A stretch of DNA of 51,078 bases, from NCBI RefSeq assembly GCF_025961575.1, contig NZ_JAOQNX010000035.1, positions 1 through 51,078 on the forward strand. The letters are read 5' to 3'. Below, one piece after another: positions 1-51,078 of this stretch. The notes under the pieces were generated by a model. The model did not search any database and was not told where the DNA came from. It was given only the letters and a program-made list of their open reading frames with translations. Each line of letters starts with the position of its first letter. Positions within the stretch are counted from its first letter, which is position 1. The stretch is from Rhodoblastus acidophilus. Lineage in GTDB: Bacteria > Pseudomonadota > Alphaproteobacteria > Rhizobiales > Beijerinckiaceae. A program made the translations under genes and the position numbers.

Positions 1-92
1 ATCCACAGGCCGGAGACATGACCGCACCCGAAATGTTCATACCACGCCAAGAAAACCCTTGATCTAGGGGCGCCGTCCAGACAGGACAGGAA

Positions 93-145
93 CGCATTGC
101 GCTCGCTGTTCCGTCGGAAACGGGCAAGAGTTAGAGCGCAATGCG
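93..145. repeat. Inverted repeat downstream of ubiV
   Basis: A perfect 12-bp inverted repeat (CGCATTGCGCTC at 93-104, GAGCGCAATGCG at 134-145) encloses a 29-nt loop that itself contains a TTCCG/CGGAA dyad. It lies just past the ubiV stop, so it could end the ubiTUV transcript, but no T-run follows. The AGAGCGCAATGCG-type core resembles a dispersed palindrome common in Rhizobiales. Nothing else is recognised in positions 1-166. Confidence 0.45.
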
Positions 146-166
146 ATCCAGTCCCCTTGGGAAGGA

Positions 167-1078
167 TCAGGCCGGCGTCAGTTCCGCCGCGCCGCAGGAG
201 CCGAACAGGAAGCCGTTGGAGAAATCGGCGCCCGGCGCCACGGTTTTCAGCCGCGCCAAACCTTCCGCGCCGGAAATCGCGCCAGAAGCCACATCCGCAA
301 AGGTTTTGCAGACCGCGACGAAATCGCCGGTGTGCGGCGACAGGCGCAGCGAGCGCACGCCGGCCGACGCCAGCCTGTCCAGGTCGCGGATCAGGTTGCA
401 GTAATTGTGCGACATGGTCTGCACGCCGTTGACCGCCAAAAAGTCCTGGCCGTCGAGCGTGTTGACCGTGAGGCCGTCTGGGTCCTTGTAGCAGACGAAC
501 TGGCACGAATCCTTGCTCAGCCCATGCACGCGCGCATGGTAGCAGCGCGCGGAAATGGCGAGCGGAATGCGGCCGTAGGCCCAGATTTCCGGCACGGCGC
601 CGCATTGATTGGCGGCGTGAGCCAGTTTTTCGACGGAGGCGAACGGGATTTCGGGGGGCAAACAAAACAGTTTTGCCCCCTGTCCCGCGAGATAGGCCAG
701 CGTCGCCTCATTATAAACGTTGATCAGCGGGCCGATGGAAAAGGGCGGGCGCGCCCAGTTCATCAAGGTGAGGTCGTTGATCTCGACCTCCAGCGCGGTC
801 TGTTCGAACAACTCGCGGGCGGCGCGCTTTTCGCGCTCCAATGTCACCATGGCCAGCGAGCCGAGAACGACCGTCTTGCCGCCGGCTTGCAGACGCTCGA
901 TGGCGGCGGGGATGCGGTCCTCATAAAAAGGCGTGCGCTTCGAACACACGGTTTCGCCGATCACCACGCGATCCACGGGCGCCTCGTCGGCGATCCGGGC
1001 GTAGAAATCGGCGAAAGCGTCGGCGCTCCAGTTGAACTGCAGCGGTCCAACGGTCAGCGAGAATTTTGCTTGTGTCAT
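167..1078 (-). CDS. ubiV: UbiV, O2-independent ubiquinone hydroxylation subunit
   Basis: A 303-residue peptidase-U32-like protein. In known systems UbiV pairs with UbiU as a [4Fe-4S] heterodimer that hydroxylates the ubiquinone ring without oxygen, using prephenate as the hydroxyl donor. The four cluster ligands are visible as C45, C179, C192 and C196, the same spacing as the characterised UbiV. Length matches the family (about 290-300 residues). The start is the ATG one base after the ubiU stop, so the two are translationally coupled. It is the last gene of a ubiT-ubiU-ubiV operon whose upstream region carries an FNR-type palindrome, which fits anaerobic or microaerobic expression. The alternative, a generic U32 protease, is unlikely given the neighbours. 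Confidence 0.93.
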   Translation of the reverse strand: MTQAKFSLTVGPLQFNWSADAFADFYARIADEAPVDRVVIGETVCSKRTPFYEDRIPAAIERLQAGGKTVVLGSLAMVTLEREKRAARELFEQTALEVEINDLTLMNWARPPFSIGPLINVYNEATLAYLAGQGAKLFCLPPEIPFASVEKLAHAANQCGAVPEIWAYGRIPLAISARCYHARVHGLSKDSCQFVCYKDPDGLTVNTLDGQDFLAVNGVQTMSHNYCNLIRDLDRLASAGVRSLRLSPHTGDFVAVCKTFADVASGAISGAEGLARLKTVAPGADFSNGFLFGSCGAAELTPA

Positions 1079-1079
1079 C

Positions 1080-2078
1080 TTACCGCCAAGTTTTCCGGTA
1101 CGAGCCTGCGGTGGTCGTCTGGCCCTCGGTGAGGTCGCGCAGGGCGCCGCCGACGACCTGGCGTCCCGCAGCGTAATCGTCCACGGCCTTGCGGAAATTG
1201 CGCACCACTGCTTCCGTATAAGAGCGGCTGCGCTGCCGGCCCTCGATCTTCAGCGCGGTGACGCCGGCTTCCGCCAATTGCGGGATCAGCGCGGCGGCGT
1301 CGAGGCTCGCCGGGTCTTCGAACACATGGCCCTTGTAGTCGCCCGCGGTGAAGCAGCCCTTGCACAAAGTGGGGTAGGGGGCGGCCTCCTTGGCGCCGAC
1401 GCGATGGATGGCGAAGCCGCCCAGACGCGACACCAATTCGTCGTCTTCCTCGCGATATTCGACATGGCTGGCCGGCGAGCAGGCGCCGTTCATATTGGGC
1501 GATTTGCCGGTGGCGTAGGAGGACAAGGAGCAGCGCCCCTCCGCCATCACGCACAGGCCCCCAAAAATGAACACTTCGGTCTCGATATCGATATCGCGGT
1601 TGACCGCGGCGATTTCCTGCACGGTGAGCACGCGCGGCAGCACCACGCGCTTCACGCCGAAGGCGCGGGCGTAGAAGGAAATGGCGTCGGCATTGGCCGC
1701 CGCCGCTTGCACGGAAAGGTGCAGCCGCAGGTTCGGGTGCTTTTTCGACGCGTAATCGAGCAGGCCGATGTCGGCGAGGATCACGGCGTCGGCGCCGACC
1801 TTGGCGGCGTCATCGACGCGCTTGTGCCACAACTCCACCGCGCCGGCGCGCGGAAAGGTGTTGATGGCGACCAGGGCGTGCGCGCCTTTTTTATGCGCAT
1901 AGGCGACGGAGGTCGCGAGCTCCTCGGTCGAAAAATTCAGGCCCGGGAAATTGCGGGCGTTGGTTTCGTCGTTGAAGCCGCAATAGACCGTGTGGGCGCC
2001 GGCGTCGATCGCCGCGCGAAAGGCTGCGGGAGTGCCGGCGGGGCAGACCAGTTCCAGTTTCTTGGCGCGCACGCTCAT
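1080..2078 (-). CDS. ubiU: UbiU, O2-independent ubiquinone hydroxylation subunit
   Basis: A 332-residue U32-family protein, partner of UbiV in anaerobic ring hydroxylation. It opens with the U32 signature around residues 9-15 (LELVCPAG) and holds cysteines at C176, C183, C200 and C239 that match the four [4Fe-4S] ligands of characterised UbiU with a constant offset of seven; a further Cys lies at 242. Its ATG overlaps the ubiT stop in an ATGA arrangement. Positions of the cysteines and the ubiT/ubiV neighbours make this assignment firm. Confidence 0.94.
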   Translation of the reverse strand: MSVRAKKLELVCPAGTPAAFRAAIDAGAHTVYCGFNDETNARNFPGLNFSTEELATSVAYAHKKGAHALVAINTFPRAGAVELWHKRVDDAAKVGADAVILADIGLLDYASKKHPNLRLHLSVQAAAANADAISFYARAFGVKRVVLPRVLTVQEIAAVNRDIDIETEVFIFGGLCVMAEGRCSLSSYATGKSPNMNGACSPASHVEYREEDDELVSRLGGFAIHRVGAKEAAPYPTLCKGCFTAGDYKGHVFEDPASLDAAALIPQLAEAGVTALKIEGRQRSRSYTEAVVRNFRKAVDDYAAGRQVVGGALRDLTEGQTTTAGSYRKTWR

Positions 2079-2644
2079 GCCTGGTGCTCGTTTTCACGGG
2101 TGAGGGCGACGCCGAAGAAATGGCCGACGGCGGAAGAGACTTTTCGGGTCGGGAGCGAAGCGACATGTTCGAACGGGCCGAACAGAGCGGCGATTTCGCT
2201 GGCGAGGTCGATTTCCTCGTTGTCGATGGCGTTGCGCAGCGCCAGAACCGCTTCCGTATCGCCTTCGATCACGAGGTCGCGGGAGAAGAACAAGGCGTCG
2301 CCGTCATAGACGCCATGGACGAGGCCGAGCAGGGCCGCGAGCGGGCCGCCGATGCGGGCGTCCCAGAATCCGGCGTCCTCGCGACGGACCGCTTCGAGCG
2401 TGGGCGCCTCAAGATGCGGCTGCAGCCGGAAGGCGAAGGGCAGGTCCGTCGGGTCGATCAGAAAAACCTTGTCGGCCTGCTCGCCAAGACGCGAGAACAG
2501 CGAAGGGTGACGCCGAATCAGGGTTTTGACCAGATGCGCGCCGGCCATCGACAGCGGGGCCAATGGCGCCAGCCGCAGCACGGCCGCGCCCACGGCGGGA
2601 AAAAGAGGTATGTCTTTAGCGTTCCACATCGTCCCAACATTCAT
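2075..2644 (-). CDS. ubiT: UbiT, SCP2-domain accessory factor of anaerobic ubiquinone synthesis
   Basis: A SCP2 sterol-carrier-domain protein, the lipid-binding partner that in known systems replaces UbiJ when ubiquinone is made without oxygen. The SCP2 fold occupies most of the protein: the stretch with DKVFLIDPTDLPFAFRL leads into the hydrophobic pocket and the C-terminal DLASEIAALFGPFE helix. An in-frame extension reaches 2755 but would read through palindromic leader DNA, so I prefer the ATG at 2644; the ATG at 2629 has a slightly better GGGA ribosome site and is an equal alternative. It is the first gene of ubiT-ubiU-ubiV, overlapping ubiU by four bases. Confidence 0.88.
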   Translation of the reverse strand: MNVGTMWNAKDIPLFPAVGAAVLRLAPLAPLSMAGAHLVKTLIRRHPSLFSRLGEQADKVFLIDPTDLPFAFRLQPHLEAPTLEAVRREDAGFWDARIGGPLAALLGLVHGVYDGDALFFSRDLVIEGDTEAVLALRNAIDNEEIDLASEIAALFGPFEHVASLPTRKVSSAVGHFFGVALTRENEHQA

Positions 2645-2664
2645 GCGGTTTCGCGAGATCGCTT

Positions 2665-2762
2665 CGCGATCCGCAGAAACGGATCGCGCAAAAATCCTCC
2701 AAAGAGGCGGATTTTCGCGCGAACGGAATACGGATTTCGAACCTATCGTTCGCAATCCGTAT
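2665..2762. repeat. Cluster of palindromes in the ubiT leader
   Basis: Two strong hairpins lie side by side. One has a 9-bp stem (CGCGATCCG 2665-2673 with CGGATCGCG 2680-2688). The other is a two-tier stem (ATACGGATT 2728-2736 with AATCCGTAT 2754-2762, plus CGAAC/GTTCG inside). Between them a third, imperfect dyad links GCGCAAAAATCC to GGATTTTCGCGC. If ubiT is transcribed from the FNR site these would form a structured leader; they could equally be REP-like repeat units. Confidence 0.55.
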
Positions 2763-2783
2763 CAGAAGATGTTCAGCGTCACA

Positions 2784-2797
2784 TTGACTTTCGTCAA
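2784..2797. promoter_or_regulatory. FNR/FnrL-type operator
   Basis: TTGACTTTCGTCAA is a perfect TTGAC-N4-GTCAA palindrome fitting the FNR/FnrL consensus TTGAY-N4-RTCAA. It sits between divergent ubiT and ubiD. Placed at -41.5 (class II position) it would start ubiTUV transcription near 2749, where a weak extended -10 (TGATACGGA on the minus strand) is present. Its centre is only about 40 bp from the ubiD start codon, so for ubiD it could also act negatively. FNR control of anaerobic ubiquinone genes is established elsewhere; here it is inferred. Confidence 0.75.
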
Positions 2798-2830
2798 TGC
2801 GCCAGCGCGGCCTCTGGAGCACGACAGGGC

Positions 2831-4351
2831 ATGACTTTTCGAGAACTGCCGCCGTTCCGCGATCTCCGCGCCTTCACAAAATACCTTGAGCAGGAGCGGC
2901 TCTTAGCACGCGTCGGCGAAAAGGTCAGCCTCGTTCACGAGATGACCGAGCTGCACCGGCGCGTCCTCGCCGCGGGCGGGCCGGCGCTCCTGTTTGAAAA
3001 GGCCTATTCGCCGCAGGGGCCGGCGAGCATGCCGGTTTTGACAAACCTGTTCGGCACCAAGGAGCGCGTCGCCGCCGGGTTCGGCGTCGCTTTGTCGCGC
3101 ATCGGCGAGCTCGGCGAAATGCTCGCCGCCCTGCGCGAGCCCGCCCCCGTCGATGGCATCAAGGACGCCTTGAGCCGCTGGCCGATGGTGCGCGCGGCGC
3201 TCTCCACCCGGCAGAACGTGGTGTCGCGTCCCCCCTGCCAGGCCGAGGTGTTCAAGGGCGACGACATCGATCTCGGCAAGATTCCCGTCCAAACCGGCTG
3301 GCCGGGGGAGCCCGCGCCGCTGATCACCTGGCCGCTGGTCATCACCCGCCCGCCGGACACCCCCGCCGACGAGACCGCCAAAATCAACATTGGCGTTTAT
3401 CGCATGCAGGTGTTGGACAAGAAGCGGGCGATCATGCGCTGGCTCGCCCATCGCGGCGGCGCGCACCATCACCGTCTCTGGGCGAAACAAGGCAAGGACA
3501 TGCCGGTCGCCATCGCCATCGGCGTCGATCCCGCCACCATCCTCTCCGCCGTGCTGCCGCTGCCGGAAACGGTGTCGGAGCTGCGCTTTTCCGGCGTGTT
3601 GCGCGGCGAACGGCCCAATGTGGCGCCGGCGCTCACCGTGCCGGTCATGGTCCCGGCCGACGCCGAAATCGTCATCGAGGGCTATGTGTCCGCGACCGAA
3701 ACCGCGCCCGAAGGCCCGTACGGCGACCATACCGGCTATTACAACAACGTCGAACAATTCCCGGTGCTGAACATCACCGCGATCACCATGCGGCGCGACC
3801 CCATCTATCTCTCGACGTTCACGGCGCGCCCGCCGGATGAGCCGTCCGTCATCGGCACGGTGTTGAATGATCTGGCGCTGCCCACCATGAAGCGCCATTT
3901 GCCCGAAATCGTCGATGTCTGGCTGCCGCCGGAAGCCTGTTCCTACCGCATGGCCATTGTTTCGATCAAAAAAACCTATCCCGGACAGGCGCGGCGCGTG
4001 ATGATGGGGATGTGGGGCATGCTGCCGCAGTTCAGCTACACAAAAACCGTCATCGTCGTGGATGAGGACATCAATGGCCGCGACTGGAACGATGTCGCCT
4101 GGGCGCTGGCGACGCGCATGGACCCGTCGCGCGACGTCGTGGTGATCAAGGACACGCCGATCGACTATCTCGATTTCGCCTCGCCGGAATCGGGGCTGGG
4201 CGGCAAGCTCGGCATTGACGCCACCAACAAGATGGGCCCCGAAACCCGTCGGGAATGGGGCGTGAAGCTGGATACGTCGCCTGAGGTGAAGAAGCGCGTC
4301 GACGCGCTGTGGCCGCAAGTCACGGCGGGCTTCAAGTTCACGGCGCCATGA
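2831..4351 (+). CDS. ubiD: UbiD family 3-polyprenyl-4-hydroxybenzoate decarboxylase
   Basis: A 506-residue prenyl-FMN dependent decarboxylase, the length of characterised UbiD. It removes the ring carboxyl from polyprenyl-4-hydroxybenzoate in ubiquinone synthesis. Family hallmarks are present: the NIGVYRMQVLDKKRAIMRW block that binds cofactor and metal, the H-R-G-G-A-H-H stretch, and the active-site loop EGPYGDHTGYY. The start is ATG at 2831; a longer open frame upstream is only read-through of the regulatory region. The last base of the stop codon context overlaps ubiX (ATGA), whose product makes the prenylated flavin this enzyme needs. Other UbiD-family substrates (aromatic acids) are possible, but the flanking ubiTUV genes argue for ubiquinone. 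Confidence 0.9.
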   Translation: MTFRELPPFRDLRAFTKYLEQERLLARVGEKVSLVHEMTELHRRVLAAGGPALLFEKAYSPQGPASMPVLTNLFGTKERVAAGFGVALSRIGELGEMLAALREPAPVDGIKDALSRWPMVRAALSTRQNVVSRPPCQAEVFKGDDIDLGKIPVQTGWPGEPAPLITWPLVITRPPDTPADETAKINIGVYRMQVLDKKRAIMRWLAHRGGAHHHRLWAKQGKDMPVAIAIGVDPATILSAVLPLPETVSELRFSGVLRGERPNVAPALTVPVMVPADAEIVIEGYVSATETAPEGPYGDHTGYYNNVEQFPVLNITAITMRRDPIYLSTFTARPPDEPSVIGTVLNDLALPTMKRHLPEIVDVWLPPEACSYRMAIVSIKKTYPGQARRVMMGMWGMLPQFSYTKTVIVVDEDINGRDWNDVAWALATRMDPSRDVVVIKDTPIDYLDFASPESGLGGKLGIDATNKMGPETRREWGVKLDTSPEVKKRVDALWPQVTAGFKFTAP

Positions 4352-4932
4352 GGCCGCGCGTCGTCGTTGGCGTCAGCGGCGCCTCGGGCGCGGCCATCGC
4401 GCTGCGCATCGTCGAGATTCTGAATGAGCGCGGCGCCGACGTGCATGTGGTGGTGTCGCGCGCGGCGGAATTGACGCTGGCCCATGAGGTCGCGCCGGAA
4501 GCGCTGTCGCGGCTGCGCGGTTTGGCCAAGCATGTGCATGACATCGACAGCGTCGGCGCCGCAATCGCCTCCGGGTCTTTTCCGACGCGCGGCATGATCG
4601 TCGCGCCCTGTTCGATGCGCACGCTGGCGGCCATCGCCAATTGTCTCGCCGACAATCTCATCACCCGCGCCGCCGACGTGCATCTGAAGGAGCGGCGCAA
4701 GCTGGTGCTGGTGGCGCGCGAGACGCCGCTGCATCTCGGCCATTTGCGCGCCATGACCGCGGCGACGGAAGCCGGCGCGATCGTCATGCCGCCGGCCCCG
4801 GCGTTTTATTTGAAGCCGCAGAGCGTCGAAGATATCGTCGATCAGATTGCGCGGCGCGCCATCGATCTGCTGCATCTTTTTGAGCCGCTCGCCGCGCAAT
4901 GGGATGGGGAGCCTCAGCCCGGCGTTAAATAA
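4348..4932 (+). CDS. ubiX: UbiX flavin prenyltransferase
   Basis: A 194-residue protein that attaches a dimethylallyl group to FMN, making the prenyl-FMN cofactor of UbiD. The N-terminal flavin-binding motif VVVGVSGASGAAIALRI is intact, followed by the conserved MIVAPCSMRTLAAIANCLADNLITRAADV block and the RETPLHLGHLRAM segment, all diagnostic of UbiX/Pad1. Translation is coupled to ubiD by an ATGA overlap. The 3' end overlaps the convergent downstream gene by 19 bp, leaving no room for a separate terminator. Confidence 0.94.
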   Translation: MRPRVVVGVSGASGAAIALRIVEILNERGADVHVVVSRAAELTLAHEVAPEALSRLRGLAKHVHDIDSVGAAIASGSFPTRGMIVAPCSMRTLAAIANCLADNLITRAADVHLKERRKLVLVARETPLHLGHLRAMTAATEAGAIVMPPAPAFYLKPQSVEDIVDQIARRAIDLLHLFEPLAAQWDGEPQPGVK

Positions 4933-5582
4933 TCCGCCCAGGTTTTCAGCGCCGCGTGGCCTGTGGGGGTGAGCCCGTACACGCCGCGTTCGATACGCTC
5001 AAACCAGTCGTAGACATTGCCCTGTAAAATCTTCGCCGCATCCGGCGCCACCTCGCGCAGGTCGCGGGGGCGGCGTGGCGCATCGGCGAGCTGTTGCGCC
5101 ACGGTGAGCGCCTGTTGGCGATAGGCGGTCATCTGCGGTTTTTTGGTCGTGCCGCCGACGATCGTGTCGCCCCGGCGGCGGCGGTGTTCTTCGACGATCC
5201 GAGAGCGTCGCTTGGGATCGCGCCTCGGCTTCCACGGCGCCGGCTCGACCATCACCTCAACCCGCCCGTTGGCGTCGACGGTGAGCAGGCCGAAGCCCAG
5301 CAGCCGACACAATTTTCGCGCCCGCGAATCGTGTTCGCGCCCGCGTCCTCGTTTTGAGGCGGCGATGGCGAGCCAGACCTCGTCACAGGCGCTGGCGCGA
5401 TCCACCCCCTGCAACACCAGTTCGAGGGTAAAACTCTGCTTGAGCTCGCCGATTACCACGCGTTCGCTGGCGCCATCGGACAGGGCGACGAGATCGCAGC
5501 CGCAGACTTCCCCCTTCACCTCAAGACCGAGCGATTCCAGGTGGCGTTTGATCGGTCGGTAAAGGTCGGATTCGAGAGCCAT
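4914..5582 (-). CDS. DUF2161-like putative PD-(D/E)XK nuclease-fold protein
   Basis: A 222-residue protein of the DUF2161 kind. The N-terminal half has the look of a PD-(D/E)XK nuclease core: an N-terminal helix (LYRPIKRHLESLGLEVKGEV), then C-D-L-V-A and a strand ending in G-E-L-K, the putative acidic/lysine catalytic motif. The middle is very basic (residues about 118-150, rich in Arg/Lys), and the C-terminal part looks like a winged-helix region (LQGNVYDWFERIERGVYGLT). I chose the ATG at 5582 over an upstream TTG. It runs convergent to ubiX with a 19-bp overlap. Function is unknown; DNA binding or cleavage is an inference from the fold. Confidence 0.75.
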   Translation of the reverse strand: MALESDLYRPIKRHLESLGLEVKGEVCGCDLVALSDGASERVVIGELKQSFTLELVLQGVDRASACDEVWLAIAASKRGRGREHDSRARKLCRLLGFGLLTVDANGRVEVMVEPAPWKPRRDPKRRSRIVEEHRRRRGDTIVGGTTKKPQMTAYRQQALTVAQQLADAPRRPRDLREVAPDAAKILQGNVYDWFERIERGVYGLTPTGHAALKTWADYLTPG

Positions 5583-5762
5583 GGGCCAAACTGGCAAGGC
5601 GTGGTTAACAAAATCTTTATGCGCTCAGGCGTGGCAGAGCCGCGCCGACGGACGACATGGCGAACATCATCGGTTTTCGCTAAAAGGGCGCCAACTTTTT
5701 TGCGCAGGCTTGGGCGCGTTCTTTTTGGGGCGCCCGTCGCGCGCCCAGGCGGAGACAAAAGC

Positions 5763-6998
5763 ATGGCAGGCCTGCTCTGGCCCATTGCGCTGGCGTTGCT
5801 CGCCCTCGCCTGGTTCATCGACGATCCCTATCTCTTCGCGCAACGCGACTGGATTTGGGCTGTCGTGCTGCTCGCCGCCTTGCTTGGCGTCGCCGCGAGC
5901 CGGCGCAGACGGGCGCTGCTGGCGCTGTTTTGCGCTATTCCCCTCGTGCTGGCGGGCGTCAAGGGCGCCGCCGTCTTGCGCGCGCAGAGGATATCCGCCC
6001 TGCGCGCCACGGCGGCGCAGGACATCGGGCGCCATTTTGTCGTGGGATACGTGCGCGTGGCGGAGGTCGAGCCGCTGGCGGCGCATGGGCTGATCGGCGG
6101 TGTGTTCGTCACCCGCCAGAACATCGCTCAGGGCGCCGCCATGTTGCGCGCGGAAATCGCCCATTTGCAAAGGTTGCGCAAGGAGGCGGGCTTGCCGCCG
6201 CTGATCGTGACCACGGACCAGGAATCCGGTTTGGTGTCGCATCTGTCGCCGCCGCTGCCAAAGCATCCTCCGTTAGCCGAATTTGCCGAGGCCCCCAATG
6301 GCGAGGCGCGCGCGAAAAATCTGGGCGCGACGATTGGCGCGGAACTCGCCGATCTCGGGATCACGATGGATTTTGCGCCCGTCGTCGACCTGCGCCCGGC
6401 CGAAAGCGCGGGCGCGCTGGATTTCCATTCCTTCATCGCGCGGCGCGCCATTTCCGCCGATCCCGAGAAAGTTACGCGCATCGCCGGCGCCTTTTCGCAA
6501 GGGCTTGTTGAAGCCGGCGTGACGCCCGTCCTCAAACATTTTCCGGGACTCGGTCGCATCTCCGAGGACACCCATCATTTTCGCGCCCATTCCAAGGCGT
6601 CGCAGCAGGAACTGGCGGAGAGCGACTGGCGTCCGTTCCGCGCGCTGGCGGGCGGCGCGGCGATCATGGTTGGACACGTCGTCGTCGACGCGCTCGATGC
6701 CAAACCCGCGTCGCAATCCCGCGCCGTGGTCGGTCTGCTTCGGCGCGACTGGGGTTTTGAAAATCTGGTGGTCACTGACGACCTCAACATGAGTCCGGTG
6801 TTCCATCATGACATCTGTCACGGTGTGGTGGAGTCGCTGAATGCGGGCGTCGATCTGCTGTTGGTCGCCTATGACGGCCGACAATATTTCCCGCTAATGG
6901 ACTGCGCGCTCCAGGCTGAGGCCAAAGGGGAGATCGACGCCGCCGCGCTCGCCGCCAGCCGCAAACGCCTCGAAACATTTGCTTCCGCGGCGCGTTGA
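5763..6998 (+). CDS. Membrane-anchored GH3 beta-N-acetylhexosaminidase-like protein (NagZ family)
   Basis: A 411-residue glycoside hydrolase family 3 protein. Residues 1-70 form two or three hydrophobic segments (about 3-19, 31-46, 51-66), followed by a GH3 barrel. NagZ landmarks are present: KHFPG at 258-262 followed by D269-T-H271, corresponding to the Asp-His acid/base loop, and V-T-D339-D for the nucleophile. The expected role is removing GlcNAc from muropeptides in peptidoglycan recycling. Classical NagZ is cytosolic and about 340 residues, so the membrane anchor is unusual and may place the enzyme at the inner membrane. ATG at 5763 has GGAG upstream. Longer open frame upstream is rejected. 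Confidence 0.85.
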   Translation: MAGLLWPIALALLALAWFIDDPYLFAQRDWIWAVVLLAALLGVAASRRRRALLALFCAIPLVLAGVKGAAVLRAQRISALRATAAQDIGRHFVVGYVRVAEVEPLAAHGLIGGVFVTRQNIAQGAAMLRAEIAHLQRLRKEAGLPPLIVTTDQESGLVSHLSPPLPKHPPLAEFAEAPNGEARAKNLGATIGAELADLGITMDFAPVVDLRPAESAGALDFHSFIARRAISADPEKVTRIAGAFSQGLVEAGVTPVLKHFPGLGRISEDTHHFRAHSKASQQELAESDWRPFRALAGGAAIMVGHVVVDALDAKPASQSRAVVGLLRRDWGFENLVVTDDLNMSPVFHHDICHGVVESLNAGVDLLLVAYDGRQYFPLMDCALQAEAKGEIDAAALAASRKRLETFASAAR

Positions 6999-7019
6999 GG
7001 GCGCTTCACGGAGGTTTCG

Positions 7020-8195
7020 ATGCGAGCGCTGGTTTGGCACGGCAAGGAAGACATTCGCTGCGACAATGTGACGGACCCCGGCATCGAGGCCCCGCGCGAC
7101 GCCATCATCAAAGTCACGAGCTGCGCCATTTGCGGCTCCGACCTGCATCTGTTCCACAATTACATTCCGGCCATGCTGCCCGGCGACATTATGGGCCACG
7201 AGGCCATGGGCGAAGTGGTTGAGGTCGGGGCGGAAGCGAAAAACAAGCTGAAGGTCGGCGACCGCGTCGTCGTCCCCTTCACCATATTCTGCGGCGAATG
7301 CGAGCAATGCCGGCGCGGCAATTATTCGCTGTGCCAGACCAGCAATCGCAAAAAGCATCTCGCCGAAAAAGCGTTCGGCCACACCACGGCCGGGCTGTTC
7401 GGCTACACCCATCTGACCGGCGGTTTTCCCGGGGGGCAGGCCGAGTTTCTGCGCGTGCCCTTCGCCGACACCACGCACATCAAAGTGCCGAACGGCGTGC
7501 CGGATGAAAAGCTTCTGTTTCTCAGCGATATTTTTCCCACCGGCTGGCAGGCGGCCGCGCAATGCGACATCGAGCCGACCGATACGGTGGCGGTCTGGGG
7601 CTGCGGTCCCGTCGGACAAATGGCGATCCGCAGCGCGCTGCTGCTCGGCGCCGAACAGGTCATCGCCATCGATTGTTTGCCGGAGCGGCTGGAGATGGCG
7701 GAGGCGGGCGGCGCCATCCCGATTAATTTCGAGACGGAAAGCGTCATCGAGCGGCTGAACGAACTCACCCATGGCGAAGGTCCGGAAAAATGCATCGACT
7801 GCGTGGGGCTGGAATCGCATGTCACGCCCTCGCAGCCCGACACGCTTTATGATCGCGCCAAGCAAATGCTCGGGACTGAAACCGACCGTCCCCACGCGTT
7901 GCGCGAGATGATCTATGTCTGCCGCCCCGGCGGGATCATTTCGATTCCCGGCGTCTATGGCGGCCTCGACGACAAGATCCCGATGGGCCAGCTGATGAAC
8001 AAGGGTTTGACGATCCGCACCGGCCAGACCCATGTCAATCGATGGACCGACGACCTTCTGCGCCGCATCGAGGAGGACCAGATCGACCCCTCCTTCGTCA
8101 TCACCCACACAGTGAGTCTCGCCGAGGGGCCCGACATGTATCGGGTGTTCCGGGACAAACAGGACGGCTGCGTCAAGGTGGTCATCAAACCATAG
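7020..8195 (+). CDS. Zinc-dependent alcohol dehydrogenase (MDR family)
   Basis: A 391-residue medium-chain dehydrogenase of the glutathione-dependent formaldehyde dehydrogenase-like group. The catalytic zinc site is visible (C38, H60-E61), as is the four-cysteine structural zinc site (C91, C94, C97, C105). A Rossmann motif GCGPVG follows near residue 195. GGAGG lies six bases before the ATG. It begins a run with a small membrane protein and an NADH dehydrogenase, so the NADH formed could be reoxidised by the third gene product; this is an inference. The substrate cannot be told from sequence; an aldehyde or short alcohol is likely. Confidence 0.88.
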
Positions 8196-8207
8196 CGGGA
8201 GCGCATC

Positions 8208-8747
8208 ATGACTTTTATCGCCAATCTCGGCCGCAACCCGGGCGATCCCAAAATCCTGTCGACCGGGCCGAGTTCGCTCACCAACGCCGACCGTCTGGCG
8301 AAAATGCTGGGATGGTTCAGCATCGGCCTGGGCCTCACCGAAATTTTCGCCGCGCGACGGATCGCGCGGGGGCTGGGCATGCAGGGGCGCGAGACGCTGG
8401 TGCGGGGCTACGGCTTTCGCGAGATCGCGGCGGGCGTTGCGACATTGTCGCCGGAGAAACAGCTTGGCCTGTGGAGCCGCGTCGGCGGCGACGGGCTCGA
8501 TATCGCCACGCTGCTGACGGGGCTCGGCCGCGACAATCCCAAGCGCGGCAATGTCGGGCTGGCGCTCACTTTGGTGCTCGGCGTGACGCTGCTCGACATT
8601 GTCGGCGCGCAGGCCTTGGGCGCAACCCACCGGCGGACGCGCGGCGATGCGCCCTCCTATCGCGACCGCTCCGGTTTTCCGCGCGGCCTCCAGGCGGCGC
8701 GCGACGCGGCGCGGCGCGTTCAGTCGCCGGACAGGACGGCGGCGTGA
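8208..8747 (+). CDS. Small membrane-associated protein of unknown function
   Basis: A 179-residue protein with several moderately hydrophobic helices (about residues 27-45, 62-78 and 107-128) and a charged, Arg-rich C-terminus. It resembles DUF4267-type proteins that commonly accompany zinc alcohol dehydrogenases in alphaproteobacteria. It follows the alcohol dehydrogenase after 12 bases, and its stop codon overlaps the GTG start of the next gene. No catalytic motif is seen; function is unknown. Confidence 0.7.
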   Translation: MTFIANLGRNPGDPKILSTGPSSLTNADRLAKMLGWFSIGLGLTEIFAARRIARGLGMQGRETLVRGYGFREIAAGVATLSPEKQLGLWSRVGGDGLDIATLLTGLGRDNPKRGNVGLALTLVLGVTLLDIVGAQALGATHRRTRGDAPSYRDRSGFPRGLQAARDAARRVQSPDRTAA

Positions 8748-10039
8748 GCCAAAGACCGCGCGTCGTCATCCTGGGCGCGGGGTTTGGCGGCGTGAATGCG
8801 GCAAAGGTTTTGGGCGGATGCGCCGCCGATGTCGTGCTGGTCGACAAGACCAACCACCATTTGTTCCAGCCGCTGCTTTATCAGGTCGCCACCGCCGCGC
8901 TGGCGCCTTCCGACATCGCCACCGCCACCCGCGTCGTGTTGCGCCATTGCAAGAACGTGACGGTTTTGATGGGCGAGGCGGTGGGGATCGACCCCGACGC
9001 GCGCGAGGTGCGGCTCGAGGACGGGGCGCGTTTGCGCTATGATTATCTCGTCGTCGCCATCGGTTCGGCCTATAGTTTTTTTGGTCACGACGACTGGGCG
9101 CGCCACGTCCATGTGCTGAAGACGCTTGACGATGCGCTCAAAATTCGGTCGGCGCTGCTGGCGGCGTTCGAACTGGCCGAGCGCTGCGAAGACAAGGCGG
9201 AAATTGCGCCGCTCATGACATTCGTCGTGGTCGGCGGCGGGCCGACCGGGGTGGAGTTGGCCGGGACGATCGCGGAATTGTCGCGCACCACGCTGGCGCG
9301 CGATTTCAGGACCATCGAGCCGCGTTCCGCCCATATCGTGCTTTGCGAGGCCGGGCCGCGCATTCTGCCGTCCTTCCCGCCGGCCCAGTCGGACTATGCG
9401 TTGCGGGCGCTGCAAAACCTGGGGGTCGACGTGCGCGTCGGCGCCAAGGTCGGCGCTATCGATGCGGGGTCGATCCAGATTGGCGCGGAGCGTTTGCAAT
9501 CGTCTGTTGTGGTCTGGTGCGCGGGCACGGCGGCGCATCCGGCGTCGAAATGGCTTGGGGCGACGGCGGCGTCCAACGGCGCCGTGCGCGTCGGGCCCGA
9601 CTGCGCGCTGCCCGGCCGGCCCGAGATTTTCGTCATCGGCGATGTCGCCAGTTTTGACGGCGCGGATGGACGACCGCTGCCCGGCCTCGCGCCCGTGGCG
9701 AAACAGCAGGGATTGTTCGTCGGTCGCCTGCTGCGCGCCCGCATTGACGGACGTCCCGGGCCGAAAAGATTCCGCTATCGCGATTATGGAATGATGGCGA
9801 TCATCGGGCGCTCGCGCGCCGTCGCGCAATTGTTCGGCCTGCGCATGAGCGGTTTTGTCGCCTGGCTCGCCTGGTCGCTGATCCATTTGATGTTGCTGGT
9901 CGATTTCCGCAGCCGGCTCACCGTCTATGTCAACTGGTCCTGGGCCTGGTTCACTTATGGGCGCGGCGCCCGGCTGCTGACCCATGCGCCGCGTTGGATT
10001 GCGCGAGCGCGCGGAAAGGCCCGTCGCGACGCGGCCTGA
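8744..10039 (+). CDS. Type II NADH dehydrogenase (FAD-dependent oxidoreductase)
   Basis: A 431-residue two-dinucleotide-binding-domain flavoprotein. The N-terminal FAD motif is VVILGAGFGGVNAAKVL, the second (NADH) motif is VVVGGGPTGVELAG, and the C-terminal FAD-contact motif is FVIGDVASF. The loop KTNHHLFQPLLYQVATAAL is typical of NDH-2. The C-terminal 60 residues hold hydrophobic stretches suited to monotopic membrane attachment. It would pass electrons from NADH to quinone without pumping protons. The start is GTG at 8744, overlapping the previous stop (GTGA). A thioredoxin-reductase-like role is less likely because no redox CxxC is present. Confidence 0.9.
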   Translation: MSQRPRVVILGAGFGGVNAAKVLGGCAADVVLVDKTNHHLFQPLLYQVATAALAPSDIATATRVVLRHCKNVTVLMGEAVGIDPDAREVRLEDGARLRYDYLVVAIGSAYSFFGHDDWARHVHVLKTLDDALKIRSALLAAFELAERCEDKAEIAPLMTFVVVGGGPTGVELAGTIAELSRTTLARDFRTIEPRSAHIVLCEAGPRILPSFPPAQSDYALRALQNLGVDVRVGAKVGAIDAGSIQIGAERLQSSVVVWCAGTAAHPASKWLGATAASNGAVRVGPDCALPGRPEIFVIGDVASFDGADGRPLPGLAPVAKQQGLFVGRLLRARIDGRPGPKRFRYRDYGMMAIIGRSRAVAQLFGLRMSGFVAWLAWSLIHLMLLVDFRSRLTVYVNWSWAWFTYGRGARLLTHAPRWIARARGKARRDAA

Positions 10040-10227
10040 GGAACCGCGCGATGTGGGCGGGGTTGGCTCCAGCGGACGGAAGCTCTTTCAAAACATTGCG
10101 TTTTATTCCTCGGCGCGGCGCGATAACATGCGCGCGGGCGTGCGCTGCGCCGCGTTAGCGGCAGATCAATGCGCGAAAGACATGGCTCGGCTAAGCCCAA
10201 AACTCTTTCCTCTTGTCAGGTCATGCC

Positions 10228-11322
10228 ATGACGGATCGGCAAACGGGCGAAGGCATCGAGGTGGCGGCGCCGGCCTCCGCGGCGCAGGACGTCATTCTGT
10301 CGCCCCACGCCAAGCCGGTCATCGAACATCATCCTCCCAGTCGTGTGCGGGTGTGGACGCGGCGATTGCTGGTCCTTGCGCTGGTTGTGGGCGGCGCCGG
10401 CGGCCTTTACTGGCGGGCGCATCGCATCGCGCCCCTTCCGGTCTGGATCGCCATGGGCAATGGCCGCCTGGAGGCCGATCCGATCGACATTGCGACAAAA
10501 TTCGCCGGCCGCATCGCGGAGCTGCGCGCTGACGAGGGCGACAAGGTGAGCGCGGGGCAGGTGGTCGCGTTGATGGACACGCGCGACCTCCAACAAAGCC
10601 TGAAGCGCAGCGAGGCGCAAGTCGAACAGGCCAAGCGCGTTGTCGAGCAGACCATGGCGACACGCACACAGATGGAGAGTTCTGCGAAGCTGGCGGAGCG
10701 GGAACTCGAACGCACCGAAAAACTGTCCAAGAGCGGCTACGCCACCCGCGAACTGCTCGACCAGCGCCAGCAGGCGTTGGACGCCGCGAAAGCCCTGCAA
10801 AGCGCGGCGGAGCATCGCGTCGCCGAGGCCGAGAAGGCGCTGACCGCGGCCGAACATGACGCCGAACTGGTGCGGGTGAACATCGCCGACAATGCGCTGG
10901 TCGCGCCGCGCGACGGGCGCATTCATTACCGGCTCGCCAACGTCGGCGAGATCCTGGGCGTGGGCGGCAAGGTCTTTACGATGCTGGACACGTCCTATGT
11001 CTACATGGACATTTATCTGCCGGCGCGGCAGGCCGGGCAGGTGAAGCTCGGCGATCCCGCGCGCATCGTGCTCGACGCTTTTCCCGATACGCCCATCCCG
11101 GCGAAAGTGAGTTTTGTTGCGGACAAAGCTCAGTTCACGCCGAAAATGGTGGAGACCAAGAGCGACCGCGAACGCCTGATGTTCCGCGTGCGGGTGCGGG
11201 TCGATCCGACGCTGGCGCGGGCGCGCGCCGACGAGGTCCGCAGTGGGCTGCCCGGCGTCGCTTATGTGAAACTCGATGACGCGCAGAATTGGCCGGAGGC
11301 GTTGCAGGGGACGGTCAAATGA
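10228..11322 (+). CDS. HlyD-family periplasmic adaptor (YhiI-like)
   Basis: A 364-residue membrane-fusion protein. One transmembrane helix lies near residues 38-57 after a cytoplasmic tail, then a split lipoyl-like domain (IATKFAGRIAELRADEGD), a long coiled-coil hairpin (about 110-215, rich in Glu/Lys/Ala heptads) and a beta-barrel domain. It links the inner-membrane ABC transporter encoded next door to the outer membrane. Gene order adaptor-fused ABC-permease matches the yhiI-rbbA-yhhJ operon. The ATG at 10228 is preferred over a TTG 15 bases upstream. Positions 10,040-10,227 before it show no clear gene. Confidence 0.88.
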   Translation: MTDRQTGEGIEVAAPASAAQDVILSPHAKPVIEHHPPSRVRVWTRRLLVLALVVGGAGGLYWRAHRIAPLPVWIAMGNGRLEADPIDIATKFAGRIAELRADEGDKVSAGQVVALMDTRDLQQSLKRSEAQVEQAKRVVEQTMATRTQMESSAKLAERELERTEKLSKSGYATRELLDQRQQALDAAKALQSAAEHRVAEAEKALTAAEHDAELVRVNIADNALVAPRDGRIHYRLANVGEILGVGGKVFTMLDTSYVYMDIYLPARQAGQVKLGDPARIVLDAFPDTPIPAKVSFVADKAQFTPKMVETKSDRERLMFRVRVRVDPTLARARADEVRSGLPGVAYVKLDDAQNWPEALQGTVK

Positions 11323-11348
11323 ATTGGCCCGGAGCAGGGGGGACGCTT

Positions 11349-11477
11349 CCTTCTCCCCTTGCGGGAGAAGGTGGCGCGCGAAGCGCGCCGGATGAGGGGT
11401 TCGTTCATCTGGACAGGCGACCCCTCATCCGTCTCGCGCCTTCGGCGCGAGCCACCTTCTCCCGCCAGGGGAGAAGG
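11349..11477. repeat. 129-bp dyad repeat of Rhizobiales intergenic type
   Basis: Outer arms CCTTCTCCCC (11349-11358) and GGGGAGAAGG (11468-11477) are perfect complements; each arm also folds on itself (CCTTCTCCC..GGGAGAAGG). Inside are GGATGAGGGG and CCCCTCATCC. The motif 'GCCACCTTCTCCCGC / GGATGAGGGG' is a familiar dispersed repeat in Rhizobiales genomes. It is inserted between the adaptor and rbbA-like genes, and the purine-rich right edge (GGGGAGG) lies where the rbbA ribosome site should be. Confidence 0.75.
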
Positions 11478-11491
11478 GGAGGCGCGCGGCC

Positions 11492-14200
11492 ATGACAGAG
11501 CTCCCCGTCGTGCGCCTGCGTGACCTTCGCCATGCCTATGGCCGGACGCGGGCGCTGGACGGGCTGTCGCTCGACATTCCCGCTGGCTGCATGGTTGGGC
11601 TGGTCGGGCCGGACGGGGTCGGCAAGTCGACGCTGCTGGCGCTGATCGCGGGGTCGAAAATCTTGCAGGACGGCGGCGTCGAGGTTTTGGGCGGCGATAT
11701 CGCCAAAAAGCGCTGGCGCAACGAAATCTGCCTGCGCATCGCCTATATGCCGCAGGGCTTAGGCAAACATCTCTATCCCGATCTCACCGTCGAGGAGAAC
11801 ATCGCCTTCTTCTCAAGGCTCTACGGCCAGAGTGCGGCGGAGGGCGCGGCGCGCATTTCGGGATTGATGCAGGACATCGGCCTCGCCCCGTTCGCCGGGC
11901 GTTTGTGCCGGCGGCTGTCGGGCGGCATGAAACAAAAACTCGGCCTGTGCTGCGCCCTGATCCACGATCCCGACCTGCTCATCCTCGACGAGCCCACCAC
12001 CGGCGTCGATCCGCTGTCGCGGCGCCAGTTCTGGGAGCTGGTCGACGCCATGCGCCAGCGCTCGGAACGCGAGATGAGCGTCATTGTGGCGACGGCCTAT
12101 ATGGAGGAGGCGGAGCGCTTCGATTTCCTGATCGTCATGAATGAGGGACGGGTGCTCGCGACCGGCGCGCCGCGCGACATCATGGCGGCGACCGGCGCCG
12201 AAACCGTCGAGGACGCTTTTGTCGCGCTGCTGCCCGAGGGCGCGGCGCGGCCCAAGCTGACGATTCCGCCGCTCGCGCGCGACGGCGGGCCGCCGGTGAT
12301 CATGGCCCGGGGGCTCACCAAAAAATTCGGGGATTTCACCGCCGTCGATCACGTCGATCTCGAGATCGCGCGCGGCGAAATCTTCGGGTTTTTGGGGTCG
12401 AACGGCTGCGGCAAGACGACGACGATGAAAATGCTCACCGGCTTGCTCGAAGCGAGCCGCGGCGAGGCCCTGCTGTTCGGCGAGACCGCGCAGGCGAGCG
12501 GGGTCGATGCGCGGCGGCGGGTCGGCTATATGTCGCAGGGCTTTTCGCTCTATAGCGAATTGACGGTGCGGCAAAACCTCGACCTGCACGCAAGATTGTT
12601 TGGCCTCGAGCCGAAGGTCGCGCGCGAAAGAATCGGCGCGCTGCTGGAGCGGTTCGGGCTCGACGATTTTGTCGACGCTCTCGCCGCCGATCTGCCGCTC
12701 GGCCTGCGCCAGCGGCTGTCGCTCGCCGTCGCTTTGGTGCATGCCCCCGACTTGCTGATCCTCGACGAACCTACTTCCGGCGTCGATCCCATCGCCCGCG
12801 ACGAATTTTGGGCGCTGCTGATCGAATTGTCGCGCGCGCAGGGCGTGACCATTTTTCTCTCCACCCATTTCATGAACGAGGCGGCGCGCTGCGACCGGAT
12901 TTCGTTGATGGATTCGGGAAGGATTTTGGCGACGGGCGCGCCCGCCGATCTCGTCGCCGCGCGCGGCGCCGCCAATCTGGAGGAGGTTTTTATCGCCTGT
13001 CTCGAGGAGGCGGGGGCGGCGCGCGCGCCCTTCGCGCCGGTGGCGGCCTCGCCGGCAGGGCGGTCGAAAAATCCCGCCTTCAGTCTGCGCCGCATGATGG
13101 CTTACGCCATTCGCGAGGCGCAGGAATTGTCGCGCGACACCATCCGTCTTTCCTATGCGATTCTGGGCCCGGCGCTGTTGTTGCTGCTGCTCGGCTTCGG
13201 CATCACCACGGATGTGGATTCGCTCGCCTTCGCCGCGCTCGACCGCGACAATTCCTTCTATAGCCGCGCCTATCTGAGCGAGGTGCGCGGCTCCTCCTAT
13301 TTCGTCGAGCAGCCGCCGATTACCGATTCCCGCGATCTGATCGACCGGATGAAAAGCGGCGGGGTCAGCGCCACGATCGAAATTCCGCCGGGCTTCGGCC
13401 GCGACATCAAGAAAGGCGAGCCGACGGAGGTGTCGGTGTGGATCGACGGCGCCATGCCGTTTCGCGCCGAGACCATCCATGGCTATCTCAGCGCGGCGCA
13501 TCAGAAATTCGTTAGCGATCCCGCCATTCGCGGCATGGAGCCGGCGCCGCCGCTGCCCGCCAATATCGAGACCCGCTTCCGCTACAACCAGAGTTTTGAC
13601 TCCATTTATGCCATGGTTCCCGGCGCCATCGCTTTGCAACTCGCGCTGATGCCGGCGATCCTGATGGCGCTCGCCATCGTGCGCGAAAAGGAGCTGGGCT
13701 CGATCACCAATCTCTATGTCACGCCGGTGACGCGGCTGGAATTCTTGCTGGGCAAGCAATTGCCCTATATCGGGCTGGCCTTCGTCGATTTCTTCGTCAT
13801 GCTGCTGATGGCGCTGTATATTTTCGCGGTGCCGCTCAAGGGGGGCTTTGGCGTTCTGGCGCTGGGGGCTCTGGCCTATGTCGCCGCTTCCACCGGTTAC
13901 GGTATGGTGATTTCCGCCTTCACCCGCACGCAGATCGCCGCTCTGTTCGGCGCGACCATCCTCACCATTCTGCCCGCGACCATGTTTTCCGGCATGTCCA
14001 CGCCGGCGGCCTCGATCACCGGCTTCGGCCGGTTTTTGGGGCAGATTTTTCCCATGACCTATTTTTTGCCGATCTCGGTCGGCGCCTTCACCAAGGGGCT
14101 GAATTTTGACGATCTCGCCGGCCATCTCGCGCGCTTGTGCCTGTTCTTTCCCGCGCTGGTGGGCCTGAGCCTGCTGCTGCTGCGCAAACAGGAGAAGTGA
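11492..14200 (+). CDS. rbbA: RbbA-like fused ABC transporter (two ATPase domains plus permease)
   Basis: A 902-residue protein made of two ABC ATPase domains and one ABC-2 permease, the layout and length of RbbA/YhiH. NBD1 has Walker A GPDGVGKST at 39-47 and signature LSGGMKQK. NBD2 (from about 270) has Walker A GSNGCGKTT but a divergent signature PLGLRQR in place of LSGGQ, with an intact LILDEPTSGVDP Walker B. The permease part (from about 535) has one N-terminal helix, a large periplasmic segment and five C-terminal helices. It probably exports a drug or lipid-like substrate with the YhiI- and YhhJ-like partners; RbbA has also been linked to ribosomes, which I cannot judge here. The stop shares a base with the next ATG. 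Confidence 0.88.
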   Translation: MTELPVVRLRDLRHAYGRTRALDGLSLDIPAGCMVGLVGPDGVGKSTLLALIAGSKILQDGGVEVLGGDIAKKRWRNEICLRIAYMPQGLGKHLYPDLTVEENIAFFSRLYGQSAAEGAARISGLMQDIGLAPFAGRLCRRLSGGMKQKLGLCCALIHDPDLLILDEPTTGVDPLSRRQFWELVDAMRQRSEREMSVIVATAYMEEAERFDFLIVMNEGRVLATGAPRDIMAATGAETVEDAFVALLPEGAARPKLTIPPLARDGGPPVIMARGLTKKFGDFTAVDHVDLEIARGEIFGFLGSNGCGKTTTMKMLTGLLEASRGEALLFGETAQASGVDARRRVGYMSQGFSLYSELTVRQNLDLHARLFGLEPKVARERIGALLERFGLDDFVDALAADLPLGLRQRLSLAVALVHAPDLLILDEPTSGVDPIARDEFWALLIELSRAQGVTIFLSTHFMNEAARCDRISLMDSGRILATGAPADLVAARGAANLEEVFIACLEEAGAARAPFAPVAASPAGRSKNPAFSLRRMMAYAIREAQELSRDTIRLSYAILGPALLLLLLGFGITTDVDSLAFAALDRDNSFYSRAYLSEVRGSSYFVEQPPITDSRDLIDRMKSGGVSATIEIPPGFGRDIKKGEPTEVSVWIDGAMPFRAETIHGYLSAAHQKFVSDPAIRGMEPAPPLPANIETRFRYNQSFDSIYAMVPGAIALQLALMPAILMALAIVREKELGSITNLYVTPVTRLEFLLGKQLPYIGLAFVDFFVMLLMALYIFAVPLKGGFGVLALGALAYVAASTGYGMVISAFTRTQIAALFGATILTILPATMFSGMSTPAASITGFGRFLGQIFPMTYFLPISVGAFTKGLNFDDLAGHLARLCLFFPALVGLSLLLLRKQEK

Positions 14201-15324
14201 TGCAGACCCTGCGCAACATCTTCTGGTTGGGCGCCAAGGAGCTGCGCAGTTTTTTCCGCGATTTCGTGCTGCTCGGCCTGGTGCTCTATTCCTTTTCCCT
14301 GGCCATTCTCGCCCAGGCGCAAAGCCATGCCCAGGAATTGCACAACGCCGCCATCGCCGTCGCCGACGAGGACCATTCCGAATTGTCGCGCCGGCTGGCG
14401 CGGGCCTTTCTGCCGCCTTACTTTCTGCCGGCAAAACAGGTGTCGGCGGGCGACATCGACCGGCTCATGGATGTCGGCGCCTTCACCTTCATCCTCGACA
14501 TTCCCCCCAATTTCGAGCGCGATTTTTTGGCCGGGCGGCGCCCGACCGTGCAGGTCAATGTCGACGCCACCGCCATGATGCAGGCGGGCGTCGGCGCCGG
14601 CTATATCGAACAGATTCTCACGGCTGAACTGGCCAAATTTGCGACGCGGCAGGACAATCCGGCTCCCGCATCCATCGGCCAGACCGTGCGGATCGCCTTC
14701 AATCCCAACCTGATCACCTCCTGGTTTTCGAGCGTGATGGGCATCATTTCCTCCACCACCATGCTCGCCATCATTCTCGCGGGCGCGGCGGTGGTGCGCG
14801 AGCGCGAGCATGGCACGGTCGAGCATTTGTTGGTGATGCCGGTCACCCCGTTCGAGATCGCCATGGCGAAAATCTGGGCGAACGGCCTGATCATTCTGGG
14901 CGCGGTCGCGCTGTCGCTGACTTTTGTCGTGCAGCGCCTGCTGGCCATTCCCATCAACGGCTCCGTGCCTTTGTTCCTGCTCGGCGCCGCGCTCTACCTG
15001 TTCTTCGCCACGTCCGTCGGCGTGTTTCTCGCCACCATCGCCCGCACCATGCCGCAGCTTGGGCTGCTCTACCTGCTGGTCGCCGTGCCGCTTAACCTGC
15101 TGTCGGGCGCCAATACGCCGCTGGAATCCATGCCGGCGCTGTTGCGCAACGCCATGCTGCTGTCGCCCTCCACCCATTTTGTCGCCGTGGCGCAGGCGGT
15201 GCTCTATCGCGGCGCCGGCTTCGATCTGATCTGGGAGCGTTTTTTGGCCATGGGGGCGATCGGCGGCTTTTTTCTCATCCTGAGCGTCTGGCGGTTCCGC
15301 AGCGTGTCCGCGCAGAACGGGTGA
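14200..15324 (+). CDS. yhhJ: ABC-2 type permease (YhhJ-like)
   Basis: A 374-residue membrane protein with one N-terminal helix (about 20-40), a periplasmic loop of about 130 residues and five or six C-terminal helices, the ABC-2 permease pattern. It has the VREREHGTVEHLLVMPVTPFEI motif that follows the second helix in this family. It would form a heterodimeric channel with the permease half of the RbbA-like protein. The TGATG junction couples its translation to the upstream gene. It closes the three-gene export operon. Confidence 0.9.
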   Translation: MQTLRNIFWLGAKELRSFFRDFVLLGLVLYSFSLAILAQAQSHAQELHNAAIAVADEDHSELSRRLARAFLPPYFLPAKQVSAGDIDRLMDVGAFTFILDIPPNFERDFLAGRRPTVQVNVDATAMMQAGVGAGYIEQILTAELAKFATRQDNPAPASIGQTVRIAFNPNLITSWFSSVMGIISSTTMLAIILAGAAVVREREHGTVEHLLVMPVTPFEIAMAKIWANGLIILGAVALSLTFVVQRLLAIPINGSVPLFLLGAALYLFFATSVGVFLATIARTMPQLGLLYLLVAVPLNLLSGANTPLESMPALLRNAMLLSPSTHFVAVAQAVLYRGAGFDLIWERFLAMGAIGGFFLILSVWRFRSVSAQNG

Positions 15325-15483
15325 TTTTGCGGTGGGTCCGAGGTCGACAGGGCGGCTGTCCGCGCGCAGGGTCGCAAAATTTCAACTCTGACAGAATTTC
15401 GACAGCCAGCATCTTTTAACACGTCTGTGTCGCCACGGCGACGCCACGAGCTTCTCTCGTGCCTTCACATCTTTGGAGACCCC

Positions 15484-15714
15484 ATGCGCGCGCGCTTGCT
15501 TCTTTCTGTCCTGCTCTTCGGGAGCGCCTCCCAGGCCTTCGCCCTGGAGAGCGGCGTTCCAATGGGAAATGGAGGACGTGCGTCGCGCGCGCAACAGGTC
15601 GCTTACTGCGCGCAGACCAAATCCGACTGTTTGGAGAATGTGGGACCCTACACCCGCTATCCCTCGCAGCGCGCGCAATGCCTGATCCGCTACGACCAGT
15701 GCCTGAACCGATAA
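15484..15714 (+). CDS. Small secreted four-cysteine protein
   Basis: A 76-residue protein with a clear signal peptide (residues 1-20, cleavage after AFA). The mature part of about 56 residues has four cysteines in C-x6-C and C-x6-C pairs (AYCAQTKSDC..., QCLIRYDQC), suggesting two disulfides in the periplasm. GGAG precedes the ATG by about eight bases. No family is recognised and it stands alone between the export operon and the porin. Confidence 0.65.
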   Translation: MRARLLLSVLLFGSASQAFALESGVPMGNGGRASRAQQVAYCAQTKSDCLENVGPYTRYPSQRAQCLIRYDQCLNR

Positions 15715-15784
15715 GGTAAGCGCCAGCGCCGGGCCGGGGCAATCTCGCGCCGGTGCGCGCGTCTGAATTGACGTTTCGATGGAA

Positions 15785-15807
15785 CCGCCGGGGCGCAGCC
15801 CCGGCGG
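15785..15807. terminator. Perfect GC hairpin (terminator-like)
   Basis: CCGCCGGGGC, loop GCA, GCCCCGGCGG: a perfect 10-bp stem about 70 bases past the small secreted gene. No T-run follows, so it is at best a partial terminator or a mRNA-stabilising hairpin. Confidence 0.45.
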
Positions 15808-15979
15808 GAATTTGGCGTGGCCAATTTAGATTTATTCCAAGTGGTGAGAAATCCATTGCGGGCTTGAGCGAAACCGTGTCTTGATTTTGTCAGCAATAAC
15901 AGGTGTTTCCGACGATTTTTGTGGCGCCGTGCGCGCAGGCCAGTCGAAGCGCCGGGCAAGACCAAACCGGAGTCACATC

Positions 15980-17362
15980 ATGACAAGACTGCGCGACAAG
16001 ACCAAATGGACCTGGGCTGTCGGCGCGAGCCTGCTCGCCCTGATCGCCGCCAACCCCGCCCTCGCGGCCGAGGACGCCAAGCCGGAGGAGGCCGCCCCCG
16101 CCGCGGAGCTGCCCTCGGTCCTCACCAGCCTGCCGGCTCTGGCCCCCATCGCCGACGCCAAAAAACAGCTGGCGGACAAGGGCGTCATTCTCCAGCTCAA
16201 CTATATTGGCGAAGTGCTCGGCAATCCGGTCGGCGGCCAGCGCCAGGGTGTCGTCTATGACGGGCGCGTGGAGCTCGCCATCGACGCCGACATGGAGAAG
16301 ATCGCGGGTTGGAAGGGCGGCCTGTTCCACGCCAACGGCTACTGGATTCAGGGTACGGGCCTGTCGCGCGTCTATACGGGCAACATTCTGACGGTCAGCA
16401 ATATCGAGGCGCTGCCGACGGTGCGTCTCTATGAATTGTGGTACGAACAAAAGGCCTTCGACGACCGGCTGGGCGTGAAAGTCGGCCAGATCGCCGCCGA
16501 CACCGAATTCTTCGTCAGCAAATATGGCGCGCTGTTCATCAACGGCACCTTCGGCTGGCCGGCTTTTACGGGCGTCAACCTGCCGAGCGGCGGCCCGGGC
16601 TATCCCTTCGCCACCCCCGGCGTGCGCGTCAAACTCGGCTCCGACAGCGATCCCCTCAATATTCTGGCCGCCGTGTTCGACGGCGACCCGGCGGGCCAGT
16701 GCGGACAGGACCCGCAGATCTGCAATCGCTACGGCACCAATTTCCGCCTGCAGGATCCGCCGCTCGCCATGGAGGAAGTGCAATATCGCTACAAGCTGGG
16801 CAAGGACGACGGCTTGGCGGGGACGGTCAAGCTCGGCGCGTTCCAGAATTACGGCAATTTCGCCAATCTGCGTTACGACACCGTCGGCGCGGCGCTGGGC
16901 GGCGCCTCCAGCAATGGCGTTCCCGCGGTGCTGAAGGGCGACTGGGGCTTTTACGGCGTTGTCGACCAGCAGGTCTGGAAGGACGCGGGCCAGAGCGCGG
17001 GCGTGTTCCTGCGCGCCGGCGCGGCGCCGCAGGATCGCAACACCGTCAATTTCTATATCGACGGCGGCGTGACCTTCGCCGGGGTCATGCCCGGGCGCCC
17101 GGATGATTCCTTCGGCGTGGGCTTTGCCTATGCCCGCGTCTCCGACTATGCGCGCGGCTTCGATTTCGACTCCAACGCGCCGGTGCTGCGGCGCTCGGAG
17201 GCGGCGCTGGAGGTGACCTACCAGGCGCAGATCGTCTCGGGCTGGAGCCTGCAGCCTGACTTCCAATACATCGTCAGCCCCGGCGGCGGCGTGGCCGACG
17301 CCAATGGCGCGCGCGTGCGCGACGCCGCGGTGTTCGGCCTGCGCTCGACGATCAACTTCTGA
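15980..17362 (+). CDS. OprB-family carbohydrate-selective porin
   Basis: A 460-residue outer-membrane porin of the OprB type, 16-stranded in known members, that lets sugars or similar small solutes cross the outer membrane. A signal peptide ends at about residue 30 (ANPALA-A). The protein has alternating strands rich in Gly/Tyr/Asn and ends in Phe (LRSTINF), the sorting signature recognised by BamA. The start at 15980 with GGAG upstream gives a normal signal peptide; the in-frame extension upstream does not. No sugar-uptake genes lie nearby, so the substrate is unknown. Confidence 0.85.
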   Translation: MTRLRDKTKWTWAVGASLLALIAANPALAAEDAKPEEAAPAAELPSVLTSLPALAPIADAKKQLADKGVILQLNYIGEVLGNPVGGQRQGVVYDGRVELAIDADMEKIAGWKGGLFHANGYWIQGTGLSRVYTGNILTVSNIEALPTVRLYELWYEQKAFDDRLGVKVGQIAADTEFFVSKYGALFINGTFGWPAFTGVNLPSGGPGYPFATPGVRVKLGSDSDPLNILAAVFDGDPAGQCGQDPQICNRYGTNFRLQDPPLAMEEVQYRYKLGKDDGLAGTVKLGAFQNYGNFANLRYDTVGAALGGASSNGVPAVLKGDWGFYGVVDQQVWKDAGQSAGVFLRAGAAPQDRNTVNFYIDGGVTFAGVMPGRPDDSFGVGFAYARVSDYARGFDFDSNAPVLRRSEAALEVTYQAQIVSGWSLQPDFQYIVSPGGGVADANGARVRDAAVFGLRSTINF

Positions 17363-17471
17363 TCGCCGCCGCGCGTCGCCGCAGCGATTTCGCGCCGAGG
17401 ACGAGGGGCTGGGATACGGCCCCTCGATAAGCTCCCTCGGCGCGAAAGTCTTTTCAGGAAAGGGTCCGTTC

Positions 17472-17555
17472 ATGCCGACCGCTGCGCAAATCGAATTCGT
17501 CTCCGTCTTCGCGGCTTTCGCCTTCATGGCTGGCGTCTTGATTGTCGTTTGGTGA
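17472..17555 (+). CDS. Possible 27-residue single-span membrane peptide
   Basis: A short reading frame starting at ATG 17472, with AGGAAAGGG about eight bases upstream. The product is almost entirely one hydrophobic helix (residues about 8-26, ending IVVW). It lies 109 bases after the porin. No family is recognised; chance is possible, but the good ribosome site and clean helix make it worth annotating. Confidence 0.35.
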   Translation: MPTAAQIEFVSVFAAFAFMAGVLIVVW

Positions 17556-17564
17556 AGTTCTCGA

Positions 17565-17582
17565 CGCCCGCGCGCGCGGGCG
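17565..17582. repeat. 18-bp perfect GC palindrome
   Basis: CGCCCGCGCGCGCGGGCG is self-complementary over its whole length, directly after the small membrane peptide. It could stop transcripts from the porin side, though there is no T-run. The rest of 17,583-17,785 shows no gene. Confidence 0.4.
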
Positions 17583-17785
17583 GACAAGACGCGCCGGATT
17601 GTGCGGCGCAATATCCACGCGCCGATTGCAGGCGATTTGAGGACTCCGAGCGAAATTCGCGTGTTCACCCGAACATGATCTTTTTTTGCGCAGCGTTCAA
17701 CAGACCGGCAGGCTTGCGGGCGCCCGCATGTGACGTAAAGTAAGTTTCGTCTCCCATTGCGTTGCGCGACCAAAATTATCTGATG

Positions 17786-17801
17786 TGACATTTTCATGTC
17801 A
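17786..17801. promoter_or_regulatory. Operator-like palindrome before the chemoreceptor gene
   Basis: TGACAT-TTTC-ATGTCA is a perfect 6-bp inverted repeat with a 4-bp spacer, 70 bases upstream of the chemoreceptor ATG in an AT-richer patch. The spacing is right for a dimeric regulator of the helix-turn-helix type (CRP/FNR or similar). No specific factor can be named. Confidence 0.35.
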
Positions 17802-17870
17802 GTGGACTTAATCAATAGGCAACCTGCTGCAGATACACGTTTTTCATCCGAAACAACTGCAGACATTTCG

Positions 17871-19544
17871 ATGCGGCTCATCACGAAAATTGCGGCCATC
17901 ATTGGCGTGTTCGCGCTGTTGCTGGTGCTGGTCTCGGGCTTTTCATTCGTCCAGGGCTGGATCGACCGCGACCAGGAGGCGCGGATCGACAACGCCTTCG
18001 AAATCGCCGTCCTCGCCGCCAATATCTCCCAATCCGTCGATCGCGCCGTGGCGTCCGTCGATGGCGTGCTGCTCACCGAAGACGAAACCGAGTCGCGCAA
18101 GGCCATCGCCGAATTGCAGGGCGCGCTGGGGGCGATCAAGGCCCTGAAGACGGAGCTGTTCGCCAGCGTCGGCGCGCGCCTGTCCGACGCCGAGAAGGCC
18201 AAGCTTTCGGCGCAGATTACCGAATTCGTCGACTACCAGACCGATACGGTGAACCTGGCCACAAAAGTCTCGCGCAAGGCCGCCATCGTCCAGATCGATG
18301 ACGACGCCACGGTCGCCAACCGCAAGGCCATGCTGACCACGGTCAAGACGCTGAGCGACCAGACCCTGACGGAGGCCCGCGCGGAACGTGTGGCGGTCTC
18401 GGCGGGGCGCCAGCGCCGGGCCGTTCTCATCGCGGCCCTTTCCCTGCTCACTGTGGTCCTCGGCGTGGCCTTCGGCGTCTATGTTTGCGAAATCCACATC
18501 CGCAGGCCGCTCGACCGGCTGCGCAACGGCGTGCTGAACCTCGCCGCCGGCAAACTCGACGTCGAATTCAAGGATTCGCTGCGCCGCGACGAGATTGGCG
18601 AAATGGCCGGCGCTGTCGTCAGTTTCCGCGACGCGCTTGCACAAAAGCGCGCGCTCGACGTGGAAAGCGCACAAAAGGCGCAACGCGAGTTGGCGCGCGC
18701 CAAGGCGCTCGACTCCTCGACGACGCATTTTCGCGACCGGGCGGAGCACGCCCTGGCGGCGCTCAATACGTCGGTGACGGAAATGAACGACCGCGCGCAA
18801 AGCCTGGTGAAATCCTCGGAAGACACAAAGCGGCAATCCGCCACCGCCGCTGAGGCGGCGCAAGCGGCGGCCGGCGCGATCGGCCGCGTGGCTGCGGCCG
18901 CCGAGGCGCTGGCGCGCTCGGCATCCGCCATCCAGGATCACGCCCACGCGTCCAGCGCGGTCTCGGCGGAAGCGCGCAACGACATGCAGGATGCGCTGCG
19001 CCAGGTCGGCGGGCTGTCGCAGGCCGTGGGCGGCATCGGCGAAGCCGCCGCCTTGATCGAAAGCATCGCCGCGCAAACCAATCTGCTCGCGCTCAACGCC
19101 ACCATCGAGGCGGCGCGAGCAGGCGAGAATGGCAGGGGCTTCGCCGTCGTCGCCAATGAGGTGAAGGCGCTCGCCGCCCGCACCGCCTCGGCGACGGGTC
19201 TGATCGCCGCCCATATCGCCTCGATCGAAGCCGCCGCGGCGGGCGCCGCCGCCTCGGCCGAAAGCAATGGCGCGACCATCGCCCGGCTGGAGGCGATCGC
19301 CGCGCAGGTGGCCGAGGCCGCCAGCGCGCAAGGCGACATCGGCCGCGAGATATCGGAATCGGCGGAACGCGCCGCGCAGGAGGCTGAAACCGTCGGCGAC
19401 AGCATGGCCAGCATGCGCCGGGCCGCGGCCCTGCAGGACGCCGAAGCCGAGAAGCTGCGCGCCGCCGCGCAGACCCATGCGCAGGAGGCGGAAGCGCTCG
19501 CCGATTTCATCTCGACCTATATTGCCGACGTCCGCGCGGCCTGA
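17871..19544 (+). CDS. Methyl-accepting chemotaxis protein
   Basis: A 557-residue chemoreceptor: TM1 at about 6-26, an all-helical periplasmic sensor of about 155 residues, TM2 at about 183-205, a HAMP domain (about 206-258), and a signalling domain with the conserved hairpin tip [20 protein letters not shown] near 397-416. It would control CheA/CheW. The ATG at 17871 places a short cytoplasmic tail before TM1; an upstream in-frame ATG at 17796 would add 25 polar residues and overlaps the palindrome, so it is less likely. Its periplasmic sensor is clearly homologous to that of the downstream GGDEF-EAL protein. No che genes are nearby. Confidence 0.92.
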
Positions 19545-19584
19545 TCGCCTTGGAATGCCAGTCCTCACGAAAGCGGGTCCGATC

Positions 19585-21891
19585 ATGGGGTCATCGCGCG
19601 TCGCCGTCCGGGCCAGGATCGCCGCCGTCCTCGGCGCTTCCGCCTTCATCGCGATCACGCTGTCGGCTTTTGCTCTCTATCTCAACAATCTCGAATGGCG
19701 GCAGACGGAAACGATCGTCGACGCCTTCGAGGTCGCCAACGAAGCCGACGTTCTCGCCATGGACGTGGAAAAGACCGTCGCCCAGGTGATGAGCGTCATG
19801 GTCGCGGAGGATGCGCAGGCCGCGCGCGACCGATCGGTCGCCTTGCAGGAGGATTTGCAAGAGGTCGCGCAGCGCCGGAACGCGCTCCTGTCCCGGGTCG
19901 GCGAAAGGATGTCGCCGGCGGAGAAGACGCAGCTTTCGCTGCGGATCGACGAGTTCATCGCCTATCAGACGGACACCGCGCGACTCTGCCTGCAGGTGTC
20001 GCCCCAGGCGGCGATCATTCAGGCCAATGACGACGCCACCGTGCGGAACCGCCGGAAAATGCTGGTGGATGTCCAGCAATTGGGCCGCGACATGCGCGCG
20101 CGGGTCGAGATCACCCGCGGCGCGGCGGCGTTTGGCCGGAAGGTCCGTTTGGCGATGCTGCAGGTTCTGCCGGCTTCGACCCTCATCATTGGCGCCCTGG
20201 TCGGCGTCGCTTTGTTTCGCCGCAGCAAGGCGAACCTGCAAAAACGCCGTTACGATGTCGCCTTGAACAATATGCCGCTCGGCGTCGGCATGGCGAACGC
20301 GCAGGGCGTGCTCACTGTCGTCAACGATCGCCTCGCAACCATGTTCGACATCGCCCTGGAGCTGAGCGGCTGCACGGTGCGTCAGCTCGCCGAGGAGATC
20401 GCTGCGGCGGCCAGGCTCGACGGCGAGGCGCGCGTCGCCTTCCTTCGGACATTCCAGAGCCTTGCCAGCGGGTCGTCGTCGGCCTCCTTCGTCGCCGCGC
20501 TCGGCGCGCGGCATTTCGAGTTCCGCTGTCACCGGATGGATGCGGGGGGCAGCCTGATCGTCATCGACGACGTCACCGCCGCAAGGCGCGCCGCGCAGGA
20601 CATCGAACGCATGGCCCTGTTCGATTCCCTGACCGGCCTGTCCAATCGCGTGCGCTTCCGCGAACGGCTGGCGCTGACCATGGAGGAGTCTCGGGCGCGA
20701 AACCTGTCGTTCTCGCTGTTGTACCTCGATCTCAACGCCTTCAAATTGGTCAACGACACGCTCGGCCATCCCACGGGCGACAAGCTTTTGTGTGAAGTCG
20801 CGCGCCGATTGACGACCAATTTTCGCGACGCCGATCTGGTGGCGCGCCTCGGCGGCGACGAGTTCATGGTCGTGCTCGCGCCCGCCGCCAAACCCCACGA
20901 TCTCGACGCGATCTGCGCGCGCCTGATCGAAATGGTCAGCGCGCCCTTCAGCATCGAGGGCCATGAAATCTGTGTCGGGGCCAGCGTCGGCACGGCGTCC
21001 TTTCCGGGCGACGTCGCCACGGCCGAGGAGATGGTCAATGGCGCGGATCTCGCCCTCTACCGCGCCAAGGCGCTGGGCCGCTCCAGCTTCCGTCACTTCG
21101 ACGCGTCAATGCGGGCGGAAGCGATGCTCAAGCGCGAGATGGAGACCGAATTGCGCGCCGCCCTCGCCAATGACGAACTGGAATTGTACTACCAGCCGAT
21201 CGTCGACATCCGCAGCAACCGGATCAACACGTTCGAGGCGCTGTTGCGCTGGCGCCATCCGACGCGCGGCCAGGTCTCGCCCGACGTGTTCATCCCGCTG
21301 GCGGAGGAGACCGGGCTGATCGTCGAGATCGGCGAATGGGCGCTCGAGCGCGCCTGCCGCGACGCGGCGCTGTGGCCGGCGGAGATTCGCGTCGCCGTCA
21401 ATTTTTCGTCGATTCAGTTCCGGCGCTGCGATGTCGTCGCTCTGGTCGCGCGGGCCCTGGCGACGACCGGGCTGTCGGCGCACCGGCTGGAAGTCGAAAT
21501 CACCGAAACCGTCCTGATCCGCGACGCGGAAGCGACCTGCGCGATCTTCGAACAATTGAGGGGCCTGGGCGTGCGGCTCTCGCTCGACGATTTCGGCTCG
21601 GGCTATTCCAGCCTGAGCTATCTGAACATGTTCAAGTTCGACAAGATCAAGATCGACCGCGCTTTCGTCCAAAACCTGAACGACCCGAACGCGCTGGCGG
21701 TGATCAGCGCGGTGACGCATCTCGCTAGCCGCCTCGATCTGACGCTGGTCGTCGAAGGCGTGGAGACGCCGGAGCAGCTCGCGATCCTGTCGGGCCAGGG
21801 CGTTCACGACGTCCAGGGGTTTCTGTTCGCGCCGCCCATGCCTCTCGCCGAGATCAACCGTCTCGTGAAAGAGGCGAGCCGGGCGGCGTGA
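19585..21891 (+). CDS. Membrane GGDEF-EAL cyclic-di-GMP enzyme with PAS domain
   Basis: A 768-residue protein with TM1 near 14-34, a helical periplasmic sensor, TM2 near 190-210, a PAS-like domain (about 225-340), GGDEF and EAL domains. The GGDEF motif at about 423 is intact and preceded by an RxxD inhibitory site (RDAD). The EAL motif at 551 is intact, as are NFSSIQF, EITET, DDFGSGYSSLSYL, KIDRAFV and EGVET, so both cyclase and phosphodiesterase activity are possible. The sensor aligns with that of the preceding chemoreceptor (shared blocks PAEK/DAEK, YQTDT, NDDATV/DDDATV). ATG at 19585 is preferred; an ATG at 19555 is possible. A terminator follows. Confidence 0.92.
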   Translation: MGSSRVAVRARIAAVLGASAFIAITLSAFALYLNNLEWRQTETIVDAFEVANEADVLAMDVEKTVAQVMSVMVAEDAQAARDRSVALQEDLQEVAQRRNALLSRVGERMSPAEKTQLSLRIDEFIAYQTDTARLCLQVSPQAAIIQANDDATVRNRRKMLVDVQQLGRDMRARVEITRGAAAFGRKVRLAMLQVLPASTLIIGALVGVALFRRSKANLQKRRYDVALNNMPLGVGMANAQGVLTVVNDRLATMFDIALELSGCTVRQLAEEIAAAARLDGEARVAFLRTFQSLASGSSSASFVAALGARHFEFRCHRMDAGGSLIVIDDVTAARRAAQDIERMALFDSLTGLSNRVRFRERLALTMEESRARNLSFSLLYLDLNAFKLVNDTLGHPTGDKLLCEVARRLTTNFRDADLVARLGGDEFMVVLAPAAKPHDLDAICARLIEMVSAPFSIEGHEICVGASVGTASFPGDVATAEEMVNGADLALYRAKALGRSSFRHFDASMRAEAMLKREMETELRAALANDELELYYQPIVDIRSNRINTFEALLRWRHPTRGQVSPDVFIPLAEETGLIVEIGEWALERACRDAALWPAEIRVAVNFSSIQFRRCDVVALVARALATTGLSAHRLEVEITETVLIRDAEATCAIFEQLRGLGVRLSLDDFGSGYSSLSYLNMFKFDKIKIDRAFVQNLNDPNALAVISAVTHLASRLDLTLVVEGVETPEQLAILSGQGVHDVQGFLFAPPMPLAEINRLVKEASRAA

Positions 21892-21929
21892 CGCGACACG
21901 GCGGACCTGTCGCGCCGAAAGGATTTTTT
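21892..21929 (+). terminator. Rho-independent terminator after the GGDEF-EAL gene
   Basis: CGCGACA (21892-21898) pairs with TGTCGCG (21908-21914) immediately after the stop codon, followed nine bases later by a run of six T (21924-21929). Confidence 0.6.
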
Positions 21930-21931
21930 GC

Positions 21932-22366
21932 TCAGCCGCCGTTCTGCTTGCGATAGCTTTCGAACGCGACCTCCAGCAGCTTGCCGAGCTTCATGTCATG
22001 CGCTGAGGCATAGCTCTTGAAGGCGCGCCTGAATTCGGCGGAAACCTTGAAATTCAACGCTTTCTTCGGCTCTTTGGGCTTTTCGGCCTTTTCGGGCTTT
22101 TCGGCCTTCGCCTTGGCGACGGGTTCGGGTTTGCCAGCGGATTTTTCGGTTTTCGCCTTGGCGCCGGAGGCGGCCTTGGCGGCTGGCTTGTCGGCCTTCG
22201 CCTTGGCCTCGGCCTTTTCGGTCGGCTTCTCGGCGTCATCTGCCGGTTTTTGCGTCTTCACCTTGCCGATCTTGTCCGTTTTGGCGGTCTTGGCGGTCGG
22301 GGCGGGCGTGGTCGCAGGCGTCTCGAGCTCGACCGCTGCTTTGCCGAGAGTCTTCTTGTCTTTCAT
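21932..22366 (-). CDS. Lys/Ala/Pro-rich protein with C-terminal ribbon-helix-helix-like domain
   Basis: A 144-residue, highly basic protein. Residues 1-100 are a low-complexity tail of K, A, P and E in repeated AKAEKPEK-like units, reminiscent of histone H1-like bacterial tails. Residues about 104-142 form a short domain (NFKVSAEFRRAFKSYASAHD, then a second helix LGKLLEVAFESYRKQ) resembling a ribbon-helix-helix DNA-binding fold. A nucleoid-associated or DNA-organising role is plausible but inferred. It is convergent to the GGDEF-EAL gene. Confidence 0.65.
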   Translation of the reverse strand: MKDKKTLGKAAVELETPATTPAPTAKTAKTDKIGKVKTQKPADDAEKPTEKAEAKAKADKPAAKAASGAKAKTEKSAGKPEPVAKAKAEKPEKAEKPKEPKKALNFKVSAEFRRAFKSYASAHDMKLGKLLEVAFESYRKQNGG

Positions 22367-22487
22367 CGATCAAGCCTTTCGTGCTTTCGTGCTTTCTGGC
22401 TAAATTCCCTATAGCATAAAAGCTTCGCCTGGGCAGTGGGCGCCCGGCGCGTCGAAGCCATGGTTGATGAAAGGTTTCGCGTGTTGG

Positions 22488-22700
22488 TCAGTGCTGGCGA
22501 AGGCTGGAGGGCGGTTCGATCTCGAAGTTCAGAGAGCCAAGACCGGGCGACATCGCCGCCAATGTGTCGAGCGCGCGCTGGATATGATCCACGGCCCGCG
22601 AAACCTGATCGTCCCCGCCGCGGGATTGGGTGATCTCGGATTTGGCGTAGAACAGCTCGATCATGGCCAGTTCGACGATGGCTCTTGTTGTTTTCTGCAT
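22488..22700 (-). CDS. Small hypothetical helical protein
   Basis: A 70-residue product beginning MQKTTRAIVELAMIELFYAKSE, mostly helical with a conserved-looking DHIQRALDTLAAM stretch. A GGAG box nine bases before the ATG at 22700 supports this start over one 24 bases upstream. It runs divergent from pstS. No family is recognised. Confidence 0.5.
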   Translation of the reverse strand: MQKTTRAIVELAMIELFYAKSEITQSRGGDDQVSRAVDHIQRALDTLAAMSPGLGSLNFEIEPPSSLRQH

Positions 22701-22916
22701 GAAGACACGCTCCGCCTGTCCCATCGAAGCATGGGTGAAATCAAGATAATCCGTGGCATTGAAGGATTTGCGACAGGCTCGGGTCCGGCCTGAATTTACG
22801 CGCGGCAGCGTGTGTCACGTGAGCTTCGCATCGTCGTCGTAAAGGAAGGGCGCCTGAACGTCTCGAGCGAACTGCTTGGGCGCTGGCGGATCCCAAACCT
22901 CACGAGAGGTCTCGCA

Positions 22917-23960
22917 ATGTCGAACAAGTTCCTGCGCGCCACGCTGGTGGCCGCCGTCCTCGGCGCCGCCCCCGCGCTCGCCGCCGACATCTCCGGCGCC
23001 GGCGCCACCTTTCCCTATCCGATCTACGCCAAATGGGCCGACGCCTACAAAACCCAGACCGGCAACGGTCTGAACTATCAGTCGATCGGCTCGGGCGGCG
23101 GCATCAAGCAGATCATCGCCAACACCGTCACCTTCGGCGCATCCGACAAGCCGCTCAAGGTCGAGGAGTTGGAAAAGAACGGTCTCGTGCAATGGCCGCA
23201 GGTGATGGGCGGCATCGTGCCGATCATCAACATCGAAGGCGTCGGCAACGAGCAGTTGGTCCTCGACGGCCCCGCGCTGGCGAAAATTTTCCTCGGCGAA
23301 ATCAAGACCTGGAACGATCCGGCGATCGCCAGTCTGAACCCGACCCTCAAGCTCTCGGATACGCCGATCGCGGTCGTGCACCGTTCCGACGGCTCCGGCA
23401 CCACCTTCAACTTCACCGATTACCTCGCCAAGGTCTCGGCGGACTGGAAGTCCAAGGTCGGCTCCGATTCGGCGGTTGAATGGCCGGTCGGGCTCGCCGC
23501 CAAGGGCAATGAAGGCGTCGCCAACACCGTCGCCAACACCAAGGGGTCTATTGGCTACGTCGAATATGCCTATGCCAAGCAGAACAAGATCCCCTTCGCC
23601 GACCTCGTCAACAAGGAGGGCGCCAAGGTCTCGCCGACCGTGGAAAGTTTTCAGGCGGCCGCCGCCAACGCCGACTGGGAGAACGCGCCCGGCTATTACC
23701 AGATCCTGACCAACCAGCCGGGCGCAAAATCCTGGCCGATCACGGCCGCGACTTTCATCCTGGTGCACAAGCAGCCGAAGGACCCGGCCGCCGTCGGCGA
23801 AGCGCTGAAGTTCTTCAACTGGGCGTTCAAGAACGGCGCGAAGGACGCGGAAGCCCTCGACTACATTCCGATGCCCGACAATGTCATCGGCATGATCCGC
23901 ACCACCTGGGCGACCGAAATCAAGGGCGTCGACGGCAAGCTCGTCTTCAAGGGCGACTGA
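22917..23960 (+). CDS. pstS: Phosphate-binding protein PstS
   Basis: A 347-residue periplasmic phosphate receptor. A signal peptide of about 22 residues precedes the canonical PstS start ([18 protein letters not shown]). The phosphate-binding segments GSGGGIKQI and [15 protein letters not shown] are intact. It captures phosphate for the PstCAB transporter encoded downstream. ATG 22917 with AGAGG upstream gives the right signal peptide. I see no convincing Pho box in 22,725-22,916; GTGTCAC at about 22,810 is only half of one. No phoR precedes it, unlike the usual Rhizobiales order. Confidence 0.95.
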
Positions 23961-23990
23961 CAAACCGGGGGCTCTTCCCCGCCACACCCG

Positions 23991-24015
23991 GGGACGCGTC
24001 CGCTGGGCGCGTCCC
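23991..24015 (+). promoter_or_regulatory. Hairpin between pstS and pstC
   Basis: GGGACGCG (23991-23998) pairs perfectly with CGCGTCCC (24008-24015) around a 9-nt loop, in the 72-base gap after pstS; a smaller GGGG/CCCC hairpin lies just before it. No T-run follows. Such hairpins protect the receptor mRNA or reduce read-through, making binding protein more abundant than permease. Confidence 0.55.
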
Positions 24016-24032
24016 GCAGGAAAGAGGCGATC

Positions 24033-25025
24033 ATGACTCAAGCGGTTCTGTCCGATCACATCGCGGCGGCGCATGGCGACGCCCGCGCCAGAGCCTTGAA
24101 AGGCTTCAAGCTGGGCGATGTCGCCTTCCATGTGCTCACCAAATCCTCCGCCATCGCCGTTCTGCTGCTGCTCGGCGGCGTGATCGTTTCGCTGGTCCAT
24201 GGCTCCGCGCCGGCCCTGGGCGAATTTGGCTTCGGCTTTCTCACCTCGCAGGCCTGGAACCCGGTCACGGAAAAATTCGGCGCGGGACCGGCCATTTATG
24301 GCACGCTGGTCATCTCCTTCCTGGCGCTGCTGATCGCCGCGCCGATGGGGTTTGGCATCGCGGTCTTCCTCACCGAGCTTTGCCCACACGTGCTGCGGCG
24401 CCCGATCGGCGTCGCCATCGAATTGCTCGCCGGCATTCCCTCGATCATCTACGGCATCTGGGGCATGTTCGTGCTCGCGCCGGTGTTGCAGACGACGCTA
24501 CAGCCCTGGCTGATCAATGGGTTCGCCGACATCCCCGTCCTGAACGATTTGTTTGCCGGCCCGCCCTATGGCATCGGCATTTTTACGGCCTCGATCATTC
24601 TCGCCATCATGATCCTGCCGCTGATCGCCTCGATTTCGCGTGACGTCTTCGAAACGGTTCCGCCGGTGCTGAAGGAGGCGGCCTATGGGATCGGCTGCAC
24701 CAAATGGGAGGTGATGCGCTCCATCGTCGCGCCCTACACCGGTGTCGGCCTTGTCGGCGGCGTCATGCTGGCTTTGGGCCGTGCGCTCGGCGAAACCATG
24801 GCGGTTACCTTCGTCATCGGCAACGCCCACAAGATCCATGCCTCGATCCTCGGGCCCGGCACGACCATTTCCGCGACCATCGCCAATGAATTCACCGAGG
24901 CCGATGGCGCCATGTACACGTCCTCGCTGATTGCGCTTGGCCTGGTGCTGTTCGTCATCACCTTCTTCGTGCTCGCGGCCTCGCGCCTGTTGTTGGCCCG
25001 AATCAAGCGCCAGGAAGGACGCTGA
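24033..25025 (+). CDS. pstC: Phosphate ABC transporter permease PstC
   Basis: A 330-residue inner-membrane permease with six main helices. The EAA-type loop that contacts the ATPase is present ([20 protein letters not shown]), and [13 protein letters not shown] is a PstC hallmark. It forms the membrane channel with PstA. AAAGAGG precedes the ATG. Its stop is separated from pstA by one base. Confidence 0.94.
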
Positions 25026-25026
25026 T

Positions 25027-25866
25027 ATGTCCCTCGCCTCCGCGCGCAAACTGCGCTCCTCCCTAGCCATGTCGGCCTGCGTCGGCTCGGCCGTGCTCGG
25101 CATCGCCGCGCTGGCGATCATTCTCGGCGCGCTGCTGTGGAACGGTTTCTCGAGCCTCAATCTGGCCGTGTTCACCCAGATGACGCCGCCGCCGGGATCG
25201 GCTGGCGGTCTGCTCAACGCCATTGTCGGCTCGCTGATCATGACCGTGCTCGGCGTGGCCATCGGCGCGCCGCTCGGCCTGTTCGCCGGGACCTATATGT
25301 CGGAATACGGGCGCTATTCCAGGATCACCACGGTGGTGCGTTTCATCAACGACATCCTGCTGTCGGCGCCGTCCATCGTCATCGGCCTGTTCGTCTATGA
25401 GATCACCGTGATCCAGATGGGTCATTTCTCCGGGCTTTCAGGCGCGCTCGCTCTGGCGCTGCTGGTGGTTCCGGTGGTCGTGCGCACCACCGAGGACATG
25501 CTCAATCTCGTGCCGGGCAGCCTGCGCGAGGCGGCGACGGCGCTTGGCCTGCCGCGTTCGTTGATCATCCGCCATGTCGCCTACAAGGCGGCGCGCGCCG
25601 GCCTGATCACCGGCCTGCTGCTGGCGGTGGCGCGCGTCTCCGGCGAGACCGCGCCGCTGCTGTTCACCGCTTTGAACAACCAGTTCTTCAGCACCAACCT
25701 CAACGCGCCCATGGCGAGCCTGCCCGTCGTGATCTTCCAGTTCGCGATGTCGCCGTACAAGGATTGGCAATCTTTGGCCTGGGCCGGCGCCCTGCTGATC
25801 ACCGCCGCCGTGCTCGCGCTCTCCATCGGCGCGCGCATTCTCGGCGCGCAAAAAACCTCGAAGTGA
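25027..25866 (+). CDS. pstA: Phosphate ABC transporter permease PstA
   Basis: A 279-residue permease, partner of PstC. Six helices, with the EAA loop [20 protein letters not shown] and the conserved segment [14 protein letters not shown]. The ATG at 25027 follows pstC directly, indicating coupling; the longer open frame upstream lies inside pstC in another frame. Confidence 0.94.
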
Positions 25867-25876
25867 AGGGACCGTC

Positions 25877-26710
25877 ATGAACGAGACCTATCTCCCCTCG
25901 GCCGGACCTGTGGTCGCGGATTCCGGCGCCTATGCCGCGCTCGCGGTCGGCGCCCAGGCCGAGAAAATGTCGGTGCGCAACCTCGACTTTTTCTACGGCG
26001 ACAACCGCGCGCTGAAAGCGGTGAATGTGCCGCTCTACGACAGGAAGGTGACGGCCTTCATCGGGCCGTCCGGCTGCGGCAAGTCCACGCTGCTGCGCGT
26101 GCTCAACCGCATGTACGATCTCTATCCCGGCCAACGCGCCGAGGGCGAGGTGCTGCTCGACGGCGAGAACGTGCTTGATCCCAAGCTCGATCTCAATGCG
26201 CTGCGCGCCCGCGTCGGCATGGTGTTTCAAAAACCGACGCCGTTCCCGATGACCATTTACGAGAACATCGCCTTCGGCGTGCGTCTCTATGAAAAGCTCA
26301 GCAAGTCCGACATGGACGAGCGCGTCGAAAAAGCCTTGCGCGGCGCGGCGATCTGGGACGAGGTGAAGGACAAGCTCAACGCCTCCGGCCTGTCGCTGTC
26401 GGGGGGGCAGCAGCAGCGCCTGTGCATCGCGCGCACCGTGGCGATCCAGCCGGAAGTCATCCTGTTCGACGAGCCCTGCTCGGCGCTCGATCCGATTTCG
26501 ACCGCCAAGATCGAGGAGCTGATCGACGAATTGCGCGTCGAATATACGATCGCCATCGTCACCCATAACATGCAGCAGGCGGTGCGCGTCTCGCAGCACA
26601 CCGCCTTCATGTACCTGGGCGAAATGGTCGAGTTCGGCGAGACCGACCAGATTTTCACCGCCCCCAGGCAACCCCGCACGCAAGATTATATCACCGGGCG
26701 CTTCGGTTAG
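25877..26710 (+). CDS. pstB: Phosphate ABC transporter ATPase PstB
   Basis: A 277-residue ATPase powering PstCA. Walker A is GPSGCGKST at 63-71, the signature LSGGQQQRL and Walker [14 protein letters not shown] are intact, and the H-loop follows in VTHNMQQA. An N-terminal extension of about 30 residues precedes the core. It lies 10 bases after pstA and nine before phoU. Confidence 0.96.
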
Positions 26711-26719
26711 GAGGACCCC

Positions 26720-27421
26720 ATGGTCGAACCCCACACCGTCAAATCCTTCGACGCCGAACTCGAGCTTTTGGGACGGCACATTTCCGAAATGGGCGGCATC
26801 GCCGAAAAGATGCTCGCCGACGCCATGGAGGCGCTGGGCGGCATGAACGCCGAACTCGCCGATCTCGTGCTCGCCGCCGACACGCGGCTCGATGCGCTGC
26901 AGCGCACGGTGGAGGAGGAAACCGTCTCGGTCATCGCGCGGCGCCAGCCGGTTGCTGTGGACCTGCGCGAAATCGTCGGCGCGCTGCGCATTTCGACCGA
27001 ACTTGAACGCGTCGGCGACCTTGCCAAGAACATCGCCAAGCGCACCGGCAAGATCGCCGGGGAGGGCCGCGTGCCCCGTCCGATCGGCGGCTTGAAGGGC
27101 ATGCATGAAATGGCGGTGGCGCAGCTCAACGACGTGCTCGACGCCTATGCGCAGCGCGACCCCGAGCGCGCCCGCGCCGTGTGGTTGCGCGATGTGGAGC
27201 TGGACCTGCTGGAGGACGCCGTGTTCCGCGAACTCCTCACCCATATGATGGAAGATCCGCGCAGCATCACTTTTTGCACGCATCTGCTGTTCTGCTCGAA
27301 AAATCTCGAGCGCGTCGGCGACCACACCACGAACATCGCCGAAACCGTCTATTTCATCGTCACCGGCGAGGTCCTGCCGTCCGACCGGCCGCGCGGCGTC
27401 GGATTCGCCCGTCCCGCATGA
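26720..27421 (+). CDS. phoU: Phosphate signalling regulator PhoU
   Basis: A 233-residue all-helical protein of two repeated three-helix bundles. Metal-binding motifs of the family appear as ERVGDLAKNIAKR in the first bundle and ERVGDHTTNIAE in the second. It couples the Pst transporter to the sensor kinase and represses the Pho response when phosphate is plentiful. AGGAGG lies before the ATG. Confidence 0.95.
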   Translation: MVEPHTVKSFDAELELLGRHISEMGGIAEKMLADAMEALGGMNAELADLVLAADTRLDALQRTVEEETVSVIARRQPVAVDLREIVGALRISTELERVGDLAKNIAKRTGKIAGEGRVPRPIGGLKGMHEMAVAQLNDVLDAYAQRDPERARAVWLRDVELDLLEDAVFRELLTHMMEDPRSITFCTHLLFCSKNLERVGDHTTNIAETVYFIVTGEVLPSDRPRGVGFARPA

Positions 27422-27434
27422 AGGGAGCGAGGTC

Positions 27435-28169
27435 ATGAACGAGACGCGCTCGACCGCCCTGAACGCCCATGGCGCGCCACGCATCCTGGTGGTCGAGGAC
27501 GAACCCGCGCTCGGGCTGCTGCTCGCCTATAACCTCGAAGCCGAAGGTTTCGTGGTGGATCGGGTCGAGCGCGGCGACGAGGCGGAAGCGCGGTTGCAGG
27601 AAGGCAGTCCCGATCTCGTCCTGCTCGACTGGATGCTGCCGGGCGTCTCGGGGCTGGAGCTCTGCCGGCGGCTGCGCGCGCGCGAAGCCACCCGCACGCT
27701 GCCGGTGATCATGCTCACCGCACGCGGCGAGGAGGCCGAGCGCGTGCGCGGACTTTCGGTGGGCGCCGACGATTACGTGGTCAAGCCGTTTTCGGTGCCG
27801 GAGATGATGGCCCGCGTGCGGGCGCTGCTGCGTCGGGCGCGCCCCGAACGCGTCGCGACGACCCTGGTCGCCGGCGATCTCGAACTCAATCGCGAGACGC
27901 GTCGCGTGCGGCGCGCGGACCGTGAGGTGCATCTCGGTCCGACCGAGTTTCGCCTGCTGGAATATTTGATGGAAAAGCCGGGCCGCGTGTTCACGCGCGC
28001 GCAACTGCTCGACAATGTCTGGGGGATTTCGATCGACATCGACGAGCGCACCGTCGACGTGCATGTCGGGCGCCTGCGCAAGGCGCTCGCCATCGGCGAT
28101 GAGAACAATCCGATTCGCACCGTGCGCGGGGCGGGCTATTCCTTCGACGAAACCTATGGGAGGCGCTGA
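27435..28169 (+). CDS. phoB: Phosphate response regulator PhoB
   Basis: A 244-residue OmpR/PhoB-type regulator. The receiver domain has the acidic pair in VVEDE, phospho-acceptor D65 and K117; the C-terminal winged helix ends with the usual RTVRGAGYSFDE. It is the final gene of pstSCAB-phoU-phoB and would activate the operon under phosphate limitation. Its partner kinase phoR is not in this window. An N-terminal extension of about 15 residues is a little longer than usual. Confidence 0.94.
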   Translation: MNETRSTALNAHGAPRILVVEDEPALGLLLAYNLEAEGFVVDRVERGDEAEARLQEGSPDLVLLDWMLPGVSGLELCRRLRAREATRTLPVIMLTARGEEAERVRGLSVGADDYVVKPFSVPEMMARVRALLRRARPERVATTLVAGDLELNRETRRVRRADREVHLGPTEFRLLEYLMEKPGRVFTRAQLLDNVWGISIDIDERTVDVHVGRLRKALAIGDENNPIRTVRGAGYSFDETYGRR

Positions 28170-28337
28170 GCTTGCGGTCGCCCGCGCGCAGAGACGCCGT
28201 CGTCTCGCCTTGCCCGGCTTGCGCAGGCTCGGTTGGGAATTTCCGCACGCTTTTGCGGAGCCGTCGCAACCAAAGCCTGGCCGATGCGTATTCCCGAGGC
28301 GGCTTGATCCCTTTGCGCCGCGACGGAGACAGGCGCG

Positions 28338-29537
28338 GTGACGATCGACGTGCGAATCTCGGACGACATTGCGGCGGCAATGATGGACTGGCGCCACGAC
28401 CTTCATCGCTTCCCCGAACTTGGGCGCCAGGAGGCGCGGACCTCGGGCAAGGTCGCCGGCGTTCTAAAATCCCTCGGCATGGAGGTGTGGACCGGATTGG
28501 CGGGAACGGGCGTGGTCGGTTCGCTCCGGGGTCGCTACGGTCGTGGAGGCGCCATCGGCTTGCGCGCCGAGATGGACGCGTTGCCCATCGAGGAGCGGGC
28601 AGAACTGCCTTTTCGGTCGCAGACCCCCGGCATATTCCACGCCTGCGGCCATGACGGCCATATGGCCATCCTGCTCGGCGCGGCGACGGCGCTCGCCCGC
28701 GATCCCGATTTCAAGGGGACCGTGCATTTCATTTTCCAGCCGGCCGAGGAAGCGCTGAATGGCGCGCAGGAGATGATCGACGCCGGCCTGTTCGAACAAT
28801 TCCCCTGCGACGAAATCTACGCCCTGCACAACGCGCCCACGCTCGGCGTCGGAAATGTGGCGGTCCGGACCGGCGCCATTCTCGCGGCCTGCGATGATTT
28901 CACCATTTTCGTGCTCGGAAAGGGCGCTCATGCCGCGCTTCCCCATTTCGGCGCCGATCCCATCGTCGCCGCGGCGCAGCTTGTGACGAGTCTCCAGACG
29001 GTGGTGAGTCGCTCGCTCGATCCGACAGAGAGCGGGGTTCTCACCATAGGCATGATCTCGGGTGGAAACAGCGCGAACGTCATTCCGGAACATGTCGTCC
29101 TGCGCGGAACCGCCCGCGCGGCGAGCAGCGTCGCGCGCGAAACCATCTGTCGGCGCATCCGGGAGATTTGCGCCGGCGTCGCCGCGGCCCAGGGCGTGTC
29201 GATCGACTTCACCATCGACATGGGCTGTCCGCCGACCGTCAATGCGGAGGCGCCGACGGCGGCGCTGGTGCGGGCGGCGCGCGCAGCGGGGGCGCAGGTC
29301 ATCACGGACATGCCGATTCTGATGGGATCGGAGGATTTCGCCACCATGCTGCAGGCGCGGCCCGGCTGCTATTTCCTGCTCGGCCAGGGCGGCGAGATGA
29401 TTCATCATCCGGCTTACGCGTTCGATGATTCCATCCTGCCGCTGGGCGCTGCGATCTTCGTCAATATCGTTCGGGACAGGCTGGGCGTTGAGCGGAAGGC
29501 GCCCAACATCGCGGAGACACACATCCGCATTGCGTAA
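28338..29537 (+). CDS. M20 family amidohydrolase (hippurate hydrolase-like)
   Basis: A 399-residue metal-dependent amidase of the M20D type, which cleaves N-acylated amino acids or similar amides in the cytoplasm. The conserved blocks are RHDLHRFPELG-like (residues 19-29), LRAEMDALPI, HACGHDGHMAILLGAA with metal-binding Cys/His/Asp, and FQPAEE carrying the catalytic glutamates. The start is GTG at 28338 with GGAG nine bases upstream. It stands alone after a 168-base gap past phoB, which holds small dyads but no gene. The exact substrate is not predictable. Confidence 0.9.
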   Translation: MTIDVRISDDIAAAMMDWRHDLHRFPELGRQEARTSGKVAGVLKSLGMEVWTGLAGTGVVGSLRGRYGRGGAIGLRAEMDALPIEERAELPFRSQTPGIFHACGHDGHMAILLGAATALARDPDFKGTVHFIFQPAEEALNGAQEMIDAGLFEQFPCDEIYALHNAPTLGVGNVAVRTGAILAACDDFTIFVLGKGAHAALPHFGADPIVAAAQLVTSLQTVVSRSLDPTESGVLTIGMISGGNSANVIPEHVVLRGTARAASSVARETICRRIREICAGVAAAQGVSIDFTIDMGCPPTVNAEAPTAALVRAARAAGAQVITDMPILMGSEDFATMLQARPGCYFLLGQGGEMIHHPAYAFDDSILPLGAAIFVNIVRDRLGVERKAPNIAETHIRIA

Positions 29538-29592
29538 AGCGCCAAAAAAGCGCAGCTCTTGATTGTGGCGGGACTCAGAAAGCAGCTTTAAT

Positions 29593-29617
29593 GGCCGCTG
29601 AATGCCCGTCAGCGGCC
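29593..29617. terminator. Hairpin between convergent amidohydrolase and tamB
   Basis: GGCCGCTGA, loop ATGCCCG, TCAGCGGCC: a perfect 9-bp stem midway between two convergent genes, as expected for a bidirectional terminator. The T-run is weak on both sides. Confidence 0.5.
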
Positions 29618-29659
29618 TGCGCGCCGGAGCATGCCGACTCCGTGGACCGAGTTATCGCG

Positions 29660-32600
29660 TCAATACTCCCATTGCGCGCCGACGCCCGCGCTGGTGGAGC
29701 CGTCGGCGCCGGCCTCGCCTTGAACCCGCAGGCGCTTGGTGACGTCGACGCTGACGGTGGCCGCGCTGTCCTCCGGCTTGGTTCCAGTGCGCACGCCGAC
29801 CGACACGTTCGGCAGGATATAGCGCGACGAGCCGACCCTCGGGCTGCCGTCGGGGCTGAACTGCACGTCGAGCGAATCCACCCCGAGCGCGCGGCGCATC
29901 TTGTCGACCGCGTCGCCGCCTTGGCCGGAGAGCATGGCGACGGTCTGCGCCAGCTGCAGCGCCTGAATCGGGCTCAAGCTGCTGGACGCGGTGTTGAACA
30001 GCAGCCGAGACAGCACCTCGTCCTGCGGCAGGTCCGGCGTGGAGGAGAAGGCGAAACGCGGCTGCTCCGCCGGACCGCTGACCGTGAGTTGCGCGGTGAT
30101 GTCGCCGACGCTGCTGGTGGCGGCGAAATCCAGGTCCGGGATCACGTCGCCGTTGAAGACGATGTTGCCGCGCGTGAATTGCAGCTGCTTGCCGGCGAGC
30201 GAAATCAGGCCGCGCCGCAATTCGAACGCGCCCTGCGCCACGGGCCGTTCGAGCGAACCGACGACGCGAATGTTTCCGCCGAGTTCCGCGTCCATGCCGC
30301 GCCCGTGGATGAAAATGCGCGAGGGCGCGCTCACGGCGACGTCGAGATCGGCATTGAAGGCGGGGCCCTTCGCCTTCCTGCGCGGCTTCTTGGCGTCGAG
30401 CGCGATTCGAGCGCGCGCCGCTGCGGTCGGCTGGACGTGGCTTGTGTTGTCGAGCGGGCGACTGGCCGAGGGCAGGCGGTCCGGCACGCGCACGTCGATG
30501 GTGGAAAACGTGACCTTGCCGCCGATGCGCGGGTGTCGCGCCAGCGGACCGCTCACATCGAGGCCGAGATCGGCGACCAGCGTCACGATGTCGTTGGCGG
30601 CGAGACGCGCGTTGCGCCCGCCGATGCGCAGATTGGCGGGAAATCCGTCGCCGAGCCGCACGACCCCGCTGATGTCCACATTGCCGTCGCCGGCGCGGGC
30701 GTTGAAGCGCTCGACCACGATCTCCTCGCCGCGCCCCCGCAGCACCGCATTGACGGCCTCGACCTTCACGCCGCTGAGCGGGTCCTCGAACAGGCCGTTG
30801 GCGAGCGTGACCGTCCCGGACAAAGCCGGGCGGGCCGCCGACCCTTGCGCCCGGGCGTCAAGCGTCAGCCTTCCGGCGACGCGCTGGCCTCCGTCCGCGA
30901 GCATGGTGTTGGCCAGCGCCGCGTCGAGCGCGCCGCGCAAGGCGAGATCGAGCGACCCATCCGCCGACAGCGGCGCCTGCCCCTGCACGGTGAGATTTCC
31001 GCCGCGCGGCAGCTCGACCCGCAGGTCGAGACTGGTGCGCCGGCCCTGCAGGACGCCGTTGGCGCGCAGCTCCGCCGACGCCACGCCCGCCGCGCGCATC
31101 TGCGGCGCGGTCAGTTTTTTCACCTCCGCCCGCCACGCCCCCTCCGGCGCCGAGGCCGATCCGGTGACGCGCGCGGAAAAATCCAGCGCGCCGGAGACCG
31201 GGGCATCGGGCGCGAACATTCTGGCGATGTCGAGCGGAAGCGCCCTGGCTGCGACGGTGAGATCGAGCTTTTCGCCGGCTGAACCGGAGAGGTCGAGCCG
31301 CCCCGCGCCGGCTTTCAGCGCCAGCCCGCCAATGGTCACGCCGCCGGACGGAAACCCGAACGAAGCCGGGCCGGCCAGCGAAATCCTTTGCGCGCCGCGC
31401 CGCGCCTCGAATGCGTTCAGATCGAGTTTGACCGGCGCGCCGGCGGCGAGCTTTCCGCGCGCCTCCAGCGCAATGCCGCGCGCTTCCGTCACAAGCGCAA
31501 ATTCGCTGCCGTCCGCGCTCGCCCGGGACGTCAGCCGCAATCTGGGGATGGACTCGCCCAAAATCTCTGCCCGGTCCAGGGTCGCGGTCCCCTCGACGCG
31601 CGGCGCGCCGAACAGGTTTTGCGCGCGCGCATCGACGGCCAGCAGGGCGAGCGCATGCGCGCCGAAACGCAGGCCGGAGGCGTCGAGCTTGACCGCCGCA
31701 TCCTGCTGGCCGCCCTCCGCGCGCAAGGTGATCTTCGCGGACAGTCGCCCGGCCAATCGCTCGCGGAGGAAGACGGAGAGGTCATCGAGATTGCCCGCGA
31801 CGACATCGACATCGCCCTCCAGCCGTTGCGCCGTGTCCAGGGCGCCCGCGCCGTTCAGCGCCAGCGAGCCGAAGCGAATGTCCCGCGCGACGATCCGGCT
31901 GACGCCATCGGTCCCACGTGAAAATTCCGCCAGGCCCGAGGCCGGCTTGCCCTCGGCCTCGCCCGCAAGTTTCACACGCGCGCTCGGCGCGGCGATCAGA
32001 TCGCGTCCCTCCAGATCGAGCTTCAGCCGCGCGACAGCGTGGCCCATCGAGCGAAGATTTTCGACATCGACCGCCGCGACGAGATCGGGATGGGCGAGCG
32101 AGCCGGTCAGGCGCCCCTGCGCCGCGACGCGCCCGGCCAAATCCTTGGCCGCCTGCGAAAGATCGGGCGCTTCAATTTTGAAGGTCACATCGGCCTTGTC
32201 ATCGTCGGCGGCGCCGTCGATGCGCGCCGAAATCTGCCGCCCTGCAAGCGTCAGGTCGGAGAAGGCGAACCCGCTTGCGAGCTTGCTGAGTCCGCCGCGG
32301 ATTTCGGTCTTGCCGCCGATCAGCCCGTCCAGGAGTTCAAAGCCGCTCGCCAGCCCGTCGCTGCGCAACGCCAGTCTGGCGTCGAGGCGCGCGGCGGGAT
32401 CGCCGCTCAATTCCACCTGTCCCTTGAACGCGCCGCGCAGCTCGGTCTTGGCGAGAGCGGCGAAGCGCTGGAGGTCGGCAAGGTCGAGATCGACCCGCCC
32501 TTTGACCGCGCGCGGACCGAACAGGCCCTTCGCCGAAAGCGAATCCTTGCCCGACTTGAATTCGGCCAGCGAAATATCGGTCGCGCCATTCGGAGCGGCG

Positions 32601-33970
32601 CGGCCGCGCAGGGTCAGGGAGAAAGCCTGTCCAAGGGCGCGCGCCAGCGCCGGATCGGAGACATGCAGGCCCTCGCCGGACGCGTCGGCTTTCAGGTCGA
32701 CGCGGGTGGCGGGGTCGGTGACGAGGCCGTTCGGCAGGGTGGTCAGATGCGCGTCGAGCCGCTTGAGCCGCGCCTCGGGCAAAGCCGCCTCGGCGACGTG
32801 CAGGTTGAAATCCAGTTTCGGCGCCTTCAACGCCCCTGCGGCGTCGAGCCGCAGCTCCAAGGCGCCGATCTCGACGCCGCCGGCGCGGGCCACGCCGTCG
32901 TCGCCGCGCGATTGCAGCCGCAAACGCCCCTCCAGAGCCTCGTCCGCCGCCAGCCGCCCGTCGAGATCGAGCACGGCTTCGCGCGCCGCGATCTGAAGAT
33001 GCTCGACGCTCTTGGCGCCGTCATCGGCGACGACGAAGGCGCCGGACAGCGCGGTCTCGCCCGAGAACACCGGGGCGATCCAGGGGGGCAGGATTTTTTC
33101 CAGCGCGCCGCGAACGTCAAGCCGCAGGGCGCGGGCGCCGGCGCGCGGCTCCATGCGCGCCTCGCCCTGAATGGTCGCCAGCGGCCCCGCCTTGAACAAA
33201 ACCTTGGCGTCGAACTGGTCGACAGGCCCGGCGCCGTTCAGGTCGAAATCGACCGGCGGCAGGCCGTCGAGATCGGCGGCATGGGCGATCAGGCCGCCAG
33301 CCGGCTCATGCGCGGAAAAGGCGGCGAAAACCTGCTTCGCGCGCGGATCGTAGTTCAGCCGCAGCGCCAGCGCGCCCGCCGCATCCTGGCGGCGCGCGTC
33401 AAAACCGAGATCGAGCGCATCGCCGAGGCTTCCTAGCGTGGCGTGGCCGGAGCCCGATAGGCGCGCGGCGACGCCGATCACCGGCTCGCCCAGATCGAAT
33501 TGCGCGAAAGAGAAATCGCGCAGGACGACGGTCACCGGCAATTGGAAATTCAGCCAATCGGCGAAGGACGAGGGTTCGGATTTTTTCGTCTCGCCCACGG
33601 GCGGCCGCAAAAGCTCCAGCCTGCCCACCTCCAGCCTGTCCACCAGCAATCTGCCGGTGAGCAGCGCCGAGCGGGTCCACACCAGCCGCGCCTGGTCGAG
33701 CTTGAGCCAGGGCCCCTGCTTGTCCGACAGGGTGACGCCGCGAATGGTGGCGTCCGATGTCAGCGCGCCGTCCACGGCCTCGATCTGGATCTGCATGTCG
33801 GGCGACGACAGGGTGTTTTCGATCACCGAGGCGAGCAGGCCCTTCTGGTCTTCCCCCGCCGTCAGCGGCGCGCGCGGGCCGGCGTAATGCAGCAACGCCC
33901 CGTAGAGGCCGAGACCAGAGGCGACCAAGACCAGCGCGAGGGCGAGAAGGATGCGACGCCAATGCTTCAT
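29660..33970 (-). CDS. tamB: TamB, translocation and assembly module inner-membrane subunit
   Basis: A 1436-residue AsmA/VPS13-like protein with an N-terminal anchor (residues 7-25) and a very long beta-rich periplasmic body. The C-terminal DUF490/TamB domain is present, including the LSRLLFNTASSSLSPIQALQLAQ stretch (the family motif around 'LL' and 'QA') and an aromatic end (GAQWEY). It spans the periplasm and works with TamA in outer-membrane protein insertion and phospholipid transport. Its ATG shares one base with the tamA stop, so the two are coupled. The length is within the alphaproteobacterial range. Large open frames on the opposite strand are shadows. Confidence 0.93.
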   Translation of the reverse strand: MKHWRRILLALALVLVASGLGLYGALLHYAGPRAPLTAGEDQKGLLASVIENTLSSPDMQIQIEAVDGALTSDATIRGVTLSDKQGPWLKLDQARLVWTRSALLTGRLLVDRLEVGRLELLRPPVGETKKSEPSSFADWLNFQLPVTVVLRDFSFAQFDLGEPVIGVAARLSGSGHATLGSLGDALDLGFDARRQDAAGALALRLNYDPRAKQVFAAFSAHEPAGGLIAHAADLDGLPPVDFDLNGAGPVDQFDAKVLFKAGPLATIQGEARMEPRAGARALRLDVRGALEKILPPWIAPVFSGETALSGAFVVADDGAKSVEHLQIAAREAVLDLDGRLAADEALEGRLRLQSRGDDGVARAGGVEIGALELRLDAAGALKAPKLDFNLHVAEAALPEARLKRLDAHLTTLPNGLVTDPATRVDLKADASGEGLHVSDPALARALGQAFSLTLRGRAAPNGATDISLAEFKSGKDSLSAKGLFGPRAVKGRVDLDLADLQRFAALAKTELRGAFKGQVELSGDPAARLDARLALRSDGLASGFELLDGLIGGKTEIRGGLSKLASGFAFSDLTLAGRQISARIDGAADDDKADVTFKIEAPDLSQAAKDLAGRVAAQGRLTGSLAHPDLVAAVDVENLRSMGHAVARLKLDLEGRDLIAAPSARVKLAGEAEGKPASGLAEFSRGTDGVSRIVARDIRFGSLALNGAGALDTAQRLEGDVDVVAGNLDDLSVFLRERLAGRLSAKITLRAEGGQQDAAVKLDASGLRFGAHALALLAVDARAQNLFGAPRVEGTATLDRAEILGESIPRLRLTSRASADGSEFALVTEARGIALEARGKLAAGAPVKLDLNAFEARRGAQRISLAGPASFGFPSGGVTIGGLALKAGAGRLDLSGSAGEKLDLTVAARALPLDIARMFAPDAPVSGALDFSARVTGSASAPEGAWRAEVKKLTAPQMRAAGVASAELRANGVLQGRRTSLDLRVELPRGGNLTVQGQAPLSADGSLDLALRGALDAALANTMLADGGQRVAGRLTLDARAQGSAARPALSGTVTLANGLFEDPLSGVKVEAVNAVLRGRGEEIVVERFNARAGDGNVDISGVVRLGDGFPANLRIGGRNARLAANDIVTLVADLGLDVSGPLARHPRIGGKVTFSTIDVRVPDRLPSASRPLDNTSHVQPTAAARARIALDAKKPRRKAKGPAFNADLDVAVSAPSRIFIHGRGMDAELGGNIRVVGSLERPVAQGAFELRRGLISLAGKQLQFTRGNIVFNGDVIPDLDFAATSSVGDITAQLTVSGPAEQPRFAFSSTPDLPQDEVLSRLLFNTASSSLSPIQALQLAQTVAMLSGQGGDAVDKMRRALGVDSLDVQFSPDGSPRVGSSRYILPNVSVGVRTGTKPEDSAATVSVDVTKRLRVQGEAGADGSTSAGVGAQWEY

Positions 33971-35943
33971 CAGAACGCCTGTCCTATGCCGACATAGACG
34001 GCGACCGTGGGATCGCCGGGCTGCGGGTTGATCGGGGCGGCGACGTCGAGGCGGATCGGCCCGAAGCCGGTGTAATAGCGCAGGCCCAGCCCGCCGGCGA
34101 AACGCACGCCGCCCACGAAATTGGGCAGAGCGGTCGAGAAGGCGGAGCCGGCGTCGATGAAGGGCACGACGCCGATGTCGTCGGTGACCTTGATGCGGCC
34201 TTCCACCGAGGCCTCGAACAGGCTGGCGCCGCCCATCGCGACCTCGCCCTGGCCCGGAACGTAGCCCATGGGCGAAAGCGAGCGCCAGGCATAGCCGCGC
34301 ACGGAGCCGCCGCCGCCGGCGAAGAAGCGCCTGTTGTCGGGCACGTTCAAAATCCCCGCGCCGCCCGAGGCGCCCAGGCCAATGCGGCCCGCGAGCACAT
34401 AGTCCTGGTCGTCGTCGAGGGCGTAATAGGTCGAGACCTGCGCCTTGCCCTGGTAGAAATCGAGGCTGGAGCCCAGGAAGGTCGGATAGGCGCCGCCCGA
34501 GGCGAGCACGCGCACGCCGCTTCTCGGGTCGAGCAGGCTGTCGGTGGTGTCGTAATGCACGCCGGCGGTCAGGCCGACCAGCAGGTAATTGGTGTTGCCG
34601 AACGGGTCGGAGGAGCCTCCGCGCTCGACCTCGACGCCGCCGGTCACCGAGAGCGTCTCATTGAAGCGATAGCGCAGCGCCTGCGTGGTGTTGAGATATT
34701 CCGCCGAATAGCTCTTGGTCACCTCGCGGGCCAGGGTGAAGTCGGCGAGATAGTCGAAGTGGCTACCGTACAAGGCCGGCTTGATGAAACTGGCGTTGAA
34801 GCGGCCGACGAGATGTTGCGGGTCGAGCAGCCTGACGTTGTTTTCGCCGCCATTGTCCGGCGTGACGCCGGCGACGGCGCTGAGCCGCAGACGCTCGCCA
34901 TCGCCGAACAGGTTGCGGAACGTCCAGTCGCCGCGCACGGACGGGCCGTCGACGGTGGAATATTGCGCGGCGAGGCTGACCGCATGGGCCTTGCGTTCCG
35001 AGGTTTCGACGGTGAGCGGCAAATTGCCGTCGGCGTCGAGATGGTCGGATTCGAGAATGCGGGTCGAGCCGATCGCCTCGATCTGGCCGATGGAGCGGCG
35101 CATGGCGGCGATGCGCTCCGGCGAGAACGGGTCGCCCTCCTCGATATAGATGAAGGAGCGGATCACCTCGGGGTCGATGCCGCCGTCGTGCTTGACGGCG
35201 ACGGCGCCGAAGCCGACCTTGGGACCGGGGACCACACGCACCTCGATGTCGACGCGCTGCGTCGCATGGCGCACGATCGCTTCGGCTTTCTCGATCCTGG
35301 CCAGCGCCCGCGCCTCCGAGCGCAAGACATTGACCACACGGGTCTGCAGGGCGCGCACGGCGCTGGCGCGGGCGGGATCGCCGGTTTCGAGCTTCAGCCG
35401 GCTCGGGCTCAGGCCGGGATCGTCGAGCGGGGCGCCGGTCCTGGCGTCGACGATGAGGATGTCGCCGATCTTATATTGCGGGCCCGGCGCGACCTCGAAG
35501 ACCACGCGTGCGATTTGCAGGCCCATGGCGCGGTTGGCCGCGCTTGCCGCCGCCTCGACCCCAGCGCCGTCCAGCGCGATGGGCCGACCCTCGACCTCGG
35601 CGGTGACCGTCGCATCATAATAACCCTCGGCCCAGAGGGCGTCGACCATGCGCGGCAGGTCTGCCGCGACGCGCCGGGCAAGACTTTCGCCATTGTCCAC
35701 CGGCTCCTGCCTCAGCCGCCAGCTGTTGGCGACATCCTTCAGGGGGTCGGTCAGCGAATCGTCGAGCGGGTGGAACTCCACTTGATAGGTCAAAGCGCCG
35801 GCGCGGGGCGCCAGCGGGGGCGCTTCGCCCCCAAACAGTCCGAAAAAACCGTCAGCGCGCGCCGGGCCGCCCGTGGCCGCAGGCAAGAGCAAAGCCGCAG
35901 CCAGAACGCATTTCAGACCAAGGCTGAGGCGAAACAAACACAT
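33970..35943 (-). CDS. tamA: TamA, Omp85-family outer-membrane assembly protein
   Basis: A 657-residue Omp85 protein: signal peptide (about 1-29, cleavage after ARA), POTRA domains up to about residue 330, then a 16-strand barrel with the conserved GSVRGY motif (family VRGF/Y) and an aromatic terminus (VGIGQAF). It forms the outer-membrane half of the TAM complex. An ATG ten codons upstream (35973) would add a polar extension; a possible promoter at about 35,975-36,003 would place the transcript start near 35,968 and favours the start given. Confidence 0.92.
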   Translation of the reverse strand: MCLFRLSLGLKCVLAAALLLPAATGGPARADGFFGLFGGEAPPLAPRAGALTYQVEFHPLDDSLTDPLKDVANSWRLRQEPVDNGESLARRVAADLPRMVDALWAEGYYDATVTAEVEGRPIALDGAGVEAAASAANRAMGLQIARVVFEVAPGPQYKIGDILIVDARTGAPLDDPGLSPSRLKLETGDPARASAVRALQTRVVNVLRSEARALARIEKAEAIVRHATQRVDIEVRVVPGPKVGFGAVAVKHDGGIDPEVIRSFIYIEEGDPFSPERIAAMRRSIGQIEAIGSTRILESDHLDADGNLPLTVETSERKAHAVSLAAQYSTVDGPSVRGDWTFRNLFGDGERLRLSAVAGVTPDNGGENNVRLLDPQHLVGRFNASFIKPALYGSHFDYLADFTLAREVTKSYSAEYLNTTQALRYRFNETLSVTGGVEVERGGSSDPFGNTNYLLVGLTAGVHYDTTDSLLDPRSGVRVLASGGAYPTFLGSSLDFYQGKAQVSTYYALDDDQDYVLAGRIGLGASGGAGILNVPDNRRFFAGGGGSVRGYAWRSLSPMGYVPGQGEVAMGGASLFEASVEGRIKVTDDIGVVPFIDAGSAFSTALPNFVGGVRFAGGLGLRYYTGFGPIRLDVAAPINPQPGDPTVAVYVGIGQAF

Positions 35944-35974
35944 GGAAAACTCGGACCGACATCTGCGCGACATT

Positions 35975-36003
35975 GAAGCATTTCATGGTGAAACATTTGT
36001 CAA
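35975..36003 (-). promoter_or_regulatory. Possible tamA promoter
   Basis: On the minus strand a perfect -35 (TTGACA, complement of 35998-36003) is followed 16-17 bases later by a poor -10 (ATGCTT-like). An inverted repeat TTGTC-N7-GACAA (35997-36013) overlaps the -35. Suggestive only. Confidence 0.3.
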
Positions 36004-36108
36004 GAAACGACAATATACCGCCGCGCGAACGGGACGACGGAACGCCTCCGGGAAATCAAGCCCGAACCGGCGTTCGGGCGGGTGGGCGCCGTTACGCTTG
36101 CGAGGTTT

Positions 36109-36417
36109 TCAAGCTTTTGTTGCGCGATTGCGCGCGGGACCCATGCAGGCGTCATGGAGCCCGCCAGGCTGTGCGCGACGAAGACGAGGCATCCGGACCC
36201 ACATGATGAGCCCGCCGAGTTGCTGGTCCTCAAGCGGCGTCAGGCCCCAGGCTGATGCGCTGAGCACATGCAAGGAAAACAGGGTGTGGGGCGCCAGCGT
36301 CAAGAGCGCGCCGAGCGCCGTCATCTGCAGCGCGGAGAAGAAGCTTAGCCGCCAACCGCGCGCAAGCTTCGCCGGCCAATTCGCGACGATCCAGCCTTGT
36401 AGGTTTGCCCCGGGCAA
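36109..36417 (-). pseudogene. Remnant of caa3-type CtaG cytochrome oxidase assembly gene
   Basis: The minus strand encodes, in one frame from about 36402 to 36199, a segment typical of the C-terminal helices of CtaG (caa3 type): a TALGALLTLAP helix, then SAWGLTPLEDQQLGGLIMWV, the family's signature. All earlier helices are missing. After MWV the frame becomes Arg/Pro-rich, while the next frame carries the hydrophobic stretch CLVFVAHSLAG, so a frameshift is likely there. It is a truncated, decayed copy abutting the integrated element. Confidence 0.7.
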
Positions 36418-36481
36418 GCACCTGGAGCCGACGGCCGCGCGGCGGACGCAACCTTTGAAGATTTGGAGGGCTTGAGGATTT

Positions 36482-36497
36482 CCCTCAGGATTGAGGG
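36482..36497. repeat. Short hairpin between ctaG remnant and tRNA fragment
   Basis: CCCTCA-GGAT-TGAGGG, a perfect 6-bp stem in the 168-base stretch between the ctaG remnant and the tRNA fragment. That stretch otherwise shows no gene. Confidence 0.35.
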
Positions 36498-36585
36498 GAA
36501 GGAGGGAGCGTTACCCCTGATGATAGCCGACTGAAAACGAACGCTTAGACCGGCTTCGTCTTTGTCGCAAGTGTTTGAATTTTAA

Positions 36586-36635
36586 TGGCGCGCCCGAAAG
36601 GATTCGAACCTCTGCCCCCCAGATTCGTAGTCTGG
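36586..36635 (-). other. 3' fragment of tRNA-Arg(ACG), attachment site
   Basis: Read on the minus strand this is the 3' part of a tRNA: anticodon stem-loop CCAGA-CTACGAA-TCTGG (anticodon ACG), variable loop, T-arm AGAGG-TTCGAAT-CCTTT, acceptor CGGGCGC, G, CCA. The 5' half (D-arm and 5' acceptor) is absent: the sequence beyond 36635 does not match. That is what integration into a tRNA 3' end leaves at the far junction. The truncated side faces the integrase, so the element lies to the right and the intact tRNA should lie beyond it. Confidence 0.85.
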
Positions 36636-36725
36636 AGGTCGAAAATTTCTGCAGATTTCCTCCTGACTTTTTGCATCATGAATTGCCTGAAAACGTTGGC
36701 ATTGAGCGGAGGGAAGTTCGCTCTT

Positions 36726-36789
36726 GCTTACCGGGGATTTCCTGAGTTATCCTTTTTCTGCTTACCGGGTGCTTACCGCGCTTACCGGG
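36726..36789 (+). repeat. Four GCTTACCGGG-type direct repeats upstream of integrase
   Basis: GCTTACCGGG occurs at 36726, 36760 and 36780, and GCTTACCG at 36771. They lie between the tRNA fragment and the integrase ribosome site. Positions suit arm-type sites for integrase/excisionase or an operator for the integrase gene. Confidence 0.6.
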
Positions 36790-36813
36790 CCAAAAAGTCA
36801 GGAGGCCCCAACA

Positions 36814-38115
36814 ATGCCCCAAGGCCGCATCTCAAAACGATCGGTTGACGCCCTGACTTGTCCGGCGGGGAAGGACCGTGAATTCCTATGGGACGATCAG
36901 CTTGCGGGCTTCGGCGTCGGCGCCTTCCCGACGGGCAAGAAGATTTATGTCGCGCAGTACCGCCAGCATGGCCGTTCGCGCCGCATTTCGATCGGCGAGC
37001 ATGGGCGGCTGACGCCGGATGAGGCGCGGTCGCAGGCGAAGGTGCTTCTTGGCCAGGTCGAAACCGGCTCTGATCCTGTGCAGGACCGGAGGGCGGAGCG
37101 CGCGAAGGAGACGTTTCGTGAAACCTCTGACCGCTTCATGAAGGAGCACGTCGCGACCAAGCGCAAAGGCCGCACGCAAGAGGAATATCAGCGCCTCCTC
37201 GACCTCCATTTGCTTCGAAGCATCGGCGCGCGCCGCATGGTCGACCTGACCCGCTCGGAAGTCGCGCGACTGCACAGCAAGGTGTCGGCGTCGTCGCCTT
37301 ACGCGGCCAATCGGGCGTTGGCGCTGCTCTCAGCGATTTGGAATTGGGCGGCGAAGCGAGATGAAGTCGAATTTGGCGACAATCCCGCCAAGGGCATCGA
37401 GCGCAACGCCGAGCGCAAACGCGAACGGTTCCTGAACAGCGAGGAATTGTCCCGCCTTGGCGACGCACTGCGCGAGGCCGAAGAGGTCGGCGTTCCGTGG
37501 GAAATCGACGCCAAAAAGAAAGGCGCCAAGCACACGCCGAAGGAGAACCAGCGGACGAAGATCGATCCGCACGCCGCTGGCGCGATCCGCCTCTTGATCC
37601 TGACCGGCGCGCGCCTGCGTGAAATCCTTGGCGCCAGATGGGAGCATGTCGACTTCGAGCGTGGGATTATCCATCTGCCCGACAGCAAGACCGGCGCGAA
37701 GCCGATCTATCTTTCGGCCGCCGCGCTCGACGCCCTGAACAAGCTCCCTCGGATCGAGGGCAACCCGCATGTTATCCCCGGCGAGAAAGAGGGCGCGTCC
37801 CGCGTCGACCTCAAAAAGCCTTGGGCGGCTGTCACGCGCGCTGCTGGCTTGGACGGCTTGCGCGTTCATGACTTGCGCCACAGCTTCGCGTCGTTCGGCG
37901 CCGGCGCGTCCCTTGGTCTGCCGATCATCGGCAAGTTGCTTGGGCACAGCCAGGCCGCGACGACGCACCGTTACGCGCACTTGGACGCCGATCCGATGCA
38001 CCGGGCGGTGGAGACGATCGGTTCGACCATCACCGCTGCAATGAACCGCAGCGCCGCGGCCAAAGTCGTGAAGCTGGACAAGCCAAGAGTCTCGGCGACT
38101 CTAAAAGGCAATTAG
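36814..38115 (+). CDS. P4-type tyrosine recombinase (integrase)
   Basis: A 433-residue integrase with an N-terminal DUF4102-type arm-binding domain (FLWDDQLAGFGVGAFPTGKK), a core-binding domain (about 100-200) and a catalytic domain with R267 (GARLREIL), H352-x-L-R355-H356 and Y387 (HRYAHL). All catalytic residues are present, so it should be active. ATG 36814 has a perfect GGAGG nine bases before it; the longer open frame upstream reads through the repeats. It lies next to the tRNA-Arg fragment, the expected location for this class. Confidence 0.93.
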   Translation: MPQGRISKRSVDALTCPAGKDREFLWDDQLAGFGVGAFPTGKKIYVAQYRQHGRSRRISIGEHGRLTPDEARSQAKVLLGQVETGSDPVQDRRAERAKETFRETSDRFMKEHVATKRKGRTQEEYQRLLDLHLLRSIGARRMVDLTRSEVARLHSKVSASSPYAANRALALLSAIWNWAAKRDEVEFGDNPAKGIERNAERKRERFLNSEELSRLGDALREAEEVGVPWEIDAKKKGAKHTPKENQRTKIDPHAAGAIRLLILTGARLREILGARWEHVDFERGIIHLPDSKTGAKPIYLSAAALDALNKLPRIEGNPHVIPGEKEGASRVDLKKPWAAVTRAAGLDGLRVHDLRHSFASFGAGASLGLPIIGKLLGHSQAATTHRYAHLDADPMHRAVETIGSTITAAMNRSAAAKVVKLDKPRVSATLKGN

Positions 38116-38284
38116 ACGACTGCGGTGCCGCCATTTGCGTCGCCGATGAAATCAACGTCGGATAAGCCGAAGAAAGATGAGGAAAAGGACAGCGAACAGA
38201 AGTAAAATCTGGCGTGTGGTTCGCGCGTGACCCAAGCGCAAATCACACGCGCGCTCAAATCATTGATCCAATTGCGGTACCCAA

Positions 38285-39109
38285 ATGACAGAAGCCCCTT
38301 CGTTCTCTAATTTGTGGAAGCGCCCGAAGGCTCCATTAGGGATTGTGGTGCAGTGGATCATGGAGCGAGGATCCATCCAATCCCACGCAGCGACTGCTCA
38401 GAAGAGCATCGAGGTCGGGACCTTTGAAACTGAGCAAGGAGACGATGATTACGTCGAAGCTCTGCCTGCAGAACTGATCGAAAGGATGAGGGTCGCGAGC
38501 AAAGAACTTATGACTGCCATCCAGAATGGTGCATTAGCTGTATACGGAATAAATAGAGAAGGAGGGCCCGCTCAAGCGGTTCCTCTGGAATGGTTTGACG
38601 ACTGCTTTATCAAAGTCTCGGGAATGGAGAGCGATTCCGAATTGTTCGATCGCTCCTTTAAACCCGTTGAGCCAGCACCAATTATTATGGAGTTCGGAGA
38701 TTATGAAAACTGGCCAGAGTGCAAGGGGGATACTCTGCTTAGCAACGGCCAAATTTCTTGGTCACATCTCGTGGCTCCAGTGGCAAAAATAATCGAGCTC
38801 TGGCCAACTGATTCTAATCACGAGATTGTCCCGTCGGCCGCATCGTGTTCGGCGCCATCGGCCGCGTCGGAAACCATCTACAAGACAGGTGTCGCGGGCA
38901 AGCCGTCTTCATGGTGGCTCATCGAAAAGGAAGTGCGCAGAAGGTTTGCCGGATTCCCTGCTGACGTAAAAAAAACGGACATCGCAAAACTTATGCATGC
39001 ATGGCTAAAGGAAACTCATCCTGAGGCGCCGCCGATCACAGCGAAGACAATCGAGAACAACCTCACTACCCTTCTTTTTGAACTCAGAAATGCCACACGG
39101 GCTGCCTGA
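38285..39109 (+). CDS. Hypothetical protein, island-specific
   Basis: A 274-residue protein I do not recognise. The N-terminal half is acidic and mixed alpha/beta. Residues about 165-185 form a Ser/Ala linker, and the C-terminal 75 residues (KPSSWWLIEKEVRRRF... ending in helical LMHAWLKETHPEAPPI) look like a small DNA-binding helical domain. The DNA is visibly AT-richer than the chromosome. Positions 38,116-38,284 before it show no gene. Confidence 0.6.
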   Translation: MTEAPSFSNLWKRPKAPLGIVVQWIMERGSIQSHAATAQKSIEVGTFETEQGDDDYVEALPAELIERMRVASKELMTAIQNGALAVYGINREGGPAQAVPLEWFDDCFIKVSGMESDSELFDRSFKPVEPAPIIMEFGDYENWPECKGDTLLSNGQISWSHLVAPVAKIIELWPTDSNHEIVPSAASCSAPSAASETIYKTGVAGKPSSWWLIEKEVRRRFAGFPADVKKTDIAKLMHAWLKETHPEAPPITAKTIENNLTTLLFELRNATRAA

Positions 39110-39127
39110 TATGATTTTCTCAATCTA

Positions 39128-39148
39128 ATATCGGGCGTCTATATCGGG
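39128..39148 (+). promoter_or_regulatory. ATATCGGG direct repeats before the AlpA-like gene
   Basis: ATATCGGG at 39128-39135 and 39141-39148, 13 bp apart, with a TATAAAAC sequence just after. The repeats and spacing suit an operator at the early promoter of the cassette that begins at 39201. Confidence 0.35.
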
Positions 39149-39200
39149 TATAAAACATCGGAAATCATGAGCTTATTCCACCTGCGAAGGGGTAAGCTCA

Positions 39201-39482
39201 ATGGGTACACCTCAATATCTTCGTCGTCAGCAAGCGGCTGAATATCTGAAGGGGCGCTATGGCTTCGGCGCCGCCAGGACGCTCGCCAAATTGGCGGTGG
39301 TCGGTGGCGGTCCCGAAATCTTCTATGCTGGGCCTCGCACGCCTCTCTACACCGAGGAGAAACTCGACGCTTGGGCGCAGTCCAAGATCGGGCGGCCGGT
39401 GCGCAGCACCTCCGAGCGTAAGGCGAGCCAGAAGAAGCTGACGCTTGTCACCTCCGACAGCAGCCCGGAGGTCAGCGAATAA
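39201..39482 (+). CDS. AlpA/excisionase-like DNA-binding protein
   Basis: A 93-residue protein with an N-terminal helix-turn-helix of the AlpA/MerR type (YLRRQQAAEYLKGRYGFGAA...), a loop, and TPLYTEEKLDAWAQSK that marks these small regulators, followed by a polar tail. AlpA-like proteins act as excisionase or as activator of excision in P4-like elements and phage satellites. It is the first gene of a tightly overlapped run; the stop overlaps the next ATG (TAATG). Confidence 0.7.
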   Translation: MGTPQYLRRQQAAEYLKGRYGFGAARTLAKLAVVGGGPEIFYAGPRTPLYTEEKLDAWAQSKIGRPVRSTSERKASQKKLTLVTSDSSPEVSE

Positions 39483-39688
39483 TGATCCAGAGAAAGGAGA
39501 ACCCGGCCTCGCTGGCGGCGAGCCGGGTTCCGGAAAAGATCGTTTGCTTGGCGGCTGCGATCAATCCGGAAGATAGCCGCTCGACAGTAAAAATTCAACG
39601 CCTTCGGGCAATTTCCCGGCGCGCATCTTTGTCCCCCGCTGTCGCGGCCGTCGTCGCGGAACTGGCATTTGGGGAGACCCGCGCGTGA
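39482..39688 (+). CDS. Small hypothetical protein of the element
   Basis: A 68-residue, basic, Ala/Arg-rich helical product with no recognised domain. Overlaps at both ends (one base with the previous stop, GTGA with the next start) support it as a real gene of the cassette. Confidence 0.5.
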   Translation: MIQRKENPASLAASRVPEKIVCLAAAINPEDSRSTVKIQRLRAISRRASLSPAVAAVVAELAFGETRA

Positions 39689-39906
39689 AGCACGATCCTC
39701 ACACCCAAACCCGCCTTCGGTTTTTGGCAGGCCGAATCCACGCCCTCGGCCCGCGCCCGTTGTTCGAACCTTTCCGGGAAATCGAAGCCGGCGCTGACCT
39801 GATGCCGCGCCTCGAACGCTATGCGGCCCTCAGCCCCAACATCGTCGCGACCCTTGGCGCGGATCGCATGCCGCCGCGCGCTCGAATCGTAGGAGGCGCC
39901 CGATGA
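39685..39906 (+). CDS. Small hypothetical protein of the element
   Basis: A 73-residue protein with a GTG start in a GTGA overlap and an ATGA overlap to the next gene. Helical, with a FEPFREIEAGADLMPRLERY segment. No family is recognised. Confidence 0.5.
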   Translation: MKHDPHTQTRLRFLAGRIHALGPRPLFEPFREIEAGADLMPRLERYAALSPNIVATLGADRMPPRARIVGGAR

Positions 39907-40205
39907 GCCGCATCCGCCTCCCCAATCGCCGGCTCCACGAGATCCACGATCTGGAATTTCAGGGCCAGCATTTCACCCTCGGCGTCGGCCGGTTCGACGA
40001 TGGCGCGCTCGCCGAAGTGTTCATCGATCCCGCCAAATCCTCGCAGATGACCGCGATTGCGCGCGATGCGGCGGTTTGTGTGTCGATTGCTCTGCAGCAT
40101 GGCGTTCCCTCTGATGCGCTCCGCAGCGCCGTCACCAGGGAGGCCACCGGCGAGGCGGCCGGGCTCGTCGGCGCTGTTCTCGACCTGCTGGAGGCACGCC
40201 CATGA
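39903..40205 (+). CDS. TSCPD-domain-like small protein
   Basis: A 100-residue protein resembling the TSCPD domain found at the C-terminus of B12-dependent ribonucleotide reductases: the run VGRFDDGALAEVFID, then AIARDAAVCVSIALQHGVP follows the family pattern (D-G-x-L-x-E-[IV]-F-[IL]-D ... A-[IV]-x-[IV]-S-[IL]-x-L-Q-x-G-V-P). The C-terminal cysteine region of the reductase domain is missing. Standing alone next to DNA-replication genes, it may bind a reductase or nucleic acid; unknown. Confidence 0.6.
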   Translation: MSRIRLPNRRLHEIHDLEFQGQHFTLGVGRFDDGALAEVFIDPAKSSQMTAIARDAAVCVSIALQHGVPSDALRSAVTREATGEAAGLVGAVLDLLEARP

Positions 40206-40684
40206 AAACGATCATCGGCATTGACCCCGGTGTGAATGGCGCCGTCTCCGTCCTGGACGAGGCTGGCAGTCTCCTGAACCTCCATGACCTGCCCGTGACC
40301 TCGGACGGCTTCAAGGGCCGCAGCACCATCAACTGCCCGCTGCTCGCCGCTTTGATCCGGAAGACCGGAGCTGATCGCGCGTTCTGCGAACTCATCGGCC
40401 CGCGCCCCACAGATGGCGTGGCCGGCGCCTTCGGTTTCGGCCGGAGCCGCGGCGCCATTGAGGGCGTGCTCGCTGCCTGCGGCGTCTCCGTCGTCATGAT
40501 CGCGCCGCCCGTTTGGAAGCGCCATGCAGGCGTCCCGGCTGGCAAGGAACACAAGGACGTTGCTCGCGCCCGCGCCATCGCCCGTTGGCCCGCCCAGGCC
40601 GAACTTTTTGCCCGCAAATCTGACATCGATAGAGCCGAGGCTTGCTTGATCGCCTTGGCCGGCATGGCGAAAGAGGTGCGCTGA
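40202..40684 (+). CDS. RuvC-like Holliday junction resolvase
   Basis: A 160-residue RNase H-fold nuclease: GIDPGVNGAVSV at the N-terminus carries the first catalytic Asp (D8), a central acidic residue is in AFCELIG, and the C-terminal DIDRAEACLIAL supplies the last acidic pair. Phages and satellites use such enzymes to resolve branched replication intermediates. It sits directly before primase and helicase and overlaps both neighbours. Confidence 0.85.
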   Translation: MKTIIGIDPGVNGAVSVLDEAGSLLNLHDLPVTSDGFKGRSTINCPLLAALIRKTGADRAFCELIGPRPTDGVAGAFGFGRSRGAIEGVLAACGVSVVMIAPPVWKRHAGVPAGKEHKDVARARAIARWPAQAELFARKSDIDRAEACLIALAGMAKEVR

Positions 40685-41562
40685 TGTTCGATCTCCGCAC
40701 CATCGCACGCGCCCTTGGCGGCGAGGTGGTCAACGGCCAGGTGCTCGCGCCCGGCCCAGGCCACAGCAAGCGAGACCGCTCCCTTGCGGTCCGACCGTCG
40801 GCGACCGATCCAGACGGCTTCCTCGTCCACTCGCATTGCGGCGACGACTGGCGCACCTGCCGCGACCATGTGCGGCACCACCTCGGACTTTCGCGAGATG
40901 ACTGGAAATACAGGGAACAGAGACCCACGGCAGGGCGCGTTTCTGACCTGAGAGCACCACCCACTGAAGACGACGCCAAGCGCACGCGGGACGCCCTGGC
41001 GATCTGGCGCGCTTCCACCGATCCGCGCGGAACGCTGGCGCAGACCTATCTTGAGTCGCGCGGCCTGGACTTGTCTGACGACCTCGCTGGGTCCGTCCTG
41101 CGGTGGAATGCGCACATTGGCGCCTTGGTCGCGCTCTTCCGCAACCTGCACACCGGTGAGCCGCAGGCGATCACGCGCATTTTCCTCGACCGCGAAGGCA
41201 AGAAGACCGGGCGCATGTTCAAGGGGCCGGTGGGCGGCGCGGCCGTGATGCTGGACGATCACGCCAGCGTCGCGCACGGCTTTTTCTGCGGCGAGGGCGT
41301 CGAGACCTGCATGGCCGGCCGTCAGATGGGCTTCAAGCCGGCGTGGGCGCTGGGATCAGCTGGCGCGATTGAAAGCCTGCCGCTCCTGGCCGGCGTCGAC
41401 GCCGTCACCATCTTCGCGGAGACCGACGATAGCGGCGCCAATGCGCGCGCGATCGCCGCGACCGGCGCGAGGTGGCGGGCCGCTGACCGAGAGGTCTTCG
41501 TGGTGACGCCGGAAATCGGTGGCGACATGAACGACGCGCTGCTGATGCGGAGGGCTGGATGA
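40684..41562 (+). CDS. Toprim-domain primase
   Basis: A 292-residue primase-like protein. The N-terminal part holds a zinc-finger-like region (GPGHSKRDRSL... HSHCGDDW... C) as in phage P4/DnaG-type primases. The C-terminal Toprim domain has FFCGEGVETCMAG (glutamate motif) and VTIFAETDDSGANAR (the DxD-like motif as E-T-D-D). It would make primers for replication of the element. Its ATG shares a base with the resolvase stop. Confidence 0.85.
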   Translation: MFDLRTIARALGGEVVNGQVLAPGPGHSKRDRSLAVRPSATDPDGFLVHSHCGDDWRTCRDHVRHHLGLSRDDWKYREQRPTAGRVSDLRAPPTEDDAKRTRDALAIWRASTDPRGTLAQTYLESRGLDLSDDLAGSVLRWNAHIGALVALFRNLHTGEPQAITRIFLDREGKKTGRMFKGPVGGAAVMLDDHASVAHGFFCGEGVETCMAGRQMGFKPAWALGSAGAIESLPLLAGVDAVTIFAETDDSGANARAIAATGARWRAADREVFVVTPEIGGDMNDALLMRRAG

Positions 41563-42725
41563 CGACCTATCCGACGCCCTACGCCAAGGACAACGACCGC
41601 GTGACGGTTACAAAATGGGAGCTGTCGCCGAATGACGGCTATGCTCCGCCAGGCGAGTCGGTTGAGCGGCCACTTCCGCCGCTCCAAATCATCAATCCCG
41701 CCGACTACTTCGGCCACATCATACCGTCGCGCCGATGGATCGTGCGCGATTGGATTCCCTGCGGCGTCGTCACCGGCCTTTATGGCGATGGCGGCCTCGG
41801 TAAATCCCTGCTGGCCCAACAGTTGCAGTCAGCGTGCGCCTGCGGGGGCGAATGGGTTGGCCAGGTCGCCGAGTATTGCAGGTCCATCGGCTTCTATTGC
41901 GAGGACGACACGGACGAGCTGCTTCGCCGCCAGGAGAACATCACGGCGGCGATGAACCTTGAGGCCGCCGACCTCGCAAACGTCCAATTCGTCTCCCGCG
42001 TCCATCAGGACAACATCCTGATGACGTTCAGCAAGAGCGGCAAAGGCGAGCTGACGCCGCTGCACAAGCAGATGGTGGAACAGTCGAAGGACTTCGGCGC
42101 CCGCCTCGCCGTGTTCGACACCGCGGCGGATTTCTTCGCCGGTAACGAAAACGACCGGGGGCAGGTGCGCCAGTTTATCGCCGTCGCGCTCGGCAGCATC
42201 GCCGAGGCAATCGACGGCGCCGTGCTGTTGTGCGCGCATCCCTCCCGATCCGGCATATCGTCCGGCACTGGCGACGGCGGCTCAACCGGCTGGTCAAACT
42301 CCTTCCGGTCGCGGCTCTATCTGTCCATGCCAGAGTGCGAAGGCGTTCCGCCCGACGATGAGCGCGTGCTGGCGCGCAAGAAGGCGAATTACGCGGCGCG
42401 CAACGATCAAATCCCGCTCGTCTGGAGCAACGGCGCATTCCGCGTGAACCGGCCGAACGACGCCATTGGCAGCAGCTTTCGCGCGTCCGCGAGCGAGGTC
42501 TTTCTCAGCCTGCTCGATGCGCTGACAAAGCAAAATCGCCTCGTCTCGGACAACGCCCATGCGAGCAATTACGCGCCGAAGGAGTTCGCTCTCCAGCCTG
42601 ATCGCCAGGGCTACAAGAGGCAGGATTTCAAGCTGGCCATGGAGCGGCTGTTTGCCGTGGGGCAAATCAAAGTCGTCGAAGATGGTCCCCCGTCCAGACG
42701 TCGGAGGTACATCGCCAATGCCTGA
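41559..42725 (+). CDS. RecA-like replicative ATPase/helicase (RepA/AAA_25 type)
   Basis: A 388-residue ATPase with Walker A GDGGLGKS at 76-83, a Walker B-like AVFDTAADFF, and LLCAHPSRSG as the sensor strand. This is the RSF1010 RepA-like hexameric helicase fold that pairs with Toprim primases in small replicons. A C-terminal winged-helix-like region (QDFKLAMERLFAVGQIKVV) follows. The iteron cluster begins 10 bases after its stop codon. Confidence 0.85.
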   Translation: MTTYPTPYAKDNDRVTVTKWELSPNDGYAPPGESVERPLPPLQIINPADYFGHIIPSRRWIVRDWIPCGVVTGLYGDGGLGKSLLAQQLQSACACGGEWVGQVAEYCRSIGFYCEDDTDELLRRQENITAAMNLEAADLANVQFVSRVHQDNILMTFSKSGKGELTPLHKQMVEQSKDFGARLAVFDTAADFFAGNENDRGQVRQFIAVALGSIAEAIDGAVLLCAHPSRSGISSGTGDGGSTGWSNSFRSRLYLSMPECEGVPPDDERVLARKKANYAARNDQIPLVWSNGAFRVNRPNDAIGSSFRASASEVFLSLLDALTKQNRLVSDNAHASNYAPKEFALQPDRQGYKRQDFKLAMERLFAVGQIKVVEDGPPSRRRRYIANA

Positions 42726-42734
42726 TTTCACCCC

Positions 42735-42841
42735 CTTCACGGTTGGCTTCACGGTTCTTCACGGTTCCAACCATGAAGTGGCAAAAACACCATATTCTTC
42801 TAGGCATTGCGGCCGGTCTTCACGGTTGGCGCTTCACGGTC
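42735..42841 (+). repeat. CTTCACGGTT iteron cluster, candidate replication origin
   Basis: CTTCACGGTT occurs perfectly at 42735, 42747, 42757 and 42818, with CTTCACGGTC at 42832 and an inverted near-copy AACCATGAAG at 42769-42778. Degenerate copies continue (CTTCTTGGTT 42841, TTCATGGTT 42878, CTTCCCGGTA 42888). Directly after the primase and helicase genes, this has the form of an initiator-binding iteron array. It occupies most of the 300-base gap 42,726-43,025. Confidence 0.65.
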
Positions 42842-42917
42842 TTCTTGGTTATGCAGATCATGTTGAATTTGTTGAGGTTCATGGTTGCTTCCCGGTAGTG
42901 CTTCAGTCCCCCCATAC

Positions 42918-42946
42918 CCCTATAGGCGCAATGCGCCGCCTATGGG
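42918..42946. repeat. Hairpin beside the iterons
   Basis: CCC-T-ATAGGC (42918-42927) pairs with GCCTAT-GGG (42938-42946) apart from one bulged T, and an inner GCGC-AAT-GCGC dyad sits at the tip. Such a structure next to iterons is common in replication origins (primosome or strand-opening site). Confidence 0.5.
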
Positions 42947-43025
42947 CGGCTTGCGCCCTGATTTTTGGCTTCTCGGCGTCTCGCTTTTCGGGGCGTGGTG
43001 ATCGCCATTTCGATGGGGGTGGGCG

Positions 43026-44087
43026 ATGAAAAGGCTCGACCCCAAACTCGTGAAAGTCATCGCCCTGTGGCGCGGGACGGAGCACGAGGGAGAACGCCAA
43101 TCTGCCCGGGCGAGGATTGAGACCCTCGCGGCTCAAGTCGGCATGACGGTCGAAGAGGCTATCAGCCAGGACGAGGCCGAACGGAATGCAGGCACGGCCG
43201 ATGGCGTGAACGTTCTCCATGGCTTCGACGATTTCATGGAAGCGCGGGAGCCGGGATACAAAGCGCGCCGCGCCAGGGAACGCTCGGAAAAGATCGCCGC
43301 CCGGGTTGCACGCCGGAAGGTGCTGCTCGAGCGCTTCGACTCGGAGGAGGCGATTACGGCGCCATGCGAGCGCGAGCGTCTCATCCTCGATGCTGTGAAG
43401 CCGTGGCGAACCGTTCGCAAGCCGCCGTATGAAAGATGGACGGATGCGCTGGATGGATGGAGCGACGCTTGGTCCAATCCGCCGGCGCACATCGATGCGG
43501 CCATTCGCTGTGCCTACCCGCTGCCGATGACTTTCGCTGAGGCGCTCGCCGAGCATGATTACTGGGAGGCGCGGGGACTGGAACTGGCTGATGCCTGGAA
43601 CACGGATCGCTCAGGCGAGGAACTGGACCTCGCAGCCTGCTGGCGGGCGCGGACCGTTGAACGGCTCATCGAATTCGAACTGGTCGCCAAGGACGCGGCC
43701 GACGTGCTCGCTCGCTTCCGGTTCTATCGGGCGCGTGAATGTCACGATCGCAAGGCCGAAACCGCCATCTTCAACGATCTCGAGCGGATCGTGATGGAAG
43801 CCGCCGCCAATGTGTCCAGCGAGGACACATGCGCGCAAACTTCTGTCTCTGCCGCCGGCAGCATCCCCGCAACTGTCCAGCGTGGACAGATAGAGGCGGC
43901 AATCGCTGCTGATCCTTCCCGCTCTGATCGGTCCGTTGCCCGGGAACTGGGATGCTCGCCGACCACGGTGGGCAAGGTCAGGGCCTCAATGGGCTTGGGC
44001 GCCGTGGCGCGATCTGTCCAGCGCGGCGGACAGATGTTTGCGGCGCGCTACGGCCAGTCGACGCCCAAGGAGGCGCTCAATGGCTGA
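43026..44087 (+). CDS. Phage-type protein with DUF2786-like N-terminus and C-terminal HTH
   Basis: A 353-residue protein. Residues about 8-45 (KVIALWRGTEHEGERQSARA...) resemble the DUF2786 helical module. The middle is rich in charged helices (MEAREPGYKARRARERSEKI). Near 300-330, AIAADPSRSDRSVARELGCS looks like a helix-turn-helix. A DNA-binding role in replication or packaging is plausible but not established. The last eight bases overlap the next gene. Confidence 0.65.
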   Translation: MKRLDPKLVKVIALWRGTEHEGERQSARARIETLAAQVGMTVEEAISQDEAERNAGTADGVNVLHGFDDFMEAREPGYKARRARERSEKIAARVARRKVLLERFDSEEAITAPCERERLILDAVKPWRTVRKPPYERWTDALDGWSDAWSNPPAHIDAAIRCAYPLPMTFAEALAEHDYWEARGLELADAWNTDRSGEELDLAACWRARTVERLIEFELVAKDAADVLARFRFYRARECHDRKAETAIFNDLERIVMEAAANVSSEDTCAQTSVSAAGSIPATVQRGQIEAAIAADPSRSDRSVARELGCSPTTVGKVRASMGLGAVARSVQRGGQMFAARYGQSTPKEALNG

Positions 44088-44523
44088 AAATGCAGCGGGA
44101 AAACAGCGCGGCGCGCCGTTCAAGAAGGGCCAGTCCGGCAACCCCAAGGGCAAGCCGAAGGGGGCGCGCCACAAGGTCACCATCTTGGCGGAAAAGCTGA
44201 TGGAGGATGAGGCCGAGGCCGTCATTCGCGCCGTCGTCGACAAGGCCAAAGAGGGCGACATGACCGCGGCGCGCATCGTGGTCGACCGCATTGCGCCGGT
44301 TCGGAAAGGCCGGCCGATCCAGTTGAAGCTGCCCAAGGTTGAAACCGCCGACGACGTCGCTGCGGCTATGGCGGCGATCATCAGCGCCATGGCGGACGGC
44401 GCCATCACGCCGGAAGAGGCGACTGCGGCGGCCAGTGTGCTCGAGGCCCGCCGGCGGGCCATTGAAACGCAGGAATTCGAGCGGCGCTTGGCCGCGCTTG
44501 AGGAGCAAGGGAAGGGGCAATGA
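44080..44523 (+). CDS. DUF5681 protein
   Basis: A 147-residue protein with the DUF5681 signature near the N-terminus (FKKGQSGNPKGKPKGAR), followed by helices typical of the family. These proteins lie beside terminase genes in many prophages and may be packaging or DNA-binding accessories. AAGGAGG seven bases before the ATG at 44080 fixes the start. ATGA overlap with the next gene. Confidence 0.75.
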   Translation: MAENAAGKQRGAPFKKGQSGNPKGKPKGARHKVTILAEKLMEDEAEAVIRAVVDKAKEGDMTAARIVVDRIAPVRKGRPIQLKLPKVETADDVAAAMAAIISAMADGAITPEEATAAASVLEARRRAIETQEFERRLAALEEQGKGQ

Positions 44524-44960
44524 CCATGAAGCAGATTGTTGCGCGCCTGAAGCGCATCGAATACGCGCAGCACGCCGCGGGGCTCGACCCTGAAACCGCG
44601 GTGCTGTTCGAGCCGATCTTGGCGATCGTCGCCTTTCACTTCCTCGCCGACTATGGCGCGCCCTGCGACACGGCCGCCACCGGCGCTCCCGGCCAACAAA
44701 AAGGCCAGCGAGATTTTAGCGCTCTCTCCGACACTGAGCTGACCCGCCAGATGCTGCATGGGTTTGCGCAGGACCTCGAGCAGCTGTCTGTTGACGCAGG
44801 CGGCGAGCCGCGCAACGGGCGCGAGCTGAATGCATGGCTCAAATTGCCGGCGACCAGGGAAGCCCTGGGCATCGTTTACGACGCCATCCCCGACGCGTTC
44901 AAAGAGCAGGAGCGCTTCCCGCGTCAATTGCGCGGCGCTGCCATCAGGAGCGTGCAATGA
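44520..44960 (+). CDS. Hypothetical phage-type protein
   Basis: A 146-residue mostly helical protein beginning MTMKQIVARLKRIEYAQHAA. No domain is recognised. Overlap at both ends with neighbours supports it as part of the same transcription unit. Confidence 0.55.
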   Translation: MTMKQIVARLKRIEYAQHAAGLDPETAVLFEPILAIVAFHFLADYGAPCDTAATGAPGQQKGQRDFSALSDTELTRQMLHGFAQDLEQLSVDAGGEPRNGRELNAWLKLPATREALGIVYDAIPDAFKEQERFPRQLRGAAIRSVQ

Positions 44961-45289
44961 CGCTATTCGAAACCCGTGACGACGCCGGGCCGCACGTTCT
45001 CCGGCCATACGATCGGCGCGAGGCGCTGTCGCTGCGCCGGGCTGCGGAGATCTCCGGAAAGTCCGAATCCACGGTGCGCAGCTGGTGCGCCGTTCACGAC
45101 ATCGGCCGGCGTGTCGCCAATGGCCCCTGGCAGGTTTCGGCGCCGGCGCTGCGCATGCTGCTGGACGGCGACGGAAAAGCCCTCGCCGCCTACCTAGCCG
45201 GGGACCGCGCCTCGCCGAGCGTCGCGGCCTATTTCGAGCGATGCGGCCTGGCCGACATGCTGACCACCACCATGCAGAGGATCGCTTGA
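44957..45289 (+). CDS. Small helix-turn-helix protein
   Basis: A 110-residue protein; ALSLRRAAEISGKSESTVRS is a clear helix-turn-helix of the MerR/excisionase type, followed by a small wing (NGPWQVSAPALRMLL). It may regulate the late part of the cassette. The ATG overlaps the previous stop. Confidence 0.65.
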   Translation: MTLFETRDDAGPHVLRPYDRREALSLRRAAEISGKSESTVRSWCAVHDIGRRVANGPWQVSAPALRMLLDGDGKALAAYLAGDRASPSVAAYFERCGLADMLTTTMQRIA

Positions 45290-45290
45290 A

Positions 45291-45530
45291 ATGCTGCCGC
45301 CTCCCGACCCGCGCACGCTCGATGGTCAAGTTCGCATTTGTTACGGCCAATCGGCGCTGGCCGTCTCGAGTTTGGGGAACGCCCTCGGCCTGCTTGTTCA
45401 GGTTCAGGACGCAAGCGACGCGGCGCAGCTCATCCGGTTGCTGGACGCGACTCAAGCCCACCTGACCAACGCGCGCAAGGCGGCGGTGAACTTCGCCGGC
45501 ATGGTGTTGCCGTGCGCAGGGTCCATTTAA
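45291..45530 (+). CDS. Small hypothetical protein
   Basis: A 79-residue helical protein one base after the preceding stop. It has no recognised domain; AALAVSS-like and IRLLDATQAHLTNARKAAV stretches suggest a coiled or helical bundle. Confidence 0.5.
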   Translation: MLPPPDPRTLDGQVRICYGQSALAVSSLGNALGLLVQVQDASDAAQLIRLLDATQAHLTNARKAAVNFAGMVLPCAGSI

Positions 45531-45634
45531 TTCCGCAGAATCTCCAAAGTCCGCAACTTCAGCAGCTTCTCCGTAGACGCCGCCTCGGCCTCGGACAAAA
45601 TGTGCAAATCGTTCGGTTTCGAGGATCCGCCCAC

Positions 45635-45862
45635 ATGCTTGCTGCCGCATTTCGAAATGCCGCCCCGCGCTTCCCGGAAAAAGTCAGCGTGTACCTGCCG
45701 AAGGGCGCGCGCGCCGCAATCGAGCGCGCTGCCGAGCAAACCGGCGTGACGGCGCCCGAGCTTTTGCGCCTCGCCATCGTGGAGAAAATCCGTCCTGCTG
45801 AGGGCGGCGAAGACTGCGGCCGGAATGATCCAGCCCCGCGTCCGTCGCGCCCCTCTCTTTGA
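45635..45862 (+). CDS. Ribbon-helix-helix-like small protein
   Basis: A 75-residue protein: KVSVYLPKGARAAIERAAEQ followed by VTAPELLRLAIVEKI is the pattern of a CopG/Arc-type ribbon-helix-helix domain. The first ATG at 45635 is chosen; the frame is open further upstream without a clear start. Likely a small transcription regulator. Confidence 0.55.
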   Translation: MLAAAFRNAAPRFPEKVSVYLPKGARAAIERAAEQTGVTAPELLRLAIVEKIRPAEGGEDCGRNDPAPRPSRPSL

Positions 45863-45882
45863 TTTCCGCAGGAGTATTTCAA

Positions 45883-46377
45883 ATGCCGAGAGGCGGAAAA
45901 CGAGCAGGATCAGGTCGCCCCAGGGGAGTTGGGCGTCCGACCGATTTCAAACCGGAATTTGTCGCGCAAGCGAAGAAACTCTGCGCGCTCGGGGCGACGA
46001 CGTTCGACCTCGCAACCTTCTTCAATGTCTCTTCGTCGACGATCAAGAGATGGGCGGCCTTACACTCCGAATTTTCGGCCGCACTCGTCGTGGGAAAATC
46101 TTCGGCCGACGACCGTGTCGAGCGCTCGCTGTTCGAGCGCGCTGTTGGGTACTCGTTCGAGAGCGAGAAGGTTTTTCAACATGCTGGGCAAGTCATTCGG
46201 GCCCCAACGGTCGAGCATGTTCCGCCTGATCCGGGGGCAGCGATGAACTGGCTCAAGAACCGCCGCGGCGATGTTTGGCGCGATAAGCACGAGCACCAAT
46301 TAGGCGGCGCAATCGAAATCGTGAGCAAGGACCGACGCGACGCAGCGGTGCGGGCGGCCTTGCGCGCCGACACTTGA
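45883..46377 (+). CDS. Terminase small subunit-like protein (TerS)
   Basis: A 164-residue protein with a basic N-terminus, a helix-turn-helix (TTFDLATFFNVSSSTIKRWA) and the domain RVERSLFERAVGYSFESEKV... ending PDPGAAMNWLKNRRGDVWRDK, the pattern of small terminase subunits in many Rhizobiales phages. TerS recognises the packaging site. AGGAG eight bases before the ATG at 45883 fixes the start. No large subunit follows. Confidence 0.8.
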   Translation: MPRGGKRAGSGRPRGVGRPTDFKPEFVAQAKKLCALGATTFDLATFFNVSSSTIKRWAALHSEFSAALVVGKSSADDRVERSLFERAVGYSFESEKVFQHAGQVIRAPTVEHVPPDPGAAMNWLKNRRGDVWRDKHEHQLGGAIEIVSKDRRDAAVRAALRADT

Positions 46378-46388
46378 AGGGGCGAGCT

Positions 46389-47399
46389 ATGGGGTTCTTC
46401 GACAGTCTTTTCGGCGGGGCGGACAAGGCCGCTCAGGACCAGATCAACGCGATCCAGCAAGGCTTGGGCGCGGCCAAGGGCAATATCGCGGCTGGCGACT
46501 CCGCGCTGAACACCAATTACGCCGCCGCGCTGCAGCCCTACCTGCAGAACTATTCAACCGCGCAGCAAGGCGTTTCGAAACTGGGCGACCTGCTTGGGCT
46601 CAACGGCGCCGCCGGCAGCCAGAACGCCCAGGCCGCGCTTACGGCCATGCCGGGCTATTCGTTCACCGTTGGCCAGGGCAACAACGCGATCAACGCGGCG
46701 GCGGCGGCCAACGGGACGCTGGGCAGCGGCAACCAGGCGCTGGCGTTGCAGAAGTTTGGGCAGCAGGCGGCAAATACGAATTATTCGAACTATGTCAGCC
46801 AGTTGCAGCCGTATTTGACCGCCAGCGCGACCGCCGCGTCTGGCATCGGGGACACCTATAAGGGCCTCGGCAACATGCTCAACGCCAACCAGAACACGTT
46901 GGCGAACCTGAACGTCGGCGCCTACACCGGGATTGGGAACGCACAGGCCAGCGCTGATCTTGCCAATCAAGGCATGGGGCTCGGCGCGCTGTTCGGAGCT
47001 TTGGGCTTCGGCAGTTCCTCGGGCTGGGGCGGGAGCATGGGCAAGAGCCTCGTGGGCGGGCTTGGCACGGGCGCTTTCAAGCTTATGACGGGTGGCGGCC
47101 TCAGCCCGATCTTCTCTGATGAGCGTCTGAAGGAGAACGTTTCCCCGGTCGGCGAGCTTTACGACGGGACGCAGGTCTATCGCTACAACTACAAGGGCGA
47201 CGGGACGCCCCATATCGGCGTCATGGCGCAGGAGATTGAGAAGAAATATCCCGATGCGGTCACCGAATTCGGCGGCCTGAAGGCTGTGGACTATGGCAAG
47301 GCCACGGATATGGCTTCCGAGCTCAGAAAATTCGTCGACGCGGGAGCCCTACCACGGGGCGACGGAGGGTTCGCGGCTGCGCTCGACCGCTTCCGATAA
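46389..47399 (+). CDS. Virion protein with C-terminal S74 intramolecular chaperone domain
   Basis: A 336-residue protein. The N-terminal two-thirds is Ala/Gly/Asn/Gln-rich with helix-forming repeats (AALQPYLQNYSTAQQGV, and the similar SQLQPYLTASATAASGI), as in phage ejection or injection proteins. Near 250-320, SDERLKENVSPVGEL and HIGVMAQEIEKKYPDAV are the peptidase S74 chaperone motifs that self-cleave after trimer folding. It is the only structural-type protein in the element. Confidence 0.78.
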   Translation: MGFFDSLFGGADKAAQDQINAIQQGLGAAKGNIAAGDSALNTNYAAALQPYLQNYSTAQQGVSKLGDLLGLNGAAGSQNAQAALTAMPGYSFTVGQGNNAINAAAAANGTLGSGNQALALQKFGQQAANTNYSNYVSQLQPYLTASATAASGIGDTYKGLGNMLNANQNTLANLNVGAYTGIGNAQASADLANQGMGLGALFGALGFGSSSGWGGSMGKSLVGGLGTGAFKLMTGGGLSPIFSDERLKENVSPVGELYDGTQVYRYNYKGDGTPHIGVMAQEIEKKYPDAVTEFGGLKAVDYGKATDMASELRKFVDAGALPRGDGGFAAALDRFR

Positions 47400-47543
47400 C
47401 TGCAGGTGGCGCGAGATGAAATCTAGTCTACACGCCCACCTTGCCCGAGATGAGCCGCGCAGGGCTGCCGATGATGTCGCCAGGGATGAAGCCCGCGAGC
47501 TTTTCGGCGAACCCGGGCGGGTTTGGCTTGAGCATGGTGGGTG

Positions 47544-48080
47544 ATGGCGGACGATCGTAAGTCGGTTGACTGGGAAGCGATTGAGCGCGAGTTTCGCGCC
47601 GGTCAGCTTTCCATTCGCGCCATCGCTTCGAAGTTCGGCGTTACCGACACAGCTATTCGCAAGCGCGCCAAGGCGCATGACTGGACGCGCGCTCTTGCGG
47701 ACAAGGTTCGCGAGACGGTTCGCGAAAAGCTGGTTCGCAGCGACGGTTCGCAGGAAGGTTCGCAAGAGCAACGCGCGACCGACAAGGAAATCATCGAAGC
47801 GGCGGCTTTGCGCGGCCTTGAGGTCATCACCTCTCATCGCCGCGATTTAACGCAAATCCACGCGCTCAAGCGGATCCTTTTATGGAAGGGGATGCGATCG
47901 ATCGGGCCCATGCGACACTATTCGATAGCCCGCTCAGCGCCGAGGAAGCCGCTTGCCACGATAAGGCTGTACGCCGCGCGTCCTTCTCCGCCGCAAGCAT
48001 TTTCGCAGTGGCAATCCCGCCGGCGTGACGAGCTCCATCTGTCCGTGAGGGCCGCAGGCGGGAATCCTTTTCAGCCCTGA
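47544..48080 (+). CDS. Second TerS-like protein, C-terminus disrupted
   Basis: Residues 1-112 match a small-terminase pattern: WEAIEREFRAGQLSIRAIAS, then FGVTDTAIRKRAKAHDW (helix-turn-helix), then IIEAAALRGLEVITSHRRDL. After about residue 112 (near 47,880) the frame turns into Arg/Ser/Pro-rich sequence, while another frame from an ATG at about 47,884 gives a more protein-like run (SPLSAEEAACHDKAVRRASF). A frameshift or fusion point is likely, so the gene is probably broken. ATG 47544 is used. Confidence 0.5.
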   Translation: MADDRKSVDWEAIEREFRAGQLSIRAIASKFGVTDTAIRKRAKAHDWTRALADKVRETVREKLVRSDGSQEGSQEQRATDKEIIEAAALRGLEVITSHRRDLTQIHALKRILLWKGMRSIGPMRHYSIARSAPRKPLATIRLYAARPSPPQAFSQWQSRRRDELHLSVRAAGGNPFQP

Positions 48081-48121
48081 AGAACCATGCGATGGTGTGC
48101 GCGACATTCCTGTGGGGCAAG

Positions 48122-48613
48122 ATGTTTAGCCTGGGACGTTTCCTTCCGGCGATTGCCGTTCTCTTTGGCTCCGCTATGGCTGCAGACAATGAAGTTTTGT
48201 TCGCCAAGAAGGCGTTTCTGGATGTCGGCGATGCGGTCAGCGTAATTGGTACCATTTCTGGCGACGGCGTCGGATATCCGAACAACTCGGCTCGGATCTC
48301 ATGCTATCGAGCGCGGAATGAGTGCGTCGTCACAACCGTTGAGCAAATCGGCCTCAATCATGTGGGCAGCATCAGCGAACCAGCATTCATCCCGGTTGCG
48401 CGATGGACAGCGACCGAAATCGTTGCCGAGTACGACGGCCTTGGCGTGGGTTGCTCCAGCCTCTCGATTTTCATCGATCGTGGGACGCACAGGGTTCGTT
48501 GGGTCCAAGCGCCGAAAAATTCGGCATATGCGCTTTGCGAGCACTCTGAGCACACCACGTTGAATTGGTACATCGATGACGCGCCCGGGCAAAAGCAATT
48601 CGACGCCAAATGA
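48122..48613 (+). CDS. Secreted cargo protein, function unknown
   Basis: A 163-residue protein with a signal peptide (cleavage near AMA-ADNE, residue 20) and four cysteines in the mature part (two in CYRARNEC, one in GVGC, one in ALCEHS). It is beta-rich and periplasmic or secreted. It has no phage role that I can see, so I regard it as cargo. The ATG at 48122 with GGGG upstream gives a clean signal peptide. Confidence 0.6.
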   Translation: MFSLGRFLPAIAVLFGSAMAADNEVLFAKKAFLDVGDAVSVIGTISGDGVGYPNNSARISCYRARNECVVTTVEQIGLNHVGSISEPAFIPVARWTATEIVAEYDGLGVGCSSLSIFIDRGTHRVRWVQAPKNSAYALCEHSEHTTLNWYIDDAPGQKQFDAK

Positions 48614-48700
48614 TGTGTCAATCGCTCCTTCAGCGGCGGTGGCTCCCACCAGAAAGGGCGCATCCTATTGCGGTCTGTCGCGCACTACCGATCAGTCGCC

Positions 48701-49216
48701 TTAATTCCCTTTGCCCGCAAAGGGGACTAGCTGCCTGATTTGTTGGCATTCATCATCGTCTGAAAACCTCATCCTCGTCCTGACGACATCTAGAATATCA
48801 TTGCGGACCGGTTTACCTTCCCTGTTCAGTTGAATAAATGTTTTTGCATCTTTATCTTCGCATTTAACATTAAGCCAAGACTTTAAATTTTCATAATCAA
48901 ATCCATGTTTTTCAGATTCTGCAAATAATATATATTGAGATCCGATTTTATTCGGTGTTACATCTAAAAGTGTTCCTGATTTGTCCCGTAGAACAGAATG
49001 ATGTTGGCCCAAAATTCCTTTTTCGATCGACCAAAGGGACCAACCGTGCACGATATCCCCGCGACCTTCTTGTGAGGCTGCCCACACATTGTACCAACAA
49101 CGCCCAATCAAAAATCTCTCATCTCCCAAATTCACGGGAACCTTCACTGCAGTAAGATTTCCTAGTAGCTTTAAGAGCTGCAGCAATTTTTTATCATTTA
49201 TATCAGGGACTCTCAT
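48701..49216 (-). CDS. AT-rich cargo protein with conserved Cys/His/Asp motifs
   Basis: A 171-residue protein on the opposite strand to the rest of the element, in clearly AT-rich DNA with its own codon habits (many AAA, ATT, TTA). The pattern GRCWYNVWA (C40), VHGWSLW (H57), QHHSVLRDKSG (H72/H73) and LLDVTP (D85) resembles an uncharacterised family with a conserved Cys, His and Asp, a possible thiol-enzyme triad. It looks like a recently acquired moron gene. Defence or toxin function is possible but not shown. The flanks (48,614-48,700 and 49,217-49,403) hold no other gene. Confidence 0.6.
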   Translation of the reverse strand: MRVPDINDKKLLQLLKLLGNLTAVKVPVNLGDERFLIGRCWYNVWAASQEGRGDIVHGWSLWSIEKGILGQHHSVLRDKSGTLLDVTPNKIGSQYILFAESEKHGFDYENLKSWLNVKCEDKDAKTFIQLNREGKPVRNDILDVVRTRMRFSDDDECQQIRQLVPFAGKGN

Positions 49217-49403
49217 AAATATAACACCTTTATCTGCTGTCTTTTGAAAGAGATAAAATTTAGATGTGAATAATTATATAATGAGCGCGTAATTCGCTCC
49301 AGCCATCTCGCTGCGTGATCATCTCCCGCTCACGCCAAGTTGAGACAGGCTTCGCGCCGTTGCGGAGTATCTTTGCCTGGTCGGCAGACGAGAGGGAACC
49401 GCC

Positions 49404-49721
49404 ATGGACCGGCCACGCGTCTATACCCCGGAGCAGGTCGCTGAAATCCTGCAGTGCAGCCCCGCGCACGTCCGCGCCATGTGCAATGCCGGGCGACTTC
49501 CGTTTTTCCGGCTTGGGGGTAAGCTGATCCGCATCCGCGCTGCCGATCTCGAGGCCTTGATATGTCCATCGAATACAAGCTCCAGCGCCTCAGGGGAGGC
49601 TGGGCCATCGCCGGCTATGAAAACGGCAAGAGAGTCAGTCGCAGACAGCTTAGATCGAGCGATGCGGCAGATGCGGCAGTCGAATTCGCGGAAGCGGTCG
49701 CCATCGCCCGCAAGCCCGTAG
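49404..49721 (+). CDS. Excisionase-family DNA-binding protein
   Basis: A 105-residue protein whose first 52 residues are a classic excisionase-type winged helix (YTPEQVAEILQCSPAHVRAM, then GRLPFFRLGGKLIRIRAADLEALI). The remaining 53 residues are Ser/Arg-rich and overlap the integrase gene by 160 bases in another frame, so the tail may be non-essential. AGAGGG precedes the ATG. Confidence 0.75.
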   Translation: MDRPRVYTPEQVAEILQCSPAHVRAMCNAGRLPFFRLGGKLIRIRAADLEALICPSNTSSSASGEAGPSPAMKTARESVADSLDRAMRQMRQSNSRKRSPSPASP

Positions 49722-50593
49722 ACCCCGACGTCTCTGAAATCTGGACTGCCTATCGTCAGGATCGCGCAGGCCGGCGCATCTCCGAAAACATGGAGTGGAG
49801 CGGCAAGGCCATCCTGCTGTTTTTCGGCGCCAAAAAGCCGGCCTCGATCACCACGGAGGACTGCCGCGAATACGCAAAAGCGCGCTGCGCCGCGGGCCGC
49901 CAGAACGGCACGATCTGCACGGAGCGTGGACACCTGCGCTGCGCGCTGAAATTGGCGAAGAACTCCAAGATGATCGCAGAGCTGCCCTATATCGAGCGGC
50001 CGGAACTGCCACCGCCGAAGGAACGCCACCTGACGCGCAGGGAAGCCGAGCGCGTCATCCTAGGAGCCAGCGCGCCGCATGTGCGCCTGTTCATCATCCT
50101 GGCGCTCTCGACGGCGGCCCGCATGTCGGCATTGCTGGAGCTGACTTGGGATCGCGTGGACTTCGCGCGCGGGCTGATCGTCCTGGGGAGCCTCGACCGC
50201 ACGGCGAGACAAAAGGGCAGGGCGACCGTCCCGATGACGCAGACGGCGCGCGCCGCGCTCTCGTCCGCCAAGGAAGGCAAGATGTCCGATTATGTGATCG
50301 AGCATGGCGGGGAGAAGATCGCGACCATCAAGAAGGGCGTGAAGGAAGCGGCGCGCCGGGCGAAGGTCGCGGGCGTCACGCCGCATGTGTTCCGCCACAC
50401 CGCCGCTGTATGGATGGCTGAGGACGGCGTCGACATGGAGGAGATCGCCTCATACCTGGGGCATTCTGACTCGACGATCACGAAGCGCGTCTATGCGAAA
50501 TTTTCGCCAGAGCATCTGAAGAAGGCGGCCGGGTCGCTGGAAATGAAGATTCCTCCATTCTCGACGCGTTATGCGCCAGCCAGTCCGGCGTGA
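49562..50593 (+). CDS. Tyrosine recombinase (second integrase)
   Basis: A 343-residue phage integrase of a different subfamily from the first: no DUF4102 domain, but a core-binding domain (about 60-150) and a catalytic domain with R187 (TAARMSALLEL), H275-x-x-R278-H279 and Y311 (RVYAKF). All catalytic residues are present. It starts inside the excisionase gene, which implies tight coupling. A strong terminator and a tRNA-3'-end-like sequence follow, as expected next to an attachment site. Confidence 0.92.
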   Translation: MSIEYKLQRLRGGWAIAGYENGKRVSRRQLRSSDAADAAVEFAEAVAIARKPVDPDVSEIWTAYRQDRAGRRISENMEWSGKAILLFFGAKKPASITTEDCREYAKARCAAGRQNGTICTERGHLRCALKLAKNSKMIAELPYIERPELPPPKERHLTRREAERVILGASAPHVRLFIILALSTAARMSALLELTWDRVDFARGLIVLGSLDRTARQKGRATVPMTQTARAALSSAKEGKMSDYVIEHGGEKIATIKKGVKEAARRAKVAGVTPHVFRHTAAVWMAEDGVDMEEIASYLGHSDSTITKRVYAKFSPEHLKKAAGSLEMKIPPFSTRYAPASPA

Positions 50594-50703
50594 CGCACGG
50601 TTGGCCAACCCCTTCAACACCGCCACAAGTTTGACACAGCCTTCGGTCATCAAGTTCCCAATTCCAAGGCGAGCTCGGATGTACAGACGCCAGGGAGCAG
50701 AGG

Positions 50704-50736
50704 CCCCGCACGGTGAAGACCGATCGCGGGGTTTTT
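50704..50736 (+). terminator. Rho-independent terminator after the second integrase
   Basis: CCCCGC (50704-50709) pairs with GCGGGG (50726-50731), with an inner CGGT-GAAG-ACCG tetraloop hairpin, followed by TTTTT (50732-50736). Convincing intrinsic terminator. Confidence 0.85.
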
Positions 50737-50827
50737 CGTGTCCAAGCCCGCGCAGAGCGCCGTGACGGACGGAGAACAAGCGGATCAAGGCGAAACCAGC
50801 GGCGCGCCGATCGCACTCCTGTTGCGC

Positions 50828-50851
50828 GTTCGAGTCCTACCCCTCTCGCCA
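50828..50851 (+). other. tRNA 3'-end-like sequence, candidate attachment site
   Basis: Reads as a T-loop (TTCGAGT), T-stem half (CCTAC), seven acceptor bases (CCCTCTC), discriminator G and CCA. No matching 5' acceptor or T-stem half precedes it, so it is a fragment or a coincidence. A similar stretch (CGAGTCCTACC then TCTCCCGTCA) recurs at 50943-50963. The rest of 50,737-51,078 shows no gene. Confidence 0.45.
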
Positions 50852-51078
50852 GTTCTAACTTATGCCCAACCCGTGTGAAGGATGCGCTCTCTCGACCGCG
50901 CAACGCCAAAGCCGGCCGCTCATAACGGTCTGGTGGGGGGGGCGAGTCCTACCTCTCCCGTCACGGGCGGTCTTGAAAACCATTTAGAGCGCGTTCGGCG
51001 GCTTCAGATTCAATGGGGGATTCCCAACTGGCTTGAACAATGCGATTCTTTCTTCGTGATTGCGAGGGAGGAATCCCA

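Follow-up and report, generated by a model that had tools for sequence, protein, structure and literature searches.

Phage-inducible chromosomal islands (PICIs) carry an integrase, a small DNA-binding regulator or excisionase, a primase and a small terminase subunit (TerS), and no structural genes. RSF1010-type replication depends on a RepA helicase, a primase and iterons. The PICMI satellites of Vibrio have, as far as the accessible text of PMC10803314 describes them, an integrase, an AlpA/Xis-like protein and a DUF3987/DUF5906 primase, and their integration site lies at fis (PMC10803314).

The window analysed here is the whole of contig C35 of the Rhodoblastus acidophilus genome (51078 bases). 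An initial annotation had described positions 36586-50851 as one island of PICI plan without structural genes, and had named a deleted prophage as the alternative. In a gene scan of 36586-51078 we took 21 ORFs as genes and compared all 21 with Pfam and 20 of them with the PHROGs (Table 1). Measured against the accessible text of PMC10803314, the island resembles PICIs by its integrase, small regulator/excisionase, primase and TerS and by the lack of detectable head genes, and it shares the core of integrase, AlpA/Xis-like protein and primase with PICMIs. An assignment to the PICMIs was rejected, the island having a Toprim/DUF7146 primase and a tRNA-Arg core instead of the primase type and the fis site given in that text. 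The same applies to the cf-PICIs, which require their own capsid and packaging genes: no TerL, portal or capsid match was detected among the 21 ORFs (Pfam; PHROGs for 20), and TerS was the only packaging gene. In contrast to PICIs, the island possesses an RdfS-type factor, a RuvC-like resolvase, a separate RepA helicase and an S74 ejection gene. The helicase (similar to RepA, PDB 1g8y) and the iterons recall RSF1010-type replication, but the primase is a phage-type Toprim enzyme and no RepC was recognised. Our comparisons indicate that the segment from 36569 to about 47345 probably derives from a temperate tailed phage that has lost its head genes, and is not a PICI by descent.

Table 1. Features of the right part of the window, with coordinates, strand and supporting match.
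Feature	Position	Strand	Evidence
Attachment core: 3' half of tRNA-Arg(ACG) and 17 bases of 3' flank	36569..36635	-	DNA match to C7
Tyrosine integrase 1 (start codon uncertain)	36724..38115	+	PF00589 1.2e-17, PF13356 4.3e-13, phrog_1 3.9e-59
Four GCTTACCG repeats, probable integrase arm sites	36726..36787	+	Exact copies; putative role
274-aa protein of unknown function	38285..39109	+	Common to G009 element
RdfS-type excisionase / recombination directionality factor	39201..39482	+	Profile A4 vs PDB 8dgl
Three small genes (68, 73, 100 aa), starts/stops overlapping	39482..40205	+	ORF list
RuvC-like Holliday junction resolvase	40202..40684	+	phrog_1770 1.4e-27
Toprim primase (Toprim/DUF7146)	40642..41562	+	PF23639 3.5e-11, PF13362 4.6e-9, phrog_510 4.4e-17
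RepA-type replicative helicase (AAA_25)	41559..42725	+	PF13481 9.4e-26; PDB 1g8y RepA 9.8e-5
Iterons, probable replication origin	42736..42840	+	Five exact TTCACGGT
353-aa protein, weak HTH signal near C-terminus	43026..44087	+	Pfam/PHROG scan
DUF5681 gene, 146-aa gene, HTH gene, 79-aa gene	43936..45530	+	PF18932 9.1e-15 for DUF5681
Small ribbon-helix-helix-like gene, boundaries approximate	45672..45862	+	Fold assigned by eye
Terminase small subunit 1, complete (true start perhaps 45883)	45859..46377	+	phrog_309 5.6e-43
Putative deletion junction; TerS-S74 spacer block of phages (~15 kb in G159) absent	46375..46388	+	TTGA + AGGGGCGAGC
Virion/DNA-ejection protein, S74 chaperone domain	46389..47399 (ORF 46374-47399)	+	PF13884 4.9e-11
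Second TerS, C-terminal part probably broken	47541..48080	+	phrog_1206 3.6e-34
Two orphan genes, lower-GC stretch (GC 0.51)	48092..49216	173 aa +, 171 aa -	ORFs
Second excisionase	49404..49721	+	HTH_17 PF12728 1.8e-14; phrog_66 3.5e-8
Second tyrosine integrase	49562..50593	+	PF00589 1.2e-21
Decayed 3' fragment of tRNA with anticodon CAT	50910..50953	+	DNA match to C33
Probable IS-like repeat end and contig break	50984..51078	.	Repeat comparison within G000

The island begins with a tRNA-Arg fragment of 67 bp, which is 98.5% identical to the site of the whole tRNA-Arg on another contig of the genome (C7:164043-164109), so that a tyrosine integrase at a tRNA site, a feature of PICIs, is present. 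The integrase has relatives in G005 (73% identical) and G004:C11 (69%). Exact copies of GCTTACCG start at 36726, 36760, 36771 and 36780 (also detected as a tandem array) and two further copies adjoin the intact tRNA-Arg on C7; these repeats are probably the arm sites of integrase 1. The gene initially called AlpA probably encodes a small protein of the regulator/excisionase type, but the AlpA identity has to be given up. Its product has no Pfam match at 0.1 and hence no Pfam AlpA match, and is considered excisionase-type because a six-member family profile matches RdfS (PDB 8dgl, E 1e-7); the fold predicted from the single sequence is of low confidence (pLDDT 64). An 86% identical copy is present in L042, which also contains relatives of the 274-aa protein (42% identical; no Pfam/PHROG match at 0.1, matches in 14 of 397 family genomes) and of the 68-aa gene (43%). 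The 100-aa gene has a relative in L044 (63%).

Integrase, resolvase, primase, helicase and iterons were all confirmed, in the order given by the initial annotation. The resolvase is 68% identical in L042, and the primase has matches in 90 of 397 family genomes (E<=0.001). Exact copies of TTCACGGT start at 42736, 42748, 42758, 42819 and 42833 (again also detected as a tandem array), with a single copy, on the minus strand, elsewhere in the 51-kb window; the array behind the helicase is probably the replication origin. The 353-aa protein has a relative (28%) on plasmid NZ_AP024151, two genes behind the helicase of that plasmid. L042 relatives of the DUF5681, 146-aa and HTH genes are 81%, 55% and 82% identical, respectively, and the order is kept. 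The region of the ribbon-helix-helix (RHH)-like gene shows 75% DNA identity to G009 (266 aligned bases, to about 45790); this small gene stands directly ahead of the late genes.

The RepA match, the iterons behind the helicase, the RdfS-like excisionase and the occurrence of primase relatives on plasmids with repB/repC or ParA would fit an integrative plasmid-like element that gained single phage genes by recombination. We consider this improbable, as the resolvase and the primase match phage families, a related helicase precedes TerS and TerL in the viral contig L129, which is a phage order, and TerS and S74 share their origin in a single late operon.

The evidence for this operon is as follows. 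The TerS is 67% identical in L047 and L048 and 57% identical to the TerS of G159:C644, and its C-terminus RADT is identical to that of the L055 TerS. The S74 protein matches phrog_6121 (9.6e-14) and phrog_598 ('DNA ejection', 2.1e-10) and is 54% identical to L123:16263-17177 as well as to its relative in G159:C644, with which it is collinear from the start codon. In this phage contig, from a genome of the same family, TerS (882-1292) and the S74 gene (16266-17174) lie on one strand, in the same order as in the window, but 15 kb apart, separated by motor, portal and connector genes including TerL (phrog_38), portal (phrog_156) and head closure (phrog_578); no capsid family was recognised among ten G159 proteins scanned. 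A head-closure gene was found upstream of S74 in all 8 viral contigs with a relative of the S74 N-terminus, and no TerS on these 7-13 kb pieces. In the window only 11 bases separate the TerS stop from the S74 start codon. The left side of this join is TTGA, and in L055 TerL begins at an overlapping TTGA at the TerS end; the right side is the S74 leader AGGGGCGAGC, present also in L258, so that phage-type sequence flanks the breakpoint on both sides. The short gap and the phage-type leader, compared with the spacing in G159 and the upstream head-closure genes, indicate that about 15 kb of the phage late operon are missing.

The retained genes are thus parts of one phage gene order, as seen in G159 and the viral contigs, from which a block is missing. 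Since TerS and S74 form the opposite ends of a late operon of phages, TerS appears to be inherited and not a diagnostic hijacking gene. This bears on the PICI reading. The satellite-like anatomy and the missing head genes of the initial annotation hold, but TerS as a satellite marker does not; its statement on structural genes stands for TerL, portal and capsid, while the S74 virion protein, which it had also listed, is present. We had ourselves expected of a PICI that its TerS is no leftover of a late operon. A classical Gram-negative-type PICI (integrase, AlpA, primase and TerS without structural genes) in an alphaproteobacterium, with which the gene order integrase - excisionase/regulator - primase - TerS and the size of ~11-14 kb agree, is highly improbable in view of the common operon origin of TerS and S74, the RdfS-like regulator without Pfam AlpA match, and the Toprim primase with a separate RepA helicase. 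Furthermore, no capsid-redirecting gene was recognised among the island ORFs in the Pfam/PHROG scan.

Of the two possibilities raised initially, the deleted prophage fits the origin best, and descent of the island from a prophage is well supported by these comparisons. The ancestral temperate phage, probably short-tailed, would have possessed a tRNA-Arg integrase with RdfS-type excisionase and would have replicated by a Toprim primase and a RepA-type helicase from an iteron origin behind the helicase gene. Behind these early genes a late operon may have followed in the order TerS - TerL - portal - head genes - head closure - S74 ejection protein - further genes. The loss of about 15 kb from within this operon would then have fused the TerS end to the S74 leader, taking motor, portal, connectors and presumably the capsid gene, and a second breakpoint in the last S74 codons may have removed the remainder of the operon. 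The last ~20 residues of the S74 protein differ from those of its relatives, which stop soon after ...ASEL. We infer that deletion and not capture made the TerS-S74 join. The island may still be able to excise and replicate, and would be unable to make particles alone.

Some observations do not fit smoothly with a head-less phage. Decaying prophages often carry stops, whereas here the reading frames of the early genes and of TerS are open, as is nearly all of S74. Both joins lie nearly exactly at gene ends, which is odd for random deletion, and the contig ends hide the far end of the island. No complete phage pairing the early and late modules of the window was found: its excisionase, primase and helicase gave no match at 1e-4 in any of the 49 IMG/VR loci that carry a relative of TerS or S74 (L047-L095; RuvC relatives occur in 6, integrase relatives in 3), and the first 20 kb of G159:C644 yielded none of the window's early genes. 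TerL is also rare among elements with a related primase (2 members in a partial scan), and this may reflect a permanently head-less lifestyle.

A rival explanation is a working satellite of a new, phage-derived kind, with its own integration, excision, replication, TerS and ejection protein, for which a helper sharing the TerS type would supply head, motor and tail. A related primase (41-49%) is encoded on the Methylobacterium/Microvirga plasmids NZ_CP089300, NZ_AP024151, NZ_CP107536, NZ_CP141051 and NZ_CP102848. On the circular plasmids NZ_CP089300, NZ_AP024151 and NZ_CP141051 an AAA/RepA-type helicase adjoins the primase, some of the three have relatives of the DUF5681, HTH or 353-aa genes, and there are ejection-type or tape-measure genes, whereas none of the large ORFs tested matched TerL. 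For the ejection-type genes of NZ_CP141051, G357:C65 and G303:C4 we obtained dN/dS values of 0.16-0.28 (primase 0.08-0.12, repB/repC 0.10-0.11); the plasmid ejection-type genes are under purifying selection. Because a related primase recurs on elements for which our searches gave no TerL or portal, among them plasmids whose ejection genes are so maintained, satellites with their own DNA-delivery proteins are conceivable. In addition, G357 holds a plasmid-like contig with a related primase and a separate TerL+portal prophage of matching type.

An element of similar plan is present in the same genus (G009:C61). It shares integrase, RdfS-like, 274-aa, 68-aa, RuvC, DUF5681, 146-aa, HTH and RHH-like genes in the same order, but has an extra RdfS-like copy between the integrase and the 274-aa gene, its primase was not matched and its helicase is only 23% identical. 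No TerS or S74 was found there; the place of TerS is taken by a 1033-aa protein that matches neither Pfam nor the PHROGs and has partial relatives among the late genes of L125 and L127. It looks like another derivative in which a different late gene may have been retained.

Nevertheless, we regard a working satellite as unlikely for the island itself. The co-resident helper with matching TerL, proposed initially as something to look for, did not turn up: profile searches of the whole R. acidophilus genome gave no portal candidate of matching type and only a weak partial TerL match on a 4.3-kb contig (C61). G159 served as positive control in these searches, one further search being run without control; portal matches were obtained in G159, G357 and G071. 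The native S74 end is lost. The plasmids are free replicons (repB/repC or ParA plus integrase), their helicase belongs to another subfamily, their DNA-ejection protein to another PHROG (phrog_4287), and queries with two types of TerS gave no match on these plasmids. Besides those with TerL, other elements with a related primase have a head protease (L197) or a capsid gene (G004).

The island probably does not extend over the whole stretch first assigned to it. The left part stands, but the right one contains a second excisionase/integrase module, so that the stretch is a composite. The right third (47541-50960) is probably what is left of a second integrative element, which had a TerS, an excisionase and an integrase of its own and behind which stands the decayed tRNA-like fragment (86% to C33:3805-3848, within a tRNA-Met(cat) gene). 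As initially suspected, the second TerS is probably broken in its C-terminal part, since phage matches cover only residues 6-113 of 179 (phrog_1206 profile 4-111 of 207) or residues 8-146 (42% to an Erwinia phage TerS, the best phage record). The two orphan genes have no Pfam match at 0.1; the best PHROG match had an E of 0.056 for the 171-aa gene, with none for the 173-aa gene. An IS-like repeat would close the contig after this remnant: the last 95 bases recur at 99-100% in 9 other contigs of the genome, in 8 of the 9 at the contig end, indicating that the assembly stopped at a repeat on the right edge.

If the island is only a deleted prophage, a single 15-kb deletion from TerS to the ejection gene mimics a PICI, which is a warning for marker-based satellite finders. 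A wider pattern is doubtful, and we put it forward as speculation: a broad class of satellites derived from phages, some integrated and others plasmids, might exist in the Hyphomicrobiales. They would ride in helper heads and fit their own injection machinery, and would have in common a Toprim primase adjacent to a RepA-type helicase, head and packaging genes lost to varying degrees, and ejection or tape-measure proteins maintained. The island would be a member keeping TerS and S74. A text search of a literature collection with few subscription papers and no bioRxiv preprints found no description of satellites with their own DNA-injection proteins. If the wider pattern holds, satellites would exist that bring such proteins along, which would bear on how phages become satellites and on which cell receives the DNA from a borrowed particle.

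The small terminase gene (TerS) of the island is complete, its product ending in RADT as does that of its relative in the comparison locus L055, where the large terminase gene (TerL) begins on a TTGA overlapping the TerS end. Behind the window's TTGA stand AGGGGCGAGCT and then the ATG of the gene encoding a virion protein with an S74 chaperone domain (here S74). The leader of the window gene is of phage type: in the viral contig L258, AGGGGCGAGCG precedes the S74 gene. In the phage-bearing family contig G159:C644, our reference for the phage late operon, TerS and the S74 gene are separated by 15 kb. Ten proteins of this contig were scanned, yielding TerL (phrog_38, 1.7e-112), portal (phrog_156, 5.5e-95), head closure (phrog_578, 2.7e-44) and the S74 protein, recognised as phrog_6121 and phrog_598 (DNA ejection); of the others, one matched a family of unknown function alone and five had no match at 0.001, and no capsid was identified among the ten. 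Given this spacing, and since the head-closure gene lies upstream of S74 in each of the eight viral contigs that hold a relative of the S74 N-terminal part, the window lacks a block of about 15 kb. This favours the deleted prophage, which the initial annotation had named as an alternative, and we regard descent of the island from a temperate phage via loss of its motor and head block as well supported.

The L258 leader also holds TTGA, and a deletion across this 4-base microhomology could have joined the TerS end to the S74 leader, the indication being weak. The end of the S74 gene, near 47345, is probably the site of a second breakpoint, because the last approximately 20 residues are unlike those of the relatives, which stop shortly after ...ASEL. 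No convincing source was found for the C-terminal tails of S74 and of the second TerS (TerS2), and the S74 N-terminal part had no relatives among the genome contigs. TerS2, annotated initially as broken, is probably so in its C-terminal part: a PHROG match covers residues 6-113 and a match to an Erwinia phage TerS residues 8-146, the remainder being unrecognised. We read the part from TerS2 to the tRNA(CAT) fragment as a second, broken element.

A TerL of the G159 type was detected in none of the 11 genus genomes in a search run without a control genome. In a portal and TerL search (six-row and four-row profiles, ten genomes, G159 as positive control) strong matches to both proteins were obtained in the family genomes G159 and G357, and a portal match in G071. 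The source genome G000 gave no portal candidate and a single weak partial TerL match (C61:39-446, E 3.6e-5), on a contig of 4.3 kb whose ORFs include endolysin- and tail-like ones, as read by eye. A co-resident helper with matching TerL, which the initial annotation had proposed to look for, was thus not recovered. Within the completeness of the assembly, the same result argues against the lost block lying just beyond the contig end. The prophage L255 is a candidate helper for the plasmid-like contig G357:C65.

Coordinates of features of the island and of loci compared with it
Feature	Coordinates	Remarks
Window, outer-membrane gene to attachment core	35997-36568	about 570 bases; unmatched in the closest relative G001, almost no match in fetched sequence
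tRNA-Arg(ACG) 3' half with 17 bases of flank	36569-36635	67-base copy; intact gene on contig C7
GCTTACCG repeats		four between tRNA-Arg core and integrase domain; two beside intact tRNA-Arg on C7
TTCACGGT iterons		five within 105 bases, 3' of helicase gene
TerS	45859-46377
S74	46389-47399
TerS2	47541-48080
3' of TerS2		two orphans (lower-GC stretch), excisionase, second integrase, decayed tRNA(CAT) 3' fragment
Window, repeat with terminator-like stem	50618-50736	about 120 bases; many genus sites, some adjoining tRNA genes (C19 tRNA-Asn, C7 tRNA-Arg)
L011 (G000:C7:164152-178332)	5753-19933	arm-like repeats, RecD2-like helicase, integrase, cadherin/RTX protein beside intact tRNA-Arg, reaching contig end
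L044 (G004:C36)	5654-15482	integrated; integrase, RdfS-like gene, primase, helicase, HTH gene, major capsid protein PF25209
L195	10600-12090	taken to be a TerL phrog_2 member
L205	14218-15708	taken to be a TerL phrog_2 member; 56% identical to that of L195
L197 (G013:C25:15000-34900)	5866-13397	primase, relative of G004 HTH/DUF1441 gene, 396-aa prohead-protease-like protein; head gene kept
L197, single gene	12207-13397	most likely the head maturation protease member; resembles phage prohead proteases
L240 (G339:C1:812000-831900)	2818-9167	same primase, TerL, tape-measure-like protein
L255 (G357:C23:28000-47900)		prophage carrying the TerL and portal type lost from the window; same genome as G357:C65
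L220 (NZ_CP089300.1)	2213-4834	Methylobacterium plasmid, 31-35 kb; same primase family, tape-measure protein
L221 (NZ_AP024151.1)	2117-4822	Methylobacterium plasmid, 31-35 kb; same primase family, tape-measure protein
L222 (NZ_CP141051.1)	12056-24433	Microvirga-type, about 40 kb; related to the next two
L217 and L218 (G357:C65)		Microvirga-type, about 40 kb
L211 and L216 (G303:C4)		Microvirga-type, about 40 kb

The window is the entire contig C35 (51078 bases) of an assembly of 80 contigs. The 95-base terminal repeat of C35 is near-identical in nine other contigs, at the contig end in eight of them, and we take it to be a putative IS end. At the left edge, the GCTTACCG repeats may be likened to integrase arm sites. 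Their two copies in the flank of the intact tRNA-Arg suggest that C7 may represent the other end of the island. C7 runs 14.2 kb beyond this tRNA gene and then stops; a Pfam scan of ten ORFs on it found a RecD2-like helicase, a further integrase and a cadherin/RTX protein, left seven without match, and showed no phage structural protein. We rejected the reading of C7 as a plain continuation of the island to the right. Joining C35 and C7 is also unsafe because in the genus genome G003 a relative of the left-flank outer-membrane gene (TamA-like by eye) and tRNA-Arg lie on one contig, 1.9 Mb apart; as the two are not adjacent there, the attachment core may sit outside its native place. The stretch L011 is possibly the far end of the island, or a different insertion.

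The early region comprises, in order, an integrase, a 274-aa orphan, an excisionase, three small genes, a RuvC-like resolvase, a Toprim primase and a helicase, with gene ends overlapping or abutting from the excisionase onward. The order integrase, resolvase, primase and helicase, noted initially, was recovered with Pfam and PHROGs. Identification of the regulator as AlpA was not supported: the gene had no Pfam match, and a profile made with five relatives matched RdfS (PDB 8dgl, 1e-7). RdfS is a factor of a Mesorhizobium symbiosis island. A fold of this RdfS-like protein predicted from the single sequence was poor and was set aside. The helicase matched RepA (PDB 1g8y, 9.8e-5), the RSF1010 protein. 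Elsewhere in the 51-kb window TTCACGGT occurs once, about 1.6 copies being expected on both strands by uniform chance.

Much of the early module is found in the genus genome G009, where 75% DNA identity takes in a small RHH-like gene and ends at about 45790. The helicase of this element is divergent, a 1033-aa protein without Pfam or PHROG match follows it, and neither a primase match nor TerS was found in the element. Based on partial relatives in the late regions of the loci L125 and L127, we call the 1033-aa protein putatively ejection-type. G005 has integrase, primase, helicase and resolvase; G004 has a different integrase, the excisionase, primase and a helicase, together with a capsid gene and an HTH gene whose DUF1441 match is below threshold. 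In the L044 segment of G004 no TerL was noticed by eye.

At 1e-4, the 49 viral loci that carry a relative of TerS or S74 gave no match to excisionase, primase or helicase; a RuvC relative was present in six and an integrase relative in three. L055 gave a weak primase match (2.7e-4), and L129 has a helicase relative (35%) ahead of TerS and TerL, which is ordinary phage order. Viral contigs yielded no relatives of the primase or of the 274-aa protein, and plasmids none of the latter.

Within the family, the primase matched 90 of 397 genomes. Twenty loci were fetched from these; nine have a G004-subfamily helicase and four one matching that of the window, some matching both. A scan covered 74 of the 167 larger ORFs from primase and related loci (8-20 kb) plus three controls. 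Among the matches listed, the best 25 of 63 families, TerL phrog_2 had two members, and head maturation protease and baseplate hub one each. L201 and L210 encode large proteins of common kinship, one of which also has relatives among the L125-L127 genes. In L240 neither portal nor capsid was noticed by eye in the segment listed.

The initial annotation had recognised the plan of a phage-inducible chromosomal island (PICI). We do not file the island there because it carries a virion gene, S74, and its TerS is left over from a phage late operon; that TerS be no such leftover is our own criterion, and the PICI and PICMI features compared are those generally described, in part in PMC10803314. Head-less, ejection-bearing elements in Hyphomicrobiales were not found described among the matches listed by a literature text search.

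The primase also matched 28 plasmid records, in five cases at 41-49% identity across 93-98% of the primase length; gene tables were examined for three of these five, PLSDB tables being incomplete. NZ_CP141051, from Microvirga lotononidis, encodes a DNA-ejection protein (phrog_4287, 6.4e-14) followed by a 396-aa and an 1160-aa protein, the latter related to the G009 1033-aa protein but without relatives in phage records. The 396-, 1160- and 841-aa plasmid proteins had no PHROG match, and we infer their ejection role from place and kinship. Terminase, portal and capsid are absent from the NZ_CP141051 annotation, and none of its eight larger ORFs scanned matched TerL among the matches listed. NZ_CP089300 and NZ_AP024151 carry tape-measure proteins; no TerL appeared among the matches listed for their large ORFs tested. 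The three related replicons NZ_CP141051, G357:C65 and G303:C4, plasmids or plasmid-like contigs, share the phage primase and the ejection-type gene set, and no TerL, portal or capsid was found in their fetched loci. G372:C4, G303:C4 and G357:C65 were rejected as complete 40-kb phages, two bearing plasmid-type genes and none a TerL match.

The island may now work as a satellite. The evidence on selection comes from the plasmids, as the relatives of the window TerS and S74 are too distant. With these plasmids the island has the primase in common, but neither its helicase nor its TerS or S74 protein; G357:C65 gave no helicase relative. Pairwise Nei-Gojobori dN/dS (custom script) of NZ_CP141051 against G357:C65 and G303:C4, respectively, was 0.16 and 0.23 for the 328-aa gene, 0.18 and 0.17 for the 396-aa gene, 0.28 and 0.22 (553 residues only) for the 1160-aa gene, 0.19 and 0.23 for the 841-aa gene, and 0.12 (dS near-saturated) and 0.08 for the primase; repB (0.10) and repC (0.11) were found in G357 only. 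Values of 0.16-0.28 on replicons in which no head or motor gene was found indicate that the ejection-type genes are kept by selection, and this purifying selection on the plasmids is the strongest point in favour of a satellite-like lifestyle.
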